Shown here: positions 1-64,000 of the stretch, piece after piece
Layout: each line of letters starts with the position of its first letter
Numbering within the stretch: the stretch's first letter is position 1
From: Whalleya microplaca
Lineage: Eukaryota; Ascomycota; Sordariomycetes; Xylariales; Xylariaceae
Length of the DNA stretch: 64,000 nucleotides
Reading direction: 5' to 3'
NCBI GenBank assembly: GCA_022497155.1
Contig: MU385710.1
Coordinates: 248,001-312,000 of the forward strand
Program-made: the position numbers and the translations under genes
Notes under the pieces: generated by a model
What the model was told of the DNA's origin: nothing
The model's input: only the letters and a program-made list of their open reading frames with translations
The model's database searches: none

Positions 1-2240
1 AAGTTAACGTTATTTAATTATTATAAAACTATAGGCTAAATTAAAGTTATAAATATATACCTAAATTAGCGCTTACGCCTTTTTATAAGTTATTATTAAA
101 ATAATTAATTAAGATTATTACCTGTTATAAATTATATATAAGCATTATTATTATATAAATTAATAGAAATATCCCTTTATAAAATAAAAATAAGATTTAT
201 TATATCTATAAATTTCGATTGGAATTAGCGAACGATATATTTTAATAGTCTTTTTATAAAAGAACGCCTCTTTCGGGAAAAGGCTTAAAAATAGGCTAAA
301 ATATTAGATAATTTTACTGCTATAACGCGGTCCGTTATAAGGCAGGTATAAAAACGTATAACCAGGCAGGCTAATAAGTACCGAAAAATACCTAATTTCG
401 GAATAAATAATAAAATGTTTATTATTAAAAAACAGTAGGCTTAAATTATAAATCGACTATTAAATAAGTTAAATTTCCTTCTAATTTATTAATATTTCGA
501 AATCGAAAAAAAGTTACCGAACGACACTTATCGGCTTAAAGTTTTCCCGATTTAATATATTATAGCGTTATATTATACTAATAAGCTAAAGCGTTATTAT
601 AATAATCCGCTTTTAAAATAAGCGGCTAATAACTTTAAGGGTAAAATAATTTAATCCAATAAAAAGGAAGAATTTACGGTTAAACGGGTTATAACGTTGC
701 GAATGTATAACTGTAAATTATAATATTAAGTAGATTAAAAGAGTTAAAATATCGATAAAATATAATACCCGGCCGAGAATTTTAAAAATACGGCAAAATA
801 GCTGGCTATTTTTTATAAAATTAATTCCGATACGGCTAAACTTTTTATACGCTTTCCTAAATAAATATAAGCAGTAAAGGAAGAACGATTTAATAATTTA
901 TATCCTAATGATAATAAGCTTACGGCTATGCGGCAATTACGACAGAGAAAAAAATAGGCCTAAGGCTTAAGTAATAAAAAAACGGGAATAAGATCTTTTT
1001 TAAGAAATAAAGGCACGGGATAGCCGCGTATATAACTAAATTTACGTAATAATACCCTTAATAATTATAGAGAAACGCTACTTACGCGCCGCGGTATAAA
1101 GGCCCGTTAACGTAATAATAATATAAATATCCGAGGCAATCTCTCCTTTAGCTAAAAAATAACCAAAATCGATTATTCCCTAAGGTCCGAGATTCGAGTT
1201 TCGGGGCGAGCCTTTCTTTTTAAGGGAGGGTAGTTACGGTTTACACGGACTACCTATAGTATATAGCCCGTATATATATTAGTTACCTACCGGGGTTAGC
1301 CCGGCGGAGTCTTTTTAAACGAATTTTTTTAGCGCGCACTTAGGAAATTCGTTCCTTTTTTCCTTATCTTGTAATTTTAATATAACAGCTAATAATATTA
1401 AAGCCTTTACCTTTAATAATTACCTCGCACCGTGATAAATAAAGTGAAAAAGCTATAAGTTATACGCTTATGTTTCTCCGATAATATAGTTTTATATATA
1501 GACTTAAAAAAAGTAACTTAGCTTTAAATTTAAATAGTGTTTAAACCTAAGGATCTCGTGCTTTATATTTATTTTAAAAATCTTTAATAAACCTAAATTA
1601 TAATTGTCCGTTAAGAAAACTAAACAGAAATAATATATAGCTCCGAGAATAACGATAACGAAACGTATAAAATTAAATGTTAAGTTTATAACTGGAACCT
1701 TAAAAATCGAGTTTTTAAATTTATTATTATTAAAGTCCCGATCTAACGATTTAACGAGGCTAAGGCTATTATTAGCCTAGAAATATTCCCTTTAAAATTT
1801 CTCGATAAAATAAATCGCAAAAATCGAACCGATAAACTTATCGAGCGGGGCAAAAGGTTTTATGACATTTATATAAAGCCCTAGCGGATAATTTATAACG
1901 GAAAGTTGCTATTAAAAATTTCGGGCTCGGGTTATTATAATTAATTATTTAGCGTATATTTAAGTTTATAGTTCTTTTTTTTAAACCTAACTTTAACTTA
2001 AATTTAAGACAATAATCGCACTAATAAAAGAAGTCGTGGTTTAGCCACTGTAAGATTTAGCTTTCCTTTATATTTCCGCTTAGATATTGTTATTCTAATA
2101 TCAGTTCAGGTAAAAATAAAACCGGTTATGGTAGACTTCGAAACCTATATCCAGTTTTTCCCTACGGTTTATTTATATATCCCGATAGGCGATCTTAAGC
2201 CAGCTTTCATAAAACCGTTCATAACCCCTCATAACATAAA
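1..2240. repeat. AT-rich, RIP-like transposon relic
   Basis: The stretch is strongly AT-rich, full of TA steps and poor in CA/TG, and stop codons interrupt all frames, so no ORF of useful length survives. This composition is typical of repeat-induced point mutation of a multicopy element in Pezizomycotina. A few less AT-rich islands remain (about 1190-1320), but I could not recognise a transposon family or its ends. Composition returns to normal at about 2030-2260, exactly where the AAA ATPase fragment begins. Confidence 0.7.
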
Positions 2241-2258
2241 AAATGATGCGCTATAGAG

Positions 2259-3439
2259 CAATCAAAAATACAATTACCATAGGCAATCACCAGAAACAAA
2301 TAAAAACAAGTGGGTTGATGAACAATTCCTAATACTCCCTAGCCGTGTTGTGGGATATCAATTGAAAGCCAAAAGGTTTTGTGAATTGCAACTAGATGGA
2401 TTTGAAGACACACCGGTGGAATTGAAAGAAAACGATAAAGCTTTCAACGAACTGCAACTGGAGCCGAAGAACAAGGAACTCATAAAGACTCTCATTCGAT
2501 GTCATAGGACACGAGCTCAGCGAGCTCAGGATGGATCAAAGCAGTCCATAACAGACTTCCTACCAAACAAAGGTGACGGTCTCGTTATTCTTCTGCACGG
2601 TAAGCCCACCATTTCTACGAGAAAACCAATGGCATCCTAACACGGTGATAGGAGACCCAGGGACAGGGAAGAAATTTACAGCAGGTAGGAATAGAGATCT
2701 AGTAGACTATACGAAGTACTAAGATAATCGTTTAGAAAGCCTAGCGGCCGCAACAGGAAGGGCACTTTATCCTCTGGGCCCTGCGGAAATAGGGACGCAG
2801 CCTTCAATAATGGAAACCGCTCTAGAGTTTCATTTTCAGCTAGCTGCAAAGTGGAACGCCATCATGCTTTTGTGAGAGACAAAATTCCATCTAGCTTGCT
2901 TCTACTGACATAGTGAATATAGCGATGAGGCAGATGTCTTTCTCGAGCAACGTAGGGGCAATGACACCTCACTAGATAGAAACGCTACAGTTTCAATTCT
3001 TCGTCGAGTCCTAGAATACTATGACGGAATTCTCATTCTCACGACTAATCGAATTAAAGCGATCGATAGTGCGATCGTTTCCCGCATCACTGTTGCCATT
3101 CTCTACCAGAAACTAGAAGACCGGGCGAGGGAAAATGTATTCAAGAGCTTTGTGGAAAGACTAGACAACGAAGAAAGTCGCAAAAGACTTCTAAAATGGC
3201 TCGATAATGAAGAGTGGGACAAGAGATTCCGCCGCTGCCCCTTGGATGACTTAAACGGGAGACAGATCAGGAATGTACTGACGGCCACATCGACCTTAGC
3301 CGAGAAGAACGATGACAGGGCCATCACAATCGATGATTTCCACAACATCCTCGAACTCCTCACAAAATTTCAGAGGCAGGCCAAAGTTTGGCAAAAGGAG
3401 AATTCAAAGAGAGGAAGCTTGCAAGACGTGATGGATTAA
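2259..3439 (+). pseudogene. 5'-truncated AAA+ ATPase (fungal DUF7025-AAA type)
   Basis: Four blocks join in frame across three introns (2600-2651, 2685-2735, 2872-2922) to give the C-terminal half of a fungal AAA+ ATPase. It begins with a PSRVVGYQLK stretch that in this family precedes the ATPase. Walker A reads GDPGTGKK, with Lys where the family has Thr. Walker B/DEAD (FDEADVFLEQR) is intact, followed by sensor-1 (LILTTNR) and a lid helix with LNGRQIRN; the stop is at 3439. The expected N-terminal domain is missing: the frame closes at about 2259, next to the RIP-like block. The intact splice sites suggest recent 5' truncation rather than long decay. An unseen upstream exon is possible but unlikely in such AT-rich sequence. 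Confidence 0.7.
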
Positions 3440-3711
3440 TTGATTCTAGTTGCGTGACATTAGGCTTACCTGGTGGGGAACTGTCTAACGATATTTTAAC
3501 CTTGTGGAAAATTCGCTGTGAACGTCAGTTGACAGGATCGCCCCTTTATATGAAACTATATCTCCTTTAAGCTCCTTAGTTACATAAGTTATAGTTCTAC
3601 TAATATGAGTTTTCGTACCTTAAAGTCGTAGAAAGTTTATAACAACCTAACTTAATCTATTCTTTTACTAGATTAAATCAATTATACTGGCCACACCAAG
3701 TCGCCCCTAAA

Positions 3712-5693
3712 TCATACTTCACCGTATACAGATTCTGGTTCCGGTTTTAAATTCAATCCAGCAAAGAACTTAACCAGTTCACTCGCCTCTTCCAGTTGAC
3801 ATATGACACTGATGTAGCCATCCGGTCTCAGAACGATCAAACATCCATCATCCTTGCTGATTCCGCACCTTTCATAAGCGTGGCCATGGCCATCATGGTA
3901 GCTTTCATCATCTGCATACACGGTCCAATAATTCCATCCATCTCTGTCATCCCAGGGCCAGAAAATAGGATGAAGGTTCATCAATTCGACATTGGCGCGC
4001 TTGGAGCTATGAATTGTGACAATCTCGATGCCTGAAGTCCGGGGTAATTGTACCTTGAACCATTTGCCTAGCTCAGCGAGACGAGCGAGAGAAGATTCCT
4101 TAGAGATGTTGCCTGCGAAGATGAGGACGCGGAAGCGACCGTCACAAGTGAATCGATGATATGCTCGGATTGGAACGCCGTCGGACTGATTTACCATCTG
4201 GAAGTCGGGTAGGCGCATCCCCTGAGCAAGCTTCGAGGCCAGAAGATGTGACTTGGTTTGCGGGTTTTTGTCCCTCACTATTAGGGAAGCTGGGTATCGG
4301 ATTCCGATACCTGTGGTAAATTTCTGTCCAGCAAGATATGCTGTCAGGAATTCATCGTGTCCAATATCGGTTCTTGCAAAGAATTCAAGGTATTCTCTAT
4401 CGAAATTGATGAGAGCTTGAGCGATTGGTCGTCGCTCATCCTGGTAGGTGGAGAGGAGTGACCGGTCGCAATTTTGTTCTAAACAGTAGCGCAATTTCCA
4501 ACCAATGTTGTATGCATCTTGAATGCTGGTGTTCATACCTTGGCCTGCCTTCGGGGAATGGGTGTGTACTGCATCTCCAACCAGGAAGATTCTGTCATGA
4601 CGAGAGAATTCGTCTGCAACTCGTTGACCAACACAGTACGCTGACCACCAGGGGATGCAACCTGCTTCAAGGGTATAAGGTGCCAGAATCGCCCTTGCCG
4701 CGTTGATGATACTCTCAGCAGTGACGCTTTTGGCATCTAGTGCGGTATGCCGATTGCCACCATCCATGCTGATATAAAACCGTACCAATTTAGACTCGCG
4801 TGGCACGCCCATAACGGTGCCACGAGTTGATCGGACTACGAAGACTTTACGAATATCTGGGAAATTAGTTTTGGGGACCATATTTATGACGCCTATTCAA
4901 ATGTTAGATATGACGAAATACTCAAGACTTGCATCGTAGGGGGCTACTCACCCCATGTTGAGTCTGTCACATCTCCTGCAAACACTATATCGAGATACTT
5001 CCTTAACCAGCTATGAGCTCCATCACATCCAACGATGTATTTCGCACCTATTATCTCCTGTGTGCTAGTGCAGGTATTCTTTAAGGTGACTGTGACTGGA
5101 TAGGCTTCTGGATCTTCTTTCGTTTCCATGCCGACTTGTAAATCGACTGGCTGCGTGTTCCAACTAACCTCGACGCTTCTATGCTTCTCTAGATTTTCGC
5201 ACATAAGACTTTCGACACGCCCTTTCCCATGAATAGTCAACAAAGATTTCTTGTAGCATCGAGCCGAGAATATATACCTTGGTCAAGAACCACCTCTCTG
5301 GGCTTCATTAGTTCCTCAACTCGATCCGGGATTATCAGCGATCGCTTAATCCTGCCATTGTTGTCCGGGTCCCATAGAACAATCTCCTCAAGGCGAAGGC
5401 ATTCATTGCGAATGGCATCGCCTATACCGAACGTGTCCAAGACTTCAATAGAAATACTTTTAAGACTATCTGCCCTACCAATCTTGACTGGACCCGCTTT
5501 CTTGTCGACTATTCGTACACGCAAATTTGTACCATTGAAGCAATTTGCAACCGTCAGGCTTTTTATCGTAAGTCAGTAAATGTAGAAATACTAAAGATAT
5601 GATAGGAAGGAGGTTGCAACTAGATGATATCACGTACCCTGCTGGGCCTGCACCGATGATCAGCACATCGACGTAATTATTTATCTTAGACAT
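3712..5693 (-). CDS. fsqG-like: FAD-dependent phenol 2-monooxygenase (FsqG-like)
   Basis: Four exons (5693-5638, 5558-5278, 5221-4952, 4892-3712) give 595 aa, a normal length for phenol 2-monooxygenases. The FAD-binding GxGxxG motif (GAGPAG) is split by the first intron and restored by splicing. The DG motif (VGCDGAHSW) and GD motif (LVGDAVHTHSPKAGQG) of aromatic hydroxylases follow in order, and the C-terminal third fits the thioredoxin-like dimerisation domain. The family hydroxylates phenols ortho to the OH group with NADPH and O2. Beside NRPS-like, N-methyltransferase and amine-oxidase genes it matches FsqG of the fumisoquin cluster, where it would convert a tyrosine-derived phenol to a catechol. 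It is the leftmost cluster gene. Family call is firm; the substrate is inferred. Confidence 0.85.
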
Positions 5694-6505
5694 AGTAGTA
5701 CGACTTTATGAAGGATAATCCATGGAGCTTCTTGCACCATACATATCGCAACAGATGACCGCCTAAAGTATACTCGGGAGGTCGTATTTTCGAGATAACA
5801 GGGCCTTGCCGTCCCGACCGACAAGTACTTGAACTCGCTGATACGTTAAGAGTTCGGGCATCCGACTTCAGTACCCACCTAGCCGAGCCGACTCCGAATG
5901 ATCGGCGTGAGCAGCCGCAGCGAGATAGAATATGCATTGATCATTATTTCTTACTTTAACAACCCTATGCAACCCCTTGGATCCAGTTAGCGACTTGCTT
6001 AAGTAAACGGAGGAGACTTATCGACGGCGTATGCAGCAAGTCAAGTTATATTCAAGTCCAGTTTTGTCTTAGTCAAGTCAGATCAAGGCGAGTTTTATGT
6101 AAACATGATTAGTTGTTAGCAATATGACTTTCTGTTGTTGCAATTATATAAATAAATATAAGTAACCTATAATGATAGCCTCTCGAGGATCCTAGTGATT
6201 GGTTGCTACCTAACGCCCTTTACTGTGACCATCGGTCAAACCCGACTACTTTCGCGTCTGTATAAGTCCCTTAATACGTTGATAGGTGAGTTTGCTGACG
6301 GGATTTCTTGAACTTGGAGGAGTTTTAATTGCTAAAACAAGTTATAAACATCATGAAGTCGAGTAAGAGTATCGAATTTGGCTGGGTTTGGGTGTACCCA
6401 AAAGGGGCTAGCCAATGTAACCTAATTTGTATTACATGTTCTCCCTCGCAATGTCTAATTTGAATGCTTTTCTCTACAAAGAGCCAGTCAAAAATGACCA
6501 TCCCC
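5694..6505. other. Intergenic region upstream of the monooxygenase
   Basis: No convincing gene. It holds the 5' flank of the FsqG-like gene (minus strand) and the 3' flank of the transporter. An 83-codon ORF at 5686-5937 has no recognisable features. Confidence 0.5.
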
Positions 6506-8631
6506 TTACAGCATGGCCGTCTTCTCCTTGTCCAGATGTCCGAAGATCAACCACGACAGCACCGTACTGATACCCATCAACCCGGCCAAGATAGAGTACA
6601 TAATCACCAACCGTGGATCCTCAGCTAATGGGCTGAGCGCCAAAGCCAGACAGCTACCGAAACCTCCCATGGCAAGCCAAATAGCCTGAACTAAGCTCTT
6701 CATGCTTTTAGGTGCTCTGTTATAAGCGTACTCTGTCCCCGTGGTGCAACAAAAGACGGAAGAAACCTCTCCAGCAAAGTAAATTGGGATCTGGAGGAAT
6801 ACGCTGATCTGGTTTGGCTGGTTGTTGCCTGCTGGACAATTGAGAGGGTAATTGAAGCATGGACCCGTGTTGTAGATGAGGTGCTGGACAACGACAGTAT
6901 ACGCCATTGTTAGCGAGAGAATTCCAAAGCCAACGGTGACACGGGCGATGGGACCGAAGCGGATGCGGCGGCGTGCGAGGAACGGGTAGAGGCCATTTTG
7001 AATTATAGGGGTGACGATGATACCTGCGATGGCGCCTGTGGTCTTCATCATATCGTTGGGAATTCCGTACGTGATCATCTGGCCGGCTTGGGAGATCAGA
7101 TTATTGAATGTCTGATTGAAACAAAGCCAGTATATCGGAAAAAGGAGACTGTGAGGTTTATCTGGTTAGCATACTTGGTCAACTATGGCATAATGGGTTC
7201 ATTGCGGCAGATTTGAACCTACAGCACGCGGCAAGTCAACAGACTAGCCTTAATCTCCTCAATAAAGGTATCGGTCCAGGCCACCACTCGGTTGTGCTGG
7301 ACAACTTGAGCTGCCGGTTTTGCTGCGTCCATTTTGAAGCCGCCCTTCACACCGCACCACAAAGCTGCCGCTGCTTGAGGCATAACATCCGCTGTCGGTA
7401 TCGCCCTTACTGTTTATATACGTTAATATAGCAACGTGATGGATTACATCCGAAACAAGACTTGCCAAACTTTGTCCTATCAAAGAGAATGGGCACAAAC
7501 GTCAGCCACATAACACAACATGGAACCAGATACGCAACCCAAAACCCAACGTATAGTTCTAGGAGTGGAGTGCAATCGGCAATCAGCCCTCCAACGTTTT
7601 CGGCCCTGTGGTAGTAGAGTTGATTAAGTATTCTGAAGCTTCTCTTGTTTACGAGACAGTCGAAGACTCACCAGAAGAAGGCATTGTAGATATACGTAAT
7701 TGTCAGTTCTCTGCTCGTTACAACTTTCTCGCCAGACTTCAACGTCTTAACACGAAATGCTGTTTCCTCATACTGGTCGGCTACAGGCAGGTCAATAACT
7801 GATTTCGAGCAGGGTTGGAATAAGCTTGCCTATGAAAGGAACGACGGTAGTCTTGAAAGCACCAGAGCCAACCGAGAGGAATACACAGGCGACAACCATG
7901 CCTGGCAGGCCAGCACCAGCACGAAGCGCCCCAGGCAGTGATGTACCAAACAGTATAGATGCTCCGATAGCTTCTATTCTATCACAATATTAACCATAAA
8001 ACGTGATCATTGATGTCGATATGTAACTCACACAGCTGACCAGAACATAGTTCTGTAGCGGCCAAGCGTATCTGCTACGACTGCAGCCGGGATTGGTGTC
8101 ATGTATGATGATATCATCAAGGCATTGACGATGTTAGAGGCCGCGGATTGGCCGAGCCCAAGAGCACCAGGAATCTTTCCTCCAGGGGCATGTTGCAGGT
8201 AGTTTTCTAGAACAGCCTCTTAATTGGACTACTCATGGCTATGATGCCTAGGTTGTGGCCACTTACGCAAGGGGGCAGTAGCACCATACCACACCAGTCG
8301 TTCACAGACACCCACAAAACATGCTACCCAGGTGCGAAATGGGATATTGTCGACAACATGTAGCAGATGTTCGACCTCGTATTCCGTAGCAACACGGCCA
8401 TCATCCGATTCTGTCGAGCCGACAGGTAGTTCTGATACGTGGGACTGTTCTCCTTGTGCTTGAGTTGTTGAAGAAGAGTCTTTCTCCGGGTCACGAAGTT
8501 GCCTGCCGGAAGGTGATTAGCATCAAATCGTAACTAGACAGCAGACGGCGAACAGGCACATACCTGGACAGTGCGGGAGCATGTTCAATGGCATTGCTCC
8601 CATCGCCAACAGGCTTCTGTTCTATCATCAT
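6506..8631 (-). CDS. POT/PTR2-family proton-coupled oligopeptide transporter
   Basis: Eight exons (8631-8564, 8502-8267, 8206-8032, 7978-7830, 7780-7672, 7605-7448, 7409-7223, 7148-6506) give 574 aa, normal for fungal PTR2 transporters. Family signatures include the N-terminal FRTWVACFVGVCERLVWYG segment, PFIADQY after the fourth intron, LKSGEKVV, and the C-terminal VQHLIYN and IYFAGEVSS regions, with many hydrophobic segments. The protein belongs in a membrane and carries peptides or related amino compounds with protons. Intron 4 (7829-7781) has a GC-AG boundary and intron 6 (7447-7410) is only 38 nt, but both keep the frame. Its position between the monooxygenase and the regulator suggests it moves a cluster product or precursor; the A. 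fumigatus cluster has an MFS transporter instead. Confidence 0.85.
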
Positions 8632-8937
8632 GAACAGTGATTACTCCGCGACTCCTGATGATTGACGCTCTGAACTAGGGATCTTTACATTAGGTATACA
8701 CTACATATATCAATTCAAATGCAAGAAGATAAAACAAGTCAGGATTAGGCATCAGCGAAAATTAGAAGAAGTCACGCCAATGAGCAATGGACTTGATCTC
8801 CATGCCAAGGTAAGAGAAACCAAAGTCAACCAGCTGTCTTTGATAGGAGTAAGAACGTAAAACTGTATAGATTTCGCTTTGTTTTCACCGCAACCCCGAG
8901 TTTTCGGGATTTTAGTCCTAACAAAGCTCGTACGTAG

Positions 8938-8983
8938 TACAAGATAGCTTTGCTTAGCTAATGTTTTCGGACCGAAAGACTAC
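8938..8983 (+). repeat. Dispersed repeat copy A
   Basis: This 46 bp stretch, from TACAAG to GACTAC, matches the reverse complement of 17393-17435 with a few substitutions and a short indel; the last 19 bases (TTTCGG...GACTAC side) are nearly identical. It may be an eroded mobile-element end or a conserved regulatory block. Confidence 0.5.
8965..8977. promoter_or_regulatory. Palindrome TTTCGGACCGAAA, possible Zn-cluster site
   Basis: A 13 bp palindrome centred on CGG-A-CCG, about 340 bp upstream of the transporter start. Zn2Cys6 proteins often bind paired CGG half-sites. The same core, with T in the centre, lies at 17399-17411 within a longer shared element. Binding is inferred only. Confidence 0.35.
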
Positions 8984-10569
8984 AGTATAGGGTGCATATA
9001 AAAGTCACTGCCGAGCTATGAAGAAATATCTAACAAGACGAGCTTATACTATATAAGGGTCATCTAGCAACAGGGGGTTTTCACTACATGGATTTATTTG
9101 AAGTTCCACTTTACATTCAGAACGTGTAGTCCAAGTCCCTGGTTGGCCAGTTCGCTCTCGCTTAAATACGGGGTATGCACCTTGGTCAGGGGCTCGGGGG
9201 ATAGGTTCCGCCGAAAGGATCTCCTATTATTTTGAGTTTTGCCGTAAAAGTCGCTTACCATTTCTTAGCTTGTATTAGCAGGGCTGGCACGTTGATATGG
9301 GCCTGGGCCCACGGTTCGGGGGGCTCTGCCTGCAAGCGACGATCATAGTCTACAGAATCATACCACTGGGTTGGCGGACCGGTATTAGACCCAGCTGGAT
9401 AGTCGATCCTCGTGGCGCTCATGCAACGCGGCTGAATCCTGATACCAGGATGCCAAAGAGACCAGAGCCAACCAGAGATTTCTCGGGGAGTATGGAAATG
9501 ATCAAAGTCCGTGCAACTCGCATACAGCACTGGCCCAAGTCTTTATTGACATCTACAAACAGACAGACAGATAGAGAAGTAGACGGAACCAAACTTCTGG
9601 GGGCGGCACCTGCTTCGTCAGATTGTAAGTGACACTGTTTTCCTTACAGCTATATATAATATCATTTCAGCTTAAAATGATGCACTAGAAACTGTTTATA
9701 CTTGCAACGCCGATTAACAAGTAATATAGCTTGAAGTGTCTGGTTCCCTTGAATAATAATTTTTAGATTCGAACGATATCATATGTGATATAATACCTCT
9801 TTCGAGCTTTCGGATCTAAGGGAGTTTAGCTTCTTAAAGGAATATTGCACCACCCCCGCGAAGTCACAGTTGCATTGCGCTAGTGTGTACGTAAGCCGAC
9901 ACAGCCCTATGCCACTGTTATTCCCGCCGAACAATGCCAGCTGAAGCTTGATCTAACCTTACTTTACACCCTCCTCAGGTCCATTGGGTTTCTATCCTTC
10001 CCTATGCCTCTACTATTCTACCAGATTGGCGGTGTGACGACTACCCCTAGTTATACTCTACTTCTATACGATACGCACTATTTTATTGTACATGTTTCTT
10101 CGCTGTAACTAAATGCTCTATCACCCGAATCACTTTGACTATCCCTTTCTCATAATTATACCATTGGACTGTGCCGCACAAGGACATACGGATTACTATC
10201 CACCAATGAAATGTAAATATTTCAGCATACCAACATATGACACCATATAGCGAGTAGACATTAATTCATTATCCAATGTTAGCCTCTGAATTCGTCATGA
10301 GAGTACGCTTTCTATTGCGTCACCTGGCTGGGCTGATCTCCCCGTGATGCCGCTGATATTAAGACATACCTACTAGCTAAAAGGAGCAAGATTAATTATG
10401 ACGACGATATTGAAGAGAGGAATAATCCATACGATAGGTAGAAACATTGGCAACTAAGGCTTTAAAGTAGTCAAATCTTATATGCAGGAATACAATAATT
10501 ATAACTAAGCTTGGATCATTCAGATATCGATGACGTGCTTGAGTTCATTCTTGAGCAGCACTTGCCCCT

Positions 10570-10608
10570 CCTTATTGAAACAAGGATTTAGACATTGTCT
10601 CAATAAGG
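10570..10608. repeat. Imperfect hairpin
   Basis: Two 14 nt arms (10570-10583 and 10595-10608) are complementary at 13 positions with an 11 nt loop. Function unknown. Confidence 0.5.
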
Positions 10609-11157
10609 GGCGAGCCCGCCAGGTTTTTTGGGTAATTGGATGATTGTAACCGTATGGAATCACACAGCTAGCCTTTCGTAAAGATGCGTACAGTACCTCG
10701 GGATACAGGCATTTTTTCGTACGAATAAAGCGATCGCTTCGGTAAAACCGGGTGCTGGTTTATTGTATACAGATAAATGCAATTCCTATCAGCACTAGTA
10801 GATCTCGCACTGTAAGCTCGTTGTCTCCCGCAGGCTAATAAAACTTCCAAGGCTTGGAAGAATATATAATATAGGAAACCCCAGCACAGGTGTACTTAAG
10901 AGTATCATTACGATTATTTGCAGTTGGAAATACCCCAAAAGACTTAACTAATAATAGAAAAAGCGTAAGTAGGGAAGTTTTATGGCTTGGGTAAGTATAA
11001 GAACAGGGTCGCTACCTTGATACTGTACACACACCAACATGCTAGTTAAGGAGGGATATCAGAAGATATAGTCTCAACAATGCATGTTAGCACTTGCTTC
11101 TTTCTTAGCGTTTAATTGCAACCTATCGTTTTGCATTGTATAATCCATATTCATGCA

Positions 11158-12699
11158 ATGGACATTGAGAATAATCGACGAGGTGCCTGTGATCGATGTC
11201 GTGGTCAAAAATTACGATGTGTGGGATTGGCGAACCCAATATTTAACTCCGGTAGTCGTTTTCAACGCAATGAGATACCATGTGAGCGATGTAAAAGAGC
11301 CAAAGTCGAGTGTTACAGTGTTAGACCTGCGCCCCGAAGGACGGCTACATCGGATAGAATCCATGGGAAACGAGCACAGGACCAACGCAGTTCAATAACT
11401 TCTCGATCTACCAGCCAAGCGGTCATTGGATCGAAGCCGCGACAAAATGATCAACCACCCAATTCAGAAAATTTACACGATGATCAAAGGAGCTATCAGC
11501 AAACTCAAGATATCGATGCATCATCCACAATGTCAACGATTCCAAGTGCATGGATTTCATACCCCGAGGAGGATGATACGGACAGGAATGAGTTGGGTCT
11601 GGAAGCACCAATCTGGACGCATGATTCGGTTCCTAATTTATGTCAAGATTCAGTGATAGACAACTTAGATGATCATAGCATCGTCGATCTCATGAACAAT
11701 GCTACGTCAGAGGGATGGAACTCTGACCACTTTGAAATCGATTCGAGCTTCGGCCAAACAGGTCTTGCTCGTCATACTCCGTCGAAAATACAAAAACAGT
11801 CAGGTTCTGACTACAGATCGAATGGCTCCAACCAAACACGCCGGCCGCCACAAAGGAATTCACAGAATCCCGAAACAACGAAGTCATGCATACAAGAACT
11901 TGTCAAGTTGAACGAGATGCTCCTACGTGAGAAGAGCAGCCTCGATGATCCATCAACACCAAAAAGTTTCGAATCCGGCGGACTCTCTATTGGGCAGATA
12001 CTACATAACTGCCAAGACTTCCTCTCGATTTTGCAGCGCCTCAGATCGTCATGTTCTAATTCTGAGTCTAATGGAAGTCTTACAGCAACAGAATGGTCAA
12101 ATTGGGACGAGAGCGAAATAGTGAACGGCAGCGTGAATCTACATCCATTATCACGGCATAGCATTAGCAGCAACGCAGTACAGTCTCGCTCACAGAAGGA
12201 CGCGTCCAGTTCTTCATCTTCAAGCAGATCCCTATCCGCATCATTGGCACCTGGTGGCCCATCTCTTGAGATTCCGACCCTGCTCTCGATACTCTCCTGT
12301 TATACATACATCCTTGAATCATACGATAATCTGTTTACACCTATTCTTGACGCTGTTACTGGATTGACGCCTACTATTCCAGCTATATTAAGTGGGCTAC
12401 GTCTTGACGGATTTGAGCTCGATGGTCATAATGCTCTCCAGTTACAGTGTCTGGTCAACGTAAGCTTTCATTTACTGGAGAAGATCGAGAATATCCTGGT
12501 TGGATCCCCAGGGCATGGAGGGCTCTTCAGTCAAGCCAGAGGAGGTTTACTTGGAGACAAGCTATTCGATGGTTTAATTGACGCACTGTACGACCAAAAT
12601 GAACAAAATTCCCACTCAAATAGCAATGGAAAGCGGGAGGTACGAGCCAAACGACTGATTCGCCAGATTCAAGCTGCGTTGAAAGCTATTGATTTGTGA
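11158..12699 (+). CDS. fsqA-like: Zn2Cys6 cluster transcription factor
   Basis: Intronless ORF of 513 aa from the ATG at 11158; the open frame extends 14 codons upstream but without an ATG. The N-terminus holds a Zn2Cys6 DNA-binding domain with spacing C-x2-C-x6-C, then about 20 residues, then C-x2-C-x6-C (ACDRCRGQKLRC ... CERCKRAKVEC). The middle loop is longer than usual, and a basic tail follows. The centre is Ser-rich and low in complexity. The C-terminal segment (about 370-460; LLSILSCYTYILESYDNLF) resembles the helical region of AflR-type regulators of secondary metabolism. As the only regulator inside the cluster it probably controls it, in the role given to FsqA; orthology is not proven by sequence alone. 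Confidence 0.8.
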   Translation: MDIENNRRGACDRCRGQKLRCVGLANPIFNSGSRFQRNEIPCERCKRAKVECYSVRPAPRRTATSDRIHGKRAQDQRSSITSRSTSQAVIGSKPRQNDQPPNSENLHDDQRSYQQTQDIDASSTMSTIPSAWISYPEEDDTDRNELGLEAPIWTHDSVPNLCQDSVIDNLDDHSIVDLMNNATSEGWNSDHFEIDSSFGQTGLARHTPSKIQKQSGSDYRSNGSNQTRRPPQRNSQNPETTKSCIQELVKLNEMLLREKSSLDDPSTPKSFESGGLSIGQILHNCQDFLSILQRLRSSCSNSESNGSLTATEWSNWDESEIVNGSVNLHPLSRHSISSNAVQSRSQKDASSSSSSSRSLSASLAPGGPSLEIPTLLSILSCYTYILESYDNLFTPILDAVTGLTPTIPAILSGLRLDGFELDGHNALQLQCLVNVSFHLLEKIENILVGSPGHGGLFSQARGGLLGDKLFDGLIDALYDQNEQNSHSNSNGKREVRAKRLIRQIQAALKAIDL

Positions 12700-13252
12700 C
12701 AGTGTACAGTAGAACATAGTTACGGTTGTTCATTTGTGTGGATTTTTTTCAGATAGGTGGACCATTCATACATTGGTCAAAAGTAACGACTACGCAGAAT
12801 TATAGGCGGCACATAATTAATAGTATTGGGTTGTAGTCAAGATATACTTCCTTCCGCAGCACTAGTGGGCGCCGTAAGCATGTGAGACATTTTCCACGAC
12901 TTCATAGTAAGTAATTATAAATCATACAAACATAACTAGAATATAGCCTGCTCTGGTTATGTGCATCTGAGGCACGTCCGTGGTTCAAACCATGCAAAAC
13001 AACACACTAATGCTGTTAGACTGTTGGTCCTTTGATATCAAAACAATTAGGCAAAGTCAGATCAATCACTCAAGTCACAGTCTTTGCCAATATATTTATG
13101 CAGTAACGAAACGCAAGGCATGCTTCAGGCTTCCCTACTTTAACATTAGAAAAGGCGCTAAGATGAGCAATGAGTTACTGTTCTCGTGTCATTTCCGGCT
13201 TCTTTTGCTTCTGTTGATACCTCTTTCTCTGATTTTGCTCTGCTATGAGAAG
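12700..13252. other. Intergenic, convergent 3' ends
   Basis: The 3' flanks of the regulator (plus) and the FsqB-like oxidase (minus). No gene seen; the 104-codon ORF at 12980-13294 has no features and overlaps the oxidase 3' end. Confidence 0.5.
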
Positions 13253-14804
13253 CTACATCGGAAACCTCCAGATGTGACACAATTCCTCCAGTGAAGGATT
13301 CCAAGTCTGTAATGCAGGCAATGCTGATGCCATACCACGACCATATAGCGCTATCGCGACCACCTTTTCTCCAATGATAGGAAGAAACTTAAAAGCATGG
13401 TCACCCCCGCCAGACGCAACGAACAAGCTCTTGCCGTAAGCAGGATGGTAGTCGACGATAAAATCCAAGGACGGTGTGTCTGTATACCAGCATTTGCGCA
13501 CCTTTATGAACGGTCGGTTTGCAATACTGCTGAGGATGTTGTCACCCTTTGCATGGTTGAAAGCAGTAATTCCTTCGAAAGAGGATGGACCTAAAAGTTC
13601 CAGGAGGAACAGACGATAATCGGCCAAAGTTTTGTGCATTTTCTCACTTTCGTAATCTTCCACATCACCACGATCAGACAAAGGAACATCCCCTCCCCAA
13701 CCAAAGTTAGGATTGGTCCACTGCTGGCCAATACTAGTTTCTGGTATGTCCGTTTGAGGGCCAAGTACGATGCCAGCACTACGTAGCACGTCAACTATAC
13801 CACTCTGGGAGAAGTGACCGAGCTTCAAACGGTTGTCATGGTCGGGGCCAACAGAAAAGACGCCACGATGGGCATTGACGATCAAAGGCCAGTTTCTGCG
13901 CTTCAACTCGTTACACTCATCTTCGGAAAGCTGGATATAGGCGACTACATCGCTGTAAACATCTAGAAGATCCGGCATGCCTAAGAGGCGTGGCGTGTGG
14001 CTGCCAGCTGCAATTATCGTCAATTCAGCAGTGAGTACGTCCCCATTGTCGAGTCTGACACCTTGAACTTTTTCATTGTCGCTTGTGAATACAAGACTCT
14101 CTACTTGGCCTGTGAGAGTTTCGACATGACCAAGGCGGATCACTTCTTGACGTAGCCATTCGATACTTGCCCCAGCCTCAGCCCAACCGCAATCATCAGA
14201 AATATAGCCCCGCAAGTTGTTGTTCTCCTTTTCTACCTTCCTAGAGAGTGACGGTGGTAGACTGGAAGAGATACCGAGCTCTGAGCGTATTTCACCAAGA
14301 GAGTCGACGAGTTTCAGGCCGTCTTTGCCATTGGGTGTCATCTCACAACTAAGGGCATATGCGTCCTTTATGTAGTTGATAGTTTCCCCATCTCTCTTTG
14401 GACTCTCTAGCGAGGAGCCTTCTGCAGAGAATAACAGTCTCTGTTCAACATATCGACCGTCTTTTCCCCACTCAGCTCGCCAATGTCGACGAGCCTCACT
14501 TGCAAGGGCAGCATATGGACCATGTGGATAGTCACGGCGAATGACGCGAGTAGTATCTGCATTTGCTGCCCCTGGGTTCCGAACTGAACTCGTTGCGGAG
14601 GCTTGTTCAAAGTTCCAACGATCTAGTAGCACTATCTTGGTGTCTGCAAATGTAGCATCACGGCTCATAGCATAAGCCGTTGAGACTTACACACAGGTGT
14701 TAGCATATGTTCTTTCAACTGCATAGTGTGCTCACCATGGTGAGGATCAGCTTACGGCCAAAGACACCCGATCCAACGATGATAATAGATGCAGGACAAG
14801 CCAT
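13253..14804 (-). CDS. fsqB-like: FAD-dependent amine oxidase of the DAO/MSOX family (FsqB-like)
   Basis: Two exons (14804-14756, 14685-13253) give 493 aa. The short first exon carries the dinucleotide motif (IIIVGSGVFG), and splicing restores the usual GVFGLSTAYA. A Cys near residue 415 in the CWYTDTP motif matches the Cys that holds FAD covalently in monomeric sarcosine oxidase, fructosyl amine oxidases and FsqB (Cys414 there). A GGGDHAFKFLPIIG motif near the C-terminus completes the flavin site. FsqB oxidises an N-methyl amine so that the aromatic ring can attack it and close the isoquinoline ring. The gene is divergent from the N-methyltransferase across a shared 646 bp promoter region, which fits consecutive steps. 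A fructosyl-amine oxidase is the alternative if seen outside this context. Confidence 0.85.
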
Positions 14805-15450
14805 CTCGAAAAACTATGTGTCTCGATGCCTAATCACAAGGTTCAGATTGCGCAAGATCGATATATCTAAACAACAGTATCTCATATAGTTCCATGGTTT
14901 CAGTCTTAACTAGATAGCACGAAATGATCCAAACTAACTACTAGGCGAGCCTCCGCTACAGCATCGGAAATCACACTTCCCGATACTGTCGATGCCGACA
15001 TGCCGATACCGAAACTCTGAGGCCGAAACATCATCCCGAACGTAAATGATGCAAAGTGAATGACCCAAGTGCCTGGCAAGTCAGCCGTCGAGATCTGGTC
15101 CGGGAAGAGTAACTTGACAAAGGAGTTTTCTATATTGCTAGCTCTGGTAAGACCGATGAGACACTTGGCATGGATCAAGGACTGCGTAACAAGCTGCGAA
15201 CATTCAAATGCTTTTAGTCGGTCCGAGTGAAGTGATGAATTTTTCCGTACGCCTACAAGGCCCTCACAGAAAAGAATGAAGGCAAGAACAGGGATGTTGC
15301 ACAACAATATGTTTCCGTGGTGGCAACCTCACTTGTGACCAAACCTGTATTATCTTCTGTGTTCTATTTCTACATAGACTAGATATCACGCCCAATCACA
15401 GTTCGCACCTCTGATACTGACATTTGCTTGATCTAAGTTCATCAATCGTC
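14805..15450. promoter_or_regulatory. Shared divergent promoter region, fsqB-like/fsqC-like
   Basis: This 646 bp gap separates the starts of the amine oxidase (minus) and the N-methyltransferase (plus), so it must hold both promoters. A 133-codon minus ORF (14906-15307) fills much of it but has no recognisable domain. Confidence 0.55.
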
Positions 15451-16658
15451 ATGGCTACTACCCTCAGAATCAGTAGGGATGCACAGTATAGGTCACTAAT
15501 CCTGAGCAATGATGCCTTCAAAGCAGAGACACCTTCGTCTAGCAAAAACGTTCGCAATGTTGAACGAATTCAACTACACGATATTCGGCGACAAGATACC
15601 GCTCAAAATCTAGTTCCATGTATTATGGATGGGCTAAAGTCTGAATGCAGAGAGTCTCCTCCGCTTTTATTGTGGAACGATCGTGGTCTATCACTGTTTG
15701 ACGCAGTCCTGGACTCTCCGGATTATTACCCTGCCACGCGAGAATGGTCAGTGTTGCATAATGCTGTCAATAGAATAGCCCACTCAATATCCTCTGGCGA
15801 CCGAGTGATAGAACTTGGTGCTGGGTAAGTAATAAAATTTCTTTGAGCGAAAGTCTTCATGTGTCACCCGTTTGCTTATGAACGTCGTTCACAGGAACAT
15901 GAAGAAGACCGCACTTATTCTGCAAGCACTGCAAGCCCAGAAAAAGCACGTTCAATACTTCGCATGCGACGTTGACCGTTCTGCTCTGAGAAGAGGTATC
16001 CGTGGTCTGCAAGCAATGTTTCCGGTGACAAGTTCGGATATCAAGATACAAGGTCTTCTGGGAACTTACGAAGACTGTGCGGCCTGGCTTAAATGCAACC
16101 ACAGCAATTCCCACACATCTTTACTATGGCTTGGGAATAGTTTGGCCAACTTCAGCCCACAAGAAGCATCGGAATACATTCGAAGCTTTATCAGCAGCGG
16201 TTCATCCATGATCATTGGCTTGGATGGTTGCCAAGATCAAGAGGAAATTTCACGTGCCTACGAGGGACAGTGTAACCAGGAATTCATTCTCAATGGACTG
16301 CCACATGCGAATCAGCTGTTGGGCACGAATGTTTTCAATGTAAATGATTGGGAATATGTCGGTAGATGGAATTCTGAGTTATGGATGCATGAAAGTCTTT
16401 ACGCTGCTCGGAAAGATCTTACCCTCACTGTCTGTGGTGAGACATTCCACTTCAGAAAGGGGGAAACGATGCGCTCCATCAGAAGTGGCAAGTGGCCCAA
16501 GATGAAGGTAATGGAAATATGCCGAGATGCTGGTGGAAACGTGATGGATAGTTGGATGAGCCGTGACGCATCTTACGGTAATTCGCTCGTTTTCACTTGA
16601 ATCCCGACTCATGTGCTAATTTATTTAAACAGGTATATATCTAATTAGCGGTAACTGA
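15451..16658 (+). CDS. fsqC-like: SAM-dependent N-methyltransferase, EgtD/EasF family (FsqC-like)
   Basis: Three exons (15451-15824, 15895-16577, 16633-16658) give 360 aa; the tiny last exon adds a family-typical GIYLISGN ending. The start is the first ATG (15451); an in-frame stretch upstream lacks ATG. The protein belongs to the histidine-specific methyltransferase family that includes ergothioneine EgtD and the ergot-alkaloid enzyme EasF. Signatures are LVPCIMDGLKS, LLLWNDRGLSLFDA, the SAM motif VIELGAGNMKKT (split by intron 1), LLWLGNSLANFSP and MIIGLDGCQD. In the fsq pathway FsqC N-methylates the intermediate before FsqB acts, analogous to plant coclaurine N-methyltransferase. The neighbours support that role; the exact substrate cannot be read from sequence. 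Confidence 0.85.
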
Positions 16659-17392
16659 GAAGCTTTTATCGTACATACATACCTTACTTCCTTTTGCTTT
16701 CTTATGTTTAAGTTGTTTCCATGACGCCAGAATCTTACGCACTCAAGCATTGGATAATCCATGATGGCATTTTGATTAGGGTTGCACAACCAATTATGAT
16801 ATTATAGTTCTGGTGCCCAATTTTTTTGATATAGTAAGATAACGTGAATAGAGTAACGAAACTACAATGCCCATATCTACATGTGTAAGCTAGCTCGAGG
16901 ATAACGACGTTTCCATGAACTACGATGCACTTCAAAAACCTGCCATATATATTTCAAAAAATGTCACCCATCACCATGAAATATCGCATGCAACAAATCA
17001 AGTAATGTTTCAGGTTCTCGTTAAGTGATATGTTGTGACAGTATTCTGATGGATCTTGGTGGTCAAGTGTTAGTTACCCCTAAGGGCTGACCATTAGCAA
17101 TAGTACTTACTATGGCAGGATTATTGGTGTGTGATTAACTAAAATCAAAATATATATTCAGCTGGGTCAAATGGCCATTGAAATTTGATGCATTTGCTGT
17201 CCGCCATGTATATTCAACACGGCCAGGTGAACACATGTGCGTCGGCATATGCGTGCCTTCTATCATCCTCAGTATCTACTTCGGTATTATATTACGGTGG
17301 ACGCATGACATGGAAACATAGAATAACAGGAAATTGTTTCTGCAAAACCTACACCGACAACCTCGGCCTGGTCGCTCATGTCCACGAACGCC

Positions 17393-17435
17393 GTAGTCTT
17401 TCGGTCCGAAAGTTAGGTAAGCAGAGCCGCTTGTA
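17393..17435 (-). repeat. Dispersed repeat copy B with palindrome
   Basis: In reverse orientation it matches 8938-8983. It contains the 15 bp palindrome CTTTCGGTCCGAAAG at 17398-17412. Together the copies flank the regulator, oxidase and methyltransferase as inverted repeats about 8.4 kb apart. Confidence 0.5.
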
Positions 17436-17801
17436 TTTCTGAGCGACGCCGAAACCCCGAAAGCTTCAACACGATCGGTCTCAGTCCACTTTGCTTCTTT
17501 ATGGCAACACCACACATTAAGTAATATTACCACAAGTAGGAATATCGACTGCTTGTTTTGGCGGCGTTAGCGGCATTAGCGGCGCTACTGCACGTTTTCG
17601 GCCCGGATATCCTAACACTTTCGGACCTCACATAGGTACCGCACCAACGGTCATTGTATTGGCTTCACTGCACGGTAAATGAGGCGAGGTCATATGCAAG
17701 GTTGAAAACATATGATTTTGGATGTATCTAGCAGTACAGACGCACATCAAGGTATTCTTATGTTCAGTCTCTATCTTTCGGTTTACGGTGTCGCTGAAAG
17801 A

Positions 17802-17827
17802 GGGGGGGTGAGGGGGGGTGAGGGGGG
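17802..17827 (+). other. G-rich tract, G-quadruplex candidate
   Basis: Three runs of six or seven G separated by TGA. Long runs could be split to supply four strands of a quadruplex. Purely structural inference. Confidence 0.4.
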
Positions 17828-19765
17828 ATGCGGTAATCAATTATCGCTCGTGCTAGTCTACTCTTCGAAACTTATAGTTAACAACACTTGGAGATTACCC
17901 TTCGAAGTCACTTCATACGTAGTACTCATAGGTATTTATATCATCTTGGGAGTACGGATAACATGTTATGTGCATGAAGCCTTAGCAGCACTGTAAGGCT
18001 AATCTGATCACGTATCAAGATGCTCGACAGAGAGAGAGACTCGGTTTTTATTACGATGACGGTATCTGCTCCTTTCTTCATCTTGCACTGAATAAACTAT
18101 AGGCTTCATTATAGTGTTACATTGACACTAAAGATACCTATCAGTAATGTATTTGGTCATAGTAGACCCTGATAATTGCATACACCGGGAACCTGATTGG
18201 ACGGTTACTGGGACATTTACTGTGACGTATGTGAGAGCTTATGAATACTCTTATAACAGCCTGGCAACTCTTTTGAGCTATCGGATGCGATGCGGATACT
18301 ATCGCTGAGTCGAAACGCTTACCTAAAGTGACTTACAGATGTCTTAGTCAATCTTGAAAGTATTCAAATGAGACTTCATGCGATAAATGGCTCTGTGTTT
18401 GCAGTTTAACAATGTGTATAGCGGTTACTAGGGAGTATGCGCGTAGCCTTGTAGGGAGGTCCGGATCCACCTCCAACCATTCCCCTTTGTTTCTTCAATA
18501 CCTGATGCGGAACCTCTAAGGTTTTTGAATGCAGGCCCTGCATCGTAAATGATATTCCCAGGAGCTTTTTCTGCATGCTAGATGGCGTTGAGACCCGGGC
18601 TGTGAGGTAAGTAGTCAAATACCCCTATTTTGTGGTCCTCCAGTCAATCTAGTGGCTCCCACGCGATGAATTGCAGTCCCGTATTACTTGGACAAGCCGC
18701 CGATTCGTAAAATGAAATCGGTTCCTGTACCATAACAACGGTATAGCCTTGTGACAAGATGCCTACGTGTGATGTTTCCGGATCCCTCTCCACGGCCAGG
18801 AGCAGACTATCTCGGGCGGCTTCTACCTCGCGATCCTAGATCATAGGCAAGAGTACAATAGAGAATAGAGTGTTGACATGTGCTCTACCATTGAATTACA
18901 TCAACGATATTAAGACGGGAATATAAACACCCTAGCAAACGGTCAATTCATTGATAAACGTCTTGAACATATCTGATTGGGAGAGGGGAGGGCAAGCACT
19001 CGTAGAACGAAAGGCTAACATCTGTGTCGTTTTCCGCTCACATAATTCTTCCCTCTGGGCGTCATTTCTTAGCTTTTTGGTATATGGTCTCGATAGAGAA
19101 TATGGGCTCTAGCTTCTGACGCGGCCATCGTGGACCCTAAGTCAACTGAATGATATCCTACTCACCTTCTCTGCGTTTAAAATGGCTACCTGTTGTATAT
19201 AGATTGCCTTGAAGTTACCTATTGACTGGGTAGTCTCTCTCACGCTCTGTCTCTTGGTGCCAAATGCGTCTTGGATTAATTGGGGGCCTGTAGCGACATT
19301 ATCACAGCAGCCTCAAGGGTATTTGCCTTTATTAGAGCATCGCCTTTTAGATATTGTAGTATTGATGGCGATGCTTTGAAAGAAAGGGGTCGCGAAGCGT
19401 CGGTGGGGCACCGCCGAGACCTGACTTTGGGCTAAATGATTACATGATCTAATTGGTTGATCTCAATTCCCGACAGCGTATTCCAGTGCACTCAAGGCAC
19501 ATTGTTTTCAGCTCGGCAGCATCCTTACAGCTACCTTGGTTCAATCCATCAACAAGGTGAGGTCGCTATTCCGAATGGCCCCCCGAACGCCGATATACAA
19601 AGTGTATACCGAATCGTAGGCCATGATCAGGATTTGAAGTCGGAACACGTTCAAAAGAGAATAATATAGGATGGCGTTCTCTTATCGACAGGTTCAGAAT
19701 GGCCGTAGTGCTAGTTGCCAATCGTTCTGCACAGCGGCGGTTACTGATACTGCTTTTGCTGCAAT

Positions 19766-22700
19766 ATGTTTTCACAAGACCCTTCTCATCATATCCAGCT
19801 TGATGATGTCAAAAATGCCCTCTCAGACATCAATGGACATACCCGACAGCCTTCACGGCCGGGAAGCGTCCTTGGTATAGACATCCCGTCAACACACCTG
19901 CCCGTGCTGGTCCCAAAGTCCGATCGGAACGATCGCACGGTCGGATTAGCAAAGTCTCTGTCTTCTGCGTCAATGGATGCGTCGAAATCAACGGTAGAGC
20001 AACAGACCATCTTGATCAAGACTTGGGCTATACTGCTACATTTATATGCAGTGTCTGACGCGGTTGCCTTTGTAGTCATTGGCAAAGCGCTCGACCCAGA
20101 ATCTTCAATTGCAGAGGCACATATTCAACTAGTTCTGTCACGCTGGCCCGCCGCCTCTTCGTTGACGCAAGACAATGATCCTCAACTATCATTCAGTCCA
20201 TTCGTTCCCTCGAAGCATAGTAGCAAGATCAACACGGCTGTCAACTTCGCTGATATTTATCACGGCAATGATGATTTCAGCTACGTCCTTCACTGGTCCG
20301 ACGAAGGTGCCGCTGGCCTTAGTCTGTACACTCAAAGGCCATCGGTACCCCCCAAATTTGCATCTGCTCTGTGGAGTACTCTTCTGGAGGTCAATCGGAT
20401 CATCAGAAGGACAGATCCTCGTGAGCTTCGCAAAAGCTCCATCAGTAGGGCAGATCAGGCAGCTATTCGTTCTTTTCTCCCTAATCCGCTTTATGAAGCA
20501 CGGCTATGTCTACACCAACTTTTCTACAGATCTGTTCGAGCTGCCCCTCACGCTACTGCTGTACAGGCATGGGATGGAACTCTCACTTACGCAGAATTGG
20601 ACAAGCTTTCAAACAATGTGGCAAGCCAACTCATACGTGCAGGTGTGCAGAAGCGCCAATACGTCCCTTTCTCCTTTGAGAAAAGCATGTGGATGGTTGT
20701 CGCCCTGCTTGGTATTTTAAAAGCTGGCGGAGCAGTTGTCGCGATTGATCCTTCGCAGCCACAGGCTCGGGCTCAGGAAATAGTTAGGGAGACACGTTCC
20801 AATGTGGTTGTGGCCTCTGTTTCTCAGTCATCCAACTTCGCAAAGTTTGTTGATACAGTCTTACCAATCTCGTCGAACACCGTGCAGAGATTAGATAATG
20901 ACATTGGTACAACACTTCCTCAAGTACAGCCTGAAGACCCTGCCATGATCATCTTCACATCAGGATCAACAGGAAAGCCGAAAGGAATAGTCATTGAGCA
21001 TGGCGCTGTCTCAACTCGCATGGTGGCGGAGGGAAGAGCTTTCCAGTACCAAGGAGCAAGAACGTTACAATTTGCTGCATCAACATGGGATATTTTCATG
21101 ACAGATGTGTTCACGACTTTGACATTCCAGGGCTGTGTCTGCATCATGAATGAAGAAGACCGAAGGTTCAACCTCCCAAAATTTTGCACGGACAACAATG
21201 TCTCCTTGGCGCTGATTACTCCAACGCTCGCGAACCTACTAGATCCTGCCACGCTTCCAACACTTAGGACCCTTATCTTCGGCGGGGAAGCCCTAAAGGA
21301 TGATGTCCTTCGGAAATGGTCAGCGACCAAGGGACTTGCACTCAATCAGGGTTACGGTCCAGCGGAAACGGGACCTTGTATTGCTGGACATGTGGCTGAC
21401 CGGCCAGAGATTCTAGGATATGCACTAGATAATTCAGTTTGCATGCTTGTTGACCCTAATAACCATGATAGACTGGTCCCCCTTGGAGCAGTCGGAGAGC
21501 TCGTTGTTGGTGGACCAAGCTTGCTTCGAGAATATATCAACAACCCCGACAAAACTCATGCTGCTGTGATTGAGGACCCTCCTTGGTCATTTGACCTGAA
21601 CATCCCCGTGAGACGGTTCTACAAGACTGGCGATCTGCTTCGGTACAGCATCAGCACACTGGATGGCCGATTGGAGTTTGTCGGTCGCACAGACGATCAA
21701 GTCAAGTATCATGGCCAACGTATCGAGCTTGGAGAGATTGAACATCAATTGAACAACCTACCTGGGATCGTCTCATGTATGGTAACTCTAGCCAAGAGCG
21801 GCTATTTCAAGGACAGACTGGTAGCTGTTGTCCAATGCAACGGACGCAGCAGCCCTCATAGCTTTCCCCAGAAGCTCTCGATACGGTATGATGCCAATTT
21901 GACGATCTCTGAAGTCAGACAATTCCTATCATCGCGATTGCCGGAATACATGATTCCCAATGAACTCCTTGTGGTCGATGAAATGCCCCACAATGCTTCA
22001 ATGAAGCTTGATAGAGCTCTTGTCAACAAGTGGATCTCTGACATGCAGAGTGCGTCTTCGGAGTTGGTCGCCAAACAGCCCAAACAGGGCAGAAGATTGC
22101 TTGCTCACGAGTCCACTGCGAGAGAAATAGCAAGAGAGTACGCTCGCATTGTAGCCAAGGATGACGGATCCCGTCGCAAAGCATTCGAAGAGCTAGACTT
22201 TAACTTGCAGTCGGGCGGTATTGATTCCATCCAGATAATGTCCCTCTCTATGGTTCTAAACAGACGTTATGGAGTTCAAATCCCAATGGATGAATTGCTT
22301 AGCTCGAGATCAACCGTGCGATCAATCGCCTCGATCATTGATGCAGGAAATATTGATCATACCGAGCTTGGACAAGAGCAACCTATTGACGTCCAAGATG
22401 AGGTTAATCAACAACTCCAATCCATTGACTCTATCTTAGAACAAGATCTTATCAGATCCGATGTTAGCAGAGTCTTTCTCACGGGGGCTTCCGGCTTCCT
22501 AGGCACCGAAATACTACGACAGCTACTCGCTCGTTCGAATTGTCATGTCTATGCATTAGTCAGAGGATCATCAGAAGGAGATGCTCAAAGACGCTTAATT
22601 CAAAGAGCAACGGCAGCTGGGTGGTGGCAAGACACATATCTAAATAGACTCGACGTCTGGCACGGTGATCTATCAAGAGCACAACTTGGATTGAATAAGA

Positions 22701-24957
22701 CTCAGTGGCAAATGCTGCAAGCCCAAGTATCCCCGAGCATTGACGCTATCATCCATAATGGTGCTAAAGTTCATTACCATCTGGACTATGACAGTATCAA
22801 GACAACAAATGTCGCACCAACAATCGAGTTGCTAAAAGCAATCAACAGTCGTCAGGAGCCACTGCACAGTTTTGTGTTTGTATCTGGAGGGCAGCAACTC
22901 AGCTTCGACGACAGAGATGATATCAAGTATGCCACGAAGGCCATCAATGAATCCGGCTATGGGCGTTCGAAAGTGGTGTCCGAGCTCATTGTCAAGAGAT
23001 TTGCCGAACAGCAGGACTCGAAGGCACAACACGTCCGAGTGATCAAACCGGGATTCATCATTGGTGACTCGGAGCGTGGTGTTGCAAATCAGAATGATTT
23101 CATCTGGAGGCTTATCGCTGCTTCTATTGAAATTGGATGCTACAACGATGATGATATAGAAAGTTGGATATTCGTTGCAGACGTCAGCCGTGTATCGCAG
23201 ATCATTCTACAAAGCGTGTTTGAGGAAGACTGCAAACCAGTCACGAAGGTACTGGATGGCATGAGGCTCAAGGATTTGTGGGCACTTCTCGAACATAAAT
23301 TTGGCTACGACCTCCAGCCCCTGAGTCGACAACAATGGCTAGCTCGACTTCGACAAGATATTGCGGTCAAACAAGAGAAGCACGTCATGTTCCCACTAAT
23401 ATATATGCTTGAAGACAATGATGAGCCGATAGGCGTGCCAAACGGACCTTTACACGCAACCGCGGGGGTTCAGGCCGCAATTGAAGCGAACATCGCCCAG
23501 CTCATCAAAGTCGGTTTTCTACTTAAACCCGCCTTGGTAACGACTCCCACGACCTCAGAAGATAGTGCAACCGCGGTAACGGACGCTATTGATGTGCAAA
23601 GCGTGCGCAAACATTTTCCAGCTTTGCACCACGGAATCGTAGCCTTCAACAATGCCGCCGGAACGGTCGTACATCAAGGTGCCATTGAGAGCACACATAA
23701 GTATATGTCCTCGTTTCCTATCGAGCTGGGTCGTGATGATCCACAGAGCCACGAGAAGACACAGCGCCTTGATAATAACTACGCAGAACTTGCTGCATTT
23801 ATGAATGCCTCTCCTGATGAGGTTGGTAAGTCACTCAAAACTTTGCTATGGTCTGGCTCTACGATCTAGTGAAACTCGCTTAGAATAATCGAGATCGTTC
23901 TGATTCGATAATTCTAAGATGAGCTGTCAATGTTCACAAGTCTTCGTTTCGATTATTTCGGTTGTGTATGACTGACTCTTGGATAGCTTTTGGACAAACT
24001 ACCACCCTCCTTCTGCGATCTCTTGGCCAAGCGCTGCAACCACTGCTCAACTCTGACTGTGAGATGGTCGTATCTAATCTTTGCCACGAAGCCAGTGCTG
24101 CGGCATGGGTTTCGCTAGCGAAGGCCCTGAATATAGCCATCAAATGGTGGGCACCACCACCAGGCGATGACCCATGTCTATCCCTAGAAACACTGAAACC
24201 ACTCTTGACCCCCAAGACGCGGATAGTCACCTGCAATCATGTCTCGAATGTCGTCGGCACGATCCATCCCATACGTCAAGTCGCAGACATGGTCCATAGC
24301 ATTCCCGGCGCCATCCTGATCGTAGACGGGGTTGCGTATGCACCACACCGGCCCATTGATGTCAAGGCTCTGGACGTCGACTTCTACTGCTTCAGTTGGT
24401 ACAAGGTCTTCGGCCCACACATCGCACAGATCTACGGTCGACGCAGTGTGCAGAAGCGAATGCTGGCAGGTATAAGCCACTACTTTCTTGCTGACATACC
24501 CGGGTTTGACTGGCGTTTGCGACTGGGTTCCAATACTTTCGAGCTCGAAGAGGCCCTGGTATCGGTTGCCCGCTACCTGGGCCAAGTAGGCTGGGACAAG
24601 ATGATAGCCCAGGAGATGGTGCTCCAAGACACGTTCTTGGCCTATCTCAAACGCCGGCCGCGAGTGTTCCGCGTCTTCGGCGAGAAATCGTCGGATCCTA
24701 AGAAACGCGTGTCGGTGATCACATTTCGAGTTATCGGGCGTTCTTCGACGGAGGTAGCGAACAGGATCTGCCAGAGGGGACGATTCAGGGTCGTGTCAGG
24801 AAATTGCTGGGCTCCAAGGCCGACGCACGATGTGTTGAAGCTGGACGAGGACGGTCTGATCCGCGTTAGCTTCGTGCACTACAATACTGTCGCGGAAGTG
24901 CGCGAGTTCTGCAAGGAGATTGATTCGGTGTTGGATTCTATGAAAGCGGATAATTAG
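19766..24957 (+). CDS. fsqF-like: NRPS-like enzyme A-T-R-PLP aminotransferase (FsqF-like)
   Basis: Two exons (19766-23825, 23987-24957) around a 161 bp intron give 1676 aa. Residues 1-230 resemble a condensation-domain remnant without an active site. The adenylation domain (about 245-700) has IIFTSGSTGKPKG, GYGPAETGP, YKTGDLLR and the A10-region Lys. The carrier domain has the phosphopantetheine Ser in GGIDSIQIMSL. The reductase domain (about 890-1220) has TGASGFLG and the SGYGRSK (Tyr-x3-Lys) site. The C-terminus is a class V PLP aminotransferase-like domain with the cofactor Asp (IVDGVAYAPHR) and Lys (SWYKVFGP). There is no functional condensation domain. This order is that of FsqF, which joins two amino-acid units by a C-C bond. 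The cluster core; the substrate is not determined. Confidence 0.9.
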
Positions 24958-25475
24958 TTCGTTCGTTCATGATAAGTGTACATATCATGCCAGCTGCGAC
25001 GCTTATTCCGCAGTCACTGTAGTTATAACGTGAGTCACTTCCCTAGTGGTGTTCGCAATGGTACCTTTCGTGTCCTCATTGCCGCTTTCTTCTTCATATG
25101 CAAGCAATGCCTCAAATGGCAATGTATGACATTGAAGGCAGCGTCGAGGTACTTGTCTGATTATGACAATGGTAACAAGTGTGTTGCATTCGTGAAGAAG
25201 AGCATTGCAAACGACCACCAACAGAGACACTATGTAGGTACCTAGGTAGACAATCTTCCTCGCCCGAGTAGCCCATGTGGGTAGGTAGGTATGTAATTAT
25301 ATATTGGATTCAATACTCTCAGATCAAATGGACACTACAAAAGCGTGATCCTTTGAACTGGTATATCACCGATATCCAACCAATTGTATCCCTCTTGGGA
25401 ATTGCATCCCATCATCAACACCCCAAGCCGCTCGTATGCATTATGATCCGAAGGCGAAACACCGAGGAAAAGGAA
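24958..25475. other. Intergenic, convergent 3' ends
   Basis: The 3' flanks of the FsqF-like gene and the HET gene. TAGGTACCTA-like palindromes occur near 25232-25250. No gene seen. Confidence 0.5.
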
Positions 25476-27466
25476 TTATTGCGTTCCTGTGCCATCCGTA
25501 TTCCGGGAGTGAGCTAACAGGAACACAGATACCAGAGTTCCACTCTCTAACTCTATAAGCCCTTGGTCGGCATGTCTGGCTGACCTTTTCGCGGACCGTT
25601 GTAGCATGCCATTTGAACCTTTGAAACAGAAAGTCTCGAGCTGAATATCTGCCTCGAATGTCTCGTCTCTGTCACCGATCAGAACATTGTAAGTCGCGTA
25701 TAAGTCTTCTGTTGGGCCACGCAATTCTACGTCTTGCATTAATCTCCCCTCCACTGTCAACGACGATCCAGGTTCTGCTCGGCCGAATGGATCAACACCT
25801 GATAGTAAAATCTCCGAATTTACAAGTCGTGCCTCTTCATACAAAATTCCGTCATCCTCTGCGACATTGATATTACTTGTGAACGTAGTGACCGGGCATT
25901 CTACGGACGCCCAGGAGAAACTCGGAGCCCTGTATCTAGACGGCATCGAGGTGTCCGTGTCTTTGATAAAAGGGTGCCAACTATTTCTCTCCCATAGTAG
26001 CTGGTAAATGAGATGATCTTTCCATAGTCCGGCCAGGTACCGCCATCCAGTCTGTCTGTGAACTAGTTGACTTATTCCAGATATTGCAGGGAGTTTGTCT
26101 TCTTGGTATGTGAGTTGCCGTTGTGTGTAAATACGCACAAGTTTATCCCATCGTCCGAGTGTCTCTAGTTGGCTTTGCCCGCCGAAAATGCTTGTCACCT
26201 GCTGGACATTTGCCTTGCTTTGGCATTCGCAAGATCGGGTCGACCGGCAATGCCATTGAAGTTCATCTGTTGAATATGATATGGCTCTAGTTGGCAGTAT
26301 CGATTCTTGTAACGTCCAACCCCTCGATATCGTAGGATCCGGCACTATGCGATTCCCTATCCCCGCGATTGAATCGAAATGATGGCCGTTCTTACACTCC
26401 GCTCTGGCTGCCAGAATTATGTCCGGCTTATCAGGGACACAATACTGGAACGTCATAGGCCGCGAAAAGTGGTTGAGAAAGGAAACGTTCGCTGCATCAG
26501 ACGAAGCTGCGATAATGGTCAGATATGCTTTCTCGTATATCGAGCACATTTTAGCTGATTGTTCTTCCCAGTCCATCTTACTATCTTGTATGATACAAAG
26601 CGCGTCAACCCAGAGGTATTTCAATCCGAGCTTCTGAGTAATATGAGCTGCATCTTGCACCGCTGTTGGTACTTGCTTGAGGCTAAAACCCTGCATTAGT
26701 GACTGAATGTTCGAGCTTTCAGTCTTTAAGACATTGCTTTTACCCCAGCAGTAGCTTAGAGCGATGTAGGGTTCTCGAAAATCATCAGGCGTTTCATAAA
26801 GCCGAGCCGAGTCATCTCCACGTTCCCCAATATGAAGTAAACGCTTCGGAGGCGATGATAAATTCTGTTTGCAATAGTCATGAGACTCGGTGCAGATCTT
26901 CAGACAAGCCTTCAGGTAGTTGAATGATTCTTTCGAATATGGAGGCTTGATATCTGGCAAGACTGGGATATGCGCATAGGCTGAACTAGACTGCCCCAAT
27001 ACCGAATCTAAGAGCGCAGTATTAGCAAACTACTTCTCATAATACCCTTATTTGGGGTACGGTGGTCGTCCAAGTCATACCAGCCGGTCGATATATATGA
27101 ACCACTCCTTGAAAATTGGTCCGTCCATCGATAGTGTCGGGGTTTGAGGGGTTAAAATAGATGGCTATGCTATCTTCCCGCAAATACAGTGACATTGAAT
27201 CTCCATAGCTAGTTTGGTTAGGAATAAATGTATCAATAACACCGTCAAGGAACCCGCAAAATTTACAGCCTGAGGATAGACTCCTTTATGAATTGGCATT
27301 CGCAGTCGATCTGATACCCTGTCTCGAAGCGGCTTGCATGGTATCCGCTGTTTTGATGTCGATGAGTGAAGTCCGGCGTTAGTTCTGCTTCCTCGGCGAT
27401 ATCCAGGCTGAGATTACAACACACATCGCACCAAAGTTCGGGTCTCATCATCAGCTGAGTACTCAT
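25476..27466 (-). CDS. HET-domain heterokaryon-incompatibility protein
   Basis: The long last exon (27007-25476) carries the HET domain: ALSYCWG, the LGLKYLWVDALCIIQD block, an SIYEKAYLTIIAASS segment and RGWTLQESILPTRAI. A middle exon ending at 27081 joins it in frame across a 73 bp intron (27080-27008) and begins with CKFCGFLDGVIDTF, a typical HET N-terminal Cys motif. A first block from the ATG at 27466 (WCDVCCNLS...) also looks like a HET start, but its junction with the middle block (about 27320-27270) is one base out of frame with any GT-AG pair I could find. The gene may therefore be frameshifted or use an unusual site. HET proteins trigger cell death on non-self recognition. No functional link to the cluster is evident. 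Confidence 0.75.
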
Positions 27467-28044
27467 TGTTCACCCCCTGGATTTCGATCAAAGGTTTATG
27501 CATGGATGTGATGATGGACAGAGCTTGACAAAGGTTAGCAGCACAGGGCATGTGGCTGACAGCTAACCACCCCTGCCACCCTGCCCCCTAGGGCTGCCTA
27601 GGCCAAAATCTTACGCTAAGTGATCCGTATGTGTGGCTTGAATATTTGGGGGGAAATAACCTCAAAATTGTTACCCTATCATGGGTACTAAGCCAAAAAC
27701 CAGCTTATAAACCAAGTCAAATCAAAATAGTCAGGTTGTTGTAAGCGCTGCGTACCGCATGTTCGATGTCGCTTCATCTAGGTAGCAACTTCGATGATCA
27801 CCACAACTTCCACGGGTCGAAGATGATAGCTGGTCAAGGTCCGGAAGCGTCCAGTCATGGGGGAACACGATCGAGGAAAAAGGATGCTCCAAGGTGACCT
27901 ATAGAAGGAGTCTACCTCGAACTAGCTCAACCGACGCGAAGATAAAGCTAATTCAGCGAGTAATCTCTTGCGCTTCTACCAATGTTATTGAGATATTGGC
28001 CTATATGAACATCACTATAAAAAGGTAAATACTCGTGCGTCACG
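27467..28044. other. Intergenic
   Basis: The upstream region of the HET gene and the 3' flank of the dehydrogenase. No gene or strong repeat seen. Confidence 0.5.
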
Positions 28045-29260
28045 TCAGATGATTAGTAGATCTGGTCCCACAGCTGTTCGAAGTAATGCCAAAGACTCAT
28101 CCCACATCCGTTTCTGTGCGACTTGTCCTTGAACTGAAAGAACGAATCTCGAGACTCTGCCTTATGTTAGTCACTTCGCAATTTGAGGAGAGTTCCCGAA
28201 GTAACCAAATCTGGGGGCCGATGGCTTACGATCGAATCCTCTGTTCACTCAGGTACTCGCCATGGCTATCCGGATGCTGTAGCGCAGCGTCAATCAGTAT
28301 ATTGCCGCCCTGTTCCGAGCTCCATCCCAGGTATTTTCCCGCCGCCGCAGCACTGGGATCTGCTCGATGAAACTCGCTCATGCACCATCCTGGATTGCAC
28401 ATATTGATGACGACTTCTTTCGCGTCGACGTGCTTGGCTAGCTCGCGCGTCCATAGGACATTCAGCAGCTTTGAAAGGGAATACCGATCCATGCCCGGTT
28501 TGAAAGAGGCAGAATCGTCAAGAAAGGCCATGATTTCACCTTCTGGTCTCGTGATGCCGTCTACAGGTACCATAAAAGCGAGGCTCGATGTCGTGATGCT
28601 CATGCGAGAGGGTTTGCTGGTGAGGGCAGCAGTCTTGCGTAGTGGGGCAAGGAGAAGCAAGGAGAGAAGTGCTGTGCCGAGGTGGTTCACCTGTGATCGT
28701 TAATTCATGATCTTCACACTGTCCTCATGACAGCTAAATAGACGGATCATGTCAAAAGATCGCATAAATGGACCTTTGATCTTATGCCCTATGAAACATG
28801 AACGAATAGGTATGGAGGAGGTCCAACGTGCTCCAAATCTCCATGACGAATATAATAGAAAATTTCTCACTTGTATGTGCGTCTCATGACCAGTAGGCGA
28901 TCTACTAAATTCCAGCCGTTTCAAGCCAGCATTCAGGAGCAGAATATCAAGACGATCAAGGCTCTCTGCTTTGCGCGCAAACGCGACCATGCTATCCCAC
29001 GAGTCCTGGTCCAGCTGCCACACGTCGATCTGACACTCGGGATTCTCGAGCGAAATAGCAGCCTTAGCTGCTTCGCCCTTTGATGTATCTCGCACCGCGA
29101 GGATAAGGCGAGCGAGACCGCGGCTGGCAACTTGTTTTGCCGCTTCAAATCCGAGTCCTACATTTGACCCCGTCACAATAGCCGTCTGTCCGTCAACTTT
29201 GATCTCTGGGGGCGGCGGTTTCGGTTTGAATGCCAATTGGTACCATAGCATTGAGAGCAT
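28045..29260 (-). CDS. Short-chain dehydrogenase/reductase
   Basis: Three exons (29260-28871, 28690-28230, 28156-28045) give 320 aa. The Rossmann motif TGSNVGLG, LLNAG, the catalytic Ser region (ITTSSLAF) and YSLSK (Tyr-x3-Lys) are present in order. The last exon restores the usual ending RSVSRF...QKRMWDE. The sequence is closest to the retinol dehydrogenase/WWOX-like or TIC32-like SDRs of fungi; the substrate is unknown. A hydrophobic N-terminus (LSMLWYQLAF) may associate with membrane. It points the same way as the FAD oxidase and NRPS-like reductase that follow, so it could act on an aldehyde or ketone made by them; that link is inferred from position only. Confidence 0.85.
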
Positions 29261-29768
29261 CTTGATTGTGGAAGATATTGTTCGAACAATGTAAAATGTT
29301 TAATTTTAAGGCTAGCGAAAGTTTTCCTTTGGTATAGAGAAAATGTCGGTAGTGTCGTGGTGTCTTGCAAGGTAGTAAGATGTCAAGAGCTTTGTTTAAG
29401 CAAGATCTCAACCCCAGATATGAGTGGTAGGTTAGGTAAGCTTTGAACACACGTATCTTTGATTCGTTGATACAATGACCGTTAATTTTCTTGAACAAAG
29501 GCAGGAGGTCAGGTTCATGTTGGTGGTGGCCATGATTAAATGTTGTCGTAAGGGGCTAGGTAGACGCAAGGGATGATAGTACCGCGTAGGTACCCTCCAT
29601 TAGTATTCACCAAATTGAGATTACAGGTACCTTTTAGGTACCTGTAGGGACCTATGTACTACCACCTCACCTACATGTAACAAAGTGTTTATATATCCAT
29701 GCAATTACGCGTATCTGCACACTAGAACTCGAGGAAACATGCATAATCTACTCCTAAGTGCTTGCTAC
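29261..29768. other. Intergenic with a perfect hairpin
   Basis: No gene. Contains a perfect 10 bp inverted repeat with a 3 nt loop (29623-29645) built on GGTACC. Confidence 0.5.
29623..29645. repeat. Perfect hairpin built on GGTACC
   Basis: Arms ACAGGTACCT (29623-29632) and AGGTACCTGT (29636-29645) pair fully around TTT. Similar GGTACCT palindromes recur in other gaps of this window (near 25235 and 51200). Confidence 0.6.
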
Positions 29769-31277
29769 CTACAAGAGCTCCCTCGTGAAAATGCCGGCAG
29801 GGTCAACCCGCTTCTTCAAAGATTTGAGTCTATCCACCGTGTCGATGCCTTTGTAGCGGTACTCTATAGGATCTTCGCGGCTGGTGTTGGTGTAGGAAAC
29901 GAACGCTTGCTCTTCAATGCCTTCACGCATAGCAGCCTGTGCCTTACGATCCATCGCGTCAACAAAGTCGTGGTTAGCAGCATCGGTATACCAACTCAGG
30001 ACGTTACTAGCAGAAGTCAGAAGGGACTGGCTCCAATGGTCTAAGATGAAAGCTCGTATAAACTTACAGCCAGTACTCTACGTTCTCATTGCCGAACGAA
30101 GAGTTCAGTTCTCTCTTAGCCCGGCATGGACTGTGCCATTCAACCGTATATCCTGAGCGCGCTGCGTCTGGGCAGTTCTCAACCAGCTCGGCATGGAGCT
30201 CTCTAAGACGTTTGAAGTTCTTAGTACTCCAACCAGCCAGGCCTGCCTGAGTGAACCGTTTGAAGTCTCCCTCGGCGCAGACCCAATCAAGATGGTCGCT
30301 GTGCTTCTCAAAAGTGGACGGAGCTAGGACTTGCTGGATTGGGCCTACGTCGACAAGTGGTTGAAAAAGCTTAGCGGCTTTGTCGGCTGAGCAAAAGGCT
30401 TGAGGCGCTACTAAGAGCACTTGCTGCTTCAAGTCTGGCGGCGCCTGAACTATCATGATATGACCAGCCGATATATACTCTGTGCTTTCCATTATAGCCT
30501 CCAAGGCGGTGCAGACGGCGTCGAAGCTCTGTATAGGGAAGATGTACGTGCCACACATGCGTTGTCCGTCTTCGTTACCAAGCAATGAGTACGGTTTTGT
30601 CTTAATGGTCAGCTCCGTGACGAGGCCAAAGAATTGGCCAGCACCCCGGACTCCCCAGAAAAGCTCTGGATCTTGCGTTTCTGAGACTTCTACTAGCTCA
30701 CCGGTGGAATTTACGAGTCGAGCAGCAACAATGTTTTCGCTACCATAACCGATGAACGGAGTGTAGATGCTAATACCACCGCCGAGGTAGTAAGGAATTA
30801 CGCCTACAGTGTTGCCATTTCCAACAGCTAGTATAGACGTAAGTATGCGAGGAATGGGGGTTGGAATCTTTCGTTTTGGTATTGCGTACCTGCGAACTGC
30901 TTGTGAGGATGCAGCGCAATCTGCAACTCCTTCATCCGAGTACCGCCCCTGACCGTGGCGAGATTGTTGGCTGTATCAACTGTAACGCCCTTGTATTGGC
31001 TCAGGTCGATAATTATCCCGTCCTGGCCAATAGATGACCATTGACTATGCCCACCTGATACCGGGACGAAAGGGACATGAGTCGCTATAGCCTCCCGGAC
31101 AGTGTATGCGACGTCATTCTCATTGGCGGGTTGGACGATAGCAAACGGTATCTTTAGGTTGTAGTTGGACCAGCGTTCCATAGACGCTTGGAAGTCGGAG
31201 GACTTTGCATCTCTCAGGATCTTAGACTCCGGCGACAGCTTGGACAGGAGAGATGAGAGGAAGCTGTCACTAGCCAT
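29769..31277 (-). CDS. BBE-like FAD-linked oxidoreductase
   Basis: Three exons (31277-30890, 30827-30068, 30006-29769) give 461 aa. The FAD_binding_4 (PP-loop) domain has the flavin-linking His in PVSGGHSQW, and the second flavin region reads GNGNTVGVIPYYLGGG, where bicovalent berberine-bridge enzymes have Cys; that Cys is absent, so attachment is probably through His only. Then come LFWGVRGAGQFFG and a C-terminal BBE-type segment with YRYKG and LKKRVDPAGIF. No signal peptide is evident. Fungal members of this family carry out oxidations and oxidative cyclisations in secondary metabolism. The gene lies between the SDR and the second NRPS-like gene on the same strand, about 5 kb from the fsq-like core. 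Confidence 0.85.
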
Positions 31278-31471
31278 GGCTGTCCAAAGAAGAACAAAGC
31301 AAGATACGATTTATAAGTAAATGATCACGACGACACATGAGGACACAGGGGAAGACGAGCATTTGCAATGGGCGGGGAATGGGGAAGAGAACAAGACATT
31401 CTCTTGAGCTAACGCAAGTATGTGACCAACATTTCATTTCGCGGTCCAACATGCATCTCAAGACGTATGCA

Positions 31472-31958
31472 GTTACTTGCTATGGCTATTACGCCTCCTC
31501 ACGCCCAGAGGGCGTTGCGCTTTAATTAGTAAAAGGCCCTAATAAATTATAAATAGGTGGGAATCTCGGATATACTTATATTCTGGTGTAAATTATACGT
31601 AAATGGAGGTACTTCAGATACTAGGAATAGTCGCAATATCACGATAATCTAACCTTCAATTATTACAAAAGTAAGAATAGACCTTCTGTAATTATAGGGC
31701 ATATAGCTACTAAAACCGCTATAGTTATAGCGGACTATAGTAGTCTTAATAGCTATAAGTGCTCTATTGTTAAGAGATTAACAGGCTGAAACGTATTAAA
31801 GTAACGAGAATATTCAATTATATAAAGCTACATGGATTTGTAAGCAAGTCACTACTGAAAGGATGTACTTACTAGTGTGACAAATTACCAGGGTCTTTTA
31901 CTAGTTAAAGCGCAACGCCCTCTGGGCGTGAGGAGGCGTAATAGCCATAGTAAGTAAC
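31472..31958. mobile_element. MITE-like element with 69 bp terminal inverted repeats
   Basis: The ends 31472-31540 and 31890-31958 are inverted copies of each other with only a few mismatches, each starting GTTACTT. The 350 bp interior is AT-rich with no ORF, so the element is non-autonomous. A clear target-site duplication was not found, so its superfamily is uncertain. An inner 18 nt dyad lies at 31716-31733. Confidence 0.8.
31716..31733. repeat. Dyad inside the MITE-like element
   Basis: CCGCTATA and TATAGCGG arms around GT, at the centre of the element's AT-rich interior. Confidence 0.55.
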
Positions 31959-32533
31959 AAGTGTTAGTAAGGCGGCCTATGTAACGAGGATATGCCAGGA
32001 ACTAATTAGAGCACAACCCCTTTTAGAGCAGGTACTTGTATACGATATCAAGAAATACTTACACGCATACACATAGGTATCTCTATGGCATCCGGAGTAG
32101 CACTCATAGGTGTGCCGGGTTCTCGATAGGTGAGGTCCGTTCAAAAGAAAACGGTTATCCGGGTCCACTGTAAAACTGAGGCTAGGGATACGGACGCTTA
32201 CGCCACGAGAGGCGGGCAGCACCCGGAAAGGCAGGTAGGGCCTGCTGCATATTCGATATTGCATATGTGATGTCTAGGCTACATGTTCTCCTCGTTCTCC
32301 GCACTGTAATTGTTTATTCTCTCAAGTTACATATTGTCAGATGGATATAGCAGATTAGCAACCGACTAATAATGTATGTACGTCGCGCATGAAGGGGCTC
32401 CTCCACAGCTTTTGATCGCAAGCTATTAGTAAGAGGCGATTCGTGACTGTAGCTTGTGTAAAAGCTGAAACACTTCCTACATTAACAAGAGCTACGGTAG
32501 CTCTGCCAATACTACCTGATGTTGCCGACACGA

Positions 32534-35500
32534 CTACTGCGTGCCCATCCATTCGTCCACCCATTTGCGCATCCAATCAAGGCCCACGGCCGGCATGTCG
32601 CGCAACGTTGGACTCGCACTAACAGCTTGTTCAACTAACATTGGCGGCGAAGCAACATCACTTCCCCATAAGCTGTCACGATAAAACTCGAGCAGCTTAA
32701 GGGCCGGGTTTGTTATAACCACAGTAGCTAGATCGCTTTTGTCGCCTTTAGTCGCGACCGTCATGCTCTCTTGCAGTCGGGCCAACCAGGTAGCAGGCGA
32801 GACAATCTCGGGCACTTGACCCTGCTTCTCTCGTGCCGCATCCGTAATGGCTGGCAGCAGCTTCACCCACGTGGTTGTTTTGGGATTTCTCAGGTTAAAC
32901 ACATCGGCACCTGGACTGGTCTTACTTTCTGGATGGCCAGACTTCGCTGCAAGATCGACCACTACTTCAGCCAGTAGGTCCGATGGCATCCAGTCGACCT
33001 CGGAAAACTGGGCTCCCAGATTGTCCGGCAGGCAGCCGAGGTAGAGTGAGCTAGCGACGAGACTCGGTAACCACTCGGCGCGATTCCAAATGCCAGGCTG
33101 CCGGGCCGGACCCGCCACCTGGCCTAGGCGTGCAATTGTAACGGGGATCCCCAGATGCTTGGCCGCGGTGTCGCAAAGACGTTCGGAGAGGAACTTGCTT
33201 CGCGCGTAGCCACTAGAGTCCGGCGTATCGAGTGACTCCAGCACGGTCTCAGGAGCCGGTTCACCGGCAAGTGCCCGGCCGCTGACAGCACCAACGCTCG
33301 AGATGAAGAGGATTCGCGTGGCGCGCGGAGCACAGGCAGCTGAGAGTGCGAACAGGTTCACAAGCCCGGCCAAGTGCGGTCTGAAAGCAGGTAACCCGAG
33401 ATTGAAGTTGACTGGCCAGGCATTATGAACGATGAGACCGACGCGGGCACGCAGAGTCTCGTACGTCGCCTCGTCGAGTCTGAGCGAGGGGCGCGTCAAG
33501 TCAGCTAGTATGAATGTGACACGATCATCGAATTTGTCCTTTTCCAGTTCAGCATCAGCGAAGGCGGAGCGACCGCCGTCTGTGGCTCGGTTGAGACAAA
33601 AGATGTGGCCGATGCCTGGCCGTTCAAGAAGCGCCCGCAACATATATGTCCCTAACTTTCCGGTAGAGCCAGTCAATATAACGTCAATTGGCTCGTTTTT
33701 AACCGGATCGAAAGATCTCGGTATCGGAATTTGTTGGATGAGGCCGGTGTAAGTCGACAGTAGTGGATCCATAATGTCTCGATCGTCGGTTCTGTCGTTG
33801 CTTTCTAGGATGGCCGCTATTAGCTGCTTCACAGAGGGGTTTTGGTATATCGTAGACAAGGCCAAGTCAGGACGATGTAGACAACGACGCAGAGTTCTTG
33901 TAATCTGCAGGGCCTGCAACGAATCTAGCCCGTAGTCAAAGAAGCTGTCCGAGTCGTTCAAGGTGGTCCGGTCCATTATAGTCTGAATGGCATTCCGGAC
34001 TAAGGAAGCGACCGTATCAGGATCAGCAGAGTATATCGTCTCTCCAGCTTCATCATCGTCTAGCGCCTCCGCATTTGCGTACAATTTGTCAATATCTGCT
34101 GTGTACTGGGCAAGGCTAGAAGCCCTCTGTATGGTTCCTTTGCCAGCACGAATAAACGGACGATCCGCATTCGTGACAAGAATCAACGACTTCTCCACGC
34201 GTGCATGGGCAGGAGCAACTCGATTAGCCTCCTCAACGCTTGGCCACACGCGCTCAATCAAGGCAGCCTCGTCAGCGGTACTCATAAGACCTTCCGTAGC
34301 GACCGGCTCAATCAGTAAAGCTGCCTGGAATCTCTGAGCGCCAACCGCTAGGGCACCGCTTAACTCGGGATTACTAGCCACGACATGCTGCTCCATCGAG
34401 ACCGGATTCGTCTTTTCGCCATTGAGAAAGACAATAATGTCATCGGTGCGAGCCCGCCAGCACCACGCATCAGGTACTGTTGGGTGCCGTTCGAATAGGT
34501 CGTGAGTGCGGTACTCTTTCTCAAGCTTATCTTGACCCCGGATGCTGAAAGCCGGCTGCGTGTCGTTTAGGGATTCTTGGCGTCGAATCACTAGTTCATA
34601 GATGCCATCCGTCACCTCGTCGAACACAGCACCCACGCTGGGATGGAAGCGGATATAGCGCCAGTCCATTTGTCCAAGTTCCGGCGGCATCAGCTGCTGA
34701 AGGATGCCAACCTCTGATGCCCCCCATTGACATCGCAGCGGCACTTTGGCCGCGACCCTGTCCCCGATGGCTTGGGGCAGGTCGCCTCCAATGTAGAGGA
34801 TTAGCTCGAGGTGCTTTGCGCAGTACTCAAGCAATTCGGGATTCTGGGCTAGCTCGGCCACTACCGATGGCACTAATAGCGCGACCTCAGCCGGTGCCTG
34901 CTTGAGTGCACCCACGAGGCCTTCAGCAGTAACGATAGCCGTCGCCGCTGGCACAATTGCGGTGTTGCCAAATGGGATAGCATTGAACAGGTATTGGCAG
35001 ACGCCGGCTCCCTACGTCGGTCAGCCTAAATCGGTTCTTATCGTACCAAACTTACATGGAAAGGCGGTACAGTCACCAAAATGCGCTTGCCATGGCAAAA
35101 GCTATCTATGGAAGTGATCCCTTCTGGTGGCGCGCGTGCAGACTGATTGTGGTGCCTAGCGCCTGTTTCGTGGGTCCAGATCAGAGGCTTTGGCAAGCCT
35201 GTAGACCCTGATGTGTGTCTGCAGGAATGTTAGGTACTCCGTACTTACATGCGATTGATGCGATCTCATGAAACTTACATGATAAGGAGCGGGTCTAGGC
35301 GTGCCTGCTCGAACGTCTTCTCGTAGATATATGCTGGATAACTTTTCTCGAGAAGTTGATCAAATCTCGGAACTGTAAGTTTACGCGGATTGACAGCTTC
35401 GATGATAGACGATGCCGCCGCCGGCACCGGGTCTGTTGTCACAAGGGTCCGACACTGTAGAGAATCAAAGAGTGCGCGGTGTGCCGCCGGGCTATTCCGT

Positions 35501-35896
35501 GGCGATGTGAGGAAGAGCTGGCAGTCGGTCAGTGGTCATTCTTTCATTTATCGCTTCCTACTATGATGATGCAGCACCAGACGGAGAGCGTACCACATAG
35601 CCTGCCTTGATCGTAGCCAACATCAACGCACTGTATCGCACGTCGTTAGGACCGACGTACGTCACAACATCGCCACTCTTGCCGGGTCCAATCTGGTCTA
35701 CAAGCCACCATGATAGCCCATTCACGATGTTGGCTAGTTGCGCGTAGGTTATTCCGTAGAACCCAGCGTCATATGAAGTCGGAGAGACAGGCCATAAGCT
35801 ATAAGTCTTGCCGGACCTCTCTAAAGCTAGTCGATCTACAATATGCGGTAGCAGATCGTTCTGCCAACGGGCAATCTGTGAATGTTCAGTAGCCAT
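32534..35896 (-). CDS. NRPS-like adenylate-forming reductase (A-T-R)
   Basis: Four exons (35896-35594, 35517-35279, 35218-35056, 35011-32534) give 1060 aa. The adenylation domain has HTSGSTGLPKP, WGASEVG and the RTDDIIVFLNGEK region. The carrier domain has the phosphopantetheine Ser in FFDYGLDSLQAL. The reductase has TGSTGKLGTYML, a FISSVGA strand and SGYARSK (Tyr-x3-Lys). There is no condensation or PLP domain. Such enzymes activate a carboxylic acid, load it on the carrier and release it as an aldehyde or alcohol with NADPH. Several basidiomycete and ascomycete aryl-acid reductases have this layout; the substrate is not evident. It heads a run of three same-strand redox genes. Confidence 0.9.
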
Positions 35897-37995
35897 TGGG
35901 CTATGACTTGAAGCAATGAATCAAAGTGCCACGAGGTGAGCACATGAGGTAGCAAAACAACACAGCTGTTGCACAAGGAACCAACTAAAAGGTTGTTCTT
36001 CGGATAACCTGTATATACATGAAATTGACGCGAAATCCCAACACAAAGTGTGAGAAGCGTAAATATTAGTTAGTTCAAGTCCCAAAGAAAATAAGGGATA
36101 CCTCCGCGTAGATATACTTGATAAATCTAGTTTTTTATGAACCACCATAGATTTCTGATGTTTTTATAACGATAGGACGCACATCATAAAAGCATCGTGG
36201 TTTTTTATGTCCGTATAAAATATTTCTAAAATAGATAAATTTAGGTAGATTCTTCGCCCCTTACTTGCCTCCTCCCCTTACATCTCATAAGATAACATTA
36301 TTCCCGTGCCTTGTCAGCTTACACGTTGCGCCGGATGTACACCCTGCATTAAGAGCCAAACTACAGCACCTCGTGACACGAAATACATATTGCGCCCCAT
36401 ACATGTTCCCCACGAGATCTGTTGTCCTCAAACTGTGCCGTTCAGTGTACCAGTTTGTGGATTTCAACGCCGAAAACAATTGGACGAGGTAACCGCAGAT
36501 CATAAACTAGCAAATAAAAGTACCAGACGAAGCATAAATACCTGGCGTATCGCTCACCAGATTTTCGGTAGACATGGCATCCATATAATTTCACCATGCT
36601 ATAGTAACAGCAGTGATAATTCCACATATTGCGGCCGACTCTAGTTTATTTTGGAGCTTATCGCACATCTCAAGAGACGATGGGGTTTTTATTTCATATT
36701 GTATCCCCCACCAAAGAGATTCCCCTCCCAGCGTCGCCTTTTCTGACTATGTTCTCCGCCCTTCGAGCGTGATGTTATCATTACTCCTTTTCTTCCCTTT
36801 TAAACCGTTGTTATCTAGTTTACAAATTGGTCCGATTTACACGCTACGCCTCATGAAGTAATAACACATCTTGAACCTTTAAATCGCAACATGGCTTTTA
36901 CTCCTACTTTCACCCTTGTTAAGGAGTGACCTCATACGTGCCGTTCGTGTATGTATGCAAGTGGCGTGCTAACAATCTGGGGCTCAACCCTGTTGCCGGC
37001 GCTTGGCAGTGCAACCTCGGATCCTCGCCTTATTGGATACTACAGTCCTGTGCAGACTTTGAAAAGAGTCCAGCGGTCTTATGAACCATTAGATCATATA
37101 CACATGTCAACTCCAATATATATATCCTTGAATAATATGGTATCAAGGGGCACCGTCTGCCATTTCTTTACAAACACTTAGGACCTATCGTAGATTTACT
37201 GTTATATACTCTATTTAAGTTAGTCTTCTCATACGCTGTCGTGGGTATCAACACGATTGCCATCACCTGCCTTGGATAAGTTCACTTCCATCGATGTCAA
37301 TTTATTGCTTTTTCAAATCGAGATTGTGAAGGGCGCATATGAGATGAATTAAAGAGTACTGTCTTATCAAGGGCTCTAGTCAAACATGATTGAATCATAG
37401 AAATAGGGGCCAGAGAGGCACCGATAGAGACATACTTCTGGGGCTTTAGTCTAGCTAGCAGGATGGCATGGTTCAACCAGATAAGTACTATGTCAATTGG
37501 AATTGGTATGCGGCAGTGTGATTTGATTCAATCTCTTTAAGTCATCGTGATATGTATATGTATATAGATATGTGTAGGCGATTTCTGTGAGATGCTATAT
37601 GAGGGCTGGTTACTGGCATCGCATACTCCACAACTTTACATACCTAACATATGAGCGATCTAATATATTATATGCAGATGCTCGCATTTTCCTAGTCAGA
37701 GTATGTTTAGTTATGTTCATAACACAGCAGAAAAAGTCAGTCAATATATATAGCTTTCTTTTACTCTAACATTTCTCGTGTTCCGTGCAGCCTTTCCATC
37801 CATGGATCACGCAAGATAGTGTACATCATTTCATCTCGTCTTATAGCGTCCAGTCAACGCTCTCCCTCTCCACTGACCAAGTCATCTTCTATTCTCTCTT
37901 CTACCACATTCCCGTTGCATCATTAGTTATCCTTCATGATATGTCCATCGTCACTCCGCTTTTTCTTCCCAATCACGGTATCTCGACTCCATCCC
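35897..37995. other. 2.1 kb gene-free region
   Basis: Only short overlapping ORFs without motifs. It includes the promoter of the NRPS-like reductase and the 3' flank of the following minus-strand gene. Confidence 0.5.
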
Positions 37996-39138
37996 CTATT
38001 CCTGACGAGTCGCCCGCTCAGCAATAATTATTTCCGTCTTAACCTTGTTGCGCAATAAACTAAGTTCCGTGGACGGTGCGCCTTGTGCCTGCTCTATATC
38101 CTTCTTCAATTTTTCCCATGCCTTCAGTCTCGCCTTCCCTGCCGCTGGATCATCCACATCGTCACGGTGGCGATAAGCTTGGAGTCGTCCCCAGACTTGT
38201 GTGCCATGGTATCGCAGCTTGTAGGCTTTGCTTGTCAGGTCTCCGTGGTTGAATGGTATGATAATGTTCTCGAAATGGACACCGAGGTTGATCTTCCAGT
38301 TTCGCGTTTTGGAGTTGTGAGGGGTGGCAGGCGCAGGCGAGGAGGCTCCAGACATCAAGTACGCCTCTCGCGAGGGCTTCTGGTTTGAAAGGGTGCTGGT
38401 AGGCATAACTTTTCGTAGCCAGGTCGACGTTCGTCCAAACCGGGATTTAGACTGTGGTCTCTGGACTCGGGGCCCTAGGGCCGATGCAAATCTCCATCCA
38501 TCGACCAAGCTGTCAGAGCGTTGCTGTAGAGTTCCAACGAGTTCTTGTAGATGCAGTACTTCGATTATTAAGTCCCCAACCAATGACTCCATGCGCGGTG
38601 TCATTGCCGTTTCAAATTGACGAACCTCCATTTCCGCGTTTTCCTGTCCCAGGTCCACAAGCTTGTCTAAGTCGTGGTTGAAAAGGCGGACACCAGTCTC
38701 TGGACGATGCCGAAAGATATTCAATAGCCGCATATATCGTCTGATGCGCCATCCTGCGCTCGCCATGATAGGTTTGACTCGGTCGAGTGAAGATAGGAGG
38801 GCGATAAAATCTTCCGGGAGAAGCTGCTGCAGGGGAAGGAACGAAACATTCAACTGCTGCTGCTCGTGGTCATGTAACAGATCAAGAAAGCTACGGACCT
38901 GCGTATTTCGTCTGATGCCCTGGAAGTGAAGAGCACCACTGTTAATGGTTTCACATGTAGTTGTCAGCTCTTCTTGTAGTTCATGCAGCACCTTTTGCAG
39001 GCCTTGTTGTTGGAATGTAGTTGTGTCAAGACTGCGGCTTCGTTTTCTCAGTGCTGGGAGGCGTGAATGAGCGCCCAAGGACAGTGAGCGATCAACACTC
39101 CGTGACCTCTGGTGGTTGTTCTGCCGGTTGGCCTCCAT
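37996..39138 (-). CDS. Hypothetical fungal protein, coiled-coil
   Basis: A single exon of 380 aa from the ATG at 39138; the frame extends seven codons upstream only to a GTG. I do not recognise a named domain. The N-terminal 50 residues are basic and Ser-rich (SRSVDRSLSLG, KRSRSLDTT), followed by Gln/Leu-rich helical segments that could form coiled coils (LQKVLHELQEEL, HEQQQLNVSFLPLQQLL), a helical middle with a paired-Arg stretch (WRIRRYMRLL), a low-complexity linker near 250-280, and a charged C-terminus. The composition and codon use look genic and the ORF is uninterrupted. Ser-flanked Arg motifs suggest phosphorylation, but function is unknown. Confidence 0.7.
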   Translation of the reverse strand: MEANRQNNHQRSRSVDRSLSLGAHSRLPALRKRSRSLDTTTFQQQGLQKVLHELQEELTTTCETINSGALHFQGIRRNTQVRSFLDLLHDHEQQQLNVSFLPLQQLLPEDFIALLSSLDRVKPIMASAGWRIRRYMRLLNIFRHRPETGVRLFNHDLDKLVDLGQENAEMEVRQFETAMTPRMESLVGDLIIEVLHLQELVGTLQQRSDSLVDGWRFASALGPRVQRPQSKSRFGRTSTWLRKVMPTSTLSNQKPSREAYLMSGASSPAPATPHNSKTRNWKINLGVHFENIIIPFNHGDLTSKAYKLRYHGTQVWGRLQAYRHRDDVDDPAAGKARLKAWEKLKKDIEQAQGAPSTELSLLRNKVKTEIIIAERATRQE

Positions 39139-42004
39139 GTCTCTTGGTGTTAACTGCACTTAGGATGTTGAAGATGTCACCATTTGTGAAAATAGTCTGG
39201 TACGCACCAAATACAACATAGAAAACCTGGCAAAGAAAGCATATGTCAACAAGGCCCTCTTGTGGGTAGATTGTATGTATCGTTTTCATTCATACGTTTA
39301 CATGCCCCAAAAACGGTTTTTTTTTTTTTTTTTTTTTGCATATAGACAGTGTGCGGCAATACTACATGTCTTCATCGCCATGGCGATTTCGTGATACCTT
39401 GAGCAGACGGCCACTTCTGTTTGCGTGGCCTGCATCAGCAACAAACAGGACCAGCTGTTGCCATTGAGTCACAACAAGGCTGCGTGTAATAGTGAATCAG
39501 CTCCCAAAAATATGAATTCATCTGTTGGCACTTCCCAGATTCTTATCTCATCTAACCTAGGTACGCACACAACCACCCATCCTCAAAAGTCAACAAAGAC
39601 TTAACACCTAGCATATATATATTTCTTTCTTTCGTTTACTTCTCTTCCACGGTAAAATATATGTACTCATAACATTATCTCACTGATAGTATTGACTTGA
39701 CCTTGTCAGAGTACTCTGTTGTCCAAGACTTGGACAAGCAAGCACTTACAGTCCCTACAAGCATATATCTGCCAGAGAGTGTAGTAATTCTTGCCATATT
39801 GCAACTACTCACTTGTAGTATCACTTGTCTATCATGTAGCCCATGCCTAGATAGGACCCTACCCTTTCCATATATAAATGAATGAGAGACCCGCTTTGTT
39901 CCTTCACCAACGCACCAGAGTGAACCCCTCGACACCAACCGCAGGGAAAGACCATAGATCCCCCCACACCCCCGAATCCTATCTCAGGGACTGCTTTGTA
40001 TCTAACATACATGGAATTGTTGACTTGGCATGGTGAGGAGCAACTTATATACAACTTAGATGAGGGCCTCCTACACATATATGATACACTGAGCCTTTGT
40101 TTCAAGTATCAGATTGTTGACCATTAGCCTAGAAGTCACTGACACGATATATGGTCCGCTAAGTCCTGACTAGTCTCCTACTTCCATCTCCAGAGCAATT
40201 AAATAGCTGTAGCCACACGGAGCAAGGTGCAAGAGTGATCGACGAAGAGGGAAGAGCCTCGAAAGCCAGGGGCTACACCATTATGCCTAGTTATCTCGGG
40301 ACAGAGAGCAGGATTGATGAGTGTACGCTCCAGTGGCTGTAATGGTATCACGGCTTTCGTTGTCGCTGGCATAAATACTTCGGTATCATACTATGCGAAC
40401 ACCCCTCTCAAGGTGACAAAATGCAGGCCTAGGACAAACCCCGTCACAAAGTCGAAGCACAGGTAACCATGGTTGCAGCAACTAATGGCAACACTCGTCT
40501 CTAGCAGCTACGGTGGTATTCTTAAAATTTTCATTGGCCGCACTGAGTACATTGGATATTCTGCTGCTGTTTATGAGGACTTCAGTAGTACCCGTGATAG
40601 TACCCGTGACTCCATGAAAAGCATCATCGATGCGATTATCTAAGAACATCGCCCTCAAGGCGACCTTAAAACCTCAAAAATAAGTGGAATGTGTATTAAC
40701 GATCATCTAGGTCAAGAGGACTGATGTGCAGATGACATGAACATTGAATATCATGACGAATTAATCAATAGCCAATAAGCCCATAAGCGACTCCAGCAGA
40801 CAGTGTACTGCGGACGTTTGTGACATCTCGTTCGGAGTATGGGGCTTAAATGTTGCGGTACGGTACTTCATTTGATATCGGTAACACCAAGATGTTCGGT
40901 GATGTTTCAAGGTAACATCTTCAAGGGTGTTCATTAAACTTCATGTTAATGCAAGGCAAATGCGTTCAGCCACAACAACGCCGCCCCGACGGAAGTTTAT
41001 CTTTGTATCACAAGGGCCACGAGGTGAATCAATGCAGAATGATCGCCAAGACAGCAAGGATGGATGCAACTTGCTTTGCCCAGAGCTTTGGTGACCCCTA
41101 GTTCCTGCGTGGTGGATTCGAGCTGAGCTTTATAGGAAGAGCTTCGACTTCATGCAAAGCCAAAACCTTTTCGCGTTCGTCTGGTCATCCATTTGGCTAG
41201 TAAACCTTCATAATAAACTTCCTTCTTGGGATAGTATTTGCAGCAATTCCCCAGTTCCCGTATCAATGAAAGCTAGGTTTCGGGATCCCGCTCTCTGAAG
41301 ACCACCTCAATTGACTCAAGGCTTCCGATATTGTTGTCCTTGCTTAGTTAGTACTACAGTTTATGTATTGCTAGTAATTACAAGTGATGCCGCTAGATTT
41401 GCACTGATGCATTGTATCAATGAGACGGAGTTCACGAGTAGACTCCTGCCAATGTTCACGGGCGTAATACACCCCTGTTTGAAACCCTGAAGACTTAGAT
41501 TACAGGTTAGTTTCCTGCAGTCCCTGCGCCGCTACTGTGGATAGACTGGCTGTCTTGGGTTGGTGATACTCTCCAATCAAACAACACCACGGTTTCTTGG
41601 TGCTCTGGTTCTCCGAGCTATTTTCTTAGATCGCTTGTGAATTCTTGTCCGGCGTCAATTATCTCTTCGGCGTCCTCTTCGTTTACTTGCTGGTATTTGC
41701 ATCCCGCCGGTCGGCTCCCGGCAGGTCCTCTCGTTTTTGTCATTTGAAGATTGCTGCTAGTTCCGGCCCAGCTTTTGCGTACATTATCTCGTGGTTCCTT
41801 CACTTCCCTGTTCGGTTATCCAGCGAGATATTATTCATTCATTCAGAACGGACTGACAGGCACACAAACAGCTGCCGGACTGGACAATCGCAAAATAAGC
41901 AGTGTGATGACGGTTGATTTAGTTAAGAAGTTGGACTCACGATAATACTCATTCGTTATATTGTCGTGCTTTCATATGGAAATTCCTGCGGTAATATTTG
42001 AGAG
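39139..42004. other. 2.9 kb gene-free region
   Basis: No convincing gene. Contains a run of 21 T at 39317-39337. Several short ORFs (39675-40105, 41618-41945) lack motifs or overlap others on the opposite strand. The last part is the promoter of the aspartic protease. Confidence 0.5.
39317..39337 (+). repeat. Poly-T tract (21 T)
   Basis: An uninterrupted homopolymer about 180 bp upstream of the hypothetical minus-strand gene, where it reads as poly-A; a possible nucleosome-excluding promoter element. Confidence 0.6.
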
Positions 42005-43655
42005 ATGATCCTGCCACCTATGGCAGTCCGACTCATTGTCATTCTTCGCCTAATCATAGGGGCTTATTGTCATACTTCTATTTTTGAGCGCCGGAGCAAT
42101 CGCTACGTTAAGTTGCCAGTCGTACACTCTACAAATCGAGACGTGTTTGCAGATATTTGGGATAATAAGCGAGCGATCACAACAGTACCTCTAGCTAACA
42201 GATCTGACGTAGCATACTACGCAAAGCGTTCGTAATACCACTCTCACCTTAGTTTCAATCTGATGTACTAAGTGCCAACAGTGGACATTGGCACACCGCC
42301 GCAGGAAGTTTACGTTCAGTTAGATACGGGCTCTTTCGAGCTTTGGGTAAACCCTGACTGCTCCGACCTTGAAGGCTCTGCGGACGTCAGGTTCTGCAAA
42401 GCAGTAGGACACTATAACCCATCATCATCCTCTACAGCGGCCAAGGTAACCGGCACTAAAGTGTTACGATATGGAATTGGCAGCGCCAACATTCAATATG
42501 TTACAGATGACATCGGTCTCTCTGGCACGGGTGAGTTCTCCATCAGAACGTTCCCTATGAAAAGCCACCACTCATTATTCTCTAGATGCGCGACTAGAAG
42601 GGATTCAGTTCGGCGTTGCCACGGGCACAGTGGATGAATTTTCGGGCATTCTGGGGATTGGCCACGGAGACAACGTGACCATACCGTATAAGAATTTCGT
42701 CGATCAATTAGCAGATCAAGGGGTGACGGATACGAAGGCCTTCAGCCTGGCCCTTGGTAGTAAAGATGAGCAAGAAGGCGTTGTCATATTCGGCGGGCTG
42801 GATACTGGCAAATTCACTGGCACCCTTGAGACACTGCCCATCATCCCAGCCAAGGAGTCCCCTGATCAGGTCCCGAGGTACTGGGTGAATATGACCTCAT
42901 TAGGGTTGAATCCCCCCAGTGGTAAGAAAAAACAGTATACAAACACTACGCTAGCTGTTTTCCTCGACAGCGGCGCTACTCTGACTCTTCTGCCAACTAC
43001 TTTGGCTAATTCCATCGCGGCGGACTTTGGCGCCAAGGCGATGGACGCAAACGGTTTTTTCCCAGTCGACTGCGCGCTTAATGGTTTACCTGGCACGGTC
43101 GATTTTTCATTTGGGAACATAACGATACAGGTGCCCTATAATGAGTTCATTAGGGAGCTCCAGACCGGTTTTGGCACCCAGTGCTTTCTAGGCATCAGCC
43201 CGAACGAGGACTTCGTTCTCCTTGGTGACACCATGCTCCGGTCTGCTTATGGTACGGATTTTTCATCACGCTATATCCTCGAATTCTCCTTGGTGTACTC
43301 GAGAAATACTAACAGCTCCTTAGCGGTCTTTGATCAGACTAACGACGCTATTCACCTAGCTCAATACGTGAATTGCGGTACGAAGGAGGTTGAGATCACT
43401 GCGAAGACTAGTTTTGCCTCAATCAAAGGCGACTGCGATCCGCCGAATTTGAAACCTATGGCGACTCCATCATCATCATCGAGCAGTAGCGTTCCTACTA
43501 CTACCGTGACCGCGAGTGATGGCTCACTCACAGCATCAGAGACTAACTCTGCCGACGCAGAGTCAATGTCAGTGCGACTAGCGAGTTCCTGCAGGCGGGT
43601 TGGATTATGGACGGGGTTGGTCTCGGCTGTTTTCGCGATAGGCTTGGTTGTCTGA
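42005..43655 (+). CDS. Secreted GPI-anchored aspartic protease (yapsin-like)
   Basis: Three exons (42005-42227, 42273-42530, 42586-43655) give 516 aa. The pepsin fold carries both catalytic Asp motifs: DTGSFELW in exon 2 and DSGATLTLLP in exon 3, with the flap region between. An N-terminal hydrophobic segment (VRLIVILRLIIGAYC) acts as signal peptide; a start five codons in (42020) is also possible. The C-terminus has a Ser/Thr-rich stalk (positions about 455-490) and a hydrophobic tail (GLWTGLVSAVFAIGLVV), the pattern of a GPI-anchor signal. Such proteases cut secreted or wall proteins at acid pH on the cell surface. Intron 1 (45 bp) uses a GTTCGT donor; splicing gives YYAKLPTVDIGTPPQ, as expected for the family. 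Confidence 0.85.
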
Positions 43656-44236
43656 GGCTCAGTTGGAATACCTACAGCATTTAAACGGCGTTTATCATGG
43701 GAACATTTAAGACGATGCATCATATGATACCGGTGTATATATCCACCATCTTGGATCTCACAGGACGGCGATGTACATATTAAAATACTACTTAAGGACT
43801 CGCAAGGCAATAAGAACTTGACGACTGAAGGAGGCCTTACACCTTATAGACGTTGAGGATCGCAGGCGACAGACCGATAAAAACATCATTCTCGTCAGAC
43901 AGTTTAATAAACTGGAGGTGATATATGAGACCGTTAAAAAGTTTCAACCCAAGCACGATCATGCGATGCGCAGAGTTTCGACTGCAGGTAAGTTGGGCAA
44001 CAGTACTAGAGACATGCCTAGGCTTCAGATTGTCTATAACAGGCTTCTCATGAAACATTTGAAGTCATTTTCCTTCGTAGATTCACTCTTGCGATAAGTC
44101 GTACCTTGGTAAAAACACCCCCAGTTTCTCGTCACATTTTGGTAGACTCTGTGACCACGAACTGACTATCAGAGGCTGGGTATTGTCTAGAGCCAGTAGC
44201 TGCATTTTCTATTTGATGGGATTAAAATGATGATAC
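43656..44236. other. Intergenic, convergent 3' ends
   Basis: The 3' flanks of the protease (plus) and NmrA-like gene (minus). No gene seen. Confidence 0.5.
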
Positions 44237-45151
44237 TCATGTCTCTGAATTCACAACTAGTTTGACAACCTCGTCGAGGTCCTCGTTTTGCAAGCCCAGA
44301 AGCTCCATTGCAAATCCATCTCTATCCTCCCAATTCCCATCTAGAGCTCCCAAGGCGAACACCAGATCCTCAATAGATGCCTTGTCACCCGCATCAGCCT
44401 TAGCCTTGTGCTCCTTGATGAACTCCTCCGAATCCCGATATCGGACCTCCCACTTCGTACCCGTGGCCCTCTCCAGCGCGCCCAGCACGTCGAGCTGCGA
44501 TACGCAGAAGCTCTGCACGAACAGCATCCGATTGCGCGTCTGCTCTTCCTTCAGCAGCACGCGCACCACGGCCTCAGCGACGCGCCCTAACGTCGCTGTC
44601 GAGCTGCGGTAGCGCCCGTCATCCAGAATATCCGCCCGCCGGGCCGCCAGGTCGAAGTGCAGGAAGTTCTCCCTCAGCCCCCAGTCGAAGAAGTGGCCGC
44701 ACACGATGCTAGTCCACGAGAACGAACCCGTCGCATCTGCGGCAGCGAGCTCCTCCAGCCGCGCCCGCACGCGCACCTTGTTCTCGAACAGCGGCACCAG
44801 CTCCCGCGCTCGCGCGCTGCGCGAGTCGCAGCTGCCGTAGTCCGCGGGGATCACGCGTCGCACACCTGCGGCCACCGCCGCGTCGGCGATGCGCAGGTGC
44901 TGCGATACGTCCCGCAATGGGATGCTGGTTATGACTGCGTCTGAGCCGCGGAAGGCTTGGGTCAGGCTCTCGAGTGTGAGGTCGTCGTCGACGGTTACGA
45001 TGCGCACGGATGCATCTGCATCGGGCGTCGAGGTTGACGATTGCCGTTTCACTACTGTGATATTGAACGTCCCCGCTTTGATGAGGGCCTTGAGGATCTC
45101 GGTTCCTAGGTTGCCATTGGCGCCTATCAGGGTTACATTCTTGAGCGCCAT
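44237..45151 (-). CDS. NmrA-like / isoflavone-reductase-like NAD(P)-binding protein
   Basis: Single exon, 304 aa when started at the Met of MALKNVTLIGANGNLG (45151); an in-frame ATG at 45229 would add 26 residues without homologous features. The GxxGxxG nucleotide-binding motif (GANGNLG) at residues 9-15 and ITVVKRQSS after the second strand mark the NmrA/PCBER atypical SDR family; RVIPADYGS follows in the middle. Members are NAD(P)H reductases of phenylpropanoid-like compounds or redox sensors. The middle of the gene is markedly GC-rich compared with its flanks. The neighbours do not specify a pathway. Confidence 0.8.
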   Translation of the reverse strand: MALKNVTLIGANGNLGTEILKALIKAGTFNITVVKRQSSTSTPDADASVRIVTVDDDLTLESLTQAFRGSDAVITSIPLRDVSQHLRIADAAVAAGVRRVIPADYGSCDSRSARARELVPLFENKVRVRARLEELAAADATGSFSWTSIVCGHFFDWGLRENFLHFDLAARRADILDDGRYRSSTATLGRVAEAVVRVLLKEEQTRNRMLFVQSFCVSQLDVLGALERATGTKWEVRYRDSEEFIKEHKAKADAGDKASIEDLVFALGALDGNWEDRDGFAMELLGLQNEDLDEVVKLVVNSET

Positions 45152-47845
45152 GGTAAGGAGTGCGCGAATGAAATGGGTGGCCTGATTTGGGATAGTCGTA
45201 CTGGCGCTCAGTGATGGGACGTTGATCAAACGTCAAGTTGGAGTACACGATGTATACTAACTACGCAGTAAGAACCTTCTGTACCTGTATTGTTAGGTTA
45301 CTGCTGAGTAATGATATCATGCAGGTAACAGCCTAGTTCCCGGTTACCCCTCCTAAGTAGATGATGCCATTCCAGAATAGGCCTAAGATATATGGCATTG
45401 TAAGGGCCTAGGTAGGGCTGCTAGGCTATCCTGGAATCCACATATCAACTAATCCCGTACTTGTTACATTAGTTATATAAACTCTTCTATCGTCAACATC
45501 TAAGTCTCATGAATGTTGGCTGCTAAGCTATTCATTAATGCTAGTGTGATGAGAGGTGTATGAAGTCATAGAATCTACGAACCAAGAGTAGTCATTCTAA
45601 CGGAAACGAGTGCGAGGCACATTGCCAATCCGATATCAAGTGACGGGGGCCGCTACGACTACTTTATTTAATCTATCCTTCATATAGCTGCAGTGAATCC
45701 ATAAAGGATAGCCTGCCTTGAGGTTGTCCCAGCATAGATCCTAATCAAGCTGTTCTCGGGATGTACAAAATTCGACGAAAGGCTGGAATCCATACACTAT
45801 TTCAATGCTATACTAGACGTAAAATCATACTGAAACGCACGTATTGGAGTATATCGTAAGGCTATCCAGATATACGTCATCGAGGTTTTCATGACCAGAA
45901 ACCTGTACGTACCTAGAGTGAGCAGATAGAGAAGTAACACCCCGAAAACAACCATAGATATAAATCCTTAGGAATATTGACTTGGTACAACGCAATGGCT
46001 TGGAGGTCACTACAATGCCTTGGACTATGTACCATCTGGCTAACTTAACGACCATAGCTAATATGTTGCAGGTATCATACAAGTGGTCGAGACTATGAAG
46101 CTCTGCTATCTTGAAACAGGGAAAGGTGCCATGTGAGGTATTTCTGTCGTTGAAAATGATGTTATTGTGTATGTATTCTATAACCTCTAGAATGATTACA
46201 GGTTTTCTTGACTACAACTATCCTTATGATGTACTATCGGAGTTAAGTGGAATGATAATATTGCTTGAATGGGCTGTATAACTCATACCTTGTATCATCA
46301 TTGCTCAACTTGTGAGCTTGTCTATTACTAATAAGTGGACGTTTATTTGCAATAGCCTTGGCTTTTCATTTACGATATAGGTAGGTTCTGTGTTAGGTTG
46401 CGAAGACTCAACCCCGTACATAGCCTTGGAAAGCCGTAGAGTATGCCGGTTCTAGTTCCCCGAGGTTCATCTCGGTCGAAGAAGCCAAGGGCGAGCAGGG
46501 CTCCAGAAGAGGAAATCTTGCTGAAGTATTGTCTTGCCTCGTCTTCGACATTGGCACCGTTGACGCCAAACTCCTGCAAGGCAGCGCTTGGCTGAATGAG
46601 CTTCCTGAACCAGGCCTCAGCACCGAAAGCGGAGCTTCGTTACCCCGTCAAGTCCGTATTCTAGATTGTCCCATCAAACTACACATGCATCGGGATAGGT
46701 GGGTGGCGGCGTATCTGCTGAACCCCAAAATCGTGGAGAGGTTGGGTTCGCCGGACGCCTTAGACCAGAGGCTGAATGATCGTCGAATTGCCGACCGTTT
46801 ATGGAGCGGGGAATTCGGCCCTATGACTATATCTATTGCATTTCGATCCCTGGGTTTCTATGGATTTTCAATGACGATAACCCACCCCGAGCACATACAG
46901 TTTATATAATATAGGTGTGGCGTCAGCATGCACAATTGTTGCAATTCGTTCGAGTCACCTATCGAACATCTATCGAAGCCGTCTACCCGTCTCAACTTCC
47001 CCCCTCTCAACGAAAGATATACGACGTGGTATTGTTCTGTTAGGCCCGCCAAGAGATTCTATCAGCGTGGGCTCACCACCGTCCTGCCTCTCATGGCAAG
47101 CGGCAAAAACCTTGATAATTCTTGGGCTCACATGCTATAGTAAAAGACGACCGTTCATTGGGCAGTTCGGGAAGATGACAGGGCATCATGGCAGGCTGCC
47201 CACGGTTTTAAATTACCATCCTGAATATAACCCCTCTAAGGCAACATCTTTACCTCCCTTTTTATGAACAACAATAATTGCAATTAAAACATTGCTTTAT
47301 ATAGTCAAGTAGAGAATTGAATGCCCTATTGTATTATAATTTTTATACTTTTTTTCTTGTTGAAAAAGAGTCATGTTTGGTTCTGCTTTTACCTGGTCTC
47401 TTTGCAGGCTGTTCGAGCTTGGTATTTTAAATCCATGGGGGGCCTGCATGGGTGCCGCGATTGAATTATACGGTGGCGCAAGGGTTGCCAAGGTCTTGGG
47501 AGCAGGTGAACTGCCGGGGTCGAGTCTTGGGTTGCGGTTGATGCCGTGCTGGCCTACAGATTAAACTACCATCACCTACCGCATTCGGTAGATTGAGATA
47601 CTACGACAGTATCTAGGCCCGTGATGCCATCGCGCACGGTAGCTGACCTCGAGATAAGATGCAATCTATGAACGAAATGCAGGGTCTAGAAGGGTTCTCA
47701 AGTGCGGGACGCAGGGTCGCCTGGGAGAGTACTTAAGGGCTGTCCGGTGAAGCAGTCTCGCAACCAGCTGTTGTTCTCCTGCTATCGCTTGCCAAGACGT
47801 GGAGGCCTGTGATCGTAGAGCAATACCCTCAAGACACCAAGCAAG
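45152..47845. other. 2.7 kb gene-free region with a possible coding relic
   Basis: No complete gene. On the minus strand 46640-46370 reads as a protein-like stretch (FGAEAWFRKLIQP ... FFDRDEPRGTRT) of about 85 codons, closed by stops and without a start, which could be a gene relic. The plus strand of the same place is also open (46529-46909), so the signal is ambiguous. The rest contains the promoter of the LVIVD gene. Confidence 0.4.
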
Positions 47846-49341
47846 ATGAAGTATTCCCTGAATGCCGTCGCTCTTGCGGCGCTCTCCAGCTGTGCGTTGG
47901 CCAAGGAGCTGCCGAAAGACGAGAAACTAGCAGCAGAACTCTTCGACAGCGGTATCCGACATGAGACTATCATGTCTACTAAGATGGTAAGAGTCGATCC
48001 CGTCAGAACACCTAGCGATCTAGTAGAACTGATAATTTGTAGTCGTTTTGGGATAGCCGGAGAGAACAGGGCATCTTTGACTCCACTCAGCACAAGAGTA
48101 TGGATGCCGCAGTTGACGTTGTTCCCTGCGTCAACGGAGTCGCAGAGCTCACGCCGGGCGACCCGCTCTACACGTTCAAGTGCAGCGGTCTCGACCTGTA
48201 CGACTTCAAGTCGCACGCGGACCTCGGTAGCGACGGCGGCGAGGGTGCTGGCTCATGGGGATGGACTAGCGAAGATGGGCGCGAGTTCGTCGCGATCGCA
48301 CAATCCGACGGCTCTGCCTTTGCCGAGATTAGCCCTGAGGGCAAGCTGATCTACCTCGGACGACTACCCCAATACCCCGACGCCGAGCCATCGCTCTGGC
48401 GCGAGATCAAGGGCTACAAGAGCTACATCGTCATCGGCAGCGAGGCCGAGCGCCACGGCATCCAGGTCTTCGACCTGGCCAAGCTTCTCGACGTCGACCC
48501 CGCCAGTCCCGTGACCTTCAACAACGAGGACGACATCTCCCACTTTAACGGCCTCCCCAGCGGCCGCTCGCACACCGTGCAGACCAACGAGGAGGCCGGC
48601 TACGCCGTCGCCTCCGGCGCGCAGCCGCGCACCGACGCCTGCGCGTCCGGGCTCATCTTCATCGACCTGTCGGACCTGTCCAACCTGACGTCGCCCGGCT
48701 GCGCCGCCACGGACGGCTACGTGCACGACGCGCAGTGCCTGATCTACCGCGGGCCCGACGAGAAGTACGTGGGCGAGGACATCTGCTACGGCTACAACGA
48801 GGACACGCTGACCATCTACAACGTGACCAACAAGGCGGCCGCGACCGTCATCTCGCGCACGTCCTACGAGGGCGCCAGCTACACGCACCAGGGCTGGGTC
48901 CTCGACCCCGAGTACCAGCAGTACCTCGTGCTCGACGACGAGTACGACGAGTACGACGGTGCTGGCCCCGGCGCCGACGGCTACCCGATCACCTACATCT
49001 GGGACATCTCGGACCTGGAGGCACCGAAGCAGACCGGGTACTACAAGGCCTCGCGCAAGGGCATCGACCACAACCAGTTCGTGAACGACGGCTTCAGCTT
49101 CCAGAGCAACTACGGTGGCGGCCTGCATATTCTCGACGTCTCGTCCATCCCCGAGGACCCGACCGGTGCCGGCGTGAAGGAGGTCGCCTACTTCGACATC
49201 TACCCTGAGGACGACGAGGTCGAGGGCGGTGGCGAGGTTGAGTTCGTGGGCACTTGGAGTCACTACCCGTACTTCAAGAGCGGATACGTTATGATCAACA
49301 CGATCGAGCGTGGAGCCTACGTCGTCAAGCTGTCTTCGTAA
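47846..49341 (+). CDS. Secreted LVIVD-repeat (choice-of-anchor B type) protein
   Basis: Two exons (47846-47986, 48043-49341) give 479 aa. Residues 1-19 form a clear signal peptide ending at ALA (YSLNAVALAALSSCALA). The body resembles LVIVD/choice-of-anchor-B proteins, with repeated blade-like segments such as GIQVFDLAKLL, GLIFIDLSDLSNL, ITYIWDISDLEAP and LHILDVSSIPEDP, which suggest a beta-propeller. Cys residues are few and paired (TDACASGL, TSPGCAATDG, DAQCLI, EDICYG). The catalytic function of the family in fungi is unknown to me; extracellular location is likely. The coding sequence is very GC-rich at third positions, which creates long antisense ORFs that are artefacts. Confidence 0.8.
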
Positions 49342-49535
49342 GGATGATTCCTTTGGAGGCACGATAGGAATTAAGAGTACTCGTATAACCTGATCCATAA
49401 GAAGGTCGGAGTTTGTAGGGCTAGACAGTATGTGATATTAAACTAAGGCAGTGCTGTTAATACATCTCATGAATAATAAGGATACAGTGTAGCCCGATTA
49501 GATCCTCGCATAGATATGCTCTTGGTTCCCAGTGA

Positions 49536-51056
49536 TCAATCTCGTTTCGGTGTCTCCGCTGCCGTGGTCTTCTTCGTTTGAAGCAGATAGTCACCACCGC
49601 GCCACGCCTTGTATACACCATATAAGCCCTGGAAAGGCCAAACAGTGCGAAGAGCTGATGGCATTCTCGAATTTTCCCTTACCTTCTTCTTTGCGTTCTC
49701 GTCGACCTTGACCTTGTCGTACACACTAGGCAGGTGGGATGCGTGGTATTTGGCGCGGACGGCGTCGTAAGCGGGTCGAGTGTATGATTCCCAGAACTCT
49801 TCCTCCGTGTAGTAAGCCTGGGCATAGAGTGTCTTCTTGCCGCCCAGTTCATGCACTTTCTGCTCAATCGCCCGGTTCTGTTGCACCAATTTGGTGTAAT
49901 CGCGAGGCCCAGGGCCCCAGATGCCAAAGTTCAACATGAACTCTGGGCAGTTTGGGTCGGCGAAGTCCGCATGCAAACCATGCGCTGAGTCGGGCTCGTC
50001 CCGGCGTAGCCGAATCGGACACAGCCAGATTGGATAGATATTCAGGGTCTTATCTACCCATTGATGGAATTCATCCACGGCTTCGTAAGGAACGCCCACA
50101 TCTTGAATGATATACGTATCCGAAAGGCCACTCTTATGCAATGCGTGGTACATGACACGAGCATGCATGAAATCATCTAGCAGAGATCGGGTGATTCGGT
50201 TGAAAGGCGTGATGAAGTACTTGTAGGCATATTTCGCTACCCAAAAGCCGCCGCGGTCCCATCGAAACAAATAGTCGACCAGTGGGATATAATCAACAAC
50301 CGGGCGTGATGCCTTCTCAGCTCGCTTTTTAACATCGAGGTAGAACCAAGGATCCTTACGTCGTAAGTACCGCCGAGGCTTTGAGCCAGCAGGCACAGCA
50401 TCGACAATACGGCCCGAACAGATGACAATGGACGTAGGTGAAAATGCGATCCCATCCACGAAGTCTACATTAGATTTTGCTACCTCCTTTTGTATTTTGG
50501 TACAGGCACTCGAGAAGCTTGACGTGGTATAATGGGTTAGCTTGACGAAGTCGTTGGCATCTCCTAACTGAACTTCCAACAGCGTGACAATCCCGACTGT
50601 TCCGAAAGCCGATGCAGCTCCCCAGAACAAATCCGGCTTGTCAGTCTTCGAAGCCTTCGCGATGTCACCATTTGGAAGAACGATCTCAATCCAATTGATA
50701 GTTGAATCGAACGGCCCATGGCGACAGGAACTACTTTCTCCGGCTGAGCCGCTGAATCCGCCGCCTACTGTAATCCCGGGAAATTCCATCACAACGAGAG
50801 GTACCAAGTCATGTTTCAACGTGGCCTCGACAAGGCGATCCATTGGGACATTGGGTTCAACAAGGGCAGTTTTCCTGCCCTTGTCGACTTCGAGAACATG
50901 ATCGAGTCTACTTGTGTCAACGGTGTTATCATGGTTCTTCTCAGCGATACGAGTGCTGTTCGTGGAGCCGTGGTAAACTCGAAATGGCTCTTTTCGTGCA
51001 TAGAATTGCTGCACCCGTTGAGAAATAGATGTTACGGAGGCATGATGAACTTCCAT
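49536..51056 (-). CDS. Delta(24)-sterol reductase-like FAD protein (DHCR24 family)
   Basis: Single exon, 506 aa from the Met at 51056 (MEVHHASVTS); an in-frame start at 51194 would add 46 residues including a hydrophobic stretch, which could be a membrane anchor, so the start is uncertain. The FAD_binding_4 domain is clear: VEPNVPMDRLVEATL, VVMEFPGITVGGGFSGSAGESS, FDSTINWIEIVLPNGDI and LFWGAASAFGTVGIVT. The C-terminal part (FHQWVDKTLNIYPIWLCPIR, EEEFWESYTRPAYDAVRAKY) is typical of DHCR24/DIMINUTO proteins, which reduce the C24 double bond of sterols with NADPH. Fungi normally use ERG4 for ergosterol C24(28), so the substrate of this type of protein here is unclear. Confidence 0.85.
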   Translation of the reverse strand: MEVHHASVTSISQRVQQFYARKEPFRVYHGSTNSTRIAEKNHDNTVDTSRLDHVLEVDKGRKTALVEPNVPMDRLVEATLKHDLVPLVVMEFPGITVGGGFSGSAGESSSCRHGPFDSTINWIEIVLPNGDIAKASKTDKPDLFWGAASAFGTVGIVTLLEVQLGDANDFVKLTHYTTSSFSSACTKIQKEVAKSNVDFVDGIAFSPTSIVICSGRIVDAVPAGSKPRRYLRRKDPWFYLDVKKRAEKASRPVVDYIPLVDYLFRWDRGGFWVAKYAYKYFITPFNRITRSLLDDFMHARVMYHALHKSGLSDTYIIQDVGVPYEAVDEFHQWVDKTLNIYPIWLCPIRLRRDEPDSAHGLHADFADPNCPEFMLNFGIWGPGPRDYTKLVQQNRAIEQKVHELGGKKTLYAQAYYTEEEFWESYTRPAYDAVRAKYHASHLPSVYDKVKVDENAKKKVRENSRMPSALRTVWPFQGLYGVYKAWRGGDYLLQTKKTTAAETPKRD

Positions 51057-52026
51057 TATCACAAATAGACGCGTCTCAAACTCGCGTCTAAATATAGTTT
51101 CAATTATGTATGATGTTAGTGAATAGGAGACATTACCTAAGATAAACAACCAACTAAGCCTGATTCCGTAAGCAGCCAAGCAATTCCAGTACACCTCGGT
51201 ACGTACCTAAAGTATTAGCTGAGTGGTACGTAGGTACATATGCCCCTTCCTGCTCAATTCGTGCACGAATCTACCTTACATGTAGATACTGCCTAACAAA
51301 CAGTACGTCGTTTGGTATTTTCTATCGAGTTTGCAGCATCAATTTCCATGTACGGGCTCCTACTGGCCAATTGAAGCTTGGGGTCTTGACTCAGAGTCTG
51401 AGTCAGCGTCTCTGCCTTCCATATCCCCTCGTTGTTTGCTTAATTGTTGATTCACAGCCTGACGGCGCTAGTGATTATTGGCTTGAGGAGCACAAAGACC
51501 CTCGTTTTGGTGCTAGCGCGTATCTATATATACATACCCCGTTTGGTCCATATTTAGTGCAGTGTCTGCATTGTTAAGCTGATCCTGGAATCCGTACCTC
51601 TTCATACTTTTTACAAGACTGGAACAGCACATCTCCAGACCTTCCACTATTTCACTATTCACCACCACCAATTTTTTCCCTTCTCGTCGCCGACACACCT
51701 TCTGTCGTCCACCATCCTCAACTCCTCCATCACAGAGCATTTTTTTTCCAAATATTATTCCTACCAACCTGGAATTTAAGTCATCTTTCTCGGGTTATAA
51801 TATTCCCTAACCCAAATAACCTTCTTCACAATGACTTCACTTGCGCTGTGGAGTCCACAAAGCCTGACAGCATGTGGACTACCCTCAACAGCTTTGTTGC
51901 ACATGCTGTGGTGTGCCTCGTGCTAGGTACCGCACTACACGACGGCAAACAATACGCCTTTGATCCCACAGCAGCGCGGTTTCGCTTCCCATACCTAGAA
52001 GCCTGCCATCTCACTAATTTCCCACG
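51057..52026. other. Intergenic with CT-rich leader-like block
   Basis: The 5' flank of the DHCR24-like gene, then a pyrimidine-rich block (about 51590-51720) that resembles a fungal core promoter and leader. Short ORFs at 51831 and 51848-52030 follow it, but I recognise neither. Confidence 0.45.
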
Positions 52027-52471
52027 ATGATTTCACCCGGCGACTTATGGCTAAACCCACTACTTACAGCCCTACTACGTCGTCGATTAAATCAATGCCG
52101 GAAGCATTCGACGTAAGGATCTCCATATCGTTGCTACCTACGCTTAGTCCAACGCTCATGAGATCCAAGTTGCAGTTGATACGGAATAGTGAACACCCAA
52201 TTCACTAGGGGAGACAACAACAACAACAAGAGCATCCTCAAGGACCAGCTCTATGTTGCAATAACTCTCCCTCTCACTATCGCACCATTCGCCACTCTAT
52301 CTGAGGACGAACCTGGCAAAGTAAGTTCACTAATACTCGATTGATAACAATCCTCTCATATTTTCTTCCTAATAGCTAACGCCTTCAGTTTTCTTCCAGT
52401 AAAGATACACATCCCAGGAAAGAGGCAAGGCATGTCTTCCTTCGCCATCCTAGGAGGCAATCCTAGTAGCC
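52027..52471 (+). CDS. Possible small spliced gene, unknown function
   Basis: Three blocks can be spliced in frame: an ATG at 52027 (MISPGDLWLNPLLTALLRRRL), an intron of about 105 bp beginning GTAAGG, a block containing DNNNNNKSILKDQLYVAITL and ending EDEPGK, and a last block starting FSSSKDTHPRKEARH. The product would be about 100 aa with a hydrophobic, Arg-rich start. Splice signals are reasonable and a pyrimidine-rich leader lies upstream, but no family is recognised and the next 3 kb are full of broken repeats. It may be a decayed fragment; treat as tentative. Confidence 0.3.
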
Positions 52472-52675
52472 GAGTAAGTGGTTTGAATTTTTCTTTTCTA
52501 TTACCTTCCAAAAATATTCCAATCACTGTAATTATCTCTAATGCATAACGCTAATGTCTCGTCTCCTCCAAAGTATGTCTCTATTTTCACAGATGACACA
52601 AGGAACGTTGGTCTTTGATCTTGGACCAACGGTAGGGAGCACTTCGCCGGCACCAACGTCATTGCACAGGTCACC

Positions 52676-52723
52676 GGCAAGACGTCCCACACATTAAATG
52701 GCAGGACGTCCCACACGTTCAAT
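52676..52723 (+). repeat. 24 bp tandem repeat, two units
   Basis: Units 52676-52699 and 52700-52723 share GACGTCCCACAC and differ at a few positions; a third partial unit begins at 52724. Confidence 0.6.
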
Positions 52724-52886
52724 GGCAGGACAATGGCCCGCTTCCCCCAAAAGCATGCACCTGTTTCCGTAGGTAGCAGAAAGGACGGTAGTCTCAGGTC
52801 TGAAGACGATAACCTAGTCTTCGATCCAAATACGAAGGTTGGATCGACCTGAAGACGACGACCTACCACTGTTGTCATTTCGGACC

Positions 52887-53523
52887 GTGGACATCATCAG
52901 TCACACTTCCGAGGACTGCATCACCTGCTGCAACTTATCCTTCTCGGGAACTATGGTGATAATTATTGTTTGGGTCCAGGATCAAGGTGTGACCAAGGTG
53001 TCTTCGACTTCCTCACCTCCTCCAACTCACTCACCTTGATCCTGTACCCAAAAAACAATCATCGCCATGGCTCATGAAAGGAGAAGAATGCCATCACCGA
53101 CAAGGAGATGCAGGTTCCACCACCAACAAGGAGATGCAGGCTCCATCACCGACAAGGTGATGCATGTTCTTGCACCCACCACTGGCGGTAGAAAGAACGG
53201 TCGACTTCGACCTAAAGACACTGGCGTTGTTTTGGATTGTGGACATCATCACTCACAATTCCCGAAAACTCTGCATCTCCTTGTCGGTGATGGCATTCTT
53301 CTCCTTCTCAGGAGCCATGGCGATAATTGTTGTTTGGGTTCAGGACCAAGGTGTCTTCGACTTCCTCTCTTTCACCTCCCTCAACTCACCTTAATCCTGG
53401 ACTCATAAAACAATCATCACCATGGCTCCTGAAAAGGACAAGAATGCCATCACCGACAAGGAGATGCAGGTTCTTGCACCCACCACGGGCGCTAGAAAGG
53501 ACGGTTGTCTTCGACCTGAAGAC
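52887..53523. repeat. Direct duplication of head-to-head gene 5' ends
   Basis: Two diverged units start at 52887 and 53239, 352 bp apart, each opening with GTGGACATCATCA. Each unit contains an internal inverted repeat: in the second, 53271-53345 is the reverse complement of 53396-53470 with few mismatches. Both arms carry a start context around CCATGG and the same short N-terminus (MAPEKDKNAITDKEMQ on the plus arm). Unit 1 has an extra 49 bp from local duplication of the GACAAGGAGATGCAG segment. The fragments look like repeated, truncated copies of one gene start with its promoter. Confidence 0.7.
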
Positions 53524-53621
53524 GACCCGAAGACGGTAACGTTTCGTTGGCGATGTGAAAACGACAAGGAGGAAACAAAGAGGATGGAACGCCGTGCGAG
53601 ACATCATTGAAGACTAGTGGC

Positions 53622-54275
53622 ACCAATGTTGCATCTCACAAGATGCGCCAACCTAATTCCTCTTACTCCTACCAACATGAGCCGTTCCAGAGAGTTATCT
53701 CCTGCGAAGAATGCAGCTGGAAATTGGCAAACAAGACCCAGATGCTGGAGCAAATACTATAGAAAGCACCAGGATCTGGGTTGATATGGGGATGGTGAGG
53801 AGGATAGATCGTCTTGCGAGACATCTTCGAGGAGATCCGGCACCAACATAGCATCTCATAATGAGATGCACAATCCCGGCTCCTCATACTCCCACCAGGA
53901 GGAACCATTTCAAGGACTAGGAACCAATCCCTTGCAAATAATGCAGCTGCTATGATCGAGAAGGACGCGAAGAAGTTCTATGATGAGATCCTGCCGAAAG
54001 CTATCGAAGTTGGGCGTTGGCAAGCAAGAACCACATGCTGGAGCCTTACTATAGATAGCTCCAGCATCTTGATTCTCAAGAAATCTTGACCAAGGACAAG
54101 AACGGAAAGATCAAGTGTGGATGGGTTGGTGACTGTAAGCACAAGAATGCCAGCACCAATATTGCATCGCAAAATAAGATGCACAGTCTGGTTCCCCATA
54201 TTGACCGACAGGCAGGAACCGATACCCTGCAAAGAATGCAGCTGGGCATTACTATAGAAAGCTCTAGCATCGGGG
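53622..54275 (+). repeat. Tandem gene-fragment repeats, three copies
   Basis: Related blocks begin at about 53622, 53839 and 54148, each with a GCACCAA...TTGCATC-type start, a GATGCAC segment and an AATGCAGCTG segment about 80-100 bp later, followed in two of them by ACTATAGAAAGC. Stops and indels break every frame, so they are relics of a repeated coding segment. Confidence 0.6.
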
Positions 54276-54561
54276 TTGTCATGGAGACAAACCATTTCAA
54301 AGAACGGCGTGTGCAAAGCCTAGTCTTTGGCCTATGTCCCATACTGACGACTAATTTCAAGTCTCAGTACTATGGTACCTCGCAGACGAAGACGAGGTTG
54401 AGGATCTCGGGTGCCCGCTCCTCTGCCTGGCTAGCCGCAAGCAGTACATTGGCGCTGGAGCACGGAGAGGAGCAGGGAGAAACCAAAGATGTCACGGGAA
54501 TGGCATCCGACGACTACAAACACGGGTAGACACAGCTAGCCACTGTGATATCAGGAGCTGG

Positions 54562-54583
54562 GTATACCTGGATTCAGGTATAC
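54562..54583. repeat. Perfect 9 bp inverted repeat
   Basis: GTATACCTG (54562-54570) and CAGGTATAC (54575-54583) around GATT. Confidence 0.6.
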
Positions 54584-54606
54584 ATGGTTATACATAACTA
54601 AACCAC

Positions 54607-54690
54607 CAGCAGATTCAACGTTGAGTTGAATCACTGATAGATTCAGTGTTAAACTGAATCACCGGCAGATTCGATGTTGAGCCGAATCAC
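54607..54690 (+). repeat. 28 bp minisatellite, three units with internal dyads
   Basis: Units 54607-54634, 54635-54662 and 54663-54690. Each has GATTC near its start and GAATC near its end, so each can fold on itself; paired changes between units partly keep the complementarity. Confidence 0.65.
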
Positions 54691-54716
54691 CGCCCTCTTC
54701 CCTGGACAAAGGCAAT

Positions 54717-54752
54717 GGGGAAGGGAAAGGGGAAGGGAAAGGGAAAGGGAGA
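54717..54752 (+). repeat. GGGAAA-type microsatellite
   Basis: A purine-only run of GGGAA/GGGAAA units. Confidence 0.7.
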
Positions 54753-55480
54753 GCAAAAGTCAGCTCTCCTAATGGTGCATAATCAATCCCAAATACCTTT
54801 GCTACCTGAGGCAACAAAACAGCTGGTCTTTGTAATGAACCTTCACTATACACCCAAACACCCTGAGGACAAGTCTGCAGCTAGCCGCGCCGAGGCTGTG
54901 GTCACGGCATAGAACAGACAGCCAACATGGCCTCGAACCATCCCGTCAGAAGAGGACGAGAGTGGCGTAAGTAGTTTCGCTCCGCTTTATAGCTGGCGGC
55001 AACGATGAGAGCGATGAATAAATAGCTCCATCGGCTCTCTCCGCCTTCAGGTCATGAAGTTCAACGAGGAGATGACCTGGATGGTCATCTGCCAATGAAG
55101 TTGAACCTAAGGCGGCATGCATGGTATTCTTTCCGATGGGGTCGGCCGGTGTCGAAGCATAGGAACAGGACATGCATGCTTCGCTTTGCCTTCTATCCAA
55201 AGAGAAGAGGCCTAAGAACCGCCTCAGGTGAGTCCTTCACCCATTGCGCAGTCTACCAATGGACTAGTGGGGTGGCGCCTCACAGTACGCGGGTGCCACC
55301 TCACCTACGTAAGGACCTGTCGGACTTGGGGAAGAAGGGGGAGAAGAGGATGCTGAAGCACCAGAAACTACCGATCGTGCCGGCAATATTCAACTTCGCC
55401 TAGATCAAATCCATATCGAGCCATCAGCTGAAAATCTGATGACGGATTTCATTGCATCCATTAATGAGAAATGCAAGACT

Positions 55481-55513
55481 ATGATGACCAAAGGGCTATC
55501 CTTTGGTCATCAT
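55481..55513. repeat. Perfect 14 bp stem-loop
   Basis: Arms 55481-55494 and 55500-55513 are fully complementary around a 5 nt loop. It lies in the repeat-rich zone, not at a gene end; role unknown. Confidence 0.65.
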
Positions 55514-55918
55514 CATATGCGGTCCGACCTCAATTGAGCAAGATATCTTCTTCGGTAAGGCTGATGCCAAATACCGCCTCAGTCGAATTCGGGTAGTATA
55601 GATCTATAGTCTTTCTTCCTGGGGAATATCACTTCAAGGTGAACATAAAAATTCTGCGTCTTAACACCCTGTTGTGAAACATATGTAGATGGTCGTGATA
55701 TCTATAAGTTTGATGTTTAATAACCGAAGCCACGCAGCTGTCATTAGCAAGTAATATCAAGGTGCGATTTCGAATCCTCGGTAAGTTCTATTATTGCATG
55801 GGTATCATATCCTATATCCTATCTCTCCGTCCACTCCACTACGAACAATATCTATATTTATATCTATATGTACACGTCAAAGCGGCAATCCAATGAGCCA
55901 TAAAAACTCGTGAGACAG

Positions 55919-58103
55919 TTAGAAGGACTTCTGCGTCTGGGCCCTCCGTATCCGCTTCGCCTTGGCGAGCTTCTCCTTGCGCTTTTTCCGTACGCCGAGG
56001 ATGTGGCGGCGCTGGAAGAAGCGCACGAACCACTCGTAGATCATCTCGCGCATGAGGACCAGCATCGTGACGATCGCGACGGGGATCGCGATGTACCAGC
56101 TGTGGAAACACCGAGTCAGTAAGCAGCCAAGAACACGCGTAGTTAATATATAGTATAGGTATCGTAGGTACTGATAGGAAGGAGGGCTTGCTTACAAATA
56201 CATGACGCTGCCGGTGATCGGCGGGAAGTCCGTGAAGTTCTGCCCAAAGTATCCGGTCAGGAACGTCATCGGGAGGAAGAGGATGGTCACGACGGTCAGC
56301 TGCTTCATGCTCTCGTTCTGGTACGTCGCGATGGTGTTGAAGATCAGGTCGATCATGTGGTTGGCGGACTCCTTGATCTGGTTCAGGCTCTCGGTGATCA
56401 GGATGCAATGGTCGTACTACACATATCGCCTAGCGTCAGTCATGGATCAAGACGCGAACTCTATGCCCGAGGTTGGAGTGTGTATATATCCCAAGGTCAC
56501 GGGACTTTCAAGCAGTAGTTCTACAGGGCAGCAAACCAGGGTGAAGGGGGCTTTCTATAAGGAAAATGAGGTTACTTACCACATCGCCAAGGTACGTGTA
56601 GGTCATCGGCGTGATAATGACACCTCCCAAGGGATTCTGCAACTCCCTGGAGACATCCTCCTGATTCAACTTAGTCTTGTGATCCCGCAACGCATTAATT
56701 AGTGACTGGATCGGATTGACGAAGCTGAACATCTTGTTGATCTCGGAAATAATGATATACAGGTTCTTGGTGTGCTTGAGATTGGGGTGCGTGAGAACGT
56801 CGAGCTCCATGTCGCCGACGACGTCGGCGTAGCACGCCGTCACCGGGATGGCCATGTCGATGATGGCGTCGATGATCCCCTGCGCCACCATCGAGGCGTC
56901 GCAGGATTGCCGCAGGATCGTGGTCGGGCTCCGCAGCCGGGCCAGGATCGGCTCCTCCACGTCGTCCGCCGACTGCTCGAAGAAGGCAATCACGGTGTTG
57001 TCCGAGGTTATGAACATGGCAACCTGTTCGGCCATGACCGCCAGGCCGCGCGGGCCCAGGGCCGAGTGCCTCTCCATGAATTCGGTTCGCGCAGCGTTCG
57101 GCGCCGCATGGTATCGCTGCAGGGTACACAGCGTATTCGGGTTGAAGACGTCCGAGAATCCAGTGGCCTGGTGAGCGAGGCCGTTGTCAGTCGCCAATGG
57201 TCGTTTCGTCCCCTTCTCGAGCATGGAGGCTGCAGTGGGATGCTCAGCCCTTTTGCCCCAGGCCCAGCGCTTGAGTTTCTTCGCTGCGCTTCTCACGCTT
57301 CTCATGGTAGTGTAGCTCTTTTCGCTCCGCATGCTCCTCACGGACCTCCTGCCATCGCCCTCGTCATCGCTGCTGTCGCTGCTGCTGCTGCTACTGCTGT
57401 CGTCATCCACCAGACGTACTAGTTTCTGGCACGTCAGGATGATAAAGGCATGAGTAGCATACCAATCGGCTTTCGTCCGATTCCGCGTGTTCATCGTATC
57501 CTCGATCGCCAGTCTGTGTAGGTCTTTATACTTCCCCAAGGCTTGGATGACGTCCCAACTCAGGCCATTGACGTTGATCCAGCGGCACTTGACCCATTTC
57601 GGCTGTGGCATCTTGACGAACTCGATGAGCTCGGCATTGTCCAGCTCGTGGATCTGCAGGTCCTGCTGCGAGAAGTCCACCACCGTGATCTGGCACGCGG
57701 CGTGCAGATCCGGCATCGTCTCCTGCCCTCCATTTGGCTTCAACGGGTCGAGGCCGGGCTCGGCGCCGGGCTTCCATCCTGGGCGGCTCTCGAAGTCCTC
57801 GAATTCCTCTATCGTCCTGAAGGTGTTCGATCGGGTGTTGCGCCGTCTTAAGCCGGGACTCGGCGTCATGGGCGAGAGGTGTGGCGCGGATTGCGGTATG
57901 GAGGTGTCGATGTTCATCGCGTAATGTACTCGAGCTCGGTCGACTGGGTCTGGCGGAGGAATAGTTTGGGGCGCGCTCGTGGTCGTCGCGATGGGCGGCG
58001 CTCCTGACGTTGGCGATGGTGTCGCCGATGTTCGGTTGAAGTCTGGCGCGTCAGGGAACGCCTCTGTCGCCGTGCTGTCGGAAGACTCAGGCGACTCAGT
58101 CAT
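55919..58103 (-). CDS. CorA-like divalent metal ion transporter
   Basis: Three exons (58103-56580, 56416-56196, 56099-55919) give 641 aa. A Ser/Pro-rich cytosolic N-terminus of about 130 residues is followed by the CorA-type domain, including an acidic poly-Ser insert (about 238-255) and a long helix before the membrane. Two membrane segments lie at the C-terminus ([20 protein letters not shown] and, after intron 2, [16 protein letters not shown]), then a basic tail. The pore-loop signature of CorA is GMN; here it reads YFGQNF, that is GQN. Fungal CorA-like proteins with variant loops are known, but ion choice may differ from Mg2+. The protein should be a plasma- or organelle-membrane pentamer. 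Confidence 0.85.
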
Positions 58104-59752
58104 GACTATCGAATAAGAATTGGGCTCGTAATAAGGGTGTAGAAGTCGGAGTGTATGAACACGAGTCCAGTCGGCTTCGAAGGCGCATATATATGTATAT
58201 ACAAGATCGTAACGAGTTCCTCACAGTAGTTACATTGACCCAGGGTTATTTATTGAAGCCCAACACTTCAATGGCAATGTGACAATTCAGTTGCCCTCAT
58301 TGATCAGTCAATGTCGTGGTTGCCACACACATTATTTTTCTGGGTTTGAAAGGACAACATGAAACCCAACTACATTGGATATGAGAGCTGATATGTGAGT
58401 CGATATGCGAGTCAGTTCAATGAAACGTTTGAACAAGTGCTGCACTGGTCCGCTAACTATGCGCCGTCTGGTTTGAATCGGTGCTTAATCGTTGGAGTGA
58501 TGTGTAATTGACTAATCAACTACTCTGTACTGACAAGATGCATGCAGCTTCAAGATTGGAGCAGATAAAAAAGTAGGAATCGATCAAGAATCAAGCAATT
58601 GAAATTCAAGGATTATTCAGTCGATCAGACTTGGCTCTGCGGGGCCAGTGTCATACATATTGGAGCCAGCTACCCGGCAGACGGAGTCAGGGGCGGATAC
58701 AGCCGTGTAAAACTTGGCAGTTGGCATTTGAAGATGCTATACAGTTGTATAAGACATACCTACGGAATACACATAGGAATCTCACCACGTTGTAACCAAA
58801 GTCCTATCAAAATGCATGAACGTCTCACGATCTAAACCTTACTATAAGGATTCCACTCCCGGCACGTCTGCTCGGCAAGGTGCGACGGCCCGCTATAGCA
58901 TGTACTACACATAAAGTTTAGAGACATGCTAGCGCCAACTATGTCTATCGGATGAACGTGACATTGTAGGCGTCCAGGATTATGAAGTATCGTCTCTGAC
59001 TCACGCAACGAATGTAGGAATCAACTAGAATGAATTAATATGAATATATATCTTGAAAACATCAAGCGAAACGATGCGCTTATATGGCCTTGGACTTCAA
59101 CACATCGTGCTTCTTCAAGCCGAGGTAGATCAAGAGAGTGCCGTGCCGTGGAAACCGCCCGCTACCAAGTGCCACAAGATTCACAGTAGCCAGCCTACAC
59201 CCACCTCAGCCCGCATAGCGATGGTGCCCGCATCGGCCATGTCCATGAATCCAGCCGTAAGCGATGATCTTGAGAACTACGTCAAGCAGGCTTCGTCAAG
59301 ACGTAAGCCTCGTAAGACCCCCGAAGATGTATCACACCTCAGTCTCAACAATATGCCGTCCCTGAAACGCCCGAATCTCAGGCCCCTCGGTCCCTAAGAG
59401 TCAAAATGCGGCGGCGGAGGACGCTGCTGAGGAGGTATGTGCGCATGAGAGTTCGCAGTGTCATTGATAAAGGGGATGAGACTGGTAATGAGGAGGTTGG
59501 AAGTGAACTCGGTTGTCCACTAAACGTGCCATCATTAAGGCTTGGGAGGTGAGGCAAGACGGTTTAGATCGGTTCTAGGCAGAGTGAAGATGAACAAGAC
59601 GTCCCCTTGAGTTTTAGTCTGTTGCACATAGATTCCGGGTAACTCTTCGCTGCATACGTTATGGTATCAGTTATGTGATATATCTACCAGCAAAGTCAGA
59701 ACTAAGACAATTAGCTAAGTCTGCATTACATGTTATACATCTTCAAAAGTCA
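58104..59752. other. 1.6 kb gene-free region
   Basis: The upstream flank of the CorA-like gene and the 3' flank of the polyamine oxidase. A 107-codon plus ORF from the ATG at 59074 (to 59397) has no recognisable domain. Confidence 0.5.
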
Positions 59753-61558
59753 TCATCCATCATAACCATACGTCAAGAAACTACTTGCTAACCACCCATT
59801 CTTCGCATTAAATTCATCAGCAAACGTCGTCCCATGAAGCACCTCGTAGTTCCTCATCAACCCGCAGCCCTCTGTTGAGTTGCCGTCGCATTCGCTGTGA
59901 TTGCCCTTCCCACCAAGCAGGCCAGCTATGCGCATGCCCACATCACGACCCTCAAACCAAGCTCCATGCAGGAAGCCAAAATACTGCGCCGAGAAGGCCT
60001 CCCCGGCAAACCAGAGCCGGTCCACGTTTGCGCGCAGGTTCTGGTGCTTCTCCAGCGTCATGCCTACCGGCCAGTTACTGTAGGAACCGTAGGCCCATCT
60101 GTGGGAGTTCGTCAGCTTTGACTACCTAATATTTGCAGTGGGCGTTATGGAAAAACACTCACTCTTCCGTGCTCCATCGCGGATACATGAAGTCGATGGG
60201 CTCCGGGATCTCCTTATCCGGGAACATGGCCCTCAGCACCGCCATAGCCTCCCCCTTCGTCACCTCATCAGGCTGCTGCTCGATGCGGTACGATTGGTCG
60301 TCGACTACGGTCACGAAGATGATGTTGGACTCCTCGATGAAGCCCGGCGCCGAAAGCGACTGCCACACGGGATAGTACCCGCGCGTGTTGTTGTCGGCGT
60401 ACAGGAAGAATTGCGTGTCCCGGTCCCAGAAAGTCTCGTTGAATTGCATGAAGATCTTGGTGTAGGTCCCCATCTGGAACTGTTCGATGGCTTCCCGCTT
60501 CCACCTGGGCAGTGGTGGGTCAAAATCAACAATTTCATTCTGTAGCACTCCAAGTGAGAATGTTGAGATGGCGTCTATAAGGTTTGGAATCAGTAAGAGC
60601 TCTCATATACGCCTACAAGACTTATCGGATTCAAGTGAGAATAAAGTTAGAGTCCCAGGAAATATTTCATAGGATGAGAAGGAGAGCAATTTGTGAACTG
60701 ACGCTGAGCTTCAATACAATCCCCACCATCAAGATGAACAACAACACCTTCAGCGCCGTACGAAATTGACGTGACAGTGGTCTCCAGGAGCAGTCGAGAA
60801 TCGTTCTCTTTCAGGTACTCGTACGCTTCCCCAATCACAAACGTATTGAACCCCCTCTGGTCCCACACGAAGTTATTCTCGTCGCTGAACTGGTAGTACG
60901 TCAGGTTATAACCCGTGACGCCGAACAGAAAACCGCTCTGCTCTGGCGACCAGGCGGTCTCCCAATCCCAGTCCCACCATTCAAGCGCCTGGGCGTGCAT
61001 GTCCTTCTTCGGCTTCCAGCCAGCGAGGCTGTAGGCGGCGCGCATGCTCGTATCCTGCAGGTTCTGCGTCAGGACGTACCCGGCGTCCTGCTCGACGGTC
61101 GAGTACGCGTCGTCCAGCGCGTCGGCGAGGTCTCCGAAATCGGCCGCGCCGCCCTCGTCGTACGTCAGGATGTCGCTGTAGTTGGAGTACGTGTTGTTCA
61201 CGCCGTACTTCTTCGCCAGCGTCCAGATGGGATTCTCCGGCCCGCCCTCGGTGCCCAGACCCTGGACCCAGTTGGCGCCGAGCTCGACGACGTAGGGAGT
61301 CCCGTCGGGCTTGGTGCCGAAGTTGGCGTGGGCCACGCGCCCGCCGATGTGGTCATTTCGCTCGACGATCACGAAGTCCGAAATGGACGCGTTCGATAGG
61401 GCTTGGGCGGCGGTGATGCCGGCCACGCCAGCGCCCAGGATCGCGACTGTGGTTTTCCGACACTGAGTCGCGTTCCGTCTTGTGGCTACCCCGGCGTGTA
61501 CCTCGGAGGCGAGGACGGCGCACGAGGCGATGAGAAGCCGCGAAGTTGTGAACCTCAT
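59753..61558 (-). CDS. Secreted FAD polyamine/flavin amine oxidase
   Basis: Three exons (61558-60703, 60574-60163, 60098-59753) give 537 aa. A signal peptide (residues 1-22, LLIASCAVLASEVHA) precedes the dinucleotide motif VAILGAGVAGITAAQAL, and ERNDHIGGRV completes the FAD N-terminal site. VELGANWVQG is typical of polyamine oxidases. The C-terminal flavin motif is LWFAGEAFSAQYFGFLHGAWFEG in outline (positions about 455-478). Several N-glycosylation sites (NAT, NYS, NLT, NDS) agree with secretion. The enzyme should oxidise spermine, spermidine or related amines outside the cell, giving H2O2. Intron 1 interrupts the AISTFSLGV region and splices cleanly. Confidence 0.85.
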
Positions 61559-62424
61559 AATGGCAAGCTTCGTCCGTGAAATGGTGTGCTTTCGAAGGCC
61601 ATATTCGCCAACTTAAACCATGGGGTTCACATTGCCATCTTATTACACATATCACCCCTCAGTGGCTTGCGATCAAGAATGAGGGAGGTCCCACCCAGAG
61701 ATAAGGCAAAGTGACGATCATTACAACGCCTAATCCGTAAAAATGACCTGCATTCGAACAGGGCAGCAACAGTCCAATAGCATCCTGGGGGGCTTCTCAG
61801 CTCGTATCAACTGTTCAATTGTTATCTCTCTTTGCTAGGTTAATACTGCAGAAACGCGCCCCAGAAACGCAGCAGATATCAGGCTTGGCTTGCGGAGCTA
61901 CGCTAGCTCAAGGAGCTTTCCAGGTGTTCCCTGGTAGATCTTGGATCTGCATAGCTGCGTAAGCCGAGCTGTCGGATGAGGCAGCCATATGCGAAATTGA
62001 GAATTAAGATAGCGCAATATTGAACGGCATGGCTTGCGCATTCGCCCGGAACAAGCGCTTCCCAACGCAAAGGGGCGCCATGTTAGTGCCGGAAGCTTGA
62101 CCACAATATGAATTGAAGTAATTCGCCGAAGATTGGTCCCTGAGCTAGGGATTACGAACCAACATTCTAGAAGTACTGGCCTTATTCCCACTACCTAGGT
62201 AATTGTAAGTGGGCATGACCTCAATGAAGCACATCTCGTTATATCTTGTCCCTCTATACTAGGCATTGAAAACAATCTTCTATTAGTATCATCTAGAAAA
62301 TGTAGCCGAACATTTCCCTGCACTCATTCTCATGCAAAGCAAGCCTTGTATCATGCGAACGTTAGAAAAAAGGCATAGCGACAGGCTGCTGTCATCCATC
62401 TAATATAAGTATCCTCTGTTGTTA
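61559..62424. other. Intergenic
   Basis: The upstream flank of the polyamine oxidase and the 3' flank of the right-edge gene. No gene or clear repeat seen. Confidence 0.5.
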
Positions 62425-64000
62425 TCACAACTCTTTCGTCTCCGGATCTTCTTTGCGTTGGTGTGTTGCTTCTCCCTCGTATAAATGAGTAAAGTTTGCA
62501 AAACGAAGTCCCCAGTAGTCATGCCGAGCGTATATCGTCGAGATGTTCCGGCAAGTAGGGTTGAAATGGTCCTCTGGATCTCCCCAGGGCCACATAGCGA
62601 TAAAACAGAATTCGTGCGGTTCGCAGGATCCGCATTCCTTCCATTCGTACCAGGCCAGCCCATCCATCAAGGCCTTAATGATCTCCCTTGCGGAAAGAAT
62701 TGACTGCTCGCCTGCATCAGAGTCTTCCACCAAGAGCTGGCGGACCTCAAACAGCGCCTCGCAAATCGTGGAAGTCGTGCTTTCGATTGCAGCCCGTATT
62801 AGACGGTCTTCTAGAGTCTCCACTTTGGCCGATCTAAGGTAGAACTCGCTGCAGCGATACCGAGCAGACAAGAGTCCCGGGTCGGCCACGGCATAGTCGA
62901 TATGGACATTCAGGAGGCTATTCACCTCGTATCTCAGAATGTCGATTGAATCTGCTTTTGCTAGAAGGGGAAGATGCTTGACATATCGACTGACAACCAT
63001 GTCTGTCACCCCTTGCCAATCAGTGGCCGCCTGCGTACGCAAGATCGATTTCTTTACCGAGTTGGCAACGTGCTGCCGCATGATGTTTAACTCTTCGTCC
63101 GTCGCTTGCAGCAACCTGGGGAGCTCAGGCCTGTCTGCATCAGGGTTTGTCAGGTTGACCGGATAAAAGAAGGCAGAGAACATGGAAGAATAGTCCAATG
63201 CCACACGCGATGATCCGATGCCGCTGCAACACTCAGTGTTAGCAATGATCATTCGTAGTAGTTCCCATAAATGAGCACGGGCAATACACACTTGTATCGT
63301 AGCGAAGCCGCCCTCGCCCACGCACCAATCACCATCATTTGGTCTCTCAAGACACCCGCATCGTCCAATCCGGGTGCCTGATTAGCAGAAAGGCGCCGGA
63401 GACCCTTGGTAAAATCACAGTATATGATTTCAAACCCTGCCTCCATACGTATGAGCCCATCGATACCCCATTCCTTAGCGAGTGCACACAGCTTCTCGGC
63501 CCTTTGCCAGTCACCCCAAGGGTCCTGCTGTCTCTCTTGGGTGAGCAGAATGTCTTGCGAATCATCCGTTCCCATGTCCGTCTTGGCTGCAGCCATGCCG
63601 TCGATGTAAAGCACATTCAACGGCCTGTCCGCTTGGTATATATGTAAATGGCCCGCAGTAGGTTCTCCAGGTGAACCTACCGGTGGCCGCCGAGGGGGGT
63701 CCCCATGTAATACACCAGTGATGTACAAAAGATCATCGCGTTGAGAACGGAGCTGGGATTGCCCATCGTATTCTGATGACTGCGATTTGGGAGAAGCTCC
63801 AGCTGCTACGATGAAACGAGCAAAGGCCTCGGCATGTTCCAGTTCAAATGCGACCCATTCAAAGCTCTTTGGGATCTCTCTAGAAGCAGTACCGTGATAC
63901 AGCAGTACACCCTCTGGGACTACTGCAGGGAACAAGGACATCCCATTGTGGTGGAAGGCAGAGCCAAATTCTCGCATCGCATTATGGACGGCGTTGAATA
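62425..64000 (-). CDS. Partial gene, fungal hypothetical (YHGT-motif family)
   Basis: Two exons visible: one entering from the right edge and ending at 63292, and 63223-62425, separated by a 68 bp intron (63291-63224). At least 502 codons are seen. The frame remains open to position 64000 (FNAVHNAMREFGS), so the Met at 63977 is not the start and the N-terminus is outside the window. The sequence contains HNGMSLFPAVVPEGVLLYHGT, WVAFELEHA, and LNVLYIDGMAAAK, a pattern I associate with a widespread fungal family of often secreted proteins without assigned function. Later parts are rich in Trp and Cys (WYEWKECGSCEPHEFC). No catalytic motif can be named. Confidence 0.7.

Follow-up and report, generated by a model that had tools for sequence, protein, structure and literature searches.

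Does the wood-dwelling fungus Whalleya microplaca carry a fumisoquin-type (fsq) gene cluster, and is there reason to expect a new product from it? We addressed these questions in a 64,000-base stretch of contig C1, hereafter the window, in which six intact genes, all with open frames, lie between positions 3712 and 24957 (table 1). The five gene types that a first-pass annotation had named together here are all present: phenol 2-monooxygenase, Zn2Cys6 factor, MSOX-type oxidase, EasF-type N-methyltransferase, and A-T-R-PLP NRPS-like enzyme. Judged by sequence, the region is very probably an intact fumisoquin-type cluster. It represents a further instance of a pathway that is known and has been published outside Aspergillus for Clonostachys, and its differences from known fsq clusters are modest; that its product is novel would be conjecture. 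Through this locus, a Xylariales genome joins those of the fungi with a plant-like isoquinoline route. A literature search for Whalleya microplaca together with Xylariales biosynthetic gene clusters gave no match; the locus may nonetheless have appeared in print.

Table 1. Features of the fsq-type locus of Whalleya microplaca, in positions of the window
Feature	Position	Strand	Structure and remarks
Cluster	3712..24957		Order: FsqG type (-), POT (-), Zn2Cys6 (+), FsqB (-), FsqC (+), FsqF (+)
FsqG-type phenol 2-monooxygenase	3712..5693	-	Exons 5693-5638, 5558-5278, 5221-4952, 4892-3712; 595 aa
POT/PTR2 proton-coupled transporter	6506..8631	-	8 exons; 568 aa
Palindrome TTTCGGACCGAAA	8965..8977		~0.33 kb upstream of transporter start; candidate factor-binding site
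Zn2Cys6 factor (FsqA position)	11158..12699	+	Intronless; 513 aa
FsqB, amine oxidase (MSOX family)	13253..14804	-	Exons 14804-14756, 14685-13253; 493 aa
TCGGTCCGA	15218..15226		Shared fsqB/fsqC promoter
FsqC, EasF-family N-methyltransferase	15451..16600	+	Exons 15451-15824, 15895-16600; 359 aa
Gap fsqC-fsqF	16601..19765		3.2 kb, no recognised gene; longest stop-to-stop frame 96 aa
Palindrome TTTCGGTCCGAAA	17399..17411		Between fsqC and fsqF
FsqF, NRPS-like A-T-R-PLP	19766..24957	+	Exons 19766-23825, 23987-24957; 161-base intron; 1676 aa

Monooxygenase, regulator, and transporter

Against Pfam, the FsqG-type protein scores 223 bits for FAD_binding_3 and 182 bits for Phe_hydrox_dim, and its best solved relatives are the phenol 2-monooxygenases 1pn0 and 1foh (419 and 415 bits, respectively). 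A suspected frameshift after 'VVLDQG' in this gene was ruled out, being a 56-base intron. In the factor, six cysteines in the order CX2CX6CX20CX2CX6C can be read directly; its match to Zn_clus is subthreshold (E 0.023), perhaps owing to the 20-residue loop. Both proteins were assigned by family and cysteine pattern, as putative counterparts of A. fumigatus FsqG and FsqA. The transporter had been announced as of a type unlike that of A. fumigatus, and a POT/PTR2 gene is indeed found in the cluster. Its model agrees with a deposited W. microplaca protein (P0173) at 566 of 568 residues, the mismatch falling at the junction of intron 6, which is unsure by two residues; intron 4 is of the GC-AG class. 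The protein is 78% identical to a transporter of Xylariaceae sp. FL0662B, encoded on a contig of the same size as the FsqF and FsqC contig of that fungus, and in the tree it groups with the POT proteins of FL0662B and Tricladium, in both of which the gene apparently also lies on the fsq contig. A CGG palindrome recurs in the intergenic DNA of the cluster, the POT promoter being among its sites, and TTTCGGNCCGAAA is a candidate for the element bound by the factor at 11158-12699. The motif TCGN5CGA, which we take to be of the AflR type, is not enriched (1 seen vs. 1.13 expected).

Kinship of the core enzymes and competing readings

What the sequence shows directly are the genes and their domains, how FsqB, FsqC, and FsqF are related, and the make-up of the active site in FsqB and of the substrate pocket in FsqF. 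Domain calls alone would leave room for a set of chance neighbors, that is, a fructosyl-amine oxidase, an EasF of the ergot kind, and an isolated NRPS-like gene in a different pathway, since FsqB falls within the DAO family and FsqC, besides matching Methyltransf_33, within the EasF-family model TIGR03439 (351 bits). In forward comparisons all three proteins nevertheless proved closest to fsq proteins, rather than to the fructosyl-amine oxidases or the EasF of other clusters that the first-pass annotation had regarded as the signs against an fsq-like locus. FsqB aligns over its whole length with the solved A. fumigatus FsqB (6gg2) at 661 bits and 61.3% identity (290/473), a score that takes the likeness beyond chance, whereas the 19 other solved sequences matched, fructosyl-amine oxidases included, reach at most 68 bits. 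It retains 15 of the 16 active-site residues named in PMC6222107, including R63, R66, Y121, K304, D315, C414, Y416, D444, and K448, with Ile284 to Leu as the single change; the flavin link (Cys414, the covalent-flavin cysteine that had been predicted for this oxidase), the catalytic Asp444, Lys304, and Arg63/66 are all in place. The nearest relatives of FsqC are fsqC proteins (63% identity to the A. fumigatus counterpart, 77-80% to FL0662B and Lepidopterella), and its tree places it in a six-row group that holds A. fumigatus (SH-aLRT 99). In FL0662B (77659), Conoideocrella (64788), and Clonostachys rhizophaga (994443), the relatives of FsqC and FsqF are found on contigs of equal size (in bases), equal longest-contig size being a proxy for placement on the same contig that carries little weight once contigs run to several megabases. 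With FsqF also on the A. fumigatus side of its tree, an assembly by chance is barely credible. Elsewhere in the genome, the next-best places give 89 bits at 33% for FsqB exon 2 (plus a 64-residue piece at 56%), 102 bits at 33% for FsqC exon 2, and 252 bits at 43%, on contig C7, for the FsqF PLP exon. A second FsqF-like gene on C7 was considered and set aside: the place holds a PLP-domain open frame, beside which no adenylation or reductase frame was recognised by eye.

FsqF itself bears on a different reading, an imizoquin-type (imq/NPS16) cluster. The spliced model equals the deposited W. microplaca protein (P0001) at all 1676 residues and comprises the Pfam domains AMP-binding, PP-binding, NAD_binding_4, and Aminotran_5, with no condensation domain; the T-domain Ser, the reductase Y-x-x-x-K, and the PLP Lys, motifs that we take to be functional in these roles, are retained. 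This A-T-R-PLP architecture and, broadly, the enzyme set are shared with imq clusters, which lie in section Flavi. We take the A. bertholletiae/Fusarium NPS16 side of the FsqF tree to be of the imq type, and Whalleya is separated from it (A. bertholletiae, A. pseudonomiae, and Fusarium) by a 100/100 split, standing among 15 of the 23 rows, A. fumigatus included, against 8 on the other side. The pocket codes differ as well: Whalleya has AAWLIGGPC, identical to A. fumigatus FsqF at 9/9 residues, as opposed to AAWI[V/I]SG[G/S]C, and overall identity to the A. fumigatus A1163 protein is 70.5% over 1477 aligned positions. An imizoquin-type cluster is, on these grounds, very unlikely. The fumisoquin-type cluster might also be decaying or silent, loss of fsqD and fsqE beside an AT-rich, repeat-mutated region leaving a pathway that cannot finish. 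Presumably, A. fumigatus has these two genes between fsqC and fsqF; in the corresponding gap of Whalleya, four submitted frames gave no Pfam match, and no ABC_membrane match was found. The window as a whole holds no ATP-grasp match, the family to which we assume FsqD to belong (PF13535/PF18130), such matches in the genome being confined to contigs C44 and C14, and none of the 45 genomic ABC_membrane matches, the mark of an MDR-type ABC transporter such as fsqE, falls within it. A tblastn hit of the C14 fragment to 26218-26547 (E 3e-4), which on repetition appeared with the E-value limit at 1 but not at 0.01, runs antisense through a HET gene, with stops, and was taken as chance. The DNA flanking the cluster on the left is rich in AT and has RIP-like indices, and C1:240001-249000, searched for a leftward extension of the cluster, is without any ORF of 130 aa. 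Yet the RIP-like stretch ends before the cluster, all six frames are open, the FsqB and FsqF active-site residues checked are kept apart from the one FsqB change, and the transporter is retained in the company of its FL0662B and Tricladium relatives, so that decay or silence appears unlikely.

A possible route and its product

Reading the locus as an intact fsq cluster, a pathway may be proposed by analogy with A. fumigatus, a basis that extends to the reactions, their order, the substrate, and the roles of transporter and palindrome. The Zn2Cys6 factor would turn the cluster genes on. The T domain of FsqF would be loaded with an amino acid, which in A. fumigatus is serine, and the PLP domain of the enzyme would form a dehydroalanine-type nucleophile, which would join activated tyrosine through a carbon-carbon bond; N-methylation by FsqC, catechol formation by FsqG, and oxidation of the N-methyl group with closure of the isoquinoline ring by FsqB would complete the scheme, giving the Ser/Tyr/Met-derived isoquinoline expected of a fumisoquin-type cluster, and the POT protein might carry the product or a precursor. 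Since no clustered fsqD was found, tyrosine activation, the step proposed for FsqD in A. fumigatus, would have to be supplied by an activity encoded beyond the window, for which one of the two unlinked ATP-grasp genes or another enzyme may account. According to PMC12568646, FsqD is proposed to make tyrosyl phosphate and was biochemically uncharacterised as of 2025. A cluster without fsqD in place offers a natural test of the need for the tyrosyl-phosphate step; should FsqD prove dispensable, the scheme put forward for forming the carbon-carbon bond would have to be revised.

The first-pass annotation had argued from an altered gene order and transporter to a new product. The order is altered in part: fsqG has moved, but it alone, whereas A-B-C-F keep the order presumed for A. 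fumigatus. The step to a new product is unsupported, gene order being silent on the product and the FsqF pocket being that of A. fumigatus; failure to find fsqD and fsqE in the window, a point that the annotation had left out, is a better reason to expect a difference. As a tentative and rather doubtful extension, Xylariales and Leotiomycetes may share an fsq branch without clustered fsqD, in which an enzyme whose gene lies elsewhere would activate tyrosine, or tyrosine would be joined by different chemistry (e.g., direct capture by the PLP-bound nucleophile), POT would have replaced the ABC pump, and the end product would differ from the fumisoquins.

Relation to known clusters

Compared with A. 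fumigatus fsq, the order of which we presume from gene names and locus numbers, the Whalleya cluster has FsqB (61%), FsqC (63%), and FsqF (~70%) alike, the same A-T-R-PLP architecture and pocket residues, and, at the level of gene type, a like transcription factor and phenol monooxygenase; it differs in having a POT gene, in that neither the ATP-grasp gene fsqD nor the ABC-transporter gene fsqE turned up in the window, and in the position of fsqG, left of fsqA. The A. bertholletiae/Fusarium NPS16 side also has an A-T-R-PLP enzyme, 53-58% identical to Whalleya FsqF, yet stands on its separate side of the tree with another pocket code. The fsq-like cluster published for Clonostachys rosea (PMC5999785) shares the core genes, an FsqF with 62.6% identity, and the same pocket code, but has fsqD and fsqE inside, as does the published A. 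fumigatus cluster, and its gene numbers suggest a different order. In Xylariaceae sp. FL0662B, FsqF (77%), FsqC (77%), and POT (78%) lie on contigs of one size (77,659 bases), and this locus is probably of the same cluster type as that of Whalleya.

Gene set and enzyme identities

The five enzyme and regulator types that the first-pass annotation had named from motifs are found together, within a set of six genes with open reading frames and, for five of the six, Pfam domains (table); the factor carries its six cysteines, with a Zn_clus match (E 0.023) that lies below the Pfam cut-off. In the spliced gene models introns are GT-AG, save intron 4 of the PTR2-family transporter gene (POT), which is GC-AG. 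Spliced FsqF (1676 aa) equals the deposited W. microplaca "putative nonribosomal peptide synthase" at every residue, and of the 568 residues of spliced POT, 566 agree with its deposited W. microplaca record, the mismatch lying at the intron 6 junction. The 52 hits of the FsqC protein search include no named W. microplaca entry; one of them, P0123, matches FsqC at 100% over 65% and is probably its second exon. The locus is, in all likelihood, a real and intact fumisoquin-type cluster.

Features of the cluster and its flanks, from left to right in window positions
Feature	Position	Strand	Remarks
AAA+ ATPase fragment	2909-3439		edge of AT-rich DNA
fsqG type	5693-3712	-	FAD_binding_3, Phe_hydrox_dim
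POT	8631-6506	-	PTR2
TCGGNCCGA	8967		upstream of POT, region common to factor; 2.2 kb from factor start
factor	11158-12699	+	
fsqB	14804-13253	-	DAO
TCGGNCCGA	15218		fsqB/fsqC promoter
fsqC	15451-16600	+	Methyltransf_33
TCGGNCCGA	17401		between fsqC and fsqF; 2.4 kb from fsqF start
fsqF	19766-24957	+	AMP-binding, PP-binding, NAD_binding_4, Aminotran_5
HET gene	25476-26999		right of cluster
Short-chain dehydrogenase	28700-29260		right of HET gene
FAD_binding_4 protein	30831-31310 (domain)		frame on to 30064
Second NRPS-like enzyme	32534-35011		carrier and reductase domains; N-terminus further right

Among solved structures, FsqB matches 6gg2, the A. fumigatus FsqB structure (deposited as FmpA), with 661 bits across the full protein, against at most 68 bits for the 19 other solved sequences matched (E up to 1e-5). 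The best of the latter are fructosyl-amine oxidases; a closest kinship to such enzymes, which the first-pass annotation had named as refuting its own reading, is not what was observed. Identity to 6gg2 is 61.3% (290/473), and 15 of the 16 residues named in or near the active site in excerpts of PMC6222107 are kept, including Asp444, Lys448, Lys304, Arg63, Arg66, Tyr121 and Cys414, the expected covalent-flavin cysteine; the sole change is Ile284 to Leu. FsqC exceeds the EasF-family cut-off (351 vs 206 bits) and falls below that of EgtD (169 vs 291 bits); six of its seven solved-structure matches are EgtD (76-82 bits), the seventh being DisA (22 bits). In a quick tree (n=16) it groups (SH-aLRT 99) with its named matches from Lepidopterella (80%), FL0662B (77%), Conoideocrella (68%), A. 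fumigatus (63%) and Clonostachys rhizophaga (57%).

Single-exon searches of the W. microplaca genome for second copies gave, as next-best places, contig C27 for FsqB exon 2 (89 bits with 33% identity, and a further 56% match over 387-450), C30 for FsqC exon 2 (102 bits at 33%; also a C12 piece at 42%), C7 for the FsqF PLP exon (252 bits at 43%) and C11 for the last fsqG exon (211 bits at 43%; 19 matches). On C7 (locus L030, 8407-9438) the PLP open frame shares 43% identity with this domain of FsqF, and no adenylation or reductase frame was recognised by eye beside it.

FsqF relatives and substrate pocket

FsqF was compared within 23 proteins chosen from the best 120 of 2757 relatives. Identity over aligned positions is highest to FL0662B (Xylariaceae, 77.2%), followed by A. 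fumigatus A1163 (70.5%, over 1477 positions, its gene model being shorter), A. udagawae (69.5%), Tricladium (66.4%), Clonostachys (62.6%), A. bertholletiae (58.4%) and Fusarium NPS16 (54.1%). The A. udagawae protein (P0003) is deposited, misleadingly, as leptomycin B resistance protein pmd1. With 100/100 support, the tree separates 15 rows, including A. fumigatus, from eight (A. bertholletiae, P. freii, Fusarium and relatives). Inside the larger set, FL0662B pairs with Whalleya (88/88) and Tricladium joins them (94/97), both values lying under the program's firm-support mark; Tricladium and Conoideocrella form long branches. At the nine pocket positions (GrsA numbering), 13 of the 15 A. fumigatus-side rows, Whalleya and A. 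fumigatus among them, carry AAWLIGGPC, and all eight on the other side carry AAWI[V/I]SG[G/S]C. The two exceptions, Tricladium (P0005, SAWLIAAIC) and Conoideocrella (P0017, AAWLIGGFI), may, judging from these residues, load another substrate.

Transporter, regulation and flanks

Linkage in other genomes was judged by equal size of the longest contig holding each match, a weak sign at 2.6-5.0 Mb. By this measure, FsqF and FsqC matches suggest one shared contig in FL0662B, Conoideocrella and C. rhizophaga. Eleven other genomes are named both among the listed FsqF or FsqC matches and among the best 120 of 179 POT relatives; in six of them a POT relative lies on an equal-sized contig: with FsqF and FsqC in FL0662B (77,659 bases), with FsqC in P. 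coprophilum (336,432 bases), with FsqF in Tricladium (753,591 bases) and, weakly, with FsqC in P. taxi, Phlyctema and Cladobotryum (2.6-5.0 Mb). Among the rows compared, the other five (Clonostachys rosea, A. lentulus, A. udagawae, A. alliaceus and P. atrosanguineum) show no such size match, though for some of them the rows may stem from different assemblies. A quick tree built from 26 of the 120 POT proteins listed places the window POT with FL0662B, Tricladium and Lachnellula (93), apart from P0200, the other close POT of W. microplaca; those of Penicillium, Phlyctema and Cladobotryum sit elsewhere. In this branch, then, the POT gene is probably a regular companion of the cluster. The first-pass annotation rightly reported a transporter type other than that of A. 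fumigatus, yet the difference would be a feature of this branch and not a quirk of the Whalleya genome.

The palindrome TCGGNCCGA occurs three times in 64 kb (0.57 expected; 2/100 shuffles reach three), always in cluster intergenic DNA, and none of 200 shuffles of the five cluster intergenic regions reaches three copies. The half-site TTTCGG/CCGAAA is found there 14 times against 3.1 (0/200 shuffles). The longer TTTCGGNCCGAAA is overall little commoner than a control pattern (25 places in 48.1 Mb vs 18); two of the 25, separated by 8.4 kb, belong to the cluster, and among the listed places no further pair on one contig is that close. Since the motif was picked after the sequence had been read, and the DNA upstream of fsqG has no TCGGNCCGA, possible control of the POT gene by the factor is offered as a lead and not as a test.

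To the left, AT-rich DNA (window 1-2000 and C1:240001-249000; GC 0.22-0.31, RIP-like dinucleotide ratios) ends just short of the cluster, with no ORF of 130 aa in the latter segment. To the right, window 28226-35011 is probably a separate small cluster.

Gene order, fsqD and the known pathway

The fsq sets of A. fumigatus and C. rosea include fsqD (ATP-grasp) and fsqE (ABC transporter), as described in part of PMC5999785. In the W. microplaca genome, ATP-grasp matches occur on contigs C44 and C14 only (PF13535 at one place, PF18130 at two), and none of the 45 ABC_membrane matches lies within the window. FsqD is presumably a member of the PF13535/PF18130 families. Relative to A. fumigatus, whose order we take to be A to G as the names suggest, Whalleya retains A-B-C-F, has fsqG shifted to the left end with POT adjoining, and holds in the D-E place a 3.2 kb gap with a longest frame of 96 aa; the "new gene order" first proposed would then apply to fsqG and not to A-B-C-F.

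The C44 ATP-grasp gene (3560-5518 in L010, C44:278500-288400) is flanked by another POT and a radical SAM gene of the KamA/2,3-aminomutase family, with every NCBIfam match under cut-off; L010 is possibly a different cluster, or the place where a substitute for FsqD is encoded. The second (4255-6250 in L012, C14:493500-503400) neighbours, as read from frames, apparent genes for an acyl-CoA synthetase and for an MFS transporter.

In excerpts of PMC6222107 and PMC6943532, fumisoquin is built from serine, tyrosine and methionine; a tyrosine phosphate ester is proposed to be attacked by a dehydroalanine nucleophile, and ring closure by FsqB via N-methyl oxidation was demonstrated on N-methyl-dopa. 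The role of FsqD in making tyrosyl phosphate is a proposal, the enzyme being biochemically uncharacterised (PMC12568646, in part). Bar this proposed tyrosine activator, the Whalleya cluster holds each core enzyme type for the fumisoquin route. Judging from gene annotations, FsqC is presumably responsible for N-methylation and FsqG for phenol hydroxylation. The abstract of Baccile et al. reportedly suggested that diverse fungi have this route. For C. rosea an fsq-like cluster is already in print (PMC5999785, in part), and a cluster table in the portion seen of PMC10989895 assigns Cladobotryum an imizoquin-type hit. With the absent fsqD as its point of interest, the Whalleya cluster is a new copy, and a modest variant, of a known pathway.
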